Shown: positions 1 through 64,000 of the stretch, one piece after another
Layout of the letters: the number at the start of each line of letters is the position of its first letter
Numbering within the stretch: position 1 is the first letter of the stretch
Assembly: GCA_022478985.1 (NCBI GenBank)
Contig: JAKSZP010017358.1
Coordinates: 1-64,000 of the forward strand
Reading direction: 5' to 3'
DNA from: Massospora cicadina
Taxonomy: Eukaryota > Entomophthoromycota > Entomophthoromycetes > Entomophthorales > Entomophthoraceae
Length of the DNA stretch: 64,000 nucleotides
Notes under the pieces: model-generated
Database searches by the model: none
What the model saw: the letters and a program-made list of their open reading frames with translations, nothing else
Told to the model about the DNA's origin: nothing
Program-made: the position numbers and the translations under genes

Positions 1-1325
1 AATTTACTTGCTGGGGGGTTAGTTAGGGAGGTTCTTCCCAAGGTATTCCCACGCTGAAGGTTCTGGGGTTAGTGGATTAAAAATTTGACAAATATCATTT
101 GGCTGACCGCTTCTAAGAAATCGTATACCTTCTTACCCCATTAAGTTGGGGAGTAGAGTGGTGGCGAAAATTTGACGTCAGAACTAAATTGAAAGACATT
201 TCCTGTGCTTAACTTTAAGAATGGTCAAAAATTAGTGGTACCTTTGTCTGAAGATAACTCTTAGGGCTATTTTCCCCAATGGCCCAAGGTCCACACCCTC
301 AATCTTTCTCTGTTGCTAAAGCCCTCTTTAGAGGTACCTTTACCTTCCTGTTTAGAGGTCTTATATCTTTGTATAATTCGGCTTCAGCCATTGTACTACA
401 GGCACATTCTTGGTTTGATTGCGAGCTTAAACTCTATCTTTAATTTGGTGCGTTTATCTTCCCCAAATTATCCATTGATGGTATGGGAGGAAGCGGCCTT
501 AGAAGTGTGGGTTAAGGAGCAGCTAGACAAAGGCACAATATTTCATCATACCTCCCTAATATGCTCCCCACTTATTTTTGTTGAGAAAACCAATGGTACC
601 TTAAGCCCATGTGTAGATTATGGGAATCTTAACAACATCACAGTCCCAAATTTGCATCTCATCCCAGTGACTCACAAATTGCTCGCTATGTGGAGAAGGC
701 TAAAGTCTTCTCCAAACTGGATTGCCTAGTTTCATTCAATTAGATTCAGATCAAGAGGGGCCAGGAGTGGCTAACTGCATTTCATACCTGAAAAGGAATC
801 ATTCAGTTTTGTGTTATGCCCTTTGGGTTTAAAAACACCCAGCTATCTTTCAACTTCGCATATATGCGGCCTTAGGGGACCTTCTGAGAGTTTGTGCGGT
901 GGCCTACATGGATAATATTTTGTGTTTTTCACCAATCTAGAGTCCCACACATACACCTGTGGCAAGTAGTGGCAAGTTTAAGGGCGGTGACCTTATGCTA
1001 AAAATCAGTAAGTGCAAGTTCTTTAAGTCCCAGGTCACCTTCCTGGGCAACATCATTCTTGATCAAGGCTAAATGATAACTTTAGACAAGGAGAAGGCGA
1101 TTCAAGAGTGGCCCACCCCAACCTGAAAAAATTGAGAAGTTTCTTAGGAACATGTACGTTCTATAAGAATGTATGACAAATCTTTCTGAGGTGGCAGCGC
1201 CCTTGTATAAGGCGAGTGGAGCTAAAGTGCTCCAGTGGTTCCTCATTTTGCAGGATTCCTTCCAAGTGGTAAAGTGCACCCTGTTGTCCACTGTCATATT
1301 TTTTAACGAGGTGATGTTCCTCACA
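1..1325 (+). pseudogene. Decayed Ty3/gypsy reverse transcriptase (element B, RT part)
   Basis: Remnant of the RT domain of a Tf1-like gypsy element. An open stretch at 313-729 reads as the RT fingers (SPLIFVEK, then PCVDYGNLNNITVP). Other frames downstream give EWLTAFHT and VMPFGF near 764-830, the active-site strand AYMDNILCF at about 902-931, and the thumb region CKFFKSQVTFLGN at about 1009-1050. The family YxDD box is changed here to YMDN, so the catalytic second Asp is lost. Several stops and frameshifts lie between these blocks. Coding similarity fades near 1320, just before the RNase H domain would begin. A matching RNase H to chromodomain run occurs at 9143-11199 on the same strand, so the two may once have been one element split by later insertions. 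That link is inferred, because both pieces contain the same short connection-domain stretch. The first 300 bases hold no clear motif. Confidence 0.8.
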
Positions 1326-1329
1326 TATT

Positions 1330-2213
1330 AACGAAATTAGTATAACAATTAATTGAGGATGATTGCTGATTAATTTGCTAATTTTGATTCATTATTTAAT
1401 GATAATATCCCAATTTGTGCTCCCAATTCAGTTGGCTTGAGCTGTCTTGATTCGCAAGATCATGAAAGTATTGGGCATCTTGCCCAATAGAAAATTGGTG
1501 GAGCTCAACACTGGCACTGAGGCTAATGATGTTGAGATAATTAATATTATCAATTACGATAACAAATTACTTAAATTCACCATCAAAAAGTATTGGGAGA
1601 TGATGCTGATAAGATTTCGGTTAATTTTGACACCAGCGACTTATGCCAAGGATGTTGAACTAATTAATCTTAATTGTTAAGCTTGACAGGCTTTATCCCT
1701 GCATCAACTCCATGTGAAAATGATTGCGGGATTTCTGACAGAAAGTCAAATCTTGGAGGACCGTCAACTTATGCCAAGGATGCTGAACTATTTTATATTA
1801 ATTATATAGTCAAATCATATTTCAACTTTGTGAGAGTATTGGGCAGAATCCCTGACAGTATTTTGGTTTAATTTGATACCAGCGACTTATGCTGAGGATG
1901 TCAATATATTTTATTAATTCAGATTATGATGAATCAAGGATCAGCGTAATCATGGACATTTGAGAATGACAAGTATTTCCAGTGAGAGTGCTGACAAATA
2001 CTAAGCAGGGAGAATCACCAGTGAGTGCTGATGATGCTGGCAATAAATGCCAATGATGTGGACAGGAAAGAAATGCCTATAAATAGTTTGATCTCCCTCA
2101 TAATAAAAATATCTTCTGTCTTCCCATATTTATTAAGTTTGTAGCTAACAGTAGTTAGCTTAGCTTGTAGAAGTGTGACTCAATTTCCCAGTTGTTAGGT
2201 GCTGGGTTAAAAC
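1330..2213 (+). repeat. LTR-like block with TATA box and poly(A) signal
   Basis: Non-coding AT-rich block with the layout of an LTR. Repeats fill its upstream half. A TATA box (TATAAATA, 2078-2085) is followed about 20 bp later by AATAAA (2102-2107). The block appears to end in ...TTAAAACA near 2213, and TGGTCAGCGCAACC follows a few bases on, which could be a primer binding site. The left end is not defined, and no second copy exists in the window, so LTR identity is inferred. Confidence 0.4.
1430..1925 (+). repeat. Four tandem ~123-bp degenerate repeats
   Basis: The landmark GATGYTGA (and its variant GATGTCAA) recurs at 1528, 1651, 1779 and 1897, spacings of 123, 128 and 118 bp. A second landmark, AGTATTGGG, recurs at about 1465, 1588 and 1835. 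Copies 2 to 4 share variants of ACTTATGCCAAGGATG. The array lies directly upstream of the TATA box at 2078 and may be the U3 repeat array of an LTR. Confidence 0.75.
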
Positions 2214-2392
2214 ACATTAAGTGGTCAGCGCAACCAAATTCCAATCTGGAATTACAGATCAACTGTGGGAAATAGCTCAATCAGTGCAGCCAGCGATGGA
2301 CAAGTTGGGATTAGCCATGAGGTTAAGGAGCAAGGGGTCAGGCTGCCCAGGAAGGGGAAGAGAACCACTGGCTCACACCAAGAGGGGTTAAT
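2214..2392 (+). other. Short non-coding stretch left of element A
   Basis: No motif beyond the possible primer binding site near 2219. It could be the leader of the LTR-like block at 1330-2213. Bases 2393-2397 (CTGCT) are the left target duplication of element A. Confidence 0.3.
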
Positions 2393-2397
2393 CTGCT

Positions 2398-2957
2398 TGT
2401 TATAAAATTGACATTATCAATAGATACGCGGGCAGATTTTGCACATGGTTTGACCCACTAAGCAATCAGGACCAAAGATATGATGATCATTGTCCACGAA
2501 ACAACAGAATAAACTTATAAATAAATATGGAGCACTTGCTCCCACAACCTCTTTTTATAAAAATTCTTTTTACCGTGGAAATTTTCTATTCCACGTCCCT
2601 AAACTCACTTAACAACAACCTCCTCTTAATCGCCCATCTCGCCTATATTAAAGCAGCTTGGACGATACCCTTCTCATAGCTTGAACTATTTGTTTCCACC
2701 AATTATCCTCGTTTTGGCTGGTTATACTCTAATTCACTATCGCCCTAATTGTAGGCAATTTAATTTGTATTCGTCAAATGTTGACATCACCTTATTTAGA
2801 GGCGATCCAATAATAAAACCGTTATATCCAATAAAACCCATTATTCTCAATATTGCCTCGCCTCATTGCACTTGAATACTCATATCTGATATCATTTTTG
2901 GCGGATTCTGCCCTAGCTGTCCCATGATTATCATCCAGTCACATCAGAATTGTGACA
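2398..2957 (-). repeat. 3' LTR of element A
   Basis: 560-bp LTR with TG...CA ends, recognisably similar along its length to the copy at 8415-8973 but with many substitutions and small indels, so the insertion is not recent. It contains the GCACAGGG...CACTGAGCAA-type U5 motif (2441-2467) shared with the LTRs of E, G, I and J. The ORFs that cross it are not coding. Confidence 0.92.
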
Positions 2958-2973
2958 TTACCCCCTCCTTAAC
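2958..2973 (-). other. Polypurine tract of element A
   Basis: Read on the minus strand this is GTTAAGGAGGGGGTAA, abutting the 3' LTR. Elements E, I and J have the same GGGGGTAA-type tract immediately before their 3' LTRs; G has GGGGGGCAA. Confidence 0.8.
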
Positions 2974-2989
2974 TGGACAATAAGGCTCC

Positions 2990-4250
2990 TATTGCTTGTA
3001 TGGTCAGAGGAACTTTATGTGTACTCGGTTAAGAATCTGACCACTTGCAGGATCCTTGATAGTATATGCATCAACCCCAGTTTTCTCTATAACTTTGAAC
3101 GGACCAATCCAAATACTAGCCAGCTTGTGTTTCCACCCAAATCCATGTTGGTCATGAAAGAACAATATCGCCATCCTCAAATGTCGCCAGCCTGCTATGA
3201 TGTACCTGATTGGTGGCCTGATTCCTAATCTTCTTGGCTAAGCTGAAGGAATATGCTTCAGTTTGCAGTCTGATCAGAATGGTCGTGAGGTTTGTCAAGT
3301 AGCGGTGGGGTTCTATTCTGCCAGTGTCTTCTACAAACAAATAAAGTAATGCTGGAAGGGCAACGTGTCAGCCATAAAGTAGTTGGAAGGGACTCTTCCC
3401 AGTGGTGGAATGATAACTAATGTTATAGGCAAACATGGCAGTGGAAAGAAGAGAACTCCAATCAGAAGGGCGAGCCATTACAAATTTTTGTAGTATGTTC
3501 ACCAAAGTTCCATTCACCCAATCGACAATTCCATTAGACTATGGGTGGCGAGGGTCATCAGAACTCTGCGGATACCCATAAGCTCATTCAGTTTGGGGAG
3601 GATGTGCGAAGTAAAGTTAGTTCCATTATCAGTGAGAAGTAACTGAGGGCAGCCATGGCGCTGGATAATGCATTCCATTAAGAACTTAGCCACTGTAACC
3701 ACTCCCAGATCTCATATCGCCCTTGCTTCAACCCACCAGGTCAAGTGGTCAATAGCCACCAGAATGAACTTACCCCAGTTAGCTCCTGTTAGCAAGGGAC
3801 CAACGACATCAATAGAGATTGTATGCCAAGCAAAATGTGGTTTCACTAACTGTTATAAAGTCTTATGGTGGAATGGCTTCTCCACTTGGCACTGATGGCA
3901 ACAGGAAATGGTTTTCGAGCACATAGATGCTCATACTTACCCAATAGTACTGAATGTGCAACGTCTCCATTGTCTTGCGCACCCCACCATGTCTGACTGC
4001 CTTGTGGGCACTCATAATAATTCCTGGCCGTGCTGAGGGTCGCGGAAAATTCACCATAGAATTGCCAATCTGCTTATAATATTCTCCATTCCATTGGAAG
4101 GTATTTGTTCACACTTCATCCAACGCTTTAATCACTTAGCGCGGTTCATTGTTGTACTTTCTGCTGAGCATTTTTTCAAACACTATGTCACTTATATCTG
4201 CTGTAACTGCAATTGTTGGCAATCTTGATAAGCAATTGGCATTTTGGTGT
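2990..4250 (-). pseudogene. Integrase of element A (broken)
   Basis: Integrase joins the element cDNA to host DNA. On the minus strand the zinc-binding N-terminal part lies at about 3863-4057, with SAHKAVRHGGVRKT, and the CHQC side is damaged. The catalytic core at 3514-3702 contains [12 protein letters not shown] with its second catalytic Asp, but the later Glu block is out of frame. The C-terminal part (3152-3340) has RYLTNLTTILIRLQ and KIRNQATNQVHHS, followed by the VLFHDQHGF-type segment. There is no chromodomain after it; the tail resembles the GPY/F type better seen in element I. Stops and frameshifts separate all three blocks. Confidence 0.85.
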
Positions 4251-5680
4251 TTTGCTCCTGGTCAATGAAGAATTCCAAAGTCATAATATTGCAGCTTAAG
4301 AGCCCATTGGGCTAGCTGCCCCTCAGGCTCTTTAAAGTTCTGCAACCAGCGCAACAATACATGATCCATGCAACCTTAAACTTTACTCCATGAAAGTAGA
4401 CTTGGAACTGCTTATATGCATAAATCACCACTAAGCACTCTTGCTCAGTTACGGTGTAATTTTTTCATGGCAATTCAAACTATGACTACAGTATGCCATG
4501 GGGTGCTCCTCCCCCTTATCTTCCTTCTGATACAGGACCGCCCCAACAGCAGAAAGTGATGTATCCGTCTACACTATAAATTCCTTATTGAAATTAGGGT
4601 AGAGTAACATGGGCGCACTAATTGGCGCCGTTCAAAGTGTATCAAAGGCACATTGGCGCCATTCCGACCATTTTACATGGCATCCTTCTTTAGTAGCTCA
4701 AACAGTGGACCACCAATGTAACTGAAATTGGTTATGAAGCGTCAGTATTAACCCACCATCCCTGAAAACACCTGAATGTCCCGCTTACTAATTGGCTTAG
4801 TCATCTTATGGATAGCTTACACCTTGGCAGGTTGGGGTCTTAGCCCAGTTGCATCTACCACAAAACTGAGGTACTCCAGCTGATCCTTGAAGAAGTGGCA
4901 TTTCCGGGGATTGATCTTAATATTGGCCTCAGCCAGTTGGCGAAATACCTCTTTCAAATGGGTAAGGTGTTCATTGAATGTGCGACTGAAGACATTAATA
5001 TCATTAAGGTACACAATTACACACGACAGCTTCAGATCGCCCAGAATGGTGTCCATTGCTCGTTGGAACGTAGCTGAGGCATTACATAGCCCTTGTGGCA
5101 TCCGAGTTGGTTGGAAAAGCCCTTTGGATGTGATTATGGCGCATTTTTCTTGTTCTGCCGCGGGCAACTCAATTTGTCGATAACTGGATATCAAGTCCAT
5201 TGCCAAGAAGTAGTGAGCTCCACCTAACTAATCCAGCGCATCATCAATCTGATGCAGAGGGTATAAGTCTTTTTTGGCGACACTATTGAGCTTCTGGTAG
5301 TCAATAACTATGCAGTTAGCACCGTCCTTCTTTTTAACAATTAGGACTGGTGAAGCCCATGGACTCCTAAATGGTTTGAGCTTTACCTGCTCTAGAAGCT
5401 TATCAATCTTCTCAGTGATGACTTCTTCAGCTGCCCTTGATCTGCGGATTGGCTGAGACCTGATGGGGGGATGATCCCCAGTATCCAGTCGATGAACAAC
5501 CCCTCAAGTGCACCCCAAATCATGATCGTCAACCACAAAAACCTCTTTATATTTTTAAATAAAGCTTCCACCCAATCCTTCTGATCTTCTGATAGCCCCA
5601 TTAAATTCTCCCATGGCACAACTGCCATTACACTGGGCTGCGGTTTGATGGGCAGACCAAATTCATCCAAGGAACCAAAC
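4250..5680 (-). pseudogene. Reverse transcriptase and RNase H of element A (broken)
   Basis: The minus-strand frame at 4817-5206 covers the RT palm: MDLISSYRQIELPAAEQEK, then PQGLCNASATFQRAMDTILG, then the active-site strand VYLNDINVFS. The family motif is YLDD, and element I keeps it, so the first Asp has become Asn here by one G-to-A change. Upstream (5392-5670) is the segment between the dUTPase-like domain and RT (MAVVPWENLMGLSEDQKDWVE). RNase H lies at about 4270-4660 in several frames. RT copies the element RNA into DNA and RNase H removes the RNA strand; both would act in the gag particle. One CGA codon in RT here (SSYRQ) is a TGA stop in element I, a C-to-T change at CpG. Confidence 0.9.
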
Positions 5681-5699
5681 TCATAGACTTTGTTGATCT

Positions 5700-6470
5700 C
5701 CTCAAGCAGGTTCAGATGTAAATACGCTATAATCTGATGCCGGCGGATTCAGAGTGGTCTGGTCTGAAGATTTGCTATTAATATCTTGATCTCCCCATGG
5801 CCCAGAAGTATGATGCCTGGAGCCACGTGGGACTCAAGCCATGATTGCTGATAAGGCCCAATAATCTCCCCGTAGAGACCAGCTGGCACTTCCACATCTA
5901 ACTCAGTGTTTACTATTACTTGGAGTCCAGAGGGAATGGCTATAGCTCCAGCTGCTCTAAGCAGTAGCCCCTGATATTCATATATCTGATGGGGAAGGGC
6001 CCAAGTTTTCCCTTTTAATCAATGATAGCGCACTGAAATCACCCCATCGCTGTAGGCAAGGTCGATTTTTCCCATATGCACTGAATCCTTTGGCACTCCA
6101 TTGGAGGAAAAAAATAAATTGGGACCTGCTTTCCCAAAATAGCGAGGGTCTCTTCCATCATATCAACGACAGCCTCATAGTGTCTCATAAAAGCAGTTTC
6201 GATCAACAGATCGTAGTTGTTATTTGGTAATACTACCGCTGGAGCCACAACAACAACAGATCCAAACCGCATCGGAAGTGCGCTATATGCTCCTTCAGAG
6301 ACCGTAATTTCCGCCCCAGCAGTCCCATACACCATCTGGTGGTCTATGTCAGGTTTTAAAGATAACTTCGCCACCAACTTAGTGGAGACAATGTTAACAG
6401 GATCGCCCATATCGAATATAGCTTGTACTTGGGTTTTGGCTACCACAATGTAACAGTAGGTGCACTCCAA
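5700..6470 (-). pseudogene. Aspartic protease and dUTPase-like domain of element A
   Basis: The minus-strand frame 6039-6470 is the retropepsin: CTYCYIVVAKTQVQAIFDMG, then PVNIVSTKLVAKLSLKPDID. The catalytic triplet is DMG where DTG or DSG is usual; E has DTG. Downstream at about 5705-5960 is a barrel-like domain with IPSG-type, VNTELDVEVPA and GEI/ILIANL elements. This matches the dUTPase fold between protease and RT, and element I has a cleaner copy. The protease would cut the polyprotein. The barrel has lost the usual dUTPase active-site residues, so enzyme activity is doubtful. Confidence 0.8.
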
Positions 6471-6474
6471 GTAT

Positions 6475-7864
6475 GATGAATGTTGGCTATTTACTTCATT
6501 TACATTCAGCGGTTCACATTTTTACAAAAAATTTATAGTACTCGCACCAACTGTAAGGTACTCTGTTACAATAGCGTCCACTGGAAAGGCAACATCTACT
6601 CCTCTCAGAGACAACGCATCTGTTAATGGTTCTAGCTGGTCTGAAGGACTTTGGTTAAACATTTGGCAAGCGTAAGGCTTTGGATTCTCTGGAAACCCTG
6701 TGTCCGCCTTTTCTTATACTTGTGCTTGAGTCAGCACCTTTACTCCCCCAACCAGCTGTTGGTAGAGGACATATCGTCATATTGGGAGGCTTCTACTGCA
6801 AAAAATACAGTAGCTTCAGGTGGGACGTATGAATTTGAGATAGCAGAAGTAGAGAGTCCCGTCTCTGCTCTGCTCCAACTTTTCCCTGATAACTTTGAAC
6901 CTGTGGTATGTAAGGGATCTGTCAATTAGGACACCCTCGTTTCATGTTCCCAGTGCAACTACAATTAAAACAACTTACTCCATAGGTCCTACGTCTGTGC
7001 TTAATATAAGTTGGCCCACTTGGAAGGGTATTCTGAAGATGATTAACGTAACCAGGCCCACATCGGTAGAACGCCTGCTGTCAATCAGCATATTTAGGGA
7101 CAAAGCAGTAGTTGGTCAGTTGTCAATTGGCAGATATGGGATGGATGTTGGACTGCGGTGAGTAACATGGCGAAACCTGCACTGATTGGTTGATTCCCCT
7201 CACAGATTAGGGTTGCCACGGTGACAGTGTGAATCTGTTCTGTAATGAGTGGAGGGAAGAGTTACAGTTAATTGACAAACAAACTGAACAAGTTTAAGAA
7301 GAGGTACATTGGCCTCCAACAATGGGGCCATGACGTTGAAAAGCTCAGGGTATGGCTTCACCACAGAGGACTTAGCAATGAACACATCAACTTCAGATAA
7401 AATCCCTGCCCCAACCAACACATGGGCTTCAACCATAAAACGCTCAGCAAATGCGGTGAGGGTCTCATTTCGATGAAACCCAATGGTCAAGAACTCAGCT
7501 TTTCACTGCGACATCTTTTAAATTCTGCTGAACAACCACAGCATTATCTTCTTAACTTCTTGTTATGTAACAGAACTATCTTGAAGATAACAAATAACTT
7601 GATCAGCACCTCCAACATCCAAGGTTGAGATCAACAGTTTTGCCCTTCGCTGGTCCAAGGTTCCTTCAGTTGCAAACTCAAATTGTCAAAAGAACCATGA
7701 ATATTTCCATAACGATCAAATGGCGGAAGATATTCACGGCAAACTTCCTGGAGCAGGTCATCTTGTCTTTTGAGCACAATGTCCAATGCAAGTTTCAATT
7801 CCTCATATGTAATGGCCCCAGCGTCTTGTGCAGATTCCTTATCAAAGCAACTGGACTGAGACAT
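6475..7864 (-). pseudogene. gag of element A (broken)
   Basis: Capsid/nucleocapsid gene. I place the start at the minus-strand ATG at 7864 (MSQSSCFDKESAQDAGAI) because element I begins gag at the same point with MSHPGFFDMESARHAGAI. Capsid-like sequence continues through 7631 and, after a frame break, at 7200-7490 (ETLTAFAERFMVEAHVLVGA). A CCHC-type zinc knuckle lies at 6931-6972, CX2CX4-X-X4C, but its His is replaced by Asn. The linker to protease (6740-6925) is Ser/Thr-rich. The ATG at 8020 is inside the inserted solo LTR and is not the real start. Confidence 0.85.
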
Positions 7865-7923
7865 AGCAGGAAACTGCATTTTATTATTTTTATAACTGAC
7901 AATGGGCCCCTGTAGTGAGCACC

Positions 7924-8407
7924 TGTTGGGCCACCAGGGAGGAAACATTGGCGGCACAATCATCTGAAGGCAGAGCTTCAAAGTTAGCAGCCTTGGATGA
8001 GATGGTTTCCATTGAAGCAAAGAAAAATAGAATAAGAGTCTAAGTAAGAAGTATTTTATTTAGAATAATATAGCACTATTAATAGTGCTTCAAAATATAA
8101 GGATAGGAATAGGGATTATAATGATAGGAATAGGGATATTTAAGGGTAGTGTCATGAAACCTGTAGGAAAGTCCCAATACTAGGATAAGTGGGAATAGAT
8201 AAAGAGTGGATAGGGATTAGATAACAATTAGGAAATGTACATATTCCCCAAATTTGGCATAATTTGGGAAAAGCCCCAAATATGGTATTCTGGTTGAATT
8301 GAACTCCATTATCAAATTATTGGGCCATTGCAAATTATGCCCTTTGTAAAATTATATTGATTTTACCCTGAACAAGGCTTTCACCTAATCCAGGGAGAAT
8401 CCCAACA
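7924..8407. mobile_element. Solo LTR inserted in the primer binding site of element A
   Basis: 484 bp bounded by TGTTGGG and CCCAACA, with a perfect 5-bp duplication GCACC at 7919-7923 and 8408-8412. Removing it and one GCACC restores the uninterrupted primer-site sequence seen in element I. The inside is AT-rich and non-coding. It contains a 21-bp-spaced duplication of GATAGGAATAGGGAT (8102 and 8123) and a TATTTAAG box (about 8138). No full-length element with this LTR is in the window, so the family and orientation are unknown. Confidence 0.88.
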
Positions 8408-8414
8408 GCACCAC

Positions 8415-8973
8415 TGTTATAAAATCGGCGTTATCAATAGATATGCTGGCGGATTTTGCACAGGGTTTGACCCACTGAGCAATCAGGACCAAAGATATGA
8501 TGATTGTTGTCCACGAAACAACAGAATAAACTTATAAATAAATATGGAGCACTTGCATCCACAACCTCTTTTTATTAAATATTCTAAATATTTAGGATCT
8601 TTCTATTCTGCATCCCTAAACTCACTTAAGAACAACCTCCTCTTAATTGCCCATCTCGCTTATACCACAGTGGCTTGGACAATACACCTCTCATAGCTTG
8701 GACTATTTGTTTCCACCAATTCTCCTAGTTTTGGCTGGTTATACTCTAATTTTCTATCTCCCTAATTATAGGCAAATTAAATTGTATTTGTCAGATGTTG
8801 ACATCGCCTATTTAGAGGCTATCCAATAATAAAACCGTTATATCTAATAAAACCCATTATTCTCAATATTGCCTCATCTTGAGGAACTCAAATACTCTTA
8901 TCTGATATCTTTTTTGGCAGATTCTGCCCTAGCTGTCCCATGATTATCTTCCAGTCATATCATAATCGTGACA
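8415..8973 (-). repeat. 5' LTR of element A
   Basis: 559-bp partner of the LTR at 2398-2957, with the same ends. The U5 motif shared by several families is at 8458-8485. The right target duplication CTGCT follows at 8974-8978. Confidence 0.92.
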
Positions 8974-8978
8974 CTGCT

Positions 8979-9142
8979 AAGGTGACTTTGGTGTCCAGCT
9001 GGATTGGGGAGTTACCTGCAACCCTGTAAGTAAAGGTCACCAATGATGGTGAAAAACCAAGGGCCAGCAGTCTTCATAATGTTTGGCCTGGCATACTAAT
9101 AAAGTCACCTAGTATTGAGAATGAAAAATTCTCAACATCCAT
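8979..9142 (+). other. Unassigned stretch between element A and an RNase H remnant
   Basis: Continuation of whatever element A inserted into. I see no motif here. Confidence 0.3.
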
Positions 9143-9560
9143 ACTCATCCTTCACCATGTAGATCCCATAAAGAGTTTATTGTGGCTACCAATGCCTCCA
9201 ACTTCTCCATAGCAGCGGCCTTATTACAAGTAGGCGAAAATGAAATTGAGCATCTGTGGGATATTTTTGGAAGATGTCTCTGCCTGAGTTGAACTACGCT
9301 GTTTATGATAAAGAGATATTGGCAGTAATTGAGGCGCTTAACTATTGGCGTTATCACTTACATATCTCATCCTAACCATTCCATGTATATAAAACTCACC
9401 ATGTCTTGTTGTACTACCACACACCTCATGTCTTGACCCCACGGCAACCTACTGGCATGGGAAACTGGCCCAATTTGTGTTTTTTATGAGTTTAAAAAGA
9501 GAAATAGAATGGTTTGGCGGATTCTTTGAGCCAAAAGTTGCACTAGCTTCCAATCCTTAG
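9143..9560 (+). pseudogene. RNase H remnant of chromovirus B
   Basis: Plus-strand frames give ILILHHVDPI, then KEFIVATNASNFSIAAALLQ (the first RNase H Asp corresponds to Asn in ATNAS), then LNYAVYDKEILAVIEALNYW with the conserved Glu. The next block, HPFHVYKTHH, stands where TDH is normal, so that Asp is also lost. The gene is broken by frameshifts between blocks. It is followed at the usual distance by integrase sequence on the same strand. Confidence 0.85.
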
Positions 9561-9599
9561 GAGGTAGAGGTACACAACACCCTTTTTATGATTCCGCTG

Positions 9600-10880
9600 T
9601 GTAAAATGTGTCCCAATCTCCTTCCCTCTTGACCCACGTGTCAGCGCTTGCTCCTCTGTAAAATGCAGAGATATATGGCATGCTCAGAAATGTGGTCCTT
9701 TCACAGCCTTGCCAGCAGAATATTTATGGTTTTCTCTAGGAGCAAGTTAAATCAGAAAGATATTACTAGAGTTTACCATGTGAAGGATGAGATGGTGTGG
9801 TTTCAGGGACGCCTATGGGTTCTCACTGGACCACTTCACCTGGAAATCAACTAAGACCATCATTTGCGGAATCACCGTTGGACATCCTGGGAAGGCAAGG
9901 TCTCTGGAACTAATTCACCACAATTATAATTAAAAGGGATTAGCCATGCAGGTTGCCAGTTATTGTCTGAGCGCATGGTCTGTAACCAAATGAGACCAAA
10001 TCTCCAGACCCTTGCGAGGTTGTTGGTATCAGTTCAAAAGACTGAAGGGCCTTGGATTTCCTTATCAGTGGATTTCATTGTGGAGTTACCTGCATCAGAT
10101 GGCTACAATGCCATAATGATAGTGGTGGACCGTTTTATAAAGTTCTCCCACTTTATTCCATTCAGACCACTGTAACTGCGGAGGAGATGGATAAGATCTT
10201 CATATCTCATGTGTTTTCCCTTCATGGGGTCCTCCAAGAGATAATTAGTGATTGTGGACCCCAGTTTACCTCTGTTTTTTGGAAAGATTTGTGGAAGACA
10301 CTTCAGATTCCCACCTGCCGTTCAACTGCCTATCACCCAAATCAGATGGTCAGACTGATTGATTGAAACAGTGACTGTAACAGTTCTTACGATGTTATAC
10401 TGCCAAGGATCATTCATTATTGGGTTTCTCATCTCTCCATGGCCCAATTCATCCATAAAAATGACCAGAATGCATCAATTTGTTGTCCCCCTCTTTCGCC
10501 AACTATGGCTTCAACCTCTCCTTCAACATGGAGCCTAGCTGTGGATCCAAAGTGGTTGCAGTGGTGGACTTTGCAAAGACTATCTAGGAAGTCCACCAGG
10601 ATGTTATCACGAATTTGGAGGCAGCTATGCATGCTTATAAAGAAAACGCCAACGGGAAATGATGGATAGGTCCTGCATACAAGGAAGGTGATCTCGTAAT
10701 TCTGGATGCTAGAACAGCCCCTAGCAAGCATTCATAAAAAATATGGGACCAAAGAGGATTGGCCCTTACCACATTGTCATAAATGTGGCCACGCAACATA
10801 CCAGTTAATCTTCCTTTGTCATTCCAGATCTTTGCCATATTCCATGAAATTAAGCTAACGTTATTTGAGGGTTTTCCACC
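9600..10880 (+). pseudogene. Integrase of chromovirus B (broken)
   Basis: The zinc-binding region at about 9840-10000 shows GHPGKARSLELIHHNYN. The core is split between two overlapping frames. The first (9963-10175) has LSVDFIVELPASDGYNAIMI with the first catalytic Asp at 10071. The second (10052-10366) has VFSLHGVLQEIISDCGPQF with the second Asp at 10250 and then STAYHPNQM. The catalytic Glu region near 10370 is in yet another frame. Core sequence continues through MAQFIHKNDQNA at 10439. The C-terminal part reads YKEGDLVILDARTAPSKHS near 10670-10735. It is typical of Tf1-like chromoviruses in order and wording. At least four frame breaks make it non-functional. Confidence 0.88.
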
Positions 10881-10889
10881 AGAGACTCT

Positions 10890-11199
10890 AGTTGCTTATC
10901 TCGTGGATGGGGCGCCAGAGTGGGAAGTGGAAGAGATCATATACTAACACTAAGCAGGAAGAAATCTTGAGTACCTAGTATTCTGGATGGGATTCAATGC
11001 AGCAGAAAAGAGTTGGGTACCAACATGCGACTGCGCCCATACCCAAGACCTTATTGAAGCTTTCACAAGCGTTTCCTCAAGGCTGCAGGATCTCTCCAAA
11101 GCAAACCATCGCTGCTATGAAGCTGGCCTTGGCCCACAAGAATTTTTCCTTGGAAAAAGCCCCTGGAGGGGGAGGAGCCTCAAAAGAACAAGAGGGTTA
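10890..11199 (+). pseudogene. Chromodomain tail of chromovirus B integrase
   Basis: After an FPPETLVAYL segment, frames at 10918-11090 read WEVEEII, a spacer, then a GWDSMQQKRVGY-type stretch and PIPKTLLKLSQAF. This follows the chromodomain order (EVEEIL - LVKWKGY - TWEP - NL/LI..F) found at the integrase C-terminus of chromoviruses, where it directs insertion to marked chromatin. The aromatic cage is degraded. A short basic tail continues to a purine-rich stretch (11165-11199) that could be the polypurine tract. Confidence 0.7.
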
Positions 11200-11217
11200 T
11201 GTCATGGCTACATGACA
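11200..11217 (+). repeat. 18-bp palindromic stretch at a possible 3' LTR start
   Basis: TGTCATGGCTACATGACA is an inverted repeat (TGTCATG/CATGACA). It begins with TG and follows a purine-rich tract just after the chromodomain reading frame, where the 3' LTR of this element type should start. I could not find the partner LTR or the LTR end. Confidence 0.5.
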
Positions 11218-12859
11218 TACTTGGGGAAACAAACTGTAAAGACAAGTCTGGTCGTCAGGAGGCTAAAAGGTCAAGTTGCAAGGTCTTCCTAACTTAAACA
11301 TACCCTGGATCAACGCTGGGTACAGGCGAGATATGCCCAGGCTGGTCCTGGAGATGTGAGTGATGCTTGGCTTGGCATTATAGACAGGGCGTTGAAATGC
11401 ACCAGCTATGTTCTCAAATTTGACAGTTCGTTATGTTTACTTGAGGAACAGGATTTGAAACCCGTTATGTTTATAATATTATTAAGTTTGGATGAGTCAA
11501 TTTACAATCAATAATTTGAGTTTTAACAAATTTAAGTTACAGGACCCTGGCCAATGGTAGCATGCGCCTATTGGTTCTCTTAGGCTTAGCACCATTTCCT
11601 CCAATTGACAACTATCCCCCCAGTGTTTTATTATGTTTCTGCAAGACCAACTTTTCTCATATGGTGACTTTGTAAGTGAAATTTCCTGTTAAGTTTTACG
11701 TTTTTTTGGCTCATTGGGCGAACCTGTGCGCGGACCTCCTTGATGAGTTCTCTAACAACATGTGCAACTTTATTCTGACAAAATTAATGATAGTATCTGA
11801 TGTACCTCTGGATTACCTTGATCCCCTCCAGATCAAGGCACTCAAGCACCCTATCACCAATATCCACTTGGTTATGGATCTCCTTTTAGAGTCCAAACAA
11901 GATTTGCTCTTTATGTATGATCTTCTATTATACGGTGTTGTACACCCTTACCCTGGGTCTCTATTGGTTTAGCACCCTCCAAGGTGCCCTGTTTCCTATC
12001 TTGCTAATGGTTAGTTCCCTGGAAGTATGGCTGTGATCCCTCACCATCTCACTGGAAATTAGAGAGCTAAAGACACTCTCTTGACAGTTCTTCTTAATGG
12101 TTGTCCGTGAACTACTCTTGTTAAATTCATACAGAAGGTCCTATTAGCTTCTGTGGCACAATCCACAATCCCTTTGTCTCCCTTACTTCATTTCATGCGG
12201 CCAGAGTTTGAGGCTCTCCCTAGATTGCTCACGTTAGGATAAATCTAGGCGTTGAATTATAACAACAGGGTGAAGTCAATGGGAAAAATACTGGATTCTT
12301 GTGTGAAGGGGCTGAACCCCACGCTAATGACTATCGCACCAATTGCATATAATTGCAAAAAGTGTCAAAGAATATAAATTTACGGAGTCAAAAATTCACA
12401 ACACGGAACTTAAATACCTCATAGAGGCTGATTTTATCCCTATCAGGTGGCTGAAGAAGCTATAATGGTTTATTTGGACCACTTTACTCTAAGGAATTCC
12501 CTCATACCATGATAATTCAATAATCCTAGAAGAGAGGTTGTGATTACTATCAACCCGTTAAGAAAACCATCAACTCCTACCACATTTCCTTTTTTAAACA
12601 GGTGGAAGTGAAGCTTCGTTTGGATACAGTTTATGAGATCTTTTGAATGCGCAGCCCTTATCAGACCATAGGAATTCTGAGTCAGCGCCTTTGTCATATG
12701 ATCAGGCAGCAGATATGCCCACTCAGCTTGCCAAAAAAACAACAAGTGCATAAAAAATCCAAGATTGAGAGATTTGTTTAACCCTTTTCTCCCTTAAGAA
12801 TTGAATAATTTTGATCATGCTTACATTTTGTTTCCAATTAAATCTATGTAGGCCAACGG
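11218..12859 (+). other. Unassigned region, possibly LTR and gag of element C
   Basis: Lies between chromovirus B and the protease of element C, so by position it should hold the LTR and gag of C. The longest plus-strand frame, 11676-11972 (98 aa), has a leucine-rich C-terminal half. I recognise no capsid or zinc-knuckle motif. The minus-strand frame 12470-12751 looks like chance. Confidence 0.3.
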
Positions 12860-13140
12860 ATGATAACTGTAACTGCACTGATAGATACTGATGCTAACGG
12901 AAGTTTCATCGACCCTAAGGCTGTGTAAGATTTTGATATAGCGATCACATCAGGGCCTACAGTTTTGTGGAATTCCGTGTTCCTATTATCACACTTCCCC
13001 TATGTGAACCCCTGCGTTTTGTGGCCCATAAGTGCGAATTTGTAGCCCAATTTGTGGCGATCCCAGAGTAGCTATACCCAGTGATTTTGGGGGTAGGATG
13101 GTGACGTTAATAGTCAGTGAGTATTAACTTAGAGCGGAAT
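12860..13140 (+). pseudogene. Retropepsin remnant of gypsy element C
   Basis: The frame from ATG 12860 reads TALIDTDANGSFIDPKAV and then stops. The pattern ALIDSGATGNFID is the active-site strand of gypsy proteases, so the catalytic D-S/T-G is DTD here. Weak matches to the ILG-WL segment follow near 13080. It sits directly upstream of the element C RT. Confidence 0.7.
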
Positions 13141-13389
13141 ATGCTAGCTTTCTCTCCCATGCTCACTAAAGTGAGATTCCCTTCCTTCCCACTTTGAAAT
13201 AAGCAATGAAGTTGCGGCAGCTGTAGATTACTCTTCTTCAATATCGTGCCTAAGTTTCCCACCTTTCATTTTATTCTCACAATATTCAAAGTTATTTTTT
13301 AAGTGGAAGTTAAAACTCAATTACCAAGCCACCAAGAATTTGATTTAAGTTTTCAAATATCAGTTGACTTGATCAAAATCAACTGCCCC

Positions 13390-14110
13390 CTTTATCCCTA
13401 CATGGCTGAGGAGGACCAGGCGTTATAGACCTGGATTAAAGATATAATAAAAAAGTGGTGGATGGTCAAGAAAAATCTTCTGTATCTTCGCTTAGGGTAT
13501 TTGCACAGAAACCATATAGTACCCTGAGGCCATGTATGGATTATGGACATTTGAACAACGTGACAATTCCTGATCTATACCCCTTAACCAGGAGGCAGCA
13601 ATTTTTTAAGAGATTTTTAAATCCAAAAGTTTCTTCTAAGCTATATTTGGAGAACGCTTATAATCAAGTGTGGGAAAAGTCTAGCCAAGAGTAGATAATA
13701 GCAATCTATACTAGTAGGGAATATACCAGTTTAAGGTTAAGTAATTTGAGTTAAATAACGCACCAGCAGTTTACCAGCCCCACAATGATGACTCTTTGAG
13801 GGATCTTAGGTTCTCCTGTGCATTTGCCTATGTGTATGACATCTTAATCCACTCCCTTAATGCAGAGCAGCACGTCAAGGATTTAGTGGCTGTGGCGGCG
13901 GCACTCCAAGGAGCTTGACCAGTTGCCAAACCCTACATAATGAATTTTATAAGGATGAAGTCCACCTTCTAGCTAGTTTGATCTTAAAAGATGTGTATGC
14001 CATCGCGCCTTCCAAGTTGAAAGATATCTGCTACTGGCCTACTCCATTAACGCTGAAGCAGCTGTGCAGCATACTAGGATCTTTCAAATTCCATAAGAAA
14101 TTCTAACCTG
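13390..14110 (+). pseudogene. Reverse transcriptase of gypsy element C (broken)
   Basis: Frame 13455-13694 contains LRPCMDYGHLNNVTIPDLYP and then SKLYLENAYNQV, the RT fingers and palm. The active-site strand near 13810 reads AYVYDILIHS, so the first Asp of YxDD is replaced by Tyr. Frame 13915-14106 gives the thumb and connection (ICYWPTPLTLKQLCSILGSF). Wording is close to the RT remnant at 1-1325, so both belong to the same broad Tf1-like group. Stops at the joins make it inactive. Confidence 0.85.
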
Positions 14111-14204
14111 CCATCTCAGAATTGGCCTCCCCCTTCACTTCCTCACAGGTAAGAACGCCTAATTTTTTGGACTCCTAAATGCAACAGGAATTCAATGCAA
14201 TCAA

Positions 14205-14470
14205 GATAGTTTTCACCTATACTTTTTGTTTCGTTTAGTGAATGAAGACAAGCCATGTATTGTGGCTTGTGATGCCTCTGGAACAACGGTTGATGCTGTT
14301 CTTTTACAGGAACATTAGGGGAAGAAACACCCTTACTTACTTTTCTAAAAATTTTAGTGCCATAGAGCGTGCTTGGGCCATCTATGATAAAGAGCTGGCT
14401 GTTAACTATTGGTCAATGATGCACTGGCGGTTCCTCTTTAAGGTGCTAAGAATACTGTAGCTATTTTAAC
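14205..14470 (+). pseudogene. RNase H remnant of element C
   Basis: Reads EDKPCIVACDASGTTVDAVL with the first catalytic Asp kept (ACDAS), then a frame change to YFSKNFSAIERAWAIYDKEL with the conserved Glu. The C-terminal part is unreadable. It follows the RT without a gap. Confidence 0.85.
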
Positions 14471-14985
14471 TGATCTTTATCTACTTACCTACTATTGCAA
14501 ACCATTAAAAGTTGGAACACAGAAAGACTAGGACACACCACGACCTCCATAGCTTCAACTTTAAGTATGAGTTTGTAAAGGGGCTGCCCATGTCTTACCA
14601 AATATCTTGAGCCATATCCTCTATAAAACTGCTTTGAATACAGAATCTGGATTAGTCACAGTAATCCCCCCCTGATCAGGTCATAGCTCCCCCATCAGCC
14701 ATTGCTGCGGTTGCATCCCCACTCCAGACCCCAACCCCTAGAAAAATCCAAATTAAGATTCAAAGCCAAATACAAATACAAATACAAATCCTGTGGTTTC
14801 ACGACCCCCTGCATTTCAAATACTGCATCTGAACCAGTGAGTGGAGTTAAACCCTTTAATCTAATCTTTATGGTCTTTGTCAAGGATGACTCACTCCAAG
14901 ACATGGTTACCTCTGATACTCCTTCTGAGTGAAAGTCTCCTATTAATGATGGCTCTCTCCTTGATGTGGTGTTGGCAGCCTATCA
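14471..14985 (+). other. Decayed spacer between RNase H and integrase of element C
   Basis: No domain recognised. It contains a short AAATAC-type simple repeat at 14762-14786. The two overlapping ORFs here (14695-14904 minus and 14702-14932 plus) have no family resemblance. Confidence 0.4.
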
Positions 14986-15960
14986 ACAGATCCTGATGGA
15001 CGGGAACTCCCAGTGAAGATTGAAGCTTCTATAGCCACTCTCTGGATGATATTCCCAAAAGGATAAGGTAATATAACTTTGTGAAAAATACGGATTCCTT
15101 ATGAGCTGCGTTCCCGTGTCATAAGGGAACATCATGAAACTCCAACAATGGGGCATCCTGGCGTAAAAAATGTATCAATTTAATTCTGAGAGCGTATTAT
15201 TGTAACAGACTGACAAAGGATGTTCCCACCTGGATTGATAAATGCTTAATCTGTGCTAGGACCATAACATATGGATATGACATGATGGCCTTCTCATCCC
15301 TATTCAGAAGGCGGCAAGTCTATGGGCATTGTTGTTAGTAAATTTCATTGGAATTTTACCCATATCTCATGGGTATGACAGAATCATAGTGGTTGTAGAT
15401 CATTTTACAATGTATGCCATCTTCATCCCTTTTGTGACAACCATTACAGATGAGGAATGGCACAGTTGTTTGTAGCTCATGTATTTGCCCTGTTTGAGGG
15501 TCCCCCGGGAAATAATATGTGACAGGAGCCTCATTTCAATTAGCAGTTTTGAGACTTTGTGTGATTTTGAAGATTAAGCCTTACAGATCATCAGCTTAAA
15601 ACCCCAATCTGATGGCTAAACGGGGCTAACAACCACACTTTGGAGCAGTATCTCCAATTTTATGAACTTTATTAAAAATACACGGGTAGAGGCCCTTCTT
15701 TGGAAAAATTTTCAAATAAACAACTCCCTATATTCATCAACGGAGGTGTCTCCTATGTATGCAAATTTGGGGATACAACTCCGCTTCTACCATTAGACCT
15801 CAAATGCGAAGCAATATCCGGCAGCAGATAACTTCATCTCACACATTAAGAAGGTCCATCAACAAGTCTAAAACCAACTGACTAAATCAACCTCTGACTC
15901 TAAACAGTTTACAGCTAAATAATGACGTGAGGCATTCAATTATAAAGAAGGGTTTGGTAA
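14986..15960 (+). pseudogene. Integrase of gypsy element C (broken)
   Basis: The zinc-binding H2C2 motif is visible: REHHETPTMGHPGVKN at about 15119-15170, then CLICARTI at 15243-15266. The core begins with VNFIGILPISHGYDRIIVVV, where Asn stands in the place of the first catalytic Asp. ITDEEMAQLFVAHVFALF follows. Later core blocks (about 15520-15800) are scattered over three frames. The order after RNase H is normal for gypsy elements. It cannot be functional. Confidence 0.82.
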
Positions 15961-16440
15961 TGGTGGACACAGATATCTGCACCTCAAGATTCCATGCCAA
16001 AATGAGCGTGAATGAGTACAAGATCATTTCTATTTACCAAAGTCTTTAGCAACGGCGTTTTCTAACTTGATCTCCCCTCATTGTAAAATTAATGCCTCGT
16101 TACATGCTTACTTGATCTTCCCTATCAGAGGCAAGACACCAGGGGATTTTGAGCTAATTATAGTGGAGGTATCCTTAGAGTATGTGATAGAGAAGAATTT
16201 GAATGCAAGGCGGGTCAAACGCAAAACTAAACTATCTTAAGTTGTGGATGAGATATCCAGCATATGAGAACAGCTGGGTCTATCCATTACTGTAACAGCT
16301 GTAAGGAGAAGCAGAGAAATTTCACAAGAAGAGTTCCCAAATGCTTCTGCGCTTGCCCCACCTAATTTAGCAACTTAAGCTGCCATCAAACTTTCTAATC
16401 TTCACAAGAATTATGCCCCCAAATTTGCCCCTTAATGAGG
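15961..16440 (+). pseudogene. Integrase tail with possible chromodomain of element C
   Basis: Plus-strand frames near 16150-16240 read LEYVIEKNLNARRVKRKTKL. This resembles the start of a chromodomain (EYEVEKILDSR...), but the LVKWKGY and TWEP parts are not recognisable. A 3' LTR for this element is not evident. The downstream stretch to 16570 is unassigned. Confidence 0.4.
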
Positions 16441-16586
16441 CATGAGTCCTGCCTGTCAAGGAAAGGGCAATTTAAGGCCTCAGGTCTCAACCATCAGGAT
16501 GGACAGGGTTGAACATTTCTTTGGAACCAAAAAGGGTCAAACCCCAAGGCCTTGCCCCTCACCCAATCTCTGACCCAGGGCATACC

Positions 16587-18478
16587 TTTTTTTAGCACTA
16601 GTGATGCCAAACCCAAAATGGGGAGCCACCATGCATCTTTATTTGCATCTAGGCCAAACAAAGGGATTATTAGAAATAAAAAATTCCAAATATGGTACAT
16701 CAGCTAACAGCCTAGGAAGCCATATCAGATGGTGAGGATGCTTTGGGGAAACTTTTGTAAGGCGCTTGCTTTAGCTGGTGGACCATGGCAGACAGCATTA
16801 GGGTGGGATCATCAGCAACGTGTGGCATAAGTAGGTATAATTGGGGGTTTTTTCGTTGATGAGGCCAGCAGTGTCCATTGCCTCAACATATTGAGTAATT
16901 TGATGCTTAGTAAAAGTGATGAGAGCAGGCACAAAAGTAAATGACTTGATGCGCCGGCAGTTTTGTGATGACTGGGGCCAAAAAGAGAAGTTTTTGCTGC
17001 ATCAATGCAAGCATGACTCGCGCCAGAAGCAAGCTCCTCAATTTCATACTTTTCATCTTCCTCAAAAACATGGGGAAATTTGGGATTGGAATACCCTCAT
17101 CAAAGGATTCCACCGCCCCATAAAGATGTTGGCAGAGGAGGGTATTGGCGGGAGCAGCTGCTGCTTCTACCGACATTTTTTTATATTTTTATAATCAGGA
17201 AAACCGTTATTAGATAAAAATGGTGGGGGCATGATTCAGGAGAATTGACAAATGACTCCTCCAATGTAAAATATGGTTTAATGCTATATGACCGGTGTTT
17301 TTTCAATCCAATTGAGACACTCAAAAAGATTCAACTCAGCTAGCACTAGCCTAGCCAGTGGAGTTGGCAAGTTGGCCACACCTGATTGGCTGCAAACTGT
17401 TGACCATGGCAGCTCCTCTTAAACTGTTTCAGCCATCAGCTCAGGTTTTCATAAATCAACCAAAATCCTAAAATTTCTGAAATTATGAATGGCTGCAGCT
17501 ATGAAGCCACGCCAGAATTTGCTGAGGTTAGGGGTGGGAGAATCACGCCCCACTCAAAATTTTGGTGCATCAGCGGCTGATCTGATGCCAGAGGGGGAGC
17601 AGCGTAAGCAGTGGAGGCAGAAGCCATAGGGCACTTGCGCTTTGAGCGATCAAGCTCAAAGCACAAGGTCAAATGGCGTGGCCGTTCTTGATGCACGCCC
17701 AGAATTGGTGATCAGGGGCGGATCTGATCACTGTGCAAAGATGAATCACAAGATGAGCGTCATGATGGAATGGACAGATCATCGCAAAGGCATGCGGCCC
17801 TGCCAAACAATCTGCTCCATTTGGAACCACAAATTACAGCATGGGTCTGCACTGTAAATGATCAAACACTCTGTGAGCTCGTGGTGTAGGCGTTCAGGGG
17901 AAAGGTTGGAGGGCAACCTGGAGAACTGGACCACCAAAGTGGGCTCATTTGGGAGCTGGGTTAAAACGGTGGGGATGGGAATTTTTCTATAAATGATTGG
18001 CAGCTTAGGTGTTGCTGCTACATCAGCTTTCAAACGGAAGCCAAGATCAATGTACCCTTAAAGGGGTGGAAGTCAATAAAGCTGGCGGGTTTAAAAACCG
18101 CCGTGACAATCTTAAAGATGGCTGTGATCACATATGGGAAGAGATTACCATACATGACCTGGAGGCCAAAATGCAAATTGCTCCATGGGAGCACCAAAGG
18201 GCTCTGGAGCAAGCCTAGGAGCTTGTGAGGTGGTGAGACAAGTCCTGAGGGGGGACATAACGCCCAGTAGCATTGGGAGGGCTAGCAGAGCTATCCTGGG
18301 CATGCTTTGGCGGCGGCTAAAAGATTCCAGATGGTGGTGCACCACCACCCCAAGCAGGGGCAGCAGACATCAATTTCATCAACAAAGGTAAGTTTTGGCT
18401 CAATTGAGTGTTGTTTTTAAGTATTTTTTTAATCTGCACTTGGCTTTGATTTGGTTATCAAAGTGAAAGAAGGTTCTT
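16587..18478 (-). mobile_element. LINE-derived insertion, ~1.9 kb, with target duplication
   Basis: Flanked by GACCCAGGGCATACC (16572-16586) and GACCAGGGCATACC (18479-18492), a 14-15-bp duplication with one indel, as left by target-primed reverse transcription. The poly(A) end is at the left (TTTTTTT at 16587), so the copy is on the minus strand. Its 3' ~260 bp match the fragment at 27766-28018. The inside carries a broken ORF1-like reading frame but nothing like endonuclease or RT, so it is a deleted or non-autonomous copy. Confidence 0.82.
17200..18390 (-). pseudogene. ORF1-like remnant in the LINE-derived insertion
   Basis: The clearest minus-strand frame is 17779-18033. It contains IPTVLTQLPNEPTLVVQFSR followed by LPSNLSPERLHHELTECL, with the look of an RNA-binding ORF1 segment. 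A second frame at 17499-17696 is Ala/Ser/Pro-rich. I do not recognise a named family. It lies upstream (in element orientation) of the 3' module, which fits an ORF1 position. Confidence 0.4.
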
Positions 18479-18492
18479 GACCAGGGCATACC

Positions 18493-18996
18493 CTGGATGA
18501 GAGATGGGTTACCCTGCCCTTCCTTTTTTGCCACACACCATTTCCCAATCTACTTCACATCCCAATTCCATTCAAGCCTTCAATTATACAGTTTTTTTAT
18601 ATGTTAAAAACCAAACAACTTTGTATATATTTGAGAAACTCTAAAACCCTCCATAGCCAAAGGCCTATGCTTCTCCCCCGCAGGCAGTACAATCATTGAC
18701 CCACCTTAAAGGAGAAGATTAAGTTATTAAATCATTTTTGAGCGAAATTGAAAAAAGGGGCTGAAACGGGGATCAAAGTTGACACTTCCTTTCAAAATTG
18801 AAAAAATATGTGGATATAAAGGGATTTTTGAAAACAAATAAAAGAATATCTTGGAACATCAATTGATATTGGAGTAATTTTAGTTTTATAACACTTAATT
18901 TTGTGATTTAAAATCAGAAATTAAACCCTACTACTGTGGTTAAGCTGAGCAGCTTCCCACATATCACCATAAGACCCAGCATCCTTATTTAGATTT
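18493..18996. other. AT-rich intergenic stretch
   Basis: No ORF, repeat or RNA motif seen between the LINE-derived insertion and element F. Confidence 0.4.
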
Positions 18997-19545
18997 CAGT
19001 AGAAATTATGATAAGCAGGCGCTTCAAAGGCTACAAAATTATTATTTCCATGGGCTCTAGTGAAGATAGACACAAGTACAACGAAGTCAATAGTTCTGTT
19101 GATATAACTGATTCTAATCAAAAATATAGAATTCTGTATGAATAGAACAAAAGTTAGCTATGTGAGACAAAAATAGAAGTATTATATTAGTTTGAAATGA
19201 GGGATATTTATAGGGGTAGATTTAGTAGTTCTTTGTGAAGATTTTTGGGCTGCACCTGAGGTAAGATTTTTCTTATTAGATGACCAATATTGCTTTATTA
19301 TTGCTATAATTGTGATGGTCAGATCTGATAAGGTTCTTATTAGAAGAGATCGACCTTCTTGTATGGTGTTTACCCCATTAGATCTCTTAGCCTCATCCTT
19401 CAGAGGATTCTGATAACTCCAAAGAGTTGATTGTTGGTTTATACGATAATTGAATATCTCCAATGGAGATTTTTCAATCTCATTAGACCAAGATACCGAA
19501 TCCTGATCTTGATTAATTTTGGTAATCGCAGTTGTATCCCCAACA
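18997..19545 (-). repeat. 3' LTR of element F
   Basis: About 549 bp, similar to 25756-26303. Next to it, at 19546-19560, is a minus-strand polypurine tract, CTTGAGGGGGTCAT. The minus-strand ORFs at 19182-19577 and 19439-19744 merely run across the LTR edge. Confidence 0.88.
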
Positions 19546-19559
19546 ATGACCCCCTCAAG

Positions 19560-20640
19560 ATCTTGTCTAGGGGGCACATACTTACAAAGAAACCTACTAT
19601 GAACTCTATTGATAACAGTACCAGTAACAATGGCTGCAATGGAGTATTCAATACCCTGACAATGAATAATATGGTAGGGACCAGCCCATAAGGTGTCAAT
19701 TTTGTGAATCCTTCCTCCCAGTCTATAATGATAGAAGAGTACAAGATCCCTGACCTGATATTCAGGTAGCGTAGGTTACTAGCGTTGGTTCTAGTTCCCT
19801 CTTTTAAGGTGGTAGCAGCAAGGGAACTCGAAGCTAACGCTTGTACTTAGATGATTTCATCAGCTAGTCTCCTCATAGCTATATCAGTAGTTTGCTTGGT
19901 AGCATCATCAAGTATAGGTTGTACACTTGAGGTAGAATAGGATCCCTACCATAAAGAGCCTTAAAAGGAGACATTCAAATTATACAATGGTATCTAACCC
20001 TATAGGCTAACATCACACTAGGTAAATATAGATTTCATCTACTAGGATCATTGTTGGCCATCTTTCAAAGAATGGCTACAAGGGTACCATTTGCTCATTT
20101 GACCTCACCATTAGTAGAAGGATTGTAAGGGGAAGTAAACGATTGATAGGTACCCGTTAACTTAGTAAGCTCAGATATCACCTGATAAATGAAGTTGGTC
20201 CCAATATCTGACAATAGAACTTTTGGGCTACCATGCCTGGTAAAACTTGTTTAAAAAGGAAGGATATAGTAGCCTTAGTGGTGACCCTGGAAACAGAGAT
20301 AGCTTCATTCCATTTGGTAAAATGGCTGATAGCTAATATAATAGAATGATGTCCATAAGCGGCAGTAGGGAGAGGGCCCACCACACTGATACTCATAGTA
20401 GAAAAAGGTTCTGAAGGTCCCACAATTTTGTGTTGGTACATCAGATTTCCATAACATTGTTGTTGGCATGTGAGACAAGTCTCCAACACATCGTGTACAG
20501 TATCCAGCATTTTATCCCAGTAACAATGAATTTGAACCACTGTAAGGTCTTGGCCACAGCTCCATGCCCTAAAGTTTGATGAGCCTACATAATAGTATCA
20601 GTCCTCGCAGAGGGCTGAATAAAAGTCAACCATTTAGATC
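19560..20640 (-). pseudogene. Integrase of element F (broken)
   Basis: The minus-strand frame 20178-20540 has ETCLTCQQQCYGN, the CXXC half of the zinc-binding domain, then VVGPLPTAAYGHHSIILAIS and HFTKWNEAISVSRVTTKA of the catalytic core. The first catalytic Asp position reads Ser-Val (family form MDVVGPLP). The second Asp survives in another frame (SDIGTNFI). The C-terminal third, down to the LTR, has no readable chromodomain. Confidence 0.83.
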
Positions 20641-21230
20641 ACAATTTCTTGTATAAGGATCCTTCTTTAACTTGAGTACACTCAGATAAGGATTGTAGCT
20701 TCGCTATAACATCCTTAGATTTACAAAGCCAGAGCTCAGGCCTACCCATCTGGTCATAGATACGATCTTTCTCAGCAGTGAATAACGTTAATATAAGCAA
20801 TTGAGAAAGTCCATCAACATTTTAGTGTATAGCTCCAGCGTGATGTTGAGTTCTAAAGACATAATTATGGAGCTTTAACGCCCATTTAGCTAAACTCCCA
20901 TCAGTATCCTTCATTTGTTGCAACCACTTCAGGGAAGCGTGATCTGTGACAATAGTGACATGTTTTTCATAGAGGTAAGGGCGAAATTGCTTGATGGTGG
21001 ATAAAACTGCAAGGCATTCCCTCTCGGTAACGCTATAATGAATTCTGCCTTAGAAAGGGTTTTACTATAGTATGTGATGGGGTGATCAACCAGGTTGGTA
21101 TCATGTTGAGCCAGATTGGCCACAATAGCAATATCACTGGAATTGGTAAATAGAATAAAGGGTTTAAAAAAATCAGGATAGGCTAAAATTAGTGCACTAA
21201 CTAAGGCTTGGCACAAAAGATCTAAAGCTT

Positions 21231-21515
21231 TTTTATTTAACTGAGGCAAGCTGACCAGGGGACAGACATTACCAAAAGAAAGAAATGACATGAAACCTGA
21301 ACAGGGTCAACTCCATCGAAGAAAATCTTTCCACCTCTGGATCAGGACATAAATTTTTCTGGTTACATCATGGGTAAGGTTTTCGTGTTATTAGACCTAC
21401 TAACCGCCAATAGCTTCCTTTGGCTGGCACCCCGATCAATGTGCAAAGGGCGGGAATTGAACCCGCAACCTTCAGGTTGGTAGCTGTATGCCCTTACTGA
21501 CTCGCCTTCCACCCC
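21231..21515 (-). mobile_element. tRNA-headed SINE with perfect 17-bp target duplication
   Basis: 285-bp insertion flanked by identical CAAAAGATCTAAAGCTT copies at 21214-21230 and 21516-21532. Read on the minus strand it starts with a tRNA-like head: an A-box-like GAGTCAGTAAGGGC, then the T-arm GCGGGTTCAATTCCCGC, which contains a good B box (GGTTCAATTCC). An unrelated body of ~200 bp ends in TTAAATAAAAA. These are the hallmarks of a SINE mobilised by LINE machinery: internal Pol III promoter, A-rich end, long duplication. It splits the RT/RNase H connection of element F, whose coding resumes on the other side. Confidence 0.88.
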
Positions 21516-22385
21516 CAAAAGATCTAAAGCTTGATGCTGCAATTCTTTCCATATGAAAGAGACTTTCTTGTGCATTAAGTAAACTAAAGGCTCTTTAATC
21601 TCAGTAAAATTGGGGATGAATTGTCAGTAATAATTAACCATCCTTAAAAACACTTAAATATCATGCAAGATTTTAGGAACAGGCATGTCTGAAATACCTT
21701 GTATCTTATTAGATAAAGGTAGAATCCCATTGCAATTATCTTTATGGCCTAAGAAATCCATCTCAGTCTTGAAAAAAGCACACTTGGATTGTTTTATCTT
21801 AAGCGAAGCACAACGAATCTGACCAAATACTTCCTTTAGTTGATCCAAATGCTCGTTAAAAGTGCGAGAGGAAACAGTAACATCATATAATTATACAAAG
21901 ACACAAGAAAGTTTCAAATCCCCAATTAAACCATCCATGGCTCATTGGAAAGTACCAGGGGAATTACAAAGCCCCTGAGGCATATGAGTAGGCTCAGATA
22001 ACCTCTCACTAGAGATTAAGGAACATTTTTGATGGTCTTCCAGAGGCAAGTCAATTTTCCAATAGACACTCATAAGGTCCATAGCCAAGAAGAATTGTGA
22101 CCCAGACATAGTCTCAATGAATCATCAATGCAGAGTAGAGGAAAAGAATCCTTTTGAGTAACAGCATTGAGCTGATAATAGTCCATAACCACTTTATGAC
22201 CCCCATCCTTTTTCTGGATGAGTAGTAGAGGAGAAGCCCTAGGACTCTTAGAAGGCGTTAGTAGCCCTGGATCGAGGAGTTGTTTCAATTCTACTGAGAC
22301 CTGAGCCTCCTCAACTTTAGATTTGTGATAGGGCCAGGCTCCAATAGGGGAGTATCCACAGTTCTCACCTAATGCTGCACCTCTT

Positions 22386-22417
22386 TTTTTTTTTTAGTAC
22401 TAGATGGTCCCAACCCA
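22386..22417 (-). mobile_element. Very short retro-insertion (poly-A plus ~20 nt of a LINE end)
   Basis: ATGCTGCACCTCTTT occurs at about 22370 and again at about 22418. Between the copies is a T-run followed by AGTACTAGATGGTCCCAACC, which on the minus strand reads as a LINE 3' tip plus poly(A). The same tip occurs at 16587 (minus strand), at 28000-28018 (plus strand) and at about 45489 (minus strand). This looks like an extremely 5'-truncated insertion with a ~15-bp target duplication. Confidence 0.7.
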
Positions 22418-22674
22418 ATGCTGCACCTCTTTCATTAGCCCAAAATCTCCAGGACCTTTGTCAAATATATCCGCATGCTCTTCAATCAGAGCCTCAGCTT
22501 CATGCTGTTGTTCTGGAGTGAGTGAATCTTCAAATTCGACATCAGTTCTAGCCATGATAGGTGGATCTTCCAACCCAAAATAACGTAAATCTCCACATCC
22601 CAAGATTGATAAAATTTCACTCACAGAATTAGGCCACACATAGGCGATGGATTATTTTGATTCAATCACATAGG

Positions 22675-23400
22675 TCAATAGGTGAGATTAGCTAGTAAGA
22701 CTAAAACAGTCCCATCATAAGTGGGATCAAGGATATTAGGGCAGGTTAAATCCTCCAAATGAGAGGGATTTCTGATATTGGTGATCTCTAATACATGATT
22801 ATAAGTTATAAATTTTTGTACTACAGTTTCAATTATGACTTGAGCTTTTGGAGGAATAGTAAATTGGATTGTTAGAATATAAAGGCACCCCTTCAGAGGC
22901 ACAAGCTGACAGAGGTGGAAGTATAGTCCTTGGTCCCAAAATTTGGTACTCAAGATGAGAGATAGAAGTGGGATATTCCAATAAGCAGACGCGTCGTTTG
23001 AGTTTGCCTTTGCTATTTGGGACAACTTGTAAAATTCAAGGTACTTGGTACCCAATTAAAGAAAGTAATTGTCCTTAATACTAATTAAAGCATCATAATC
23101 AATGAGAAATTTGGTTCCCAAGAGCAAGTCATAGCAGTTGTTGTCCAACGCTACTGCATGGGCCAAAACAACTGACTTTCCAAAGCGCATTAGAAGGGAA
23201 GAATAAGCTCCTATAGATTTAGTGTATGAAGGACCAGCAGTTCCATAGTCTTGTGAATGGTTTAAGTCCGGAGCAACTTTGATTTTTTTCATAAGTCTGG
23301 ACGAAATCACATTTGTGGGCGATCCCATATTAATGATAGCCAAAACTTTCACCTTGTGCACTATGACTTCCACCCAGGTCACATCAGTGCCAAATTGTGG
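22675..23400 (-). pseudogene. Protease and dUTPase-like segment of element F
   Basis: Minus-strand frame 23056-23382: VEVIVHKVKVLAIINMGSPT then NVISSRLMKKIKVAPDLNHS, the retropepsin with NMG in place of DTG, ending in CYDLLLGTKFLIDYDALI. The following frame, 22675-23055, contains IPPKAQVIIETVVQKF and DPTYDGTVLVLLANLT. This matches the dUTPase-fold pattern (IPP..., then D-x-x-Y-x-G-x-hydrophobic run, then N). The protease lacks its catalytic Asp. The second segment keeps the DxxY motif better than elements A and I do. Confidence 0.75.
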
Positions 23401-25620
23401 GATTGAAAATACTGAGAGACTATATGATTGAATTGAATTATTAGAAGAAGCAGAAGCAGAAGCATAAGAAGCTTAGTATCTTTGTTGGTAGTTCATCAGA
23501 GATATCAAGTTCACCAGAAGCGGATATCACTTAACAGTCTTTAGGAGTGTTAGAAGATTTGATTGAGGCACAGGAAGTAGTCAGCACAGGGAGCCTCATT
23601 CCCTATGCTGACTCCTCTATTTTCGACTCTTCCGCCTGTTTTTTCCAACATTGAGATTCCATATGACCCACGAGACTACAATAGTTGCATGACTCCTTCT
23701 TCAGTTTAGGTTTGGGTCTAGTTGGCATTGCATGGATATAAAAATGAGGGTTATTAGTAGAAAGTCGGGTGTAACAAACCATTAGGAATCTCCATGAGTG
23801 CTTCTTTAATGTCAAGAATAGATCTGAAATTTCTTTTAAGTTATTTTAAATGTAGTAGCAACTGAGTGCAAGAAGCAAACGCACTCATTACAGCCAATAT
23901 GGCATCATCTACAGTAATACAATCACAGGTAGCAAGAGTCTGGGCCTCATGATAGAATCTCTTAACAAAATCTTGGATTGACTCTCCTCTCTTGATTTGG
24001 ATGCTCACAAAGGCTTGCTTTTGGTTAGATAGGTTGATCTCTCCCAAATTCCTTAATAAGGATGGTCTTCACTTGAGCCCACGTATTGCAAACCTTAAGG
24101 TTAGAACTATGATTTCTTGAGCGAACTGGCTTAGACAAGAGGTAATATGCTGTACTATCTGTTGATCCGTCACCCCATCCATTGCACGCTCATAGACAAA
24201 TAGAAACAAATGGATACTACCTTCACCCAGATCAAACTTATCCTTAAAGGTAGGTTTGAATGGGGTGGTTTCATTACTCAAGACATGTACACCCAATACC
24301 ATGACTGGATCAGCTTCAGAGGGTTTGGACTCTGGGATATGAGCTTGAGTGGGAATTTGGTCAACTTGTTGCCTTAAATGATTGAGGTCCTCTTGTAAAT
24401 TTTAAACCCAATAAGAAAAATGATTATTTGCAGGCTGTTGATTTAAACTAGAAAATGCAGTGAGCATCTCTTCTTGATTGTTCTCAAGTACTCCGCATTT
24501 AGCAGTTAACCATTCAATGGAAGCTTGTTAACCTTGCAAACTGAGTTTAATGCATAGTTTGGTCAGCATTGCATCGATGATGATCATTATCAACGCCATC
24601 CAATAAGTTGGTTAAAGAGTAATCTGGGTTGGTCAAAAGGCCAGTAGGGATAAGAAACACCTTTGAGCTATGGCTCGGATTTGGGTTTCTAATGCCTGTA
24701 CTCTTAATACAAGTAGACTCAAAGGTTCAGAATCGTGCATTGGAAGCGAGGAGCCAAGGGGATCAGGAGGACCATGGGGTCCTTGTGAACCGTCGCGACC
24801 TGCAGGCCTAAGTGGGCCTTGTTGATCTGCAGGGCCTTGAGGACCTCATTCACCAGGAGGTCCCAGGGTTACCAAAGGAGAATTAGGTGGTCCCGGAGGT
24901 CCAGGAGTACCAGCAGGGATGGGTCCACCTTCTCTGATAGTATCCACAATTTTGGAAAATTTGTTGAAGTAGCCTGCAAGCTCAACAAAGCGCTCCTCAT
25001 GTTGGGCCCACAATTTTCACAGTTGTCTATTAATCTCATACTCAAGGGTAGTGATTCAGTGGTGAATAGGATTAACGACATCACTAATCTGTTGAGATAC
25101 TTCTTGGCTGATGTACCCCACACTACGTTACTAATTCTCACCAAACGGTTATGTAGATCGTTGATTTCTCTTCTATTATCAAGTATGGCTTCCCAATTAT
25201 CCTGACTAAAGTTAGAAGCCATCTCATAGAACGAGGATAACTGAGAATGAAATTGTTGCACCAGGGCAACTGGCGTTGGATCTCAAGATGATGCAACCCC
25301 AAAGTCTAAAGTATGTGATGAATAGCAGAATGTACGTACTGCCGGAGTACTGCTTAGTTCTAACCAAACCAACTTCAGTATGTTGTAACACCGCTCTGTT
25401 GTATAGTCCATCATATTAGTGGCAACTTTAGATGCTCAGATCTAATTAGGATTGGCACCAGGCTGAATAACCCCCCATATCAAGCCTTTGACAGTTTCTT
25501 CTACGTCTACAGCTTGAATTTGATAATTATTTTGATTAGGGCTCGCAATGGCCAAGTCCATAGAAGCTTGAAATTGAAAATTATTGATATTAGAAGAAGG
25601 CATCTCCTGCCTGTTATAGT
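23401..25620 (-). pseudogene. gag of element F, with CCHC knuckle and collagen-like segment
   Basis: On the minus strand the N-terminal frame 24869-25261 is helix-rich (AILDNRREINDLHNRLVRI). A Gly/Pro-rich collagen-like stretch follows (about 24745-24920, with TPGPPGPPN, GPQGPADQQGP and GSQGPHGPPDP). Then come the capsid frames 24069-24302 (FKPTFKDKFDLGEGSIHLFL) and 23841-24047 (IKRGESIQDFVKRFYHEAQT). A good CCHC zinc knuckle is at 23648-23689 (CNYCSLVGHMESQC, CX2CX4HX4C). Order and knuckle identify it as gag. It is split by stops and frame changes. Confidence 0.82.
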
Positions 25621-25755
25621 GTACCCATCAGGCGATACTCATTGATTCCTTGGAAGAGGGGCTTTCTTTGCTATACACATTCATCGTCATGAAAGTATGT
25701 TTTCACCAGGTAGCCTCAGAAGCTGACCTGGAAGGGAGAACTAGTATTGGAATTA

Positions 25756-26303
25756 TGGTAGAAATTATGATAAGCAGACTCTAAGAAGGCTTCAAAATTA
25801 TTAGTTCTGTGGCTCTAAGAAAGATAGACACAAGTGCAACGAAGGTATTAGTTCCATTGCTATAATTAATTCCAATTGTAAATAAAGCATTATGTACGAA
25901 TAGACCTAAAATTTAGCTACATGAGACAAAAATAGAGGTACTATACTAGTTATAAAATGAGGGATATTTATAGGGGTAAATTTGGTAGTTCTTCATGAGG
26001 ATTTTCAGGCTTTACCTGAGGTAAGATCTTTCTTTTGGATGACCAATATTGCTTTATTCTTGCTATAATTGTGATGGTCAGATCTGATAAGGTTCTTATT
26101 AGAAGAGATTGACCTTCTTGTATGAGTTTTACACCATCAGATTGCTTATCCTCATCCTTCAGAAGAGGCTGATAGCTCCAAAGAGCTGATTGTTAGTCTA
26201 TCTGAGAATCAGATATCTCCAACAGGGATTTTACAATCTCATTATACTAAGATATAAATCTCAATCTTGAGTAATTTCGGTCATTGCAGTTGAATCCCCA
26301 ATA
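25756..26303 (-). repeat. 5' LTR of element F
   Basis: About 548 bp. Contains GGGATATTTATAGGGGTA, also present in the 3' LTR copy, as a possible promoter box. No clear TGG primer site follows its inner end at 25755. Confidence 0.88.
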
Positions 26304-26700
26304 ATCCTGATAATGGTAGGGTGTTGGGTTACTCTTTTGTTAATTTTTCCTTTAGTTTAAATATATTATTGAAAAACTTTTCTGTTAGTGATTTTAAAGA
26401 TTAAATGACATATGGGCAACAATTACAATATTTCAAAGCCTTTCCAACACCTCATCCAACACGCCCACCAACAGCCTCTTTGTTCCAGCGATGCCTTATG
26501 TACTGTGACTACTCTTGTGGGTTATAGCACAGCCCCATAAAAAACCAAATTTTTACTTAACATGTTGGGTTCCTAACATATTAATCTTTTTAAAAATGTT
26601 GAACTATAGCTTTTCCGCCTTCTTAGCCTTTGTTTACTCCATGATATAAATTCTGGGTTTTGTGGTTGCCTTTTGGGAGGTCTCTGTCTGTGGGTTTAAA
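26304..26700. other. AT-rich stretch without recognisable gene
   Basis: Right flank of element F. Nothing supported on either strand. Confidence 0.4.
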
Positions 26701-27765
26701 CAACATCAAGTAGGGATTCTTAAATATCCAAGACAGATTTAGCTTTGTTTGACTGATATGACGTACATGGATAGTTCATGGTTACTATGTAAACTAGCAA
26801 CAATGGCAGCTAAGGCATCATTCAGACATGCATCTTCAAAGTCATTAGTTTTTGAGACTTGATATATATAAGCAATCCGAAAACTCAGCTATAGTTTCAT
26901 TTTTAGTTTTTCAATCCCTTTAAAATCCTGTTTCTTCATACCCAAGCTTTTCTTAGAACCAAATTCTTTGATGTGCGCTTTCTTCACATCACTCCAAGTA
27001 TTCAGGTCGTCCATATGAGTACCATATCCTCCTGAGCCATACAGCCAAAACAAGGCAATCTATGCTTCATATTTTAATGATATGTTGCGCCTTCCATTGT
27101 GGCATCATAATATAGATTAAAGATGCGATAAATTTCTTCTCCAGGTTTAAACTTGCCCTTGAAGGTAGGTCAAAGATAGCAACTTCTAAATCTGTGACAA
27201 CCTATAATCCAGGAGCTTTAGTTTAGTGATTTCAGTACTTGTGTTGATTTGCCCAAATTGACGAGTAAATAAGCAAATTTGGTCTTGCATAGGGTTGAAA
27301 TGTTGCTCAATTTCTTCAAGAGTAAGTCTGGTTGCAACATCCAGAAAGTTTATGCGCCTTGCAAGTACAACTTTATATTTCTCTAGATTATTAACGCAGA
27401 TATACAAAACAAGGACATGTTTATAAGCGGAGGAGTGGCAATTTTGTAAGAGGTTATTCTCATCCTCTAAAACTTCAATATGCCGATTTATGTAAAAATA
27501 TATGTTGGCATTCAGTAATCTGAAGGGGTTTGTTATTAGGTTTGTACACTTCTGTGAGAGTATTCAGTGCTTCTCAGCTCCATTATGAGACAGTAGATCA
27601 ATATCTTCACAACTAGGTAATTTGCTCCTTACTTTACTCTTGAAATTTGTTGAGTCACTCAGCAAATAAATGGGAGATATTTGATACTCAAAGAATACCA
27701 GATCATGATCAACACGTGATGTTTAGTCAATAAGTTCTGTGATATGAATAGATGCTCTAAGACCC
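26701..27765 (-). pseudogene. gag remnant of another gypsy element (K)
   Basis: Minus-strand frames near 27030-27170 read FKPGEEIYRIFNLYYDATME, and those near 26770-26960 read KGIEKLKMKL then YIYQVSKTNDFEDACLND. Both align in order with the capsid frames of element F gag (FDLGEGSIHLF..., then IQDFVKRFYHEAQ...ITVDDAILAV). The frame 27186-27407 (MYICVNNLEKYKVVLARRIN) precedes them as an N-terminal helical part. No LTR or pol was found nearby, so this is an isolated fragment of a related family. Confidence 0.55.
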
Positions 27766-28018
27766 CCAATTATATCTTCTTATGCCACATGTGGCTGATG
27801 TCTAAACCCCCATGCTGTCCGCCATGGTCTGCCAGCTAAAGTGGGCGCCAGACGAAAGTTTTAAAGCTTCCTCACCTTCTGATATGGCTTCCTAGGTAGA
27901 AACTTTGGTGCTATATCAGGATTTTTTTATTTCTGATAATCCCTTTATTTGCTCATTCACAAATAAAGATGCGTGGCGGCTCCCCCTTTTGGGTTGGGCA
28001 CCACTAGTGCCAAAGGAA
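27766..28018 (+). mobile_element. 5'-truncated LINE 3' end
   Basis: About 250 bp that match, in inverted orientation, the 3' end of the insertion at 16587-18478. Shared landmarks include CCCCCAATTATA, TTATGCCACA, GCTGTCYGCCATGGTC and the tip CACTAGTGCY. Flanks GATGCTCTAAG (27755) and AGCCTCTAAG (28031) look like a worn target duplication. The plus-strand frame 27973-28170 crosses its 3' end and is not a gene. Confidence 0.7.
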
Positions 28019-28019
28019 C

Positions 28020-30149
28020 AGAGCCTCTAAGTTTTGTGGGATTTGAGCTCATCAATCCGTTTTCAAGTCTTGCTCCAGTTGGGCTTGAGGAGCTTGGTCT
28101 GTTCTTGCATATTATGACGGTTAGTAAAATCACAAGCGCTATTTCACCTTGGTTTTTGACATCTTGTTAGTGAAGCTCTTGGGAAAATTTTCAAATATTT
28201 TTTGTTCATTCATTAGACTCCGCAATGTCATTTCTGAGGAGTATCATAGCCTTTCCCTCATACTTGATGACTCCAAAATTAATGGTTTCCATAAGGTTAT
28301 GGGGTTAAATGATATATGAATAACTCATTTTGATTAGACGGTGTACATACCCTATACTTTCAGATAATAACCTAAACCTGTTTGTAGGCCATCCTTAAGG
28401 CCCTTGGGTATTGATGTGATGATGGGGTTTCTCATTATAACTCCTGATAAATGAACAACATAGTAAAGCACAGGGTGTAAAAATTGAATGATGTATTGGG
28501 ATAGATTTACACATGATTCAAATTTCTCTGAGAGAGCATTAATTTTGTATAAATTCATGAAAATCCTATTCATGACAGACGCCCTTTCATTGCTGGTTTT
28601 TTCTCTTGGTATTATGATTTCTTGAAGTAGTTTAAAACCCTAAAAATGAAAACCAGGTTAGACATCAGTATTCTAAATCTACATTGGAATTTTCTTGTAC
28701 TTCTTCAAATGTGACCAAGGACAGACTTTCCATTTGGTTATCTTCTTCATTATTTCTGTTGTGCACCAGCGGGTTACACTGTTAATAAGATAACCTTCCA
28801 TGGTGCATTTAATTAGGTGCAGGTATTGTTATGCATTGGATAAGCCCCTTTAGTAAGCACCAGCCTGTAGGGCTTCTGTTTTACGTTACTTTATGGCTTT
28901 GTTCCCTAGAAGCACAACAGTCAATACTTGAAGCAATATAAGACTTACAGCAGGTTTTTTATTTTTTGTGTCAAGTCACACTTAGGTCCTGTCAGTAAAG
29001 TATAAATCTTGAAGATAGATTAGTTAAAAGTTTCATTCAAGTCAAATATTAAAAAAAGAGAAGTAGATATACATGAGTAACTTTATTTTTTATATAGACT
29101 AGGGGTTTTATGTTACATATAACTATATAACACCCGTTAAGAAAAAGGGTAATATAGATAATTGGAAAGTATATTTGGATGAGAATCTCTTAGTCAGGTG
29201 GTGAATTCCATTTGTAAAATGTCATTATAGCATTATTTTGAAAGGTAGAAAAGATGTTTAGAATGACCAAATAATGATGAACTTTGTATTACATCCATCA
29301 ATCATAGGAAGGATTTTTTATTCTTACTTTTTTGTGAGTATGTCTTAATTTAATGTCTCATGTGTCACCTGATGTGGTAATTCCCTGACATTGTGAACAT
29401 CCTTTTCTTCAACTAATCAAAATTTCATTTATGGGGTAGTTTGGGCTAAGGTTAGTCTGATGAGTATCTCCTATTTTTAAGTTGACCCTTACCAACTATT
29501 GGGTTTTCTGTATATTTGATCAAAAAGGAATTTTTTTGACCCCCTTTTCAGGTCTAGTTGTCAAATCTCTTGTGTGATTTGTGTGCTTATATTTATACCA
29601 TCATGTCAATTATTTTGGTATCTGACAAGTAGCTCAGACTTGTGTTTATGCATATTTTTACTAATATTTTTATGCTTAATTACTTTGATAAAATGGTTCC
29701 CATAGAATTTGTGTTAGTAACTTACCAGTATGGCAAAACCATTCTTAATTGATAGTATCTCAATAATATCTCCTTCATCCAGCGGAAATGCTGTCAAAAC
29801 CTTTATGATGCCATCACAACTTCTAATTCCTTCCCCTCAGCCCTTTCATAAGAAGCCCAGTCTGCTCATTAGTTGCTCAGCAAGAGACTTAGTCATCACA
29901 AGTCTTTAAGCTCCCCTTTACCCTCCACTATATAGGCAACCACCTTCCTTAGAGTAGGTTGCCAATTTTTTAGTTTCTTACCTCAAAAGTTCCTCTTGAT
30001 TAAGCAATATGTTTTATACTTGTCACGTGATCCTCCCTCCTTGCCGCCTTGTTGGTTGTTAAAAAAATTATTTGGTGACGAATGCTGCCATCTTCAAAAA
30101 ATCTCTGGAGATTGTCAAGCGGATATTAAAATCTGTTTATTTATTGTCA
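28020..30149. other. AT-rich region, no recognisable gene
   Basis: About 2.1 kb between the LINE fragment and element G. The longest frame (28352-28573, minus, 73 aa) has no family resemblance. No RNA gene or LTR was recognised. This and 61905-62348 are the original flanks of element G, so together they are the best candidates for non-element DNA here. Confidence 0.5.
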
Positions 30150-30154
30150 CTCCC

Positions 30155-30611
30155 TTTTGAGATTTTGATATGACTGGACAAAAAGTACTTATTTGGAAGA
30201 TTGTGTAATAATTGCTGAAGGGGGATTTGAATTTGGATAATAAAATTAACGAATAGAGTAAATCCGTTATAGCCTCAATGATGAGGAAAAACCTCTAAAA
30301 TCATTGGAAATGAAGTGTTTATAATCAGACAGCCCAAAATAGATGAGACAATTGCAGATAAATAGTTGAATGGAAGAATGTAGGGGAGGTCTTGTATGAA
30401 GAAGGATGATAGTAAGGAAGAGTTAATGAAAGTAGCCATTAGTCTTATATTAAATAAATTGGTATTGTTGGGGCAATAGCTCCTTAACAAGTACTTTCTT
30501 ATTGTTAATTTTCCAGGACCAGCGATTCTCATATTGCTTGTACGTTGCTCAGTGGGTGGCACCCTGTGCAACCAATTCTGCGGAATCAACCAAATCTGCC
30601 AAAAGTTAACA
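30155..30611 (+). repeat. 5' LTR of element G
   Basis: 457 bp ending GTTAACA. The U5 motif GCTCAGTGGG...CCCTGTGCA is at 30544-30570. The start is TTTTGAGA where the partner has TGTTGAGA, so the first G has mutated. Confidence 0.88.
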
Positions 30612-30612
30612 G

Positions 30613-30629
30613 TGGTGCTTACTACAGGG
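30613..30629 (+). other. Primer binding site of element G
   Basis: TGGTGCTTACTACAGGG, two bases inside the 5' LTR. One base differs from the site in element I (54425-54441). It would pair with the 3' end (ACCA) of an unidentified tRNA. Confidence 0.7.
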
Positions 30630-30674
30630 GGCGCATTGATCAGCACTAGAAAATCTTTATATTCCCCAAAAGCC

Positions 30675-32100
30675 ATGGCGCAATTGGCTCATCTTGACAG
30701 GGTACATCCCTAGCTTTTTTTATCTCAATACATGGAACTGAAGCTTGCCTTGGATACACTACTCCAGGCTCAAAAAATGCTTTTTCATGAGAATTAAAGT
30801 ATAACCAACTAGCTTACCAAGGCCTCTCACTAACTGCACCTGGTGGGTGGCCAAACCTATTAATTTGCTAACTGCTTGAGTGAAACTATAGAGTGGCTAT
30901 ATTGCGCAGAGCGTAAATGAAATAGTTGTTCTGGGGAGGAAGGGGTCTGCATTTTCCAGCTGCCCCTCATTTATCCGTGATAAAAACATAGTCAGATTTT
31001 TAAGTTGTTTGAATTTTCAGTAGAAGGGTCTTTTGACTGGAGGAAAGTTAAGCTGCTGTTATCTTCTCTAGATGTCAAGAGTCCTGAATAGGTCACCTGT
31101 TACCTTAACATTTGTATCATAATGTATCAAGAGGTGAAAGAGACCGTGATCTACCTATTTGGTGGCGTGGCAAGAATGACCCAACGCAAGGCAGAGTTTT
31201 TTATTATAAGTTTCAAATGAACGAGTCATTGGTGGAGTTCACAGAGCGGTTAACAGCTGAGGCTTATGTGTTGTTGAGGGCAAATATCATAACTGAAGAG
31301 GAGGTGGGCATAGTGATAACATCGGCTATCAAGCCATATAGAGAACTGTATAATGCTATGAATCACATTCTTTATGATGATGCAAGCTATAAGAATTGTC
31401 AATTGTTCATGCCGCCTATCTATCACATTAAGCGCCCTAATGTGGAATGGAAAGTCCCTGCACCTGCTACTGAATCCCCATCACGAGATGGACACCAATG
31501 ACTTAGGTACAATTCAGTGGTTAATCCTTGTCCATTTAACGCTCTGGCGGTTCCTTTCCAGCCCATTATATGCAACCAGCTCATCATCGGCTGAAGTACA
31601 ATCCATCAACTGATTTCTGACCTGGACCTGTAGTTGCAATACAGGGATGAGTGCCATTTACAACTGCTTGTTTCTCGTGTGGTCAAAGAGGCCATTTTGC
31701 TGTTAGCTGTCCAGGCAAACTGAATGTCCATGCAGTACACGTTGCCCCAAACAGACAGGGTAAAGCTCGAAAAAAGTAGATATGGGACGCTCTACTTCTG
31801 CTAGTTTAAACTTATTTGTCCCTGATGATACCAACGAATCACTTTATGTCAGACCCAGTACTAACTCTGATGATTTATTGTAGAAAAAAATTTCTGAAAT
31901 ATATTGTCTTCAAACCAATGAAGAAACCCAATAATGCAGACTTGGAATATCGCAGAGATGTACAAAAACCGTATGCCTAACAAATCCTTGAGCAGAATGG
32001 TAAAGTTGACGGCAGACCCTCAACAAATGTTGCAACTCTTGAAGGGGTGAGTATGGCGATTCTCATAGAGAAAATTTCCAGGAGTATCCTCGTGTTGGTG
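30675..32100 (+). pseudogene. gag of element G (broken; cut by element E)
   Basis: Begins at ATG 30675 (MAQLAHLDRVHP, then a stop). A frame near 30735 gives MELKLALDTLLQAQKMLF, matching gag of elements A and E. The capsid frame is 31112-31501 (FYYKFQMNESLVEFTERLTA, then EEVGIVITSAIKPYRELYNA). An intact CCHC zinc knuckle is at 31669-31710 (CFSCGQRGHFAVSC). The reading then runs toward protease until element E inserts after 32105 inside LIEKISRSILVLVPV. The next codons continue at 46208 beyond E (LDVHVINTNG). Confidence 0.88.
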
Positions 32101-32105
32101 CCAGT

Positions 32106-32602
32106 TGTTATAACATTGCAATATATTGTAGATATGATAAAGAGGTTGCACAGGGTCAATTCCACTGAACAATGGATGGACAATATGGAGATCATCAGTC
32201 TAATATAAACTTAACAAATATAATATAAACCCAAAGCAATTGTTTCATTGATAACACTTTTATTTCTTATAATATATATCACGCAGACCTTACTGCTAAA
32301 TTTCTTATTCTTAGTCAACTGATCCCCTTCCTTCTCTTCACCTCTACCTCATATCTTTATCATTTCCAGTCAGTTTTGACCCTTCCGCTAAGTTACTCTT
32401 GATTTATTACTTTTTTCTAAGGGTTCACCTCATCAAGAATCTCTGGTGGAACTCCTCCTATTTTTTCCAAGGTTGACTTTGCTTGTTAGCAAATTATTTT
32501 GAATTAATTGATAAAACTTATATAGGCCTAATCTCGCTGAATAACAAATGATCCGCCAGTGGTTATTTTGGCTTATTGTCCAGTCATATAAATTTCTTGA
32601 CA
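32106..32602 (-). repeat. 3' LTR of element E
   Basis: 497 bp, TGTCAAG...TATAACA on the minus strand, clearly similar to 45716-46207. It shares with it ACTTATATAGGCCTA (a likely TATA region), and the U5 motif is at 32146-32173. Confidence 0.9.
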
Positions 32603-32605
32603 TTA

Positions 32606-32621
32606 CCCCCCCCCCCCCCCC
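32606..32621 (-). repeat. 16-base homopolymer in the polypurine tract of E
   Basis: Sixteen consecutive C on the plus strand, that is G16 in element orientation, directly before the 3' LTR. Related elements have only five or six G at this place, so the tract has expanded by slippage, or this is an assembly artefact. Confidence 0.85.
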
Positions 32622-32664
32622 TTTGACTGAACGATAAGCTGTACGCTATTCTTTGACTATTATG

Positions 32665-35362
32665 CTATGAAGACAACAATGTGACAACATACAAGAGCTC
32701 GAGATCCCAACTTTTTCATTCACTTTCAGCTCAGTTTGGATATGGATGACCCAGGCTTCATCCCACTCCCCCAGTTCCCCCTCCCCCAGGCGATGATGGA
32801 GAGCTAAAGTGGACGCTGTGACCCTTCTGGCCCAGGAGGAGCTCCTTCTTGAATTCGTCAGGCATTTTTCTTACTTATGCACCCCATTCAGGGGCATAGT
32901 GGCCCAGTTATGCTGGGGAGGGGAGTGTAGCCAAGGCCCTTTAATTAACAATGCGGCCCAGCTCCTAGTGGATGGCTTCAGTTGTCTAGTGCTCCTGCCT
33001 CCCACTGAGCCTCATCCCAAGGTATTGTTAGTCTGATGGATTCTGTGCTTCATGTGGTGGGTGGTAGCCAGCTGGTTGGGGTCCTTCCCCTGTGCTCCTA
33101 CCCACTTCCAGTCCCAAGGGGTGAACTTCCAAAATTACTGGTTAAATTCATGCAATATGGTGTTGCCGCAGCATTTGCTGCCCTTAGCGCCAATGAACCG
33201 TCCCAATATCTCCCCATCATGGCGCTCTTTGGTAACATGGTCTTTTTTCATACCATTGGCAAGTTAGGTTAGGGATGGAGCAGAACCAGGCGGCAAATGA
33301 GTGGCCCAGCGAGCATCTTTTACAGCTGCTTCTCCCTTCCTGGTGCTTATCATAGCATGGAAAACTTCCTTGTGGATTGCCTGGCATTGGGAGCAGCCTT
33401 TTCCCCATGAGCTGGGACTCACCTTCTTGCTCGCCAGCCCTTGTGACTCCTGCACCCTCTTCTCACGTACTCCTTGATCTCATGAGACCATCAGTGCATG
33501 TGTTTGAGGGCTTTGCTCCTAGTTGGGCAAGAGCAGGATTGTCTCAATTATCCATATGAGCTATTCCTTTAACCTTTTACCATTGGTACCCAGAACCCTC
33601 ATCCTCCTCTAGTTCCGTCACCCCATCCTCCCCGATATTTGCTGCCAAAACAGTCCCAGAGTGGATACCAACTCCCTCACCCCTGACACAGCAGCCTCTA
33701 CCACCACCACCAACGTGAGAAGGGTCCAGCGAAACTGTGCCACTGTAAGTCCAGGGGAATGTCCCCTGTGCATGGATCGGGCGATTTTCCCATTTCCAAA
33801 TAAAAAAGGTCCAAAGAGGGCGGCTGTACCCCTCATCACCCAGGGCGACCTCGCCCATGTGGTAGATGAGCTCTGGGTAACAGCCCTCCCTCTTAAGATT
33901 CCTCCCCCAGTACCCACACTCACCTCGACCAAACTTCTCCGCCAAATTGAGGAAATCTCCACTGAGATTACCAATTTGAAGTTGGAAGGTCCAAAACTGA
34001 TGGGAACAAAGCCCAACAATTGGAAAACATATAGTCAAAAAGGGACAAGTATTAATTTATTGGCTGGAATTTCCGACGGTTTCAACTCATCCAGCAGTAT
34101 GATTGCTGACGCCAAACACCCCTCAAAATTGTCAGGGATGATCCCCAATGTGCAGATGATATCTTCAAGAATCATTGCAGACAATTTGAAACTCCTGTCC
34201 AATGAATAAGGAGTTGCAGCTGACGTAACTCATTTGATCAATTAAATGTTCCAGAGACTAGGCATGGGTAGTTTAAGCATCCTAAACCCATTTCCAACCA
34301 ATTTGGGACCGCCCTTATGTGGGGTGGCCCTGGGGAATTCCCGTTGCTCATGGGGCCAGATGCTGTTGCGCCAACCAATGAAAACGCAGCTGAACCTCAG
34401 TCTAGGCATTCATGGTTAAACTGATAGCGACTCAGCCTAAAGCTGAATCCTTTGATGTCAGTTCAATTGAGATTATCTGCCTTCTTCCCCAAAGATTGCC
34501 AGGTTAGGTCAAATTTGAGGGACCCTATCCCTGCTTTGACCAGCTACCAGTCAAATACTATTTAATTGGTTGCATCGAACTGAGTAAATGTTTATCACTT
34601 CTCTTTATTTTCCTTTCCAATAAATTTCTCACTAAAACTCAATTTTTTACTTTATTTAAATCCATTTTTTGTTGAAGTCCCGATGGCATTAAATGGTGAC
34701 CTATCAATCCCTACACCAGATGGGCAATACCAGTTTTGATGATTAAAATCACTCCCCCATCATCAACTGAATTCAACGTGCAAGAAACTTCTGGCAATTT
34801 AACCCCATTATTAAACTATCCGCTATCAATATACTGGGATCTTGTGGCCTTATATTCACCATTTTCAAGCAAGGATCTGCCCCCTTGTCTTTACGATAGT
34901 AATGAACCCACCCACCAGCAACCCTTTAAAAGCCAACCCTAGAGTACAATACCCTGAAGCAAGACCCTCAGTGTCTGGGGTTGTTCCCATTTTATTTAAT
35001 TTCAGGTTCCTTTTCATTCTCGTTCTACATCAATGAGTCATTGTTTTCCAATTTGCAGCTTCATATAACGTTGTATGAGCGGCAATGACCCTGGTATTCT
35101 GGCTTGCTTTTTGGGTGATTACGCATCCTAAAAGGCAGGCTAGTCTAAACTTCTTCTGCCGTTTTCATGACAGTCAACCCCATAGCGGTGAAAGAAGAAA
35201 CGTGGGTCCCACCAATCAAGGCACAAGATGCACCACAAGAAACTTAGTAAGGGCAAGGAGATGAAGATTCCCTAGCGAAAGAACACAAGCAATGACACCT
35301 AATAAACTTAGCTTTTATACCCCACATGAATTAGACTATACTTTCCCTTATTTATAAGTCTC
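32665..35362 (+). mobile_element. ~2.7-kb insertion of uncertain origin in element E
   Basis: Element E integrase-end sequence is interrupted near 32665 (CTATTCTTTGACTATTATG) and resumes near 35363 (CTATTGCTGTTTATATA...AACTTCACATGCACTCAG). The inserted block is richer in G+C than its surroundings, with Pro/Ser-rich plus-strand frames, and has no LTR features. It may be an ORF1-bearing LINE or SINE-like copy. The ends are approximate, and I could not define a clean target duplication. Confidence 0.5.
32742..34209 (+). pseudogene. Unrecognised coding-like region, possibly LINE ORF1
   Basis: From ATG 32742 (MDDPGFIPLPQFPLPQAMM, then a stop), reading passes through frames 32809-33036 and 33036-33272 (LPKLLVKFMQYGVAAAFAAL, then MALFGNMVFFHTIGKLG). 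It ends in the long open frame 33661-34209 (182 aa). That last frame is Thr/Ser/Pro-rich at the start, has GECPLCMDRAIFPFPNKKGP, and has a helical segment (LLRQIEEISTEITNLKLEGP). There is no recognised domain. Its position inside a transposon, the frame breaks and the Pro/Ser-rich beginning suggest an ORF1-type gene. A captured host fragment is the alternative. Confidence 0.35.
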
Positions 35363-35369
35363 TATTGCT

Positions 35370-36580
35370 GTTTATATACCCAAAGTAACTTCACATGCAC
35401 TCAGTTAATAATCTGACCACTAATGGGGTCCTTGATAGTCTAGGAATCAAATTTTTTTATCATCTCAAAAGGCCAATCCAGATGCTAGTTAGCTTATGCT
35501 TTCGCCAAAACCCATTTGGATCGTGGAGTAGAACCATATCCCCATCTTTGAACTGCGCTAGCCCGCTACACTATTGCTGATTGGCATCCTGATACTTTAA
35601 CTTCTTGGCTAAGCTGAACGAGTATGATTTGGTTTGTGGTTAAATAAGTGTATTTGTTAGGGTGGTCAAGTAGCGTTGAGGATCCATTCTGCCGGTATCT
35701 TCCATGCAGGCATAGAGCAGTTCAGGTAGTTTGGTCTTCCATCCATATAGTATCTGGAAAGGACTCTTCCCCGTTGCTTAGTGGTAGCTAATATTTTAGG
35801 CGAACACAGCGGTGGAAAGGAGGGTGATCTAATTGGAGGGTCTATCTGTAACCAACTTATGAAGTATGATCACCAGGGTCCCATTAACCCATTTGACCAT
35901 TCCGTTGGATTCTAGGTGATACTGGGGTTGTTAGAGCCCCACAGATGACCATCATTTCGTTATGCTTGGGATGTGGGAGGTGAAATTAGTTCAGTTGTCA
36001 GTAAGGATGAACTGAGGGCAGCCTTGACACTGAATTTTACTTTCCATTACAACTTAGCCACAGTAACTGACCCCCAGATACCATATTGCCAAGCATCAAC
36101 CCACCTGGTTAAGTGGTCATTTTCCACCCAGTATACTTAGACCGGTTGCTCATGTCAGCAAATGCCCAACGACGTCAATGGATACTGTGTGCCAGGAAAA
36201 ATGAGGTTTCGCCAGCTGGTAAGAGGTCTTCCGGTGGAGCAGCTTCTCCACTTGGCACTGATGGCAGCAGGAAATGGTCTTTAGAACATCAAAGTGCATG
36301 CTTTCCCAATAGTATCAAGGCTGTTAGTATTTTAACGTCTTTCATAATCCTCCATGACCCACCGCCTTGTGCGCGTTCAAAATAATGTCCAGTTTAGCGG
36401 AGTGTTTTGAGAATCTCAGCATATTGTTACCAATCCACTTATATAACACCCCATTTTTTCAGATTGTATTGGCCATCATCCCATCTAGCACACAAATAAC
36501 TTGCGACGATTCATCTCATATTACCACTGACCATTTTTCCATATGGAAATTCACCCAAATATGATTTTACCACAATAAGT
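35370..36580 (-). pseudogene. Integrase of element E (broken)
   Basis: Identified mainly by close nucleotide similarity to the integrase part of element A, in the same order. The C-terminal end starts at ACTCAGTTAATAATCTGACC, then the stretch corresponding to the RYLTNL and NQHGF segments, then core and zinc-binding regions at about 35800-36400. Hardly any minus-strand frame stays open, so this is the most damaged integrase of the A/E/G/I group. The plus-strand ORFs in this interval (35395-35580, 36113-36385, 36367-36564) are shadows. Confidence 0.8.
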
Positions 36581-36589
36581 GGTTGCCAG

Positions 36590-38010
36590 GATAAGCATTC
36601 AGCATTTTGGTGCTTTTGCATGGGAATGATGCAATATTTCTAAATTATAAGCCTGCAGCTTTAGGGCCCATCTAACAAGGCGCCCTTCAGGCTCACAAAG
36701 GTTTTGTAACCAATGCAATGACTCATTTTCCATCATGACCTTAAATTTTACTTTATTAAGGTAGGTAAAGAACTGCTTATATGTATAAATCTCAGCAAGA
36801 CACTCCCACTCAGTCATAATATAATTCCATTTGTGGCAGTTCAAGCTCAAACTACAATACGCAATAAGGTGCTCCACGCCGTCATCATCCTTCTGGGATA
36901 ATACCGCCCATATGGTGGAAAGAGATGCACCTGTTTGTACAATAATTTCCTTCTTAAAATTAGGGTATTGTAAAACTGGCACACAAGCCAATGCGGTCTG
37001 TAAAGCATTGAAAGCATTTTGACTGTTCTCAGTCCATTCAAAGGTTGCATTTTTCTCTAATAACTTGAAAAGGGGAGCCCCAATACAGCTGAAGTCAGGG
37101 ATGAACCGGCGGTAGTACCCAATGATTCCTAAGAACACATGGATATCCCTCTTGTTGCCTGACTGGGTCATCCTTTATATAGCTTCAATCTTTGCCAGCT
37201 TAGGTCTAAGCCTTTTGGAGTCAATCACAAACCTAATGTATTCCAACTAATCCTTATCAAAATGGCATTTTGAAGTTTAATTTAAATGTTTTCTTTGGTA
37301 AGACGGTAGAAAACTTGCTCAAAATGGTCTAGATGTTTGGTGAACGTCCACAAGAACATTTTGAAATCATCAAGGTAGACTGGCATGCAGGACAACTCAA
37401 GGTCACCAAAGATGGTGTCCATCTCCCATGGGAACGTAACTGGGGCATTGCATAAACTTGGGGCATACATGTGGGTTGGAACAACCCTTTTGAGGTGATA
37501 ATATCACATTACTCTAGTTCCAATATTGGCAACTCGATTTGACAGTAATCTGATACAAATCCATGGCCAAAAGATAGTTGGACCCACCCGTTTGATACAG
37601 AGCATCATTAATTCGCGGGAGAAAATTTAAATCTTTTTTGTTATACAATTAAAGCTTCTGGTAATCAATTAGTACTCTATTAGTGCCATCCTTCTTTTTA
37701 ATGATCAGCACTGGTGACGCCTATGAGCTCTTTGATGGCTCTAACATTCCCTGTTCAATCAATCTACTACTTCATAGATACAACCTCTTCTACCGCTTTG
37801 AATCAAAGGATAGGCCATGATTGAATGGAAGGGTGGTCTCCAGTGTTTAACCTATGCACCACCCTGTAGGCATCTCCAAAATCGTGGTCGTCAGATGCAA
37901 AAATGTTTCAATCTTTTCAAACAGGGCCATCACCCTATCTATCTGATCATCTGAAAGCCCAGTCAGGGCTTCACGCGGAACCACAGTCATTACATTGGCT
38001 GCAGTTTTTC
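36590..38010 (-). pseudogene. RT and RNase H of element E (broken)
   Basis: The minus-strand frame 36599-37171 (190 aa) is the longest pol piece of E. It runs from the RT thumb and connection (KRDIHVFLGIIGYYRRFIPD, FSCIGAPLFKLLEKNATFEW) into RNase H. There the first Asp position reads QTGASLSTIW (Gly for Asp), and WECLAEIYTYKQFF follows with its Glu. The RT palm at 37282-37470 has MPVYLDDFKMFLWTFTKHLD, keeping YLDD. The fingers at about 37560-37980 are scattered over frames. Confidence 0.87.
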
Positions 38011-38049
38011 ATATAGACTAGATCCTCTCATGAATCAAAGTCATGTATA

Positions 38050-38914
38050 TGATAAACCTCATCAATCATAGTCAGATGCAGAAAAGCCACCACTTGGTAT
38101 CATTGAACCACCATAGACTCCTCCTGTAGGTTTGCTATTAAGACCTTCACTTCTCCATGCCCTGGTAACAGTTTTTTAGGAGCCGCATGGTGTTCAAGCA
38201 GTGATTGCTGGTAGGGACCCTTGATTTCACCATAAAAGCCTTCAGGGCCGTCTGTTTTGAGCTCTGTCCCTACTATAACTTATCTTAGAAGGTATACTTA
38301 GGGTGGCCGCAGCCCTTAGAGGAATACCATTACACTCATAAATCAGGTTAGGGAGAGCACTGGTACTCCACTTCATCTGCTGATAGCAAACAGGAACTAC
38401 GCCATCGCTATAAAAGAATTAATTTATAGGAGTTTATTGGGTCTTCTGGGACTTGTTGGATTTAAAATAAATGAGGATCTGTTGTCCCAGGATTTTAAAA
38501 GTTCCCTAAAACATATAAATCACTGCCTTAAATTGCCACATGAATGTGACCCCAATCAGCATGTCATAATTATTATTGGACAAAACCACAGCCAGAGCAG
38601 GTGCGCTGATTGACCTGAACCTCAAAAGCAACGCGCTTTAGGCGCCCTCCAACACAGTGCTTTATTCCCCAACGGTCCCATAGACTACTTGATGGTCCAC
38701 ATCAGGCTTCAGCGGAAGCTTAGCCACTAGCCAAGTGGATACTATATTGATGGGGAATCCAGTATCTATAATAGTTTGAATTTTGGTATTTCCTACAAAG
38801 ATATAACAATAGTTGTACTCTGAATAAAATGACCAGTTGGACTTTAACACATGCACATTAACAGGCTTCCTGTTATTGAGAAAAGTGTAAATTCTAGAGC
38901 CAACATGAGGATAC
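38050..38914 (-). pseudogene. Protease and dUTPase-like domain of element E
   Basis: The minus-strand frame 38662-38916 holds the retropepsin start. It begins with the linker YPHVGSRIYTFLNNRKPVNV, then YIFVGNTKIQTIIDTGFPIN with an intact DTG, then IVSTWLVAKLPLKPDVDHQV. Beyond 38660 the frame breaks. The dUTPase-like barrel is recognised at about 38050-38350 by nucleotide similarity to A and I. The codons upstream of YPHV are found at 44203 on the far side of the LINE, so the LINE split this linker. Confidence 0.8.
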
Positions 38915-38989
38915 ACTAAAACTTTTCTTTCTCATTGCAATCACTTTTGCAACCTATTCAATTCAAGTCTGAATCTAGTTTGATAATCT

Positions 38990-40423
38990 CACAGAGGAGA
39001 TTAGTCTGCGCCCATTTCAGGAAGCAGTTGGGCAAGTAAGGTAAGAGGAGCAGGTGGAAGGCCCGCGGCCTCGAACGTTTGAAAACGCCCCAGAGAAACT
39101 GGCAGAATAGACAAAAATTTTAAAAAACTGGCTGTCAATATTTCTCCAGAAATACTCACATGGCAAGCACAATGCAACCAGTACATCAACACGCCGCACT
39201 CCCAGCCACTTTCGTCGGTGGAATATGGAGTCCGCATGTTTCTGGACATCCACCAAATGGCTTTATGGGAAAAATTTTGTAAAAGATGTTCACACCTTTT
39301 TCCCAACTGCAGTGTACGTCGCACCTCACTCCATGTCACGAGGTTGGCTGACCTAGGTTTTAAAAACAAAGAGGCAGCAGATGAGGCTGCTGTGGTGTGC
39401 ATAGTGGTCAACCTCCCCAAAGGGCAACGGGTTGTTGAAACCAAATGCACCAGATGGATGAAATCAAACCAAATTTTTCACACGTTTGACTTTTTGCCTA
39501 CTATGTTAAACATGACATTTTGGAACAACACCTGAAATAAGGTCTCGCCATATATGGCGAAATACAATCTTTTGAAATGCAACGCTTCACGCTGATGCCA
39601 CACCTGTGCACTGGCAAAGCCATCGCAGTTTTGACCCCAACTGAGGAGATCGTGAAGGACCTAACCCAGATCCCATACTCCACTTTTATTAATATTGAAG
39701 GGCATACCACCCACCCATTCTGGGTGACCGTGGACAGTGCGCCCCCCATCTGCACTCACTGTGACGCGTTCGGCCATAAGGCACACGCGTGCCCCATCAA
39801 AGAGGGCGTTACATTCCAAGAGCACCCCTCAGTGGCCATGGCCAGCGGAGAGGCGCACTACAAACCAACCATAAGCACCAAAGAGGCTTTCCTTAGGGAG
39901 CACAAGGCTGCTACCTACTAGTAAAGCCCATCTCCCCGCAAGAGTGGAAGAAGGCCAAGCAGGCCTGCAGGGCCGTGGCCAAGAAGCGGCCAAAGCCACC
40001 ACCGCTATCTCATATTCCCAACGCCAGGAGGACATTGAAACCTTCACGGCGGAAGCAACTTGTGAATCCATCAACCAATCAGATTGGGAAGCCCATACCG
40101 ATTGGGCCACTCAATCTGATGATTTGATGGGGGGCTCAATCTCACCAAATCATTGCACCCAAGCTCCAGTTAAAACTGACTTAGGGCCCATCCCAACTAA
40201 GAATTTTTTTGACCCGATCAATAGTGCATCAAACTCATCTGCACCACAAAAGATTTTGTCTGACGTTGGGGAACAAAAAGTAAAGGCTAAAGCCAATGCA
40301 ACTCTTTCTGCAAAAATTAACAAAAATCCCAATAGCATTGCTGCTAACACCCATGCTGCCGTGAAGGTCCATGGGGATCTAGAGGAGGCTAGTGGGCCTG
40401 GGCGTCCACCCCCTCACACCTAA
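38990..40423 (+). pseudogene. LINE ORF1 (nucleic-acid-binding protein, broken)
   Basis: Three successive plus-strand frames. 39218-39535 contains LWEKFCKRCSHLFPNCSVRR and the core NLPKGQRVVETKCTRWMK. 39577-39921 contains MPHLCTGKAIAVLTPTEEIV and a zinc knuckle at 39751-39792, CTHCDAFGHKAHAC (CX2CX4HX4C). 39944-40423 is a charged, Ala/Asn-rich tail. ORF1 proteins bind the LINE RNA. This one ends about 30 bp before the first ATG of ORF2. The large opposite-strand frame 39001-39450 has no such motifs and is a shadow. Confidence 0.8.
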
Positions 40424-40453
40424 GGTGCGAAGGGGGAAACCTTCACTTTAGCA

Positions 40454-41600
40454 ATGTTGAATATCGCTGAACTCAAGGCCTCGCCATCCCAGGCTAGGAA
40501 ACTGAGTTTTTTACAACAAAAATTACCCGTGGATATCCTGGCCATCCAGGAATCCCACTGTCTACGAGGTTCCAAGGAGGCTTGGAAAAAAATGCTCCTC
40601 TCATACCTATCCTTTTGGTCAAAGCACTGTGGGGTGCTAATTTGGATAAATAATTTCTTCAAGTTTTTATTATCGGAAACCTTCCTCAATAGCCAAGTCC
40701 TCATTGTCACTTTTTCATGGGCTGACGTGGTGCACGCTATCATCAACATCTATGCCCCAAGTGGTGCACAAGAGCATTGGGAATTTTTCTCATCAGTCAA
40801 ATCCCTCCCGCTAACCCCAGACCCTTTCATAGTTGGCAACATGAACTGTTGGCTAAACACACCAACGGACTGGTGGCCTTCCTCAACCCCATGCCCCCCA
40901 GGGTCATGTAGAACTGCACGTTCTAAAGGCTACCCTCAGGTTAATGGATGCACTGCCGCGACATGCCCCGCTGCTCAAAAACATGATGCACCCCAACGTC
41001 CACAACAGCCAATTAAGGTCCATGACCCGCATCAACCTTATCCTAATGCCAGCGAAATTCAAACCCCACATCTCCCACTTCAAAACAATAAAAATGGAAT
41101 TCTCTGACCACCAACTGGTCTCAATAACCTACCACCTACCCACCACAGTGGCCAGGGCCCCACATTGGTGCAAGCTTTGCCCCCCTGAACTCATATCGCC
41201 AGGATTTTCCACTTGGGTGGAAGAAGCAACTTTGGCAAAAAAGTTTGTAACACCGTTTTACGCGCGGACCCCATCTCCACATGGGCAACCTTCAAAGAGG
41301 ATACCATCCGCTACTCTCACCACCTCTCCTCCAGATGCTCACGAGCCACATTGGCAATCATTTCATGTGCTCTGGCAGAATTGGCACACCTGGAGTCCAA
41401 TTTCCCCGCTACAGGATACAGCCCTGCATGGGGCCAGAAGTGGGCAGAAGCAGCCGCCCACCTCAACGCACTCAAAAGGCAACACAAACATCAGGTTTGT
41501 GTTCATTACAGGGCCAAATGCATCACAAAGGGGGACAAGTGCACTGCATATTTTTTTAAAAATTAATTTCACCATGCCAGAGCGTGGCCTGCACACAGGT
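40454..41600 (+). pseudogene. LINE ORF2: APE-type endonuclease domain and linker
   Basis: Starts at ATG 40454. MLNIAELKASPSQARKLSFL, then LPVDILAIQESHCLRGSKEA gives the first active-site strands (the E in QES). Next come IINIYAPSGAQEHWEFF and VGNMNCWLNTPTDWWP, which stands where GGDFNCVLNP..D is usual, so the first Asp is replaced. After a frame change, SMTRINLILMPAKFKP and FSDHQLVSITY follow, with the catalytic SDH at 41103-41111. The linker (41213-41566) leads toward RT. The domain nicks target DNA at the start of target-primed reverse transcription. Confidence 0.85.
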
Positions 41601-44080
41601 GCGAAGATTGGATGATTCCATCATGGATACACCAGTTGAAGTGGCAATCAAATCACAGAAGTATTACTCCGAGTTATACCAACCTGATCCAATTCAGCCA
41701 GCTGAAGTGGCAGAATTTCTCGACTGAGCCCACATCCGCACCATTTCTTGATACCCAGAAATAATAATTATAATTACTCCAAACAAATTATGGACAGCCA
41801 TCCGCGGTGCACCTAACCAGAAATGCCCAGGCCCAGATGGCATCCCATATGAATTATACAAAAAATACTTCAAATATATATCCCCACTGCTGCTCACTTT
41901 GCTTAACCAGAGCCTGTTGGATATGCGCCTCCTATCAGGAGGACATGAGGCCTTTACTGTCACACTTTTCAAGAAAGGGGATAAGATAGACTTAGCCAAC
42001 TGGCGCCCCATTAACCAACATGGACACAAAAATTTTAACAAAAATCATGGCTAACCGTTTAGGGATTATAGCATCTGCCACCATCTCCCCAAAGCAATTT
42101 GGCTTCATACCCAGAAGGTCAATTTGGGATAACGTGCACTCTGTGGCTAATGCATGTCAGTCCACAGCCTCTGGGGCACTTGTATTCTTGGACCAACAGA
42201 AGGCCTATAATAGAGTAAACTCGGAATACCTCAGGCCCTGCCTCCATCAATTCCGCTTACCCCCTCGCTTCATCAACTAGGTGATGCTGCTCACAGAATC
42301 TGCAACAATGGCAGTACGTGGCCCTGGCTTCCTAACGGAAGTAGTCCGCCCTCAAAGGGGCTTGCAACAAGGAGACCCCCTCAGCCCACTCTTATACAAC
42401 TTTAGCCTTGACCCACTACTGCGAAATATGATTGCCCAACTCACTGGGGTCCATGTGCCAGGCCAAGCCCCAGTCAAGATGATGGCATTTGCAGATGATT
42501 GTGTGGTTGGGGTGTCTAATAATCAAGATGCACGCGCGCTTGAAGCTCTCATCCAGGAGTATTCCCGGTAAAGTAACGCGGCACTGAATGCTTCCATTAC
42601 CAAAATCATCCTCCTTGGTCGGTCTCAGAACTGCTGGGCCCCAGCAATTAGTTCTCAACCCAGCCCATCTGCTCACCCACATCCTCGCCCTACCAGCTCA
42701 ACACACACCGCCCCACTGGTGCTCCCCTTTGTGCCATGCCCTACCATAGGGCCAGTCTGCCATCTGGTCGTGTGGGTGGAGGCAGGTGGATACGCATTAG
42801 CAGTAATGGAGAGCCATATTCTGGACAACGTGATGAAGCGAATCGCCTCTCTCAGAGCCCACCCTACCTCCCTTGCTGGAAGGGTTGTTTTAGCCAACTC
42901 TATGCTCCTCTCCAAAGTCTGGTTTGGAGCCCACGCCATCCCCTTCTCCCCAAGCTTCTTCAAATCCTTATATGCCCTGCTGCAAGAATGGCTTTGGTCA
43001 GGCCGCCCTCCACCAGTACGGTTAGAGGTCATGTTTGGCCCTCATCATCATGGTGGCATGGGTCTGCTCGAATTCAGAGCCCATGCGGCCAAGATCTTGG
43101 GCACCTGGATAGCAGCCGTCACTGCCCCTATGCTCCCTCCCAACATTGGTCCTGTATGGCCCACTTCAACTTCTCCCACGCCCTGGGAATTACCAATCCA
43201 TTGAACCCCCACTCCCCAATGAAATACTTCACTTCACACCCATCAGCCACAGGCCCTCACGGTACTAAAACCCACTACAAATGAATCCTCCTCTCCATGC
43301 GGAGCGCTGAGTGGAGAATTTGTATTAGCAGACACACAGCCCAGAGAGGCCGCCCCTCTCCTCAGTTCACACAAGAGGTACAGGGCTACCCATCCATGAT
43401 GGCGTGATCCCCATACGGCCCCATGTCCTATCCAGGGTGGACTACCTGGACATGATGGACATCCCTTACTCCATTGAGACCCAAAAAACTATCTGGAAAT
43501 ACGCACACCATCCTCTGTTGCAGCTTCAAGTCCGCTCCCATGTGTGGCGCTGCCTGAGGCGGGTGTATCATACAGCTGAGCGCTCTAACGCTTTACACTC
43601 ATCCTGTGTCATGTGTGGCCATTATGGAACGCTGTTCCACCGCCTGGAGAAGTGCCCTACCTCTAAAGTGATATGGCGCGAAGTTTAACGTCTGCTGGGC
43701 CAGGATCAAACGCATCCCTTCAGTCTGTCAAGAGATAAGTTTGCTCTATAAATGGCCTCCTCCCTTCCACCCTCCCTCCGTGCTTTGGTGGTTGCAATCG
43801 CCATGTGGACCATCCACACGCTTGTCTTAGATGCCATCGCAGGCTCCACCCTACCCTCCCAGAAGCTGTCCACAGATTCAGGTCTCATTTGGTGGACCAC
43901 TTTCAATCATAGATGTTTGGATACCTCCCACCATGCCACTGACAGCTGATCTCCTCCTGGTTCCCAGTCTGGTTCATCAAATCAGACCCCTTCCTCCACA
44001 CGTGTTCAATTGTAGCTACGGCCCCTTCACACGTTCCCTCCCCCTCCCCATAAGTGGCGTATCCGCTGGCAACAATAGAT
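41601..44080 (+). pseudogene. LINE ORF2: reverse transcriptase and C-terminal zinc finger
   Basis: The RT fingers at about 41780-42020 read CPGPDGIPYELYKKYFKYIS and FTVTLFKKGDKIDLANWRPI. 42020-42280 has SPKQFGFIPRRSIWDNVHSV and VFLDQQKAYNRVNSEYLRPC. 42281-42571 has PQRGLQQGDPLSPLLYNFSL and the intact active site FADDCVVG (FADD at 42488-42499). The thumb at 42719-43204 includes ASLRAHPTSLAGRVVLANSM and HHGGMGLLEFRAHAAKILGT. A C-terminal finger CVMCGHYGTLFHRLEKC, CX2CX7HX4C, is at 43605-43655. Only a few stops and shifts interrupt it, so this is the best preserved RT in the window. No RNase H was recognised. Confidence 0.9.
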
Positions 44081-44202
44081 AGCATCGCTTCTCTGGGGTG
44101 CCTTCCCTGGTACTAAGTTTTGTCTCTTCTGAGTCATATTCAGAAGTGTCCATCCCATGGTCGGCATTCACCGCAGTAAATTAAATTAAAACATGAGGAT
44201 AC

Positions 44203-45690
44203 GCTTTTCCAATTTCTTCTACTGACATTGCAGCACTCACACCCTCTAATGCGCCTAAATCCATGGAGATGCTGTCTTTAGCTGCAATGTTACGCTCCAG
44301 GATTTGCCAAACATAAGGTTTTTGTACATCTTAGAAGAATTTTAAATCTGTATTCTCCTTCTCTCCCTTCAGAGGAAGTTGGAGACATCTCTGAAGGTTT
44401 GTTGGTATATTAAATCGTTGGGATGGGTCTCAGGCCTGACACAAAGGGACTCTTTAGGACTAACAGGTACAAATAAATTTGAGTCAGAAGAGGTAGAGCG
44501 CCCCATCTCTACTCCACTCGAACCTTTCACCTGGACAGTCAGTACCAGTGGTACTGCATAGGCATACATGTTGCCAGGACAGTTAGCTGCATAATGACCT
44601 CTTCATCCGCAAGAGAAACAGGCATTACTATATGACTCACATATCTGCGGTACCCCTAAAAACCCAGGTGAGGACTTAATTGAAGGATGATAATTTGACC
44701 AAGGATGAGCCATAGGGCCATAGCAAGGGCGGAATGGAGCAGCCAAATGGTTGAGTGGCTGCATATTAGCAACGTATTATAGCCAAACGTTAGTGTTTAT
44801 TCCCTGATAAAATTCAGTAATGTCTGCAAGGGCTTTTCGTTCCACATTTGGAGCACTAAAAGTGATGGATAGGCGGCGCAAAAAAAGAAATTTTGAGAAG
44901 GTGTACGCAATCCTTAAGAATAGGAGTCATGGCATTGTATAGCTCGCAGTATGGCTTCACCGCGGAGGTCATTGCAAAGCACACATCAGATTCAGATAAG
45001 GACCCTGCCCAATTAACACATGGGCTTCTGCCATAAATTGGTCAGCAAACATGGTGATGGTCTTATCACACAGGAACTCAATGGTCAAGTGCTTATCCTT
45101 CTGCTGTGACATTTTTGTAGAACCCCCAAACAGTTGTGGCACAGTATTCTTCACTTCTTGATATGTAATGGAACTACTTGGAAGATAGCATTATGACTTA
45201 GTCTGCACTCTCAACATCCAAAGCGGATATTAGCAATTTAGCTTTATTCTAATATGATACTCCTTCTGCTGAAAACTCAAATTTTAAAGAAGCCGTGGAT
45301 GTTCCCTTTGCTATCAAACAGAGGCAGATTATTAACGCAAACCTCCTCCTCCCTAGCTGCACTATTCATTTTACACTCTGCGCAGTGCATCCACAAAAAG
45401 ACTGTCCAAGCGATCAGCAAGGTGGCTGACTCAACCACTAACCAGGTGCAGTTGGTGGAAGGCTTCGTCATGCTGGCCCATCATACTCTATTTTTAGTAC
45501 TAAATGGTCCATCATAATCTTATTTTCCTAAAAAAACATCTTTTGCGTCTGAAGTAGTGTATCCAGCATGAGCTTTAATTCTGCATATAGGGATAGCTCG
45601 ATAAACTGGAGTAGTATCCCTTCTTCTTGAGCCAGTTGCACCATTGAATAGCAAATGAATACAATAAGAATTTCTTTTAAAATGTTGGTC
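44203..45690 (-). pseudogene. gag of element E (broken)
   Basis: Minus-strand remnants. The start region at 45528-45776 overlaps the LTR edge and gives MLDTLLQTQKMFF. 45277-45471 has VCVNNLPLFDSKGNIHGFF. 44969-45154 has ADQFMAEAHVLIGQG. A CCHC knuckle is at 44579-44620 (CFSCG, a stop, then RGHYAANC). The linker frame 44369-44569 and codons reading SISMDLGALEGVSAAMSVEE lead to the YPHV codons at the LINE insertion. A minute retro-insertion interrupts the N-terminal part at about 45489. Confidence 0.83.
45486..45505 (-). mobile_element. Second tiny LINE-tip insertion
   Basis: TTTTTAGTACTAAATGGT is the same LINE 3' tip as at 22386. It is bracketed by CCATCATACTCTA and CCATCATAATCTTA, a probable 12-13-bp duplication with one change. 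Confidence 0.55.
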
Positions 45691-45696
45691 AATGGG

Positions 45697-45714
45697 CCCC
45701 TGTAGTGAGCACCG
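45697..45714 (-). other. Primer binding site of element E
   Basis: On the minus strand, directly inside the 5' LTR: CGGTGCTCACTACAGGG, identical to the site of element I except for the first base. Confidence 0.7.
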
Positions 45715-45715
45715 C

Positions 45716-46207
45716 TGTTATAACTTTGGTGATATATTGAAGATATCCTGAAGGGGTTACACAGGGTCAATCCCACTGAACAACGGACGTATGATATGGA
45801 GATTGTTGGTCTCAGATAAACTTAACAGATATAATATAAACCTGAAGCAATTGCTTCAGAGAATTCACTTTATTTTCTTATAATATATATTACGCAGACC
45901 TGCTGCTAACTCTCTTTATCTTAATCAACTGACCCCTTCCATCTCTTCACAAATCCCACATAATTTTGTCATTTCCAGTTGGTTTAATCATTCCACTTAG
46001 TTGGCCTTAATTTACTACTTTTTCCAAGGGTTCACCTCATCATTGAATCTCTAGCGGAACTCTTCCTATTTGCCAAGGTCAACTTCGCTTTTTGGCAACT
46101 CTACAAGATTAATTGATAATACTTATATAGGCCTAGCCTCATCAGATAACCAATGATCCACTGGTGGTTATTTTGGCTTATCATCCAGTCATATATATTA
46201 CTCACCA
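45716..46207 (-). repeat. 5' LTR of element E
   Basis: About 492 bp, partner of 32106-32602. Its outer end reads ...ACTCACCA instead of ...TTGACA and is therefore placed by the CCAGT duplication that follows at 46208. The U5 motif starts near 45757. Confidence 0.87.
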
Positions 46208-46335
46208 CCAGTATTATCACTTTTTTGATAACCAAAAGCACTTGGATGTTCATGTAATAAACACCAATGGTTCCTCTTATTTGTAGTGTACTTACTATGA
46301 TATTTTTGTTCAGAATACAAAAATCTGAGCGATTA
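46208..46335 (+). pseudogene. Piece of element G linker and protease between E and H
   Basis: Plus-strand codons HLDVHVINTNGSSYL then CTYYDIFVQNTKI match the linker/protease junction of element I (PLNVHIVNSQHSYYL, CTYCDIVVAKTQVQ). The next codons, IINTGATINIISTKLMAEL, are at 51907 beyond element H. The final GATTA (46331-46335) is the left duplication of H. Confidence 0.85.
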
Positions 46336-47012
46336 TTTAATGCACAGGTTCTTGCCAATACGTGACAAACCAGTTGGGCAGCACCAGCCATGTCACCAAC
46401 CACATGACTGATAGTCCTAAGGAGAACCACCCTCTCACCCATGCGCCATTCCCCAAATTTCCTATGCATTCATGGACTAGAGTCCCGGCAATGCTGCAAG
46501 TGAGCAGTAAGGCCTGTCCCCAAGATAGTGCTGCAAATGAGGCCAAAGCCTGGCCTAGCTCACTTGTGGAGCTCATGGTTTGGGTTATTCTTTATCAAAT
46601 TTCTTTATAAAAAACAAACTTATTTTTAAAGCAAGAAAACTTATTTTTATTGTTTTTTTTTCGATTGAGAAAATGAAACTGTATTTGCAGTTGCCATTTT
46701 CTTGTTTTTAAGCATTTTTCATGAGTTTATATATTAACCCCTAAATTAAGCTCTTGAGCGACATCCACACTTTTGCACATGCAAGACTTGAGTCCCACAT
46801 AATGAAAACTTGGAGGATTCGAGACACTGAGCATTTGATACGCTAGATCAATCCTCATTCTTGAATCCCCAAATTCTTGCCTGCAACTTCCATTACAAGT
46901 GGTTCTCATGATTGTCCGACTTCCAAAAAATCTGACCTCCAAATTTGTGCACAACATTAAACTGATATTTACAAGGTCAATGTGTGGATCTGGCTGGCCC
47001 TAATCCATCACA
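46336..47012 (-). repeat. 3' LTR of element H
   Basis: 677 bp, highly similar to 51227-51901 along its length. Frames at 46101-46469, 46337-46576 and 46362-46610 lie inside the LTR and recur in the other copy, so they are not separate genes. Confidence 0.93.
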
Positions 47013-47029
47013 TCACCCCCTTGTGAATC

Positions 47030-48620
47030 CAAAAGCTCCCAGATCTTCTCAGGGCAGCGTGCACACTCCTTGGGTGTTTTCCAGGTTGCTTCCTCTACCG
47101 GGTATCCCTTCCATCTTACCAGAAATTGCTGGCAATCCCTGATCAACGCTCTTTCAGGATCTTCTCAACCTCATATTACTGGTTATTATCCTCTTGTAGG
47201 TTTTGTGACCCAGGCCGCTCTGGTCCTTGCCCTCAGAATCCTTGAAGCTGGGACCCATGGATAACTGGATGGGCTTTTGACCCTTCCAGGGGGTCCAATT
47301 CAAATGCCACCTTGTTAACAACCTTGATCACCCTATATGAGCCTAAGAACTTTGGTCCGAGTTTCCAGCTCTTCACTGGTACCACATAATTCTTCGCTGC
47401 CACCAAAGCTCAATCACCTGGAGCAAACGATGGGTCTGGCACTCTTCATTGATCTGCATATCATATTTGCCGTGCTATGGCACGCTCCAGGTTGGTTCAC
47501 AATTTCCTTCCAATCTCGTCCATTCTTTAAGATAATTTATCCGCCTCCTGGCATACTCCTCCATTTGATCCCCCATCCAACGCCGGATTGGATCCATGAT
47601 TAGCAAAGAATGGTGACATTCCAGATGACAATTGGTGGTGGTTAGTGTAAGAAAACTGAGTGAGTCTAATCCATGTAACCTAATCGTCCCTCCAGTCTGA
47701 GACATAACATCAGAGGTTTTGCTCCAGTATTTGGTTTACCCTCTCTGTTTGACTATTGGATTGAGGATGGTATGCTGAGGCCCTACATGGGCGAAATTTT
47801 TAAATTACTGAGCAGGCTAGTTTAGAATTTTGGTACAAATTGGTGACCACAATCTGAAATGATCTCTGCTGATAGACCATGACAGGCAAATATCTCCTCA
47901 ATAAAAACACTTGCAGTATCCTTAGCTGAGAATTTTGAGGTACATGGGAAAAACTCAGCATATTTGGTTATCTGATCTATGACAACCATTATTGCATCCT
48001 TCCCCTAGTCTTAGGTAGCTTTGTAATGAAATCCACGCTGACTGACCCCCGGCCAATTTGGAATCTGGAGTGGGACTAAATTACCTATGGGCTGCTTTTG
48101 TGAGGGCTTTGAGTGTGTGCAAACCAAGCACTCCGCCACATATTATTTAATCTTTTTGTAGTTCAGCCCAGGAATACTTCTGTCGCACCAAGTCAATCAT
48201 CTTCACGACCTCCAGATGTCCCGCCAGTGGGTGATCATGTGATGCCTGCAGCACTTCCCACTGCAGTGATGGGTTTGGAACCTATATCCGCAAGTCATGA
48301 CATATTATTCCATTTTCTCTTACATATGTATGATGCAGGTTGTGCCGCTTGCCCTCTGCTGTTTTCTCCCTTAACTGTCACCTGAATGAGGACCTCCTTT
48401 GCTTTCTTTGAATCTCCCTCTCCAGTTCATCCTCCCCACTCACCATCTTGGAAAATTGGTCTTCCCAAAACATGGTTGCTGTGTTGTACCTCTCCAATTC
48501 AGCCTTCTCATATGCTAGCCCCACATCTCAGCTCAACCAATATGCTAAGGTGTTAACATCTCCTGGATGGTATTCCACTTGGAAATCATAATCAGTCAGC
48601 TCCATGTGCCAAAGGGCTTG
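47030..48620 (-). pseudogene. Integrase with chromodomain of element H (broken)
   Basis: Zinc-binding region at about 48150-48330 (HDHPLAGHLEVVKMIDLVRQ). The core is scattered over frames between 47700 and 48150. The GPY-like and tail region is in frame 47475-47705 (MDPIRRWMGDQMEEYARRRI). A clear chromodomain sits at about 47060-47160, just before the polypurine tract: QQFLVRWKGYPVEEATWKTP, then KECA. The RWKGYP and ATW parts match chromovirus chromodomains, which bind modified histone tails and steer integration. The catalytic core is too damaged to be active. Confidence 0.85.
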
Positions 48621-48639
48621 TTGCTGATTCATTTTTCTG

Positions 48640-49670
48640 GTTTTCAGTTATATTCCAGAGCCTGATGGTCTGTGCATACTATGAAGGGGTGACGGGCGTA
48701 CAACAAGTGGTGCTGCCACTCCTGCAGTGCTGCAACCACCGCCAGTAACTCCTTGTCATATATCGGGTAGTTTGTTTCTGCAGGGATCATTTTCTGACTG
48801 TAATACCCTGGGTGCTCCAACCCATCTTCCCCCCTCTGTAGGAGTACCGCTCCCAATGCAAAATTTGAGGCGTCTGTTTCCACCACGTAAGGTTTTCCCA
48901 GATCTGGATGGGCAAGGACCGGCGCTGAAATGAGCTTCTCTTTAAGTAAGTTGAATGCCCGCTTCTCTTCCTTTTCCCATACAAATGGTACCTTCTGCAT
49001 CAGTCGAGTAAGTGGCAAGGCTAACTCCAATAGGTTCTTGATGAACCTCCTGAGAAAATTTACCATTCCCAGAAAAAGATTCTCGCCCCAGTCTGATCAG
49101 TTGGAACCTTCCATGCGCGCACTGCATGGATCTTATTGGGGCATACTCCAAGGCCTTTTCCAAATATCACATTTCCTAGGAACCTGACTGACTCCATGTT
49201 AAACTTACATTTTGAAGGCTTCAACCATAATCCTGCCTCATCCAATGCCTTCAGGACCTCCTGCACATCCTGTACATGAGCCTTCTTAGAACTTGAGAAC
49301 ACCAGTATGTCATCCATATAAGTGATATAACACTGGCCAATCAACTGATAAAGTACTCAGTCGATAATTCATTGAAATACTGTTGGTGCATTGTGCAGCC
49401 CAAATGGCATGACTTGGTATTGGAACATCCCAAGGTGGCACTTGAACGCTATGTATCTTTGGTGCTCTGGCCTCACAGGTACCTGGTTGAATGCATCTGC
49501 CAAATAGAGCTTGTTGAAAATGTTGTATCCCGTGACCGTTGGCAAGATATCCTCCATTAGTGGAATTGGGTAAGGGTCTGGTTCCGTGACCTCATTCAAC
49601 CTCCGGTAATCCATGCATGGCTGTAACTCTCCACTTGCCTTGGGCACTAGCAACACCGGAGATACCACAG
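48640..49670 (-). pseudogene. RT and RNase H of element H
   Basis: Three long minus-strand frames in order. 49369-49668 has LLVPKASGELQPCMDYRRLN and FQYQVMPFGLHNAPTVFQ. 49060-49344 has CYITYMDDILVFSSSKKAHV with an intact YMDD (49309-49320). 48644-49066 has PFVWEKEEKRAFNLLKEKLI and an RNase H that keeps VVETDAS, YDKELLAVVAAL and VCTDHQALEYN, so all three acidic residues remain. Only frame changes at the joins separate the pieces. This is the best kept gypsy pol segment in the window. Confidence 0.92.
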
Positions 49671-49740
49671 CTGATTTTTATGGCTCAATCAAACCTTTGC
49701 TCAACATCAAAATCATGAGGTCCTCCAATGCAGTCTTAGC

Positions 49741-50560
49741 TCAATCATTCAATGGATAGACTGGACAACCACAAAGAAGTTCGGACTCTCTCTTAAAATG
49801 GAAAGAGAATGTGAATGGCCCAGTGGGGGAAAACGGAGAATCCTGCTCTGGACCAAAGATCCCCACAAAATCTTGGTATTCTGCAGGTAAGACCTCTTCC
49901 TGAATGGCCCCCAGGGTTTGAGGCTCATCAAACTTCTGGTTTCCCACTAACAGTCTCCAATCTATTGGTGGACCACTCCTTGGATACAGGGTAATGGTAT
50001 TGGCAGGTACATCGATCTGGAGTCTGAACTGATGCCACCAGCGCATCCTAAACACTACTGGGTGGGTCAGGTTCTTGATCGCACAAAACTGCATCTAGAA
50101 CCCAAATGGGGCCTACTGTATCTTCACTGAAGGGCAAACATACCAAAATGGCACCCTCCATGAGGCATTAGCAAAACCACCACCGGTCCTTCCTGCACCT
50201 GCAGCTTCAAACGCTCTGGCAATGCCAGTACAACGTAATTCTCTTCCGCCTCAGGATCTATCAGGGTCATTGACCTTTCCATTCCCCCGTCCATATGCAG
50301 CTCTATGGGGATAAACAGTTGAGAATAAAACAAAGAAAGCGAGTTTTTTTTGTATGAGTCTTTCACTTGCGAATTGTCTGGTAGAAACTTTGAAATATTT
50401 CCTTGGCGCCCTCCCCCTTGAACATTTCCCACGTTTCTTTGAACTGGGTAGCACCCACCTTGACTGGAAGGCCGCTTACCAGGGACTGTCCCTTCCCAGG
50501 TGACATTGATTCCTCCCGCTGGTCCCATGCCAGTGCTAATTGTTTTTCAACTTGAACCAT
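49741..50560 (-). pseudogene. Protease and linker of element H (broken)
   Basis: The minus-strand frame 50124-50528 contains FIPIELHMDGGMERSMTLID then PEAEENYVVLALPERL. The position of the retropepsin triplet reads DPE. Frame 49741-50094 continues with FRMRWWHQFRLQIDVPANTI then LPAEYQDFVGIFGPEQDSPF, the normal link into RT. There is no dUTPase-like barrel here, unlike in A, E, F, G and I. Confidence 0.8.
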
Positions 50561-50599
50561 GAAAGCTACTTCCTCCCCTAGCGTCGCTTAGACCTTTGC

Positions 50600-51220
50600 T
50601 GCTTCCAAAGCTGTTAGAAAATTGGGCTGCAACCCTGGCGGAACATTCATGAGGACTGGGAATATGTAACCTGTGCTTCTTTTGCCAACAGATGGAAGAC
50701 CCGTGCATACTCTTCTACAGAGCTATGTCCCTGGCTGACTGATAATAATGCTGACCAGGCCTCATCTTTTGCTTCATCCATAGATGCAGCCCGGCCAATC
50801 ATCTCCACACACTCCTCCATGGAATTTGGCAAACTATCCTGTTCCTCGATGAGTTCCTGGAACCATCCTGCCAATTCCAGAGGTAATGCATCCACCACCT
50901 GGGATAGATGGAGCGAAAGAGGGATTCTCCCCGTCGCCTGCACCAACTGTGCCTGGAAACAGATCCTTGCCATTCCCTGGTGAAGTTTTCTAATGCCTCC
51001 ATGGATAATTCCACATATCTGGTAGGTGGTTTTTATTTCGCATGGACCACTATGGTTTGATGAGTTGTTGCCCCCCATAATTGTCCTACTTTGCGTAGCA
51101 AAAGTTAATGAAAATCTTATCATAACCACAGTCAAGAGATGTCATTTAAATTCCTCTCCACTGGTAACCGCCGCTTCTTCCTGGGCCCCCACAAGACAGA
51201 AAGGAAGGTATTTAAGTTTT
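50600..51220 (-). pseudogene. gag of element H (partial)
   Basis: The minus-strand frame 50647-51135 (162 aa) contains QVVDALPLELAGWFQELIEE then EEYARVFHLLAKEAQVTYSQ, capsid-type sequence of the Ty3/gypsy gag fold. I see no CCHC knuckle before the protease. The start is uncertain because the leader toward the 5' LTR (51142-51226) has stops, and no typical TGG primer site is visible next to the LTR. Confidence 0.7.
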
Positions 51221-51226
51221 GTTTTA

Positions 51227-51901
51227 TGTAACGCACAGGTTCTTGCTAATATGTGACAAATGAGTTGGGCAGCACCAGCCATGTCACCAACCACATGACT
51301 GATAGTCCTGAGGAGAACCACCCTCTCACCCATGCGCCATTCCCCAAATTTCCTATGCATTCATGGAATAGAGTCCCTGCGATCTGCAAACGAGCAGTAA
51401 GGCCTGTCCCTAAGATAGTGCCACAAATGAGGCTAAAGCCTGGCCTAGCTCACTTGTGGAGCTCATGGTTCAGGACATTCTTGATCAAATTTCTTTATAA
51501 AAAACAAACTTATTTTTAAAGCAAGAAAACTTATTTTTATTGTTTTTTTTCGATTGAGAAAATGAAACTGTATTTGCAGTTGCCGTTTTCTCATTTTAAA
51601 ACATTTTTTGCAAGTTTATTATATGAACCCCTAAATCAAACTCTCAAGCAACATCCACACTTTTGCACATGCAAGAATTGAGTCCCACATAATGAAAACT
51701 TGGAGGATTCGAGACACTGGGCATTTGATACGCTGGATCAATCCTCATTCTTGAATCCTCAAATTCTTACCTACGACTTCCTTTACAAGTGGTTATTGTG
51801 ATTGGTCCGACTTCTGAAATCTGACCTCCAAATTTGTGCATATATTTGAACCAATATTTATGAAGTTGATGTGCGGATCCAGCTGGCCCTGATCCATCAC
51901 A
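51227..51901 (-). repeat. 5' LTR of element H
   Basis: 675 bp, partner of 46336-47012, with intact TGTAACG start (plus strand) and CATCACA end. The GATTA duplication follows. Confidence 0.93.
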
Positions 51902-51906
51902 GATTA

Positions 51907-52680
51907 TAAATACTGGCGCTACCATCAATATTATTTCTACCAAACTTATGGCTGAGCTTCACTGAAGCCTGATGTTAACAACAAATAGTGTATGGGACTT
52001 CAGGGGCACAGAGCACTGCGTCAGAGGGCGCTTAAGTGCATTGCTATGAGGTTCAGTTTGTTAGGGGCATCTTCTCCTGCGGGGGTTCTGCCTACTAATC
52101 ACTATGACATGTTGATAGGGGCTGCATTCATGCGGTAATTCAGGGAAGTGATTAATATGGCGGAGGGAACTTTTGATATCCTGGGAAAACAGATCCCCGT
52201 TTATTTTAAATAAAATGGATTCTCAGAAGACACAATTCACTCCAGCCAAAATCAATCTCGTGTTTAGCAATTGTGTGATTACTGTACAATATCAGCGAAT
52301 GAAGAGGAGTACCTGAGCTCTTACTAACCAGATTTACAAGTAAAATGGTATTCCACTACAGGCTTCGAGTGCTTTAAGCATACCTTCTGTGCATCAGGTC
52401 ATAATATGGAAAGAGCTCGATATAGACATCCCTGAAGGACTATACATGGAAATTATGGGGCCATACCAGCAATTGCGACTAGAACCTATGTGGCTTTTGG
52501 GCTCCTATTGCTTTGGCCTGGGGAAGTGAAGTTGTTGATAGCAAACCTGCAGAAGGAGTCTATGAAGGTACAAAGAAACCAAAGGGTGGCCTATTTGCAT
52601 CTGATTCCTATCGCTGATGTCCACCAGATACATCGCTTTGTTCTTGGGAAAGCTCTTAGGCTACCTATAAAAACCTAACC
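51907..52680 (+). pseudogene. Protease and dUTPase-like domain of element G
   Basis: Resumes G after element H. Codons ITNTGATINIISTKLMAEL stand at the retropepsin active site (NTG for DTG). NHYDMLIGAAFMR closes the protease near 52140. At about 52395-52640 the barrel reads HQVIIWKELDIDIPEGLYME then IMGPYQQLRLEP, and after a shift, GEVKLLIANLQKES and QRVAYLHLIPIADVHQI. The same order occurs in element I. Frameshifts are present in both parts. Confidence 0.82.
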
Positions 52681-52687
52681 CAGTGTA

Positions 52688-53861
52688 ATGACTGTGGGTC
52701 TGCGTGAGGCTCTAACTGGTCTGTCGAAGGACCAAAAGGACAGGGTGATGTACCTATCTGAGAAATACCAAAGCATCTTTGCCTCTGATGATCATGATTT
52801 GGGATGTGCACATGGGATTGTGCATTGCTTGGACACTGGAGATTACCCTCCTATTCAGTCACAGCCTATCCATTGCTTAAAGGTGGCGGAAGAAGTTGAT
52901 TCTGAGGAGATAGATAAATTGGTTGAACAAGGAATATTAGATACTTCAAAGATTCCCTTGGGCGTCCCTGGTGCATATCTTCAAGAAGAAAGAAGGCCCC
53001 AATGGAGTAGTAATTAAGTACTGGAAGCTTAAATCATATAATGAAAAAAGATTTATATCCACTCCTGCAAATTGATGATGCTTTAGATCAGCTGGGAGAT
53101 GCCAAATATTTCTCCGCTATGGATTTGGTATTGTGGTACTGGCGAAACGAGTTGCCTGCGGCAGAACAAGAGAAAGCACTTTAATCAACTTTAAGGGATT
53201 GTTCCAGCCTACACTTATGCCACAGGGTCTGTGCAACGCCCCAGCTATGTTCCAGCGGGCTATGGACACTATCTTGGCTGACCTAAAGCTGCCTTGCGTT
53301 CTAGTCTACCTTGATGATATCAATGTGTTCTCACGGATGTTCACAGAGCATCTTGGCCACCTGGAACAAGTGTTCTGCTGACTCTCTGAAGCTAACATCA
53401 AGATTAAGCCCTAAAAGTGTCACTTTTTTGAGATAAGGTTGAAATACCTTAAGTTTTTTGATAGACTCAAAATGGCTTAGTCCTCAGCCAGAAAAGGTGG
53501 AAGCTGTATGCAAGATGAATTGACTGGGGAATAAGTGGGATGCTCAGATGTTTTTGGGGATGCTCAGAGACTACATGCGGTTCATTTCTCAACTTCATCT
53601 GTATTGAGTCTCCATTATTTGAGTTATTAAAAAAGAATGTTACCTTTGCCTGAACAGACTGTTGTCAAAAGGCTATAAAGATTTTACAAACTGCGTTGGC
53701 TAGTGCACCTGTTTCGCAATACCCTAATTTCAAGAAGGAATTTATTGTAAAAATGGATGCTTTCCTTTCCGCCGTTGAGGCCATGCTATCCCAAAAAGAT
53801 GATGCCAGTGTGGAGCAACCAATCATGTATTATAGCTGAAGCATAATAGGTCCTGAACATA
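52688..53861 (+). pseudogene. RT and start of RNase H of element G (broken)
   Basis: Frame 52688-53017 covers the segment before RT and its fingers (GLREALTGLSKDQKDRVMYL, then SEEIDKLVEQGILDTSK). 53133-53381 has LFQPTLMPQGLCNAPAMFQR and LPCVLVYLDDINVFSRMFTE, with an intact YLDD (53307-53318). RNase H begins near 53700 with KKEFIVKMDAFLSAVEAML and stops in SIIGPEH where element I inserts. It continues at 59948. Confidence 0.88.
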
Positions 53862-54423
53862 TGTCACAATTTCAATATGACTGGATGATAATCGTGAGAC
53901 AGCTAGGGCTAATTGGGAAGAATCCGCTGGACTTGATATCAGTTACAATTATTTGAGTGCCTTGAGACAAGGCGATATATGGGATATAATGTGCTTATTA
54001 TAGGATCGCCGCTAAATAAGGTGATAGGGCGATGTCAATATTCTGCAAATACAAATTAAATAGCCTACAATTAGGGCGATATAGAGCTAAAGAGTAACAA
54101 GCCAAAATGAGGAGAATTGGTGAAACATAATAGTCCAAGCTATGAGAAGGGTATTTTCCAAAGCTGCTGTATATAAGCGAGATGGGCGATTTTGAGGGGA
54201 AGGTTGCTTTTAGTTGAAGAGTTAGCAGAACATCGATAATCTGCTGTATTAAATATATTAAATAAAGAAGAGTTATGAGTTTGGGTGCACCATATTTATT
54301 TTATGTTTATTCTGTTATTTCCAGGGCAATGATCATCACATCATTGGTTCTAATTGCTCAGTGGGTTGAACCCTGTGCAAAAGCCCTTAGGTGTATTTCT
54401 CAAATACCATCGATTTTATAACA
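53862..54423 (+). repeat. 5' LTR of element I
   Basis: 562 bp, partner of 59390-59947. Contains TATATAAG (54170-54177), AATAAA (54261-54266) and the U5 motif (54353-54379). Confidence 0.93.
54170..54177 (+). promoter_or_regulatory. TATA box in the 5' LTR of element I
   Basis: TATATAAG, about 85 bp before AATAAA. Repeated at 59698-59705 in the 3' LTR. It fits the U3/R promoter of an LTR element. Confidence 0.6.
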
Positions 54424-54424
54424 G

Positions 54425-54441
54425 TGGTGCTCACTACAGGG
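54425..54441 (+). other. Primer binding site of element I
   Basis: TGGTGCTCACTACAGGG begins two bases inside the LTR. The implied tRNA 3' end is ...CCCUGUAGUGAGCACCA, which fits a tRNA acceptor and T-stem (C61, discriminator A). The same sequence lies at this place in A, E and G. Confidence 0.75.
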
Positions 54442-54482
54442 GCCCATTGATCATTTATAAATAATAAACTCAGCTGCCTGCT

Positions 54483-55884
54483 ATGTCGCATCCAGGTTTC
54501 TTTGATATGGAATCTGCACGACACGCTGGGGCCATTGCATATGAGGAATTGAAATTTGCATTGGACACTGTGCTCAAAAAACAAGATTAACTTCTCCAGA
54601 AAGTTTGCAGTTATAAGCTGCCGCCATTTGACCATGAAGGAGATATTCATGGGTTCTTTCAACAATTTTAGTTTGCAACTGAAGGAGCCTCAGACCAGCA
54701 AAGGGCGAAACTGTTGATCTCAACCTTGAATGTCAGAAATGCTTATCAAGTCATTTGTTACCTTCCAGATAGTTCCTTTACATACCAAGAAGTTAAGAAG
54801 ATGGTGCTGCAGTTGTTTGGAGGAACTGAAAAGGTTTCGCAGCAGAAAGCCAAGTTCATGACCATTAGTTTCATCAAATTGAGACCCTCACCGCATTTGC
54901 TGAACGTTTTATGGTGGAAGCCCATGTGTTGATTGGGGCAGGGATTTTGTCTGAAGTTGATGTGTGCATTGTAATGTCCTCTGCGGTGAAGCCATACCCT
55001 GAGCTTTACAATGTCATGGCCCCATTGTTAGAGGACAATGTACCTCTTCTTAAACTTGTTCAGTTTGTTTGTCAATTAGCTGTAACTTTCCCTCCACCCA
55101 ATACAGAACAGATTCACACAGTCACCGTGGCCAACCCTAATCATGTGGGGGGAATCAACCAGTCAGTGCAGGTTCTACCAGGTTACTCACTGAAATCTGA
55201 CATCTGTCCCATAACTTTCAATCACAATTGACCAACTATCACTTCTGGCCCTAAATACGATGATCAACAGCAGGCGCTCTACCAATGTGGGTCTATTTAC
55301 GCCAATCATCTTCAGAATAACCTTCCGAGGGGGCCAACTTATATTAAGGACAGACGTAGGCCCTATGGAGTAAGTTGTTTAACTGCGGTTGCACTGGGCA
55401 CAGGGAACGATGGTGCCCCAATCGACAGATCCTTTTCTGTAAAGCAGGATCAAGATTATCAGGGAAAAGTCAGAGCAGAGTAGAGATGGGACTCTCTACT
55501 TCCTCTATCTCGAATTCATATGTCCCACCTGAATCTACTGTAGTAATTGAAGCAGAACCCTCCCAGTATGACTATACATTCCTCTACCAACAGCTGGGTG
55601 GGGGAGTAAAGGTGCTGACTCAAGCACAAGTCAAAGAAACGGCGGACATAGGGTTTCCAGAGCAGCCAAGGCCTTACGCTTGTCAAATGTTTGACCAAAG
55701 TCCATCAGATCAGCTAGGACCATTTGCAGATGCACTGTCTCTAAAAGGAGTAAAGATTCCCCATCTAGTGGACGCTATTATAACAGTGTACCCTACAGTT
55801 GGCGCGGGTACTATAAGTTTCCTGGGAAAACGTGAACCGCTGAATGTACACATAGTAAATAGCCAGCATTCATATTACTTGTAG
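54483..55884 (+). pseudogene. gag of element I (broken)
   Basis: Start ATG 54483 (MSHPGFFDMESARHAGAIAY). An early stop follows KKQD. Frame 54714-54932 gives LNVRNAYQVICYLPDSSFTY and MVLQLFGGTEKVSQQKAKFM. Frame 54911-55231 gives MVEAHVLIGAGILSEVDVCI. A CCHC knuckle at about 55376-55423 (NCGCTGHRERWC) has its first Cys shifted out of frame by a one-base loss. The linker 55390-55884 (169 aa) is open and ends with DAIITVYPTVGAGTISFLGK. Confidence 0.88.
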
Positions 55885-56680
55885 TGCACTTACTGTGACA
55901 TTGTGGTAGCCAAAACCCAAGTACAAGCTATAATTGATATGGGCACTCCTGTTAACATTGTCTTCATTAAGTTGGTGGCGAAGTTGTCTTTAAAACCTGA
56001 CATAGACCACTGGATGGTGTATGGGACTTCTGGAGCGGAAAACACAGTCTCTTAGGGAGCGTATAGCGCGCTTCCCTTGCGGTTTGGATCTGTTGTTGTT
56101 GTGGCTCCAGAGGTAGTATTACAAATAGCAACTATGATCTGTTGATTGGGACTGCTTTTATGAGACACTATGGGGCTGTTGTTGACATGATAGAAGAGAA
56201 CCTTGCTATTTTGGGATAGTGTATCCCAATTTATTTTACCTCCAGCAGAATTCTGAAGGGCTTGGTGCATCTGGGACAGATCAACCTTGCCTACAGCGAT
56301 GGGGTAATTTCAGTGCGCTATCATTGAGTAAAAGGGAAAACTTGGGTTCTTCCCCACCAAATATATTAATATCAGGGGCTACCGCTTAGAGCAGCTGGAG
56401 CTATATTCATTCCCTCTGGACATCAAGTAATAGTAGACACTGAGTTAGAAGTGGAAGTGCCAGCTGGGCTTTATGGGGAGATCATTGGGCCTTATCAGCA
56501 ATCACAATTTGAGCCCCACGTGGCTCCAGGCATCATACTTTCAGGCCAAGGTGAGATCAAGATATTGATAGCAAATCTTCAGACCAGACCACTCCAAATC
56601 CGCCGGCATCAGAATATAGCGTATTTACATCTGAACCTGCTTGAGGAGATCAACAAGGTTCACGAGTTTGGTTCCTTGGA
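55885..56680 (+). pseudogene. Protease and dUTPase-like domain of element I
   Basis: The retropepsin is at about 55885-56230: CTYCDIVVAKTQVQAIIDMG then TPVNIV, with DMG for DTG. The next domain, about 56380-56640 and open from 56451, reads GAIFIPSGHQVIVDTELEVE, then VPAGLYGEIIGPYQQS, then APGIILSGQGEIKILIANLQ and QNIAYLHL. This follows the dUTPase barrel order: IPPG, lvdTgl, vP.GlyG.I, GxI...GEIkvlI.N, I...IA.l. The RSG motif and the Asp of GxID are missing, so it is probably structural rather than catalytic. Confidence 0.82.
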
Positions 56681-56689
56681 TGAATTTGG

Positions 56690-58110
56690 TCTGCCCATCA
56701 AACCGCAGCCCAGTGTAATGGCAGTTGTGCCATGGGAGAATTTAATGGGGCTATCAGAAGATCAGAAGGATTGGGTGTAAGCTTTATTTAAAAAATATAA
56801 AGAGATTTTTGCGGTTGAAAATCATGATTTGGGGTGCGCTTGGGGGGTTGTTCATCAGCTGGATACTGTGGATCATCCCCCCATCAGGTCTCAGCCAATC
56901 CGCAGATCAAGGGCAGCTGAAGAAGTCATCACTGAGGAGATTGATAAGCTGCTAGAGCAGGTAAATCTCAAACCATTTAGGAGTCCATGTGCTTCGCCTG
57001 TCCTATTTGTTAAAAAGAAGGATGGTACTAACTGCATAGTAATTGACTACCAGAAGCTCAATAGTGTCGCCAAAAAAGACTTATACCCTCTGCCACAGAT
57101 TGATGATGCGCTGTATTAGCTAGGTGGAGCTCACTACTTCTTGGAAATGGACTTGATATCCAGTTATTGACAAATTGAGTTGCCCGCGGCAGAACAAGAA
57201 AAATGCGCCATAATCACATCCAAAGGGCTTTTCAACCAACTCGGATGCCACAAGGGCTATGTAATGCCTCAGCTACGTTCCAACGAGCAATGGACACCAT
57301 TCTGGGCGATCTGAAGCTGTCGTATGTACTTGTGTACCTTGATGATATTAATGTCTTCAGTCGCACGTTTACTGAACACCTTACCCATTTGAAAGAGGTA
57401 TTTCGCCAACTGGCTGAGGCCAATATTAAGATCAATCCCCATAAATTCCACTTCTTCAAGGATCAGCTGGTTATCTTGGTTTTGTGGTGGATGCGACTGG
57501 GCTAAGACCCCAACCTGCCATGGTGGAGGCTATCCATAAGATGACTAAGACAGTTAGTAAGTGGGACATTCAGGTGTTTTTGGGGATGGTGGGTTATTAC
57601 TGACGCTTCAATCCCAATTTCAGTTGCATTGGAGGTCCGCTGTTTGAGCTACTAAAGAAAGATGCCATGTTCAAATGGACAGAATGGCACCAATGTGCCT
57701 TTAATAAACTTCTAATGGCACTAATTGATGCGCCCATGTTGCGCTACCCTGATTTTGATAAGGATTTTATAGTGCAGACGGATGCATCACTTTCTGCTGT
57801 TGGGGCGGTCCTGTCTCAGAAGGACGATAAGGGGGAGGAGCACCCCGTGGCATACTGCATTTGCAGCTTGAATTGCCATGAACGAAATTACACAGTAACC
57901 TAGTGGGAGTGCTTAGCGGTGATTTATGTGTATAAGCAGTTTTGAGTTTAAATGCATGAAGTAAAGTTTAAGGTTGTAATGGATCATGCATTGTTGCGCT
58001 GGTTGCAGAACTTTAAAGAGCCTGAGGGGCAGCTAGCCCAATGGGCTCTTAAGCTGCAAGCTTACAACTTTGAAATTCTTTATCAACCAGGAGCAAAATA
58101 CCAAAACGCC
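56690..58110 (+). pseudogene. RT and RNase H of element I (broken)
   Basis: Frame 56829-57119 has [20 protein letters not shown] and [20 protein letters not shown] (fingers). Frame 57203-57505 has PQGLCNASATFQRAMDTILG and VLVYLDDINVFSRTFTEHLT, with YLDD at 57335-57346. Frame 57667-57903 has DKDFIVQTDASLSAVGAVLS, keeping the first RNase H Asp. Frame 57952-58215 has KVVMDHALLRWLQNFKEPEG and AKYQNANCLSRFPTIAV. Stops at SSY-stop-QI (CGA to TGA) and GYY-stop-RF, plus three frame changes, break it. Confidence 0.92.
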
Positions 58111-58114
58111 AATT

Positions 58115-59385
58115 GCTTATCAAGATTTCCAACAATTGCAGTTATGGCAGATTTAAGTGACATAATGTTTGACAAAATTCTCAGTAGAAAGTATGACAAC
58201 AACCCCCCCAAGTGATTAAAGCATTGAATGAAATGAAAACAAATACCTTCCAAAGGAATGGGGAACTGTACAAGCATCTAGCAATTCTACGGTGAGCTTT
58301 CTGTGACCCTCAGCAAGGCCAGGAATTATTATGAGTGCCCACAAGGCAGTTGGACATGGTGGGGTGCGCAAGACAATGGTGTTGTTGCGCCCTCAGTACT
58401 ATTGGGAAAGCATGAACTTTGATGTGCTCGAAACCATTTCCTGTTGCCATCAGTGCAAAGTGGAGAAGCCATTCTGCCATAAGACTTTGTATCAGTTAGT
58501 GAAACCACATTTTGCTTGGCATACAGTTTCCTTTGATATCGTGGTCCCTTGCCAACAGGAGCTAACTGGTGTAAGTACATTCTTGTGGCTATCGACCACT
58601 TGACCTGGTGGGTTGAAGTGAGGGCGATATGAGATTTGTGGGAAGTTACATTTGCCAAGTTCGTGAAGGAATGCATTATTCAGAGATACGGCTGCCCTCA
58701 GTTTATTCTCACTGATAATGGAACCAACTTCACCTCGCACATCCTCCCCAAACTGAATGAGCTTATGGGAATCCACGGGGTTCTGATGACCCCATACCAC
58801 CTCAAATCTAATGGAATCGTTGAACAGGTGAATGGGACTCTGGTGAACATCCTATGAAAATTAGTAATGGATTGACCTTCTGATTGGACCTCCCTCCTTT
58901 CCACTGCCATGTTCGCCTATAACATTAGTTATCACTCTATATGGGGAAGAGTCCTTTCCAATTACTATATGGCTGACACCCAGTTCTTCCAGCGTTACTT
59001 TACTCGTGTGTAGAAGACACCAGATGAATGGAACCCCACCGCTATCTGACTAACCTTGTGAACATTCTGATCAAATTGAAAACCAAAGCATATTTCTTCA
59101 GCTTAGCCAAAAAGATCAGGAATCAGGCCAATGATCAGGTACATCATAGCGGGTTGGCGCAGTTCAAGGAAGGCGATAGGGTTCTCTTCCATAACCAACA
59201 TGGGTTCAGGCCGAGATAATTGCTGGCCAGTATTTGGATTGGTCTGTTCAAAGTTATAGAAAAAAACTGGGTTCGACGCATATAACATCAAGGACCCTAC
59301 AAGTAGTCAGATCATTAACTGAGTACACAAAAATTTCCTCCAACCATACAAACAATATGAGTCTTACCGTACAGTCAAGGAGGGG
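58115..59385 (+). pseudogene. Integrase of element I with GPY/F-type tail
   Basis: The zinc-binding domain at 58331-58603 has SAHKAVGHGGVRKT and CCHQCKVEKPF. The core has the first Asp in VSFDIV (58535), the second in [11 protein letters not shown] (58714) and Glu in [10 protein letters not shown] (58822); the last two are 35 residues apart, the canonical D-35-E. There is a frameshift between the first two. The C-terminal part reads YLTNLVNILIKLKTKAYFFS, NQHGFRPR and LASIWIGLFKVIEKN, a GPY/F module with Leu for Pro. No chromodomain follows before the polypurine tract at about 59376-59389. Confidence 0.9.
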
Positions 59386-59389
59386 GTAA

Positions 59390-59947
59390 TGTCACAATTC
59401 TGATATGACTGGACAATAATTCGTGAGACATCTAGGGCGGATTGGGAAGAATCTGTGAACTTGATATCAGTTACAATTATTTGAGTGCCTTGAGATGAGG
59501 CTATATATGGGATATAACTGGTTTATTATTGGATCGCTGCTAAATAAGGTGATAGGGCAATGTCAATATTCTGCGAATACAAATTAAATAGCCTACAATT
59601 AGGGAGATAGAGAACTAAAGAATAACAAGCCAAAACGAGGAGAATTGGTGAAACAGAATAGTCCAAGCTATGAGAGAGGTATTTTCCAAAGCTGCTGTAT
59701 ATAAGCGAGATGGGCAATCTTGAGGGTAAGGTTGCTTTTAGTTGAAGAGTTAGCAGAACATCGATCTTTGCTATATTAAATATGTTAAATAAAGAAGAGT
59801 GTGGGAGTGGGTGCTCCATATTTATTTTAATTATATTCTAGATTTCCAGGGCGACAATCATCACATCGTTGGTTTTAATTGCTCAGTGGGTTGAACACTG
59901 TGCAAAAATCTTTGGTGTATTTCTTAAATACTGCCAATTTTATAACA
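59390..59947 (+). repeat. 3' LTR of element I
   Basis: 558 bp, partner of 53862-54423. It differs by scattered substitutions, roughly one in ten by eye in the first 150 bp. It is preceded by GGAGGGGGTAA. Confidence 0.93.
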
Positions 59948-61440
59948 ATGTAATTACACTGCGACACAGCAGAAGTGCTTAGTAGTAATATATGCATATA
60001 AACAGTTCTGGGCCTACCTTCATGGCGTTAACTTCAGAGTGGTCATGGATCATGCATCCTTGTGGTGGTTATAGAGCCTGTGAGAACCTGAAGGATGGCT
60101 TGCGCGATGGGCCCTGAAGCTACAAGCGTATGACTCAAAATTATACACTTACCAGGGGCGAAACACCAGATTTCAGACTGTCTCTCATGACTACCAACCG
60201 TCTCCATCATGGCAGATTTGGTGGACATAATGTATGAGAAGATGCTTATGGTCAAATATCACAATGAGCCGCCACATGTGATCAAAGTTTTGGATGGGTT
60301 ATGGCGGGATTCATTTCTGCACAATGGGGAGCTATATAAGCAGATTGGCGAATTGATGCTGAATTTCCCAAACCTTCCACTAGACCAGCAATTATTATGG
60401 ATGATCATAGAGCGGTAGGTCATAAAGTGGTGTGGAAAACACTGGAGTTCTTGCGACCCCATTACTATTTGGAGAGTATGTACTATGATGTGCTTGAGAT
60501 GCTTGCTTGTTTTCACCAGTGCCAAGTGGAGAAACCATTCCACAAGAAAACCAAATACCAGCTGGTTAAGCCTCTGTTCAAATGGCATACGCTTTTACTG
60601 GATATGGTGGGGCCTCTGCCAACTTGTGCGAACCTCTCAAAGTAAATAATAATAACCATTGATAATTTGACATGATGGGTGGAAGCCAGAGAGATCAATG
60701 ATTTAGGGCTGTCAAAACTGCCAAGTTCATTCTGAAGAGTGTCATACAGTGACACGGTTGTCTGCAATTTATCCTCATAGACAACAGATCCAAATTTCAC
60801 GTCACATATTCCTAAATTGAACAAGCTGATAGCAATCCGCGGGGTCGTGACTACACCATACCACCCTGTATCTAATGGAATGGGTGAATGGGTCAAAGGA
60901 ACATTTTAAATATTCTCTGCAAGCTTTTGAAGGATCAGCCCTCTGAATGGAGTACCCTCTTATCCACCACTGTCTTTGCATATAATATCAGTTACCACTC
61001 ATCAATAGGGAGGAGTCCCTTCCAATCGCTCTATGGTAGACATCTGGCTTTGCCTGCTCTGCTTTACTCCTGTGTGGAGAATACTGGCGTAGTAGAAACG
61101 CAGCATTATCTGACCCAATAATGGACGCTTTGATAAAATTACAGATGAAAGCTTATTCTACCAGCTTAGCTAAGAAGATTTAAGATCAGGAGGCTGACCA
61201 ATGCAGATGCAGCAGCCTCCCCCAGTTTGAGGTATAAGATCTTGTCTTGTTCCATAACCAACGTGGGTTTGGAAGAAGGAACAAGCTTGCTAGTATATGG
61301 ATCAAACCATTTGAGATTTTAGAGAAGACTGGCATCAACGCCTACACTATTAAGGAACCTGTGAGTGGTTGGATTATCAATTGAAGTACATGCAAAGTTC
61401 ATTTGGGAATACAAGCAATATGAGCTTATCATCTAATAAA
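59948..61440 (+). pseudogene. RNase H end and integrase of element G (broken)
   Basis: Continues G after element I. QQKCLVVIYAYKQFWAYLHG and VNFRVVMDHASLWWL complete RNase H. Frame 60209-60418 is the linker (MADLVDIMYEKMLMVKYHNE). 60397-60645 is the zinc-binding domain (CFHQCQVEKPFHKK) running into WHTLLLDMVGPLPT, with the first core Asp. The second core Asp region near 60780 is damaged (LIDNRSKFH). 60888-61121 is the late core (EWSTLLSTTVFAYNISYHSS, then IGRSPFQSLYGRHLALPALL). The C-terminal GPY/F tail is at 61130-61430 with NQRGFGRRNKLASIWIKPFE. No chromodomain. Confidence 0.88.
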
Positions 61441-61449
61441 GGGGGGCAA
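61441..61449 (+). other. Polypurine tract of element G
   Basis: GGGGGGCAA, preceded by AATAAA, directly before the 3' LTR. Confidence 0.75.
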
Positions 61450-61899
61450 TGTTGAGAGTTTGATATGACTAGACGATAAGTACATATTTGGTACATTGTG
61501 TAATATTGCTGAAGGGGAATTCAAACTTGGATAGTCGATTTGGAAAATAGAGTGAATTCCACTAGAGCCTCAATGATGAGGCAAAACCCTTAAAACATTG
61601 AGAATAAAGTGTTACTAAGCAGATTGCCAAAAATAGACAAAAGGATTGCAGAGAAATAGTTTAATGAGATAATGTAGGAGAGGTCTTATATAAAGAAAGA
61701 GGTAGTAAGGAAGAGTTTACAGAAGTAGCCGTTAGTTTTATATAAATTATTTTGGTATTATTAAGATAGCTCCTATTAATTACTTTATAATTATAATTGT
61801 CATTGACCAGCAATCCTCATATCGCTCATCCATTGCTCAATGGGTTTTACCCTATGCAACTAATTTGGCGGAATCAACCAAAGCTGCCAAAAGTTAACA
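61450..61899 (+). repeat. 3' LTR of element G
   Basis: 450 bp, TGTTGAGAG...GTTAACA, partner of 30155-30611. The pair differs more than the LTR pairs of H or I, which fits G being the oldest member of the nest. Right duplication CTCCC at 61900-61904. Confidence 0.9.
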
Positions 61900-61904
61900 C
61901 TCCC

Positions 61905-62348
61905 CACCTTCTGTAAGCTTGTGGACGATTACTTCCGCAATTATGGCTTGAATCTGTTGTATGTGCCACAGAAACCTGCAATCAACTTGTTATCAGACAA
62001 CCAGCCCCATATGGGCTGCATTCTTCTCACTTTATAATTTAAATAATTTGAATCTAAATCCAACACAACACAATATTAACGTACAAACATTAGAAGGGTT
62101 GTCGCCATCCCTGCCTCTCCATCTCATAAGGATCCCCAGTAAGACCAGTATTTGCCCCTACAACAAGCCAAAAAGTAGTAATAAGGACAACTGTAGGTCT
62201 TATTGGGGCAACTCTATGCGTGGGATAGGAAGGGAGGGCAACGACTTTAAGGTTCGTGGTTGGGTATTATTGTGCCTAATTATATCAAAATATTTAAATA
62301 TAAATAGAGTGGATTGCGACCCATATGGTCAGATTGACTGAAATACAG
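61905..62348. other. Right flank of element G, no recognisable gene
   Basis: The frame 61961-62341 (126 aa) is open but has no family resemblance. This DNA was contiguous with 30149 before G inserted. Confidence 0.4.
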
Positions 62349-62885
62349 TGTTGAAAGTTTCTATGGTGTGCGCAGTAAATTGTAAACATAATCGTTGAGA
62401 TAATTTTCCATTATCTTTGTTAGTTTTTTGGAGAAATGGCTTGATTCCACTGAATTGGTTTACACAGGGTATTAGCCACTGAGCAACTGAATCAGACAAT
62501 ATGGAGATCGCCAACTCTAATAAAACCTGATAAATAATAAATGGAGCAATCGCCTCTATCAAACTTTATTTAACTTCTAATAATCTCAGACTTATCTGCC
62601 AAACCTTCCAAAAGACCTCCTTTTCTCAACCTTTCACTCAGATTCTAACTCATCTTCCCAAGCCTAATGCATCCTCTGCTTGTTAATCTCCTATTCGCTT
62701 CATAAGAGTTTAGTCTATATCAAGGTTTTGGTGGAATTCCCTCAATTTGCTGAGCTATCACTACTTTGATCAATTCACTCTTCACCCATATAACATTACA
62801 TTTCAATATTGGAACTCGTCTTGACTCTAATTTCTGATCTGCCGGAAGGTATAGCATATCATCCATTCATATCCACATCTCAACA
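62349..62885 (-). repeat. 3' LTR of element J
   Basis: 537 bp with TG...CA ends. Placed by the adjacent polypurine tract. No partner copy is in the window. Confidence 0.8.
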
Positions 62886-62899
62886 TTACCCCCTTTGAC

Positions 62900-64000
62900 T
62901 GAATGATATGCTCTTATTGCTTATATGCTTTAAGGAACTTAACGTGAACTCAGTTGATAATCCAACCACCTGTGGGTTTCTTAATGGTATAGGCTTCCAT
63001 ACCAGTCTTCTCAATAATTTCAAACGGGTAGCCCAGATGTTAGAGAGCTTTTTCTTCCGCCCGAATCCGTGTTGGTCATGGAACAAGACATGATCTCCTA
63101 TGGCAAACAGGTGGAAGTCCACTACAACTCTTCTGGTCATCCGCCTGATCACAAATCTTCTTAGCCAAACTAATAGAATAAACTTCTTTTTTACTTTATC
63201 AGCGTTTCTGTTAAATTTGTCAAATATTGCTGTAGTAACACCCCACCAGTGTCCTCTACACACGAATAAAGCAGGGAAGGCAGGGCTGGATGCCTACAAT
63301 AGAGCAGCTGGAAAGGTATCTTGCCAGTGGATAAGTGATAGCTGATATTATATGCAAACAGCTGTAGGTAGGAGGGTACTCCATTCTGAGGGTTGATCCT
63401 TCACCAGCTTATGGATTATATTCATTAAAGTTCCGTTAACCCATACCACCATTCCATTCAATTCCAGATGGTAGGGTCTAGTCAAACTTCCATAATCGCC
63501 ATTAACTTGTTTAACTTGGGCAAGATGTGAGAGGTGAAATTGGTTCTGTTGTCCATTAAGATGAACTGCGGGCAGCCATGTCACTGTATAATGCACTCCA
63601 TAATAAACTTAGCTGTAGTGACCACTCCTAAGTCATTAATTGCACTGGCCTCCACCCATCTCATCAAATGATCAATGGCTACAATTATTTACTTAGATCA
63701 GCTCGCGCCAGTTGGCAAAGGTCCCACTACATCAAGTGAAACGGTATGCCTGGCGAACCAAAGCTTAACCAGCTTGTATGTGGTTTTCTTGTGGAAAGGT
63801 TTCTCCACTTGACACTGATGGAAAAAGCTTACCGTTTCCACACACATCAAAATGCATGCTCTCCCAATAGTAGTGGGGTCATAAAAACTCCAACGTTTTC
63901 CGCAATCCTTCATGTCCTACCGCCAGATGGGCATTTATAATAATTGCAGGTCTGTTGGAAGGTTAAGGGAAACTCAGCGTCAAGTCTTCAATTCGCTTAA
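62900..64000 (-). pseudogene. Integrase of element J (broken, partial)
   Basis: Minus-strand frame 62886-63263 gives the C-terminal part (HLFAIGDHVLFHDQHGFGRK, then KKLSNIWATRLKLLRRL, the GPY/F-like strand). Frame 63348-63596 gives late core sequence (YHLELNGMVVWVNGTLMNII, with Val or Trp where the catalytic Glu is expected, then DQPSEWSTLLPTAV). Frame 63698-63913 gives the zinc-binding and early core region (FFHQCQVEKPFHKKTTYKLV, then SLDVVGPLPTGAS with the first Asp). There are stops between all blocks. Confidence 0.85.

What the first reader, a model, noticed from the sequence alone, without database searches (positions are those of the whole stretch)
30150..61904. Three-level nest: one 6-kb element stretched over 31.7 kb, with exact target duplications
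Element G is bounded by CTCCC at both ends. Inside it lie E (CCAGT), H (GATTA) and I, and inside E lies a LINE (13-bp duplication). G codons read on across each break: 32100 to 46213, 46330 to 51907, and 53856 to 59950. This gives a relative order of insertion (G first; E, H and I later; the LINE after E) that LTR divergence can test independently.
Basis: seen in the sequence. Interest (0 to 1): 0.75.

Follow-up and report, generated by a model that had tools for sequence, protein, structure and literature searches.

The report
Jumping genes nested inside jumping genes
A 6-kilobase retrotransposon in a very large, probably fungal genome has been split by later retrotransposon insertions; the layers and their order are real, but this is an ordinary kind of structure in repeat-rich genomes.

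Summary
Confirmed. G (30155-61899, target duplication CTCCC) holds E (CCAGT), H (GATTA) and I; E holds a LINE. Strongest test: related G copies in the same 1.47-Gb genome carry the empty sites. With the two flanks aligned separately, they overlap by exactly 5 bases at E in 12 of 14 usable copies, at H in 14 of 15, at I in 11 of 12 (15 examined); at the LINE by 16 in 12 of 14. I's mismatched flanks (ACATA/ATGTA) fit one ACGTA decayed at its CpG on opposite strands; two copies still read ACGTA. LTR divergence (K2P): G 0.224, E 0.197, I 0.103, H 0.098. G exceeds H and I in all 2000 bootstraps, E in 78%.

The nest is deeper than stated: G sits in an older dispersed repeat with visible empty sites, and E holds an unnoticed solo LTR (33744-35172). 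Genome traits fit the fungus Massospora cicadina (inferred). The nest is a known kind. Side leads: insertions cluster at the gag-protease junction; A and I share a probable conversion tract; a dUTPase-like domain lacks catalytic motifs.

The parts
29640..30154 (.). left part of an older dispersed repeat into which G inserted (ends with target copy CTCCC, 30150-30154)
   Evidence: 374 first-look candidates, 40 scored; flanks overlap by exactly 5 in 8 of 19 distinct places
30155..61899 (+). element G, Ty3/gypsy LTR retrotransposon, outermost of the reported nest
   Evidence: LTR K2P 0.224
30155..30611 (+). G 5' LTR
30612..32105 (+). G piece 1 (gag region), ends with E target copy CCAGT 32101-32105
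32106..46207 (-). element E (same dUTPase-like Ty3 lineage), inserted in G
   Evidence: LTRs 32106-32602/45716-46207, K2P 0.197; empty site in 14 usable of 15 copies
32660..33730 (.). repeat Y inside E's span next to its left LTR; own 3' region of E or a further insertion, not settled
   Evidence: 1307 candidates, 40 scored, the 39 others 75-80% identical
   Evidence: ends recur in most of the 5 other copies printed; 5-bp flanks GCCAC/GTCAA do not match well
38918..44189 (+). LINE inserted in E, 16-bp target duplication 38902-38917/44190-44205 (15 of 16)
46208..46335 (+). G piece 2 (gag-protease junction) between E and H; target copies CCAGT 46208-46212 and GATTA 46331-46335
46336..51901 (-). 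element H, a different Ty3 family, inserted in G; no dUTPase match in the four H pieces scanned
   Evidence: LTR K2P 0.098; Pfam gag (below cut-off), RT, RNase H
51902..53861 (+). G piece 3 (dUTPase-like domain, RT, RNase H start); target copies GATTA 51902-51906 and ACATA 53857-53861
53862..59947 (+). element I (dUTPase-like Ty3 lineage), inserted in G
   Evidence: LTR K2P 0.103; Pfam dUTPase, RT, RNase H, integrase
56370..56777 (+). dUTPase-like domain of I, canonical motifs absent
   Evidence: Pfam PF00692 E 1e-6
56664..57440 (+). probable gene-conversion tract shared with element A (inverted, about 51 kb away)
59948..61449 (+). G piece 4 (RNase H end, integrase)
61450..61899 (+). G 3' LTR, followed by target copy CTCCC 61900-61904
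61905..62415 (.). right part of the outer repeat, with weak internal inverted symmetry

Best explanation
Successive retrotransposon insertions. G, a Ty3/gypsy element, integrated into an older dispersed repeat. Later E (a relative), then a LINE into E, and separately H (another Ty3 family) and I (a relative) integrated into G's body. Each LTR element made a 5-bp target duplication and the LINE a 16-bp one. The copies then decayed, partly at CpG. Shown: borders, duplications, empty sites in related copies, colinear order. Inferred: integrase and target-primed mechanisms (from the named families), and the host fungus.
For: Exact 5-bp flanks at 3 of 4 LTR elements of the nest, the fourth fitting CpG decay. 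Empty sites in same-genome copies: overlap exactly 5 in 12/14, 14/15 and 11/12 usable of 15, and 16 in 12/14 for the LINE; the target reads CCAGT in 6 of 14, GATTA in 6 of 15, ACGTA in 2 of 12. G pieces colinear with A and I. K2P G 0.224 (0.177-0.277), E 0.197 (0.155-0.244), I 0.103 (0.077-0.133), H 0.098 (0.073-0.124). Outer empty site for G.
Against: G and E cannot be ordered by LTR divergence (G larger in 78.3% of 2000 bootstraps). G-family copies vary widely in divergence, 0.091-0.212 (5 copies). H's LTRs hold a 101-bp identical stretch (5 of 1000 permutations), so H may look too young; the other four pairs tested show nothing (249 to 946 of 1000). At the H and E breaks the frame changes by 1-2 bases. 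For G's own site 8 of 19 places give exactly 5, 8 give -1 to 11, 3 do not span.
Confidence: 0.96

Rival explanations
1. Assembly chimera: unrelated repeats were joined by the assembler and look nested.
For: A repeat-rich 1.47-Gb assembly in 16968 contigs invites misjoins.
Against: Misjoins would not leave matching target duplications at fixed LTR ends, nor flanks that meet with a 5-base overlap in most usable related copies.
Confidence: 0.02
2. The inner elements arrived by segmental duplication or recombination between elements rather than by transposition into G.
For: Exchange between elements is likely here: A and I share a low-divergence tract.
Against: Each inner LTR element has its own two LTRs and a duplication of G's own sequence at the break.
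Confidence: 0.02

Closest known systems
Nested LTR retrotransposons of plants (1491 pairs in PMC6911290, outline, abstract and passages seen; 4126 pairs in PMC7251063, passages seen)
   Same: Later LTR elements inside older ones, mostly 5-bp duplications, topology as a relative clock, inner elements on average younger by LTR divergence
   Different: Here probably a fungus, with a LINE and a solo LTR also in the stack; LTR divergences were not compared number by number with those papers
dUTPase-bearing Ty3/gypsy elements of fungi, PosPlaTy3-5 of Postia placenta (PMC2864245, passages seen)
   Same: dUTPase domain between protease and reverse transcriptase
   Different: The copies read here lack canonical catalytic motifs; whether PosPlaTy3-5 keeps them was not checked
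Ty3 and L1 landscape of Entomophthoraceae, notably Massospora cicadina (PMC11105155, section 6 and passages; PMC9584336, passages)
   Same: Genome about 1.49 Gb, GC 41.1%, Ty3 burst near divergence 20, LINE expansion after it; PF00692 noted as a TE-linked enriched domain in Entomophthora muscae
   Different: Those are genome-wide summaries; here one locus is resolved layer by layer. The species match is inferred

Membership tests
Ty3/gypsy LTR retrotransposon (G, E, I) | Two LTRs (TG...CA) with a short target duplication | tested here: met
   G's 5' LTR begins TT, its 3' LTR TG; I's duplication differs at 2 of 5
Ty3/gypsy LTR retrotransposon (G, E, I) | Integrase downstream of RT and RNase H | tested here: met
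   G: RVT_1 at 53079-53378, Integrase_H2C2 at 60340-60642; I likewise. For E only its RNase H piece was matched to Pfam; its order rests on alignment to G
Ty3/gypsy LTR retrotransposon (G, E, I) | RT nearest to Ty3 among solved structures | tested here: inconclusive
   Tested only on the RT piece of the related element A: Ty3 RT 4ol8 E 8.8e-20, Ty3 Gag-Pol 7q5b E 3.8e-19; the pieces of G, E and I were not searched
Chromovirus (chromodomain Ty3) | Chromodomain at the C end of integrase | not tested
   Only selected stop-to-stop pieces were scanned; none of them showed one
LINE (38918-44189) | Non-LTR type RT and a variable, longer target duplication | tested here: met
   RVT_1 E 9.1e-13 and 6.6e-9; 16-bp duplication and empty sites; no LTRs seen
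LINE (38918-44189), L1 type | Zinc knuckle in ORF1, zinc-binding domain after RT, A-rich tail | tested here: inconclusive
   zf-CCHC_6 20.5 bits (cut-off 22), zf-RVT 22.8 bits (cut-off 27.5), 3' end AAATTAAATTAAAA; other LINE clades not compared
LINE (38918-44189), L1 type | Endonuclease domain | tested here: inconclusive
   No Pfam match in pieces 40424-41104 and 40857-41612
Active dUTPase | Canonical motifs 1-3 and 5 of the trimeric enzyme (motif patterns recalled) | tested here: not met
   Among 91 sources motif 3 was found only in L026 and motif 5 only in L026-L028. Motif 2 also in L089 and motif 1 also in the window, L014, L017 and L059; the window ones lie outside any dUTPase-like stretch or on the wrong strand. 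A second group of copies keeps Asp and Tyr of motif 3 (PG.LD..YQ, L029-L037)

The most novel reading that the evidence does not exclude
The gag-protease junction of this dUTPase-like Ty3 lineage is an insertion hot zone: unrelated LTR elements and a LINE repeatedly strike the same roughly 140 bp, three of them within 17 bp, so that nesting in this genome is guided by local DNA or chromatin and not random.
Probability: 0.3. Interest if true: 0.5.

Novelty: new member of a known kind. Interest (0 to 1): 0.27.

Why it matters
As a nest it is ordinary. Its use is as a clean internal standard: topology gives the true order, so LTR dating can be checked in a giant, probably fungal, genome. Here it passes for H and I and is uninformative for E. 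It also shows that such dating must allow for CpG decay and exchange between copies. The clustering of insertion points and the motif-less dUTPase-like domain, which has thousands of first-look candidates, are the parts worth a genome-wide follow-up.

Tried and rejected
Plant host: rejected as unlikely, no chlorophyll a/b-binding match, while long chitin-synthase matches occur (36 matches, 58 candidates, best 8.6e-279). Homologs outside: the dUTPase-like piece found none (30 candidates, 0 hits), an RNase H piece found 2 proteins without names (28 candidates), two pieces in viral contigs found none. Rfam and tRNA scans: nothing. Single-sequence fold of the dUTPase-like piece: useless (mean pLDDT 32), so no fold search was made. 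G-family age as a second clock: uninformative. H and I order: not resolvable. First empty-site runs with fewer copies or six copies in the wrong orientation are replaced. Whether repeat Y belongs to E: last search not answered.
Full report
What is there. The window is the first 64 kb of contig C14995 (114851 bp) in a 1.470-Gb assembly of 16968 contigs. Self-comparison and LTR alignment give G 30155-61899, E 32106-46207, H 46336-51901 and I 53862-59947. Flanking pentamers are CTCCC twice, CCAGT twice, GATTA twice, and ACATA with ATGTA for I. G and I run on the + strand, E and H on the - strand (polypurine tracts read). The LINE runs 38918-44189 with AACATGAGGATAC(A/G)CT at both ends, 15 of 16 identical.

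Colinearity without splicing. Each of G's four pieces was translated and compared with the other elements on its own. Against A the pieces fall in one order, and across each break the matched ends lie a few bases to about 310 bp apart in A, consistent with the unmatched piece ends. I gives the same order. Coding pieces carry RT (53079-53378) and the integrase zinc domain (60340-60642) in the Ty3 order. Frame continuity is exact only at the I break, against I and E and not A.

Empty sites. 15 G-family copies from the same genome were used: 4 of the 5 contigs (beside the window's own) where one search listed two LTRs on one strand and I took them for a pair (fetched; C43 was left out) and the 11 best hits to 51907-52400 other than the window itself. 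For each break the left and right flank (120 bp each) were aligned separately to each copy. A first run had six copies in the wrong orientation and a score cut of 60; one search corrects this, with a cut of 40. Site E: 14 of 15 usable, overlap 5 in 12 and 8 in 2. Site H: 15 of 15, overlap 5 in 14 and 7 in 1. Site I: 12 of 15, overlap 5 in 11 and 6 in 1. The copies not used are L019 at E, and L011, L019 and L025 at I. LINE site in E, tested on the same 15 with 150-bp flanks: 14 usable (not L019), overlap 16 in 12 and 17 in 2. The copies read ACGTA at site I in L009 and L022, the state from which ACATA and ATGTA arise by one CpG change each; three read ACATA (L012, L017, L021).

Ages. K2P: G 0.224 (95% 0.177-0.277), E 0.197 (0.155-0.244), I 0.103 (0.077-0.133), H 0.098 (0.073-0.124), A 0.102. 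G exceeds H and I in all 2000 bootstraps and E in 78%. Five other G-family LTR pairs give 0.091, 0.122, 0.144, 0.183 and 0.212, so the family stayed active long after this G. No rate is known for the host, so no years are given. PMC7251063 reports that about one fourth of nested plant elements show higher LTR divergence than their hosts (passages), so a G-E tie is unremarkable.

Deeper than three levels. The flanks of G (29640-30154 and 61905 onward) meet in related repeats elsewhere. Of 19 distinct places (20 fetched loci, two overlapping), 8 give an overlap of exactly 5, 8 give values from -1 to 11, and 3 do not span; two distinct places read CTCCC. E also holds a 1429-bp solo LTR X at 33744-35172; of 5 other copies printed, most begin and end at the same bases. 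Next to it lies a repeat Y, 32660-33730. X's own flanks, GCCAC and GTCAA, match poorly.

Host. Chitin synthase families are present, chlorophyll-binding proteins not found, size 1.470 Gb, window GC 0.421. The published Massospora cicadina assembly has 1.488 Gb, 19694 scaffolds and GC 41.13% (PMC9584336, passages), and PMC11105155 reports for it a Ty3 burst around divergence 20 and a later LINE expansion. The match is an inference, not a test; other giant fungal genomes were not compared.

Possible hot zone. One G-family copy (C1458, L019) lacks the left flank at site E because another LTR element of about 8.2 kb, with repeats of about 330 bp, sits there; by eye it is flanked by AGTAT, overlapping the CCAGT that E used. 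The LINE target in E ends 4 bp upstream of the same place. An I-family copy (L054) is interrupted about 60 bp downstream and H sits about 125 bp downstream. Counting ten breaks in five window elements and 23 fetched copies (15 G-family, 8 I-family), judged by eye, five fall in 141 bp: 30 of 20000 coverage-weighted simulations reach this; three fall in 17 bp: 113 of 20000. The widths were chosen after seeing the data, the list of breaks is hand-made (L021, with patchy matches, was not counted; the repeats in E's 3' part count once; the nature of the L024 break is unclear), and the unbiased survey could not be run, so this stays a lead.

Exchange between A and I. Their internal parts differ at 13.6% of sites outside, but 4.1% inside 56664-57440 (32 of 776; 0 of 500 permutations). 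That is below what their LTRs have accumulated since insertion (Fisher 1.4e-6 all sites, 0.0035 without CpG). Against 8 other copies, A is I's nearest inside the tract (4.1% against 8.6-11.6%) but not in the flanks (14.0 and 13.3%, where L057 is nearer to I and L051 to A). In the whole genome A is the best match to I's 56500-57500 among 39 other scored places of 14471 candidates (94% against 91% for the next). Gene conversion between inverted copies about 51 kb apart fits; the tract border was found by maximising, so the Fisher values are optimistic.

dUTPase-like domain. I carries a PF00692 match between protease and RT (E 1e-6); G's is weak (0.0074, below cut-off). Nine copies (A, I, G, E, J, L009-L012) share the alignable domain, several with stops or frame changes. 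Genome-wide, 10109 first-look candidates were found and 150 scored; the best, 147.5 bits, is a canonical enzyme on C9994. Canonical motif 3 occurs only there, and motif 5 only there and on C6901, among 91 sources. Of 35 loci expected to hold an element copy, 20 read GPYQQ or near it, the 9 of another group (L029-L037) read PG.LD..YQ or near it, which keeps two motif-3 residues in most, and 6 match neither pattern. PosPlaTy3-5 has a dUTPase in the same place (PMC2864245, passages), and PMC11105155 lists PF00692 among TE-linked enriched families, so only the loss of motifs may be new; the listings showed no paper on it, and I opened only a few of those papers.

Verdict. A true, well-preserved nest with a correct relative order, a new member of a known kind, with side leads of moderate interest.

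Noticed in passing
window 56370-56777, and A, G, E, J, L009-L012, L029-L037: dUTPase-like domain between protease and RT; canonical motifs 2, 3 and 5 were not found in the element copies read, though most of L029-L037 keep two motif-3 residues. A canonical copy exists on C9994 (L026).
   Followed up: partly
window 56664-57440 and about 4905-5682 (element A): Low-divergence tract shared by inverted elements A and I about 51 kb apart, probable gene conversion after both had inserted.
   Followed up: partly
I coordinates 55790-55931; G 32101-32105; E 38902-38917; L090 (C1458): Five of ten insertion points counted in this lineage fall in 141 bp at the gag-protease junction, three within 17 bp.
   Followed up: partly
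window 53857-53861 and 59948-59952: I's target duplication fits CpG decay on opposite strands (ACGTA to ACATA and ATGTA); ACGTA survives at the empty site of L009 and L022.
   Followed up: yes
window 33744-35172: Solo LTR of a high-copy family inside E (9787 first-look candidates); a relative (74% identical) interrupts a G-family copy (L019).
   Followed up: partly
window 32660-33730: Repeat Y (1307 first-look candidates) inside E's span, unplaced.
   Followed up: no
window 62418 to contig position 69727: Element J, same lineage, - strand, LTR K2P 0.17, runs beyond the window.
   Followed up: partly
window 46594-46695: 101 bp without a difference between H's LTRs (5 of 1000 permutations), possible conversion within H.
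   Followed up: no
L026 (C9994) and L027/L028 (C6901): Two different canonical-looking dUTPase sequences; the one on C9994, a 19.5-kb contig, looks unlike the other and may come from an insect or virus contaminant (impression only).
   Followed up: no
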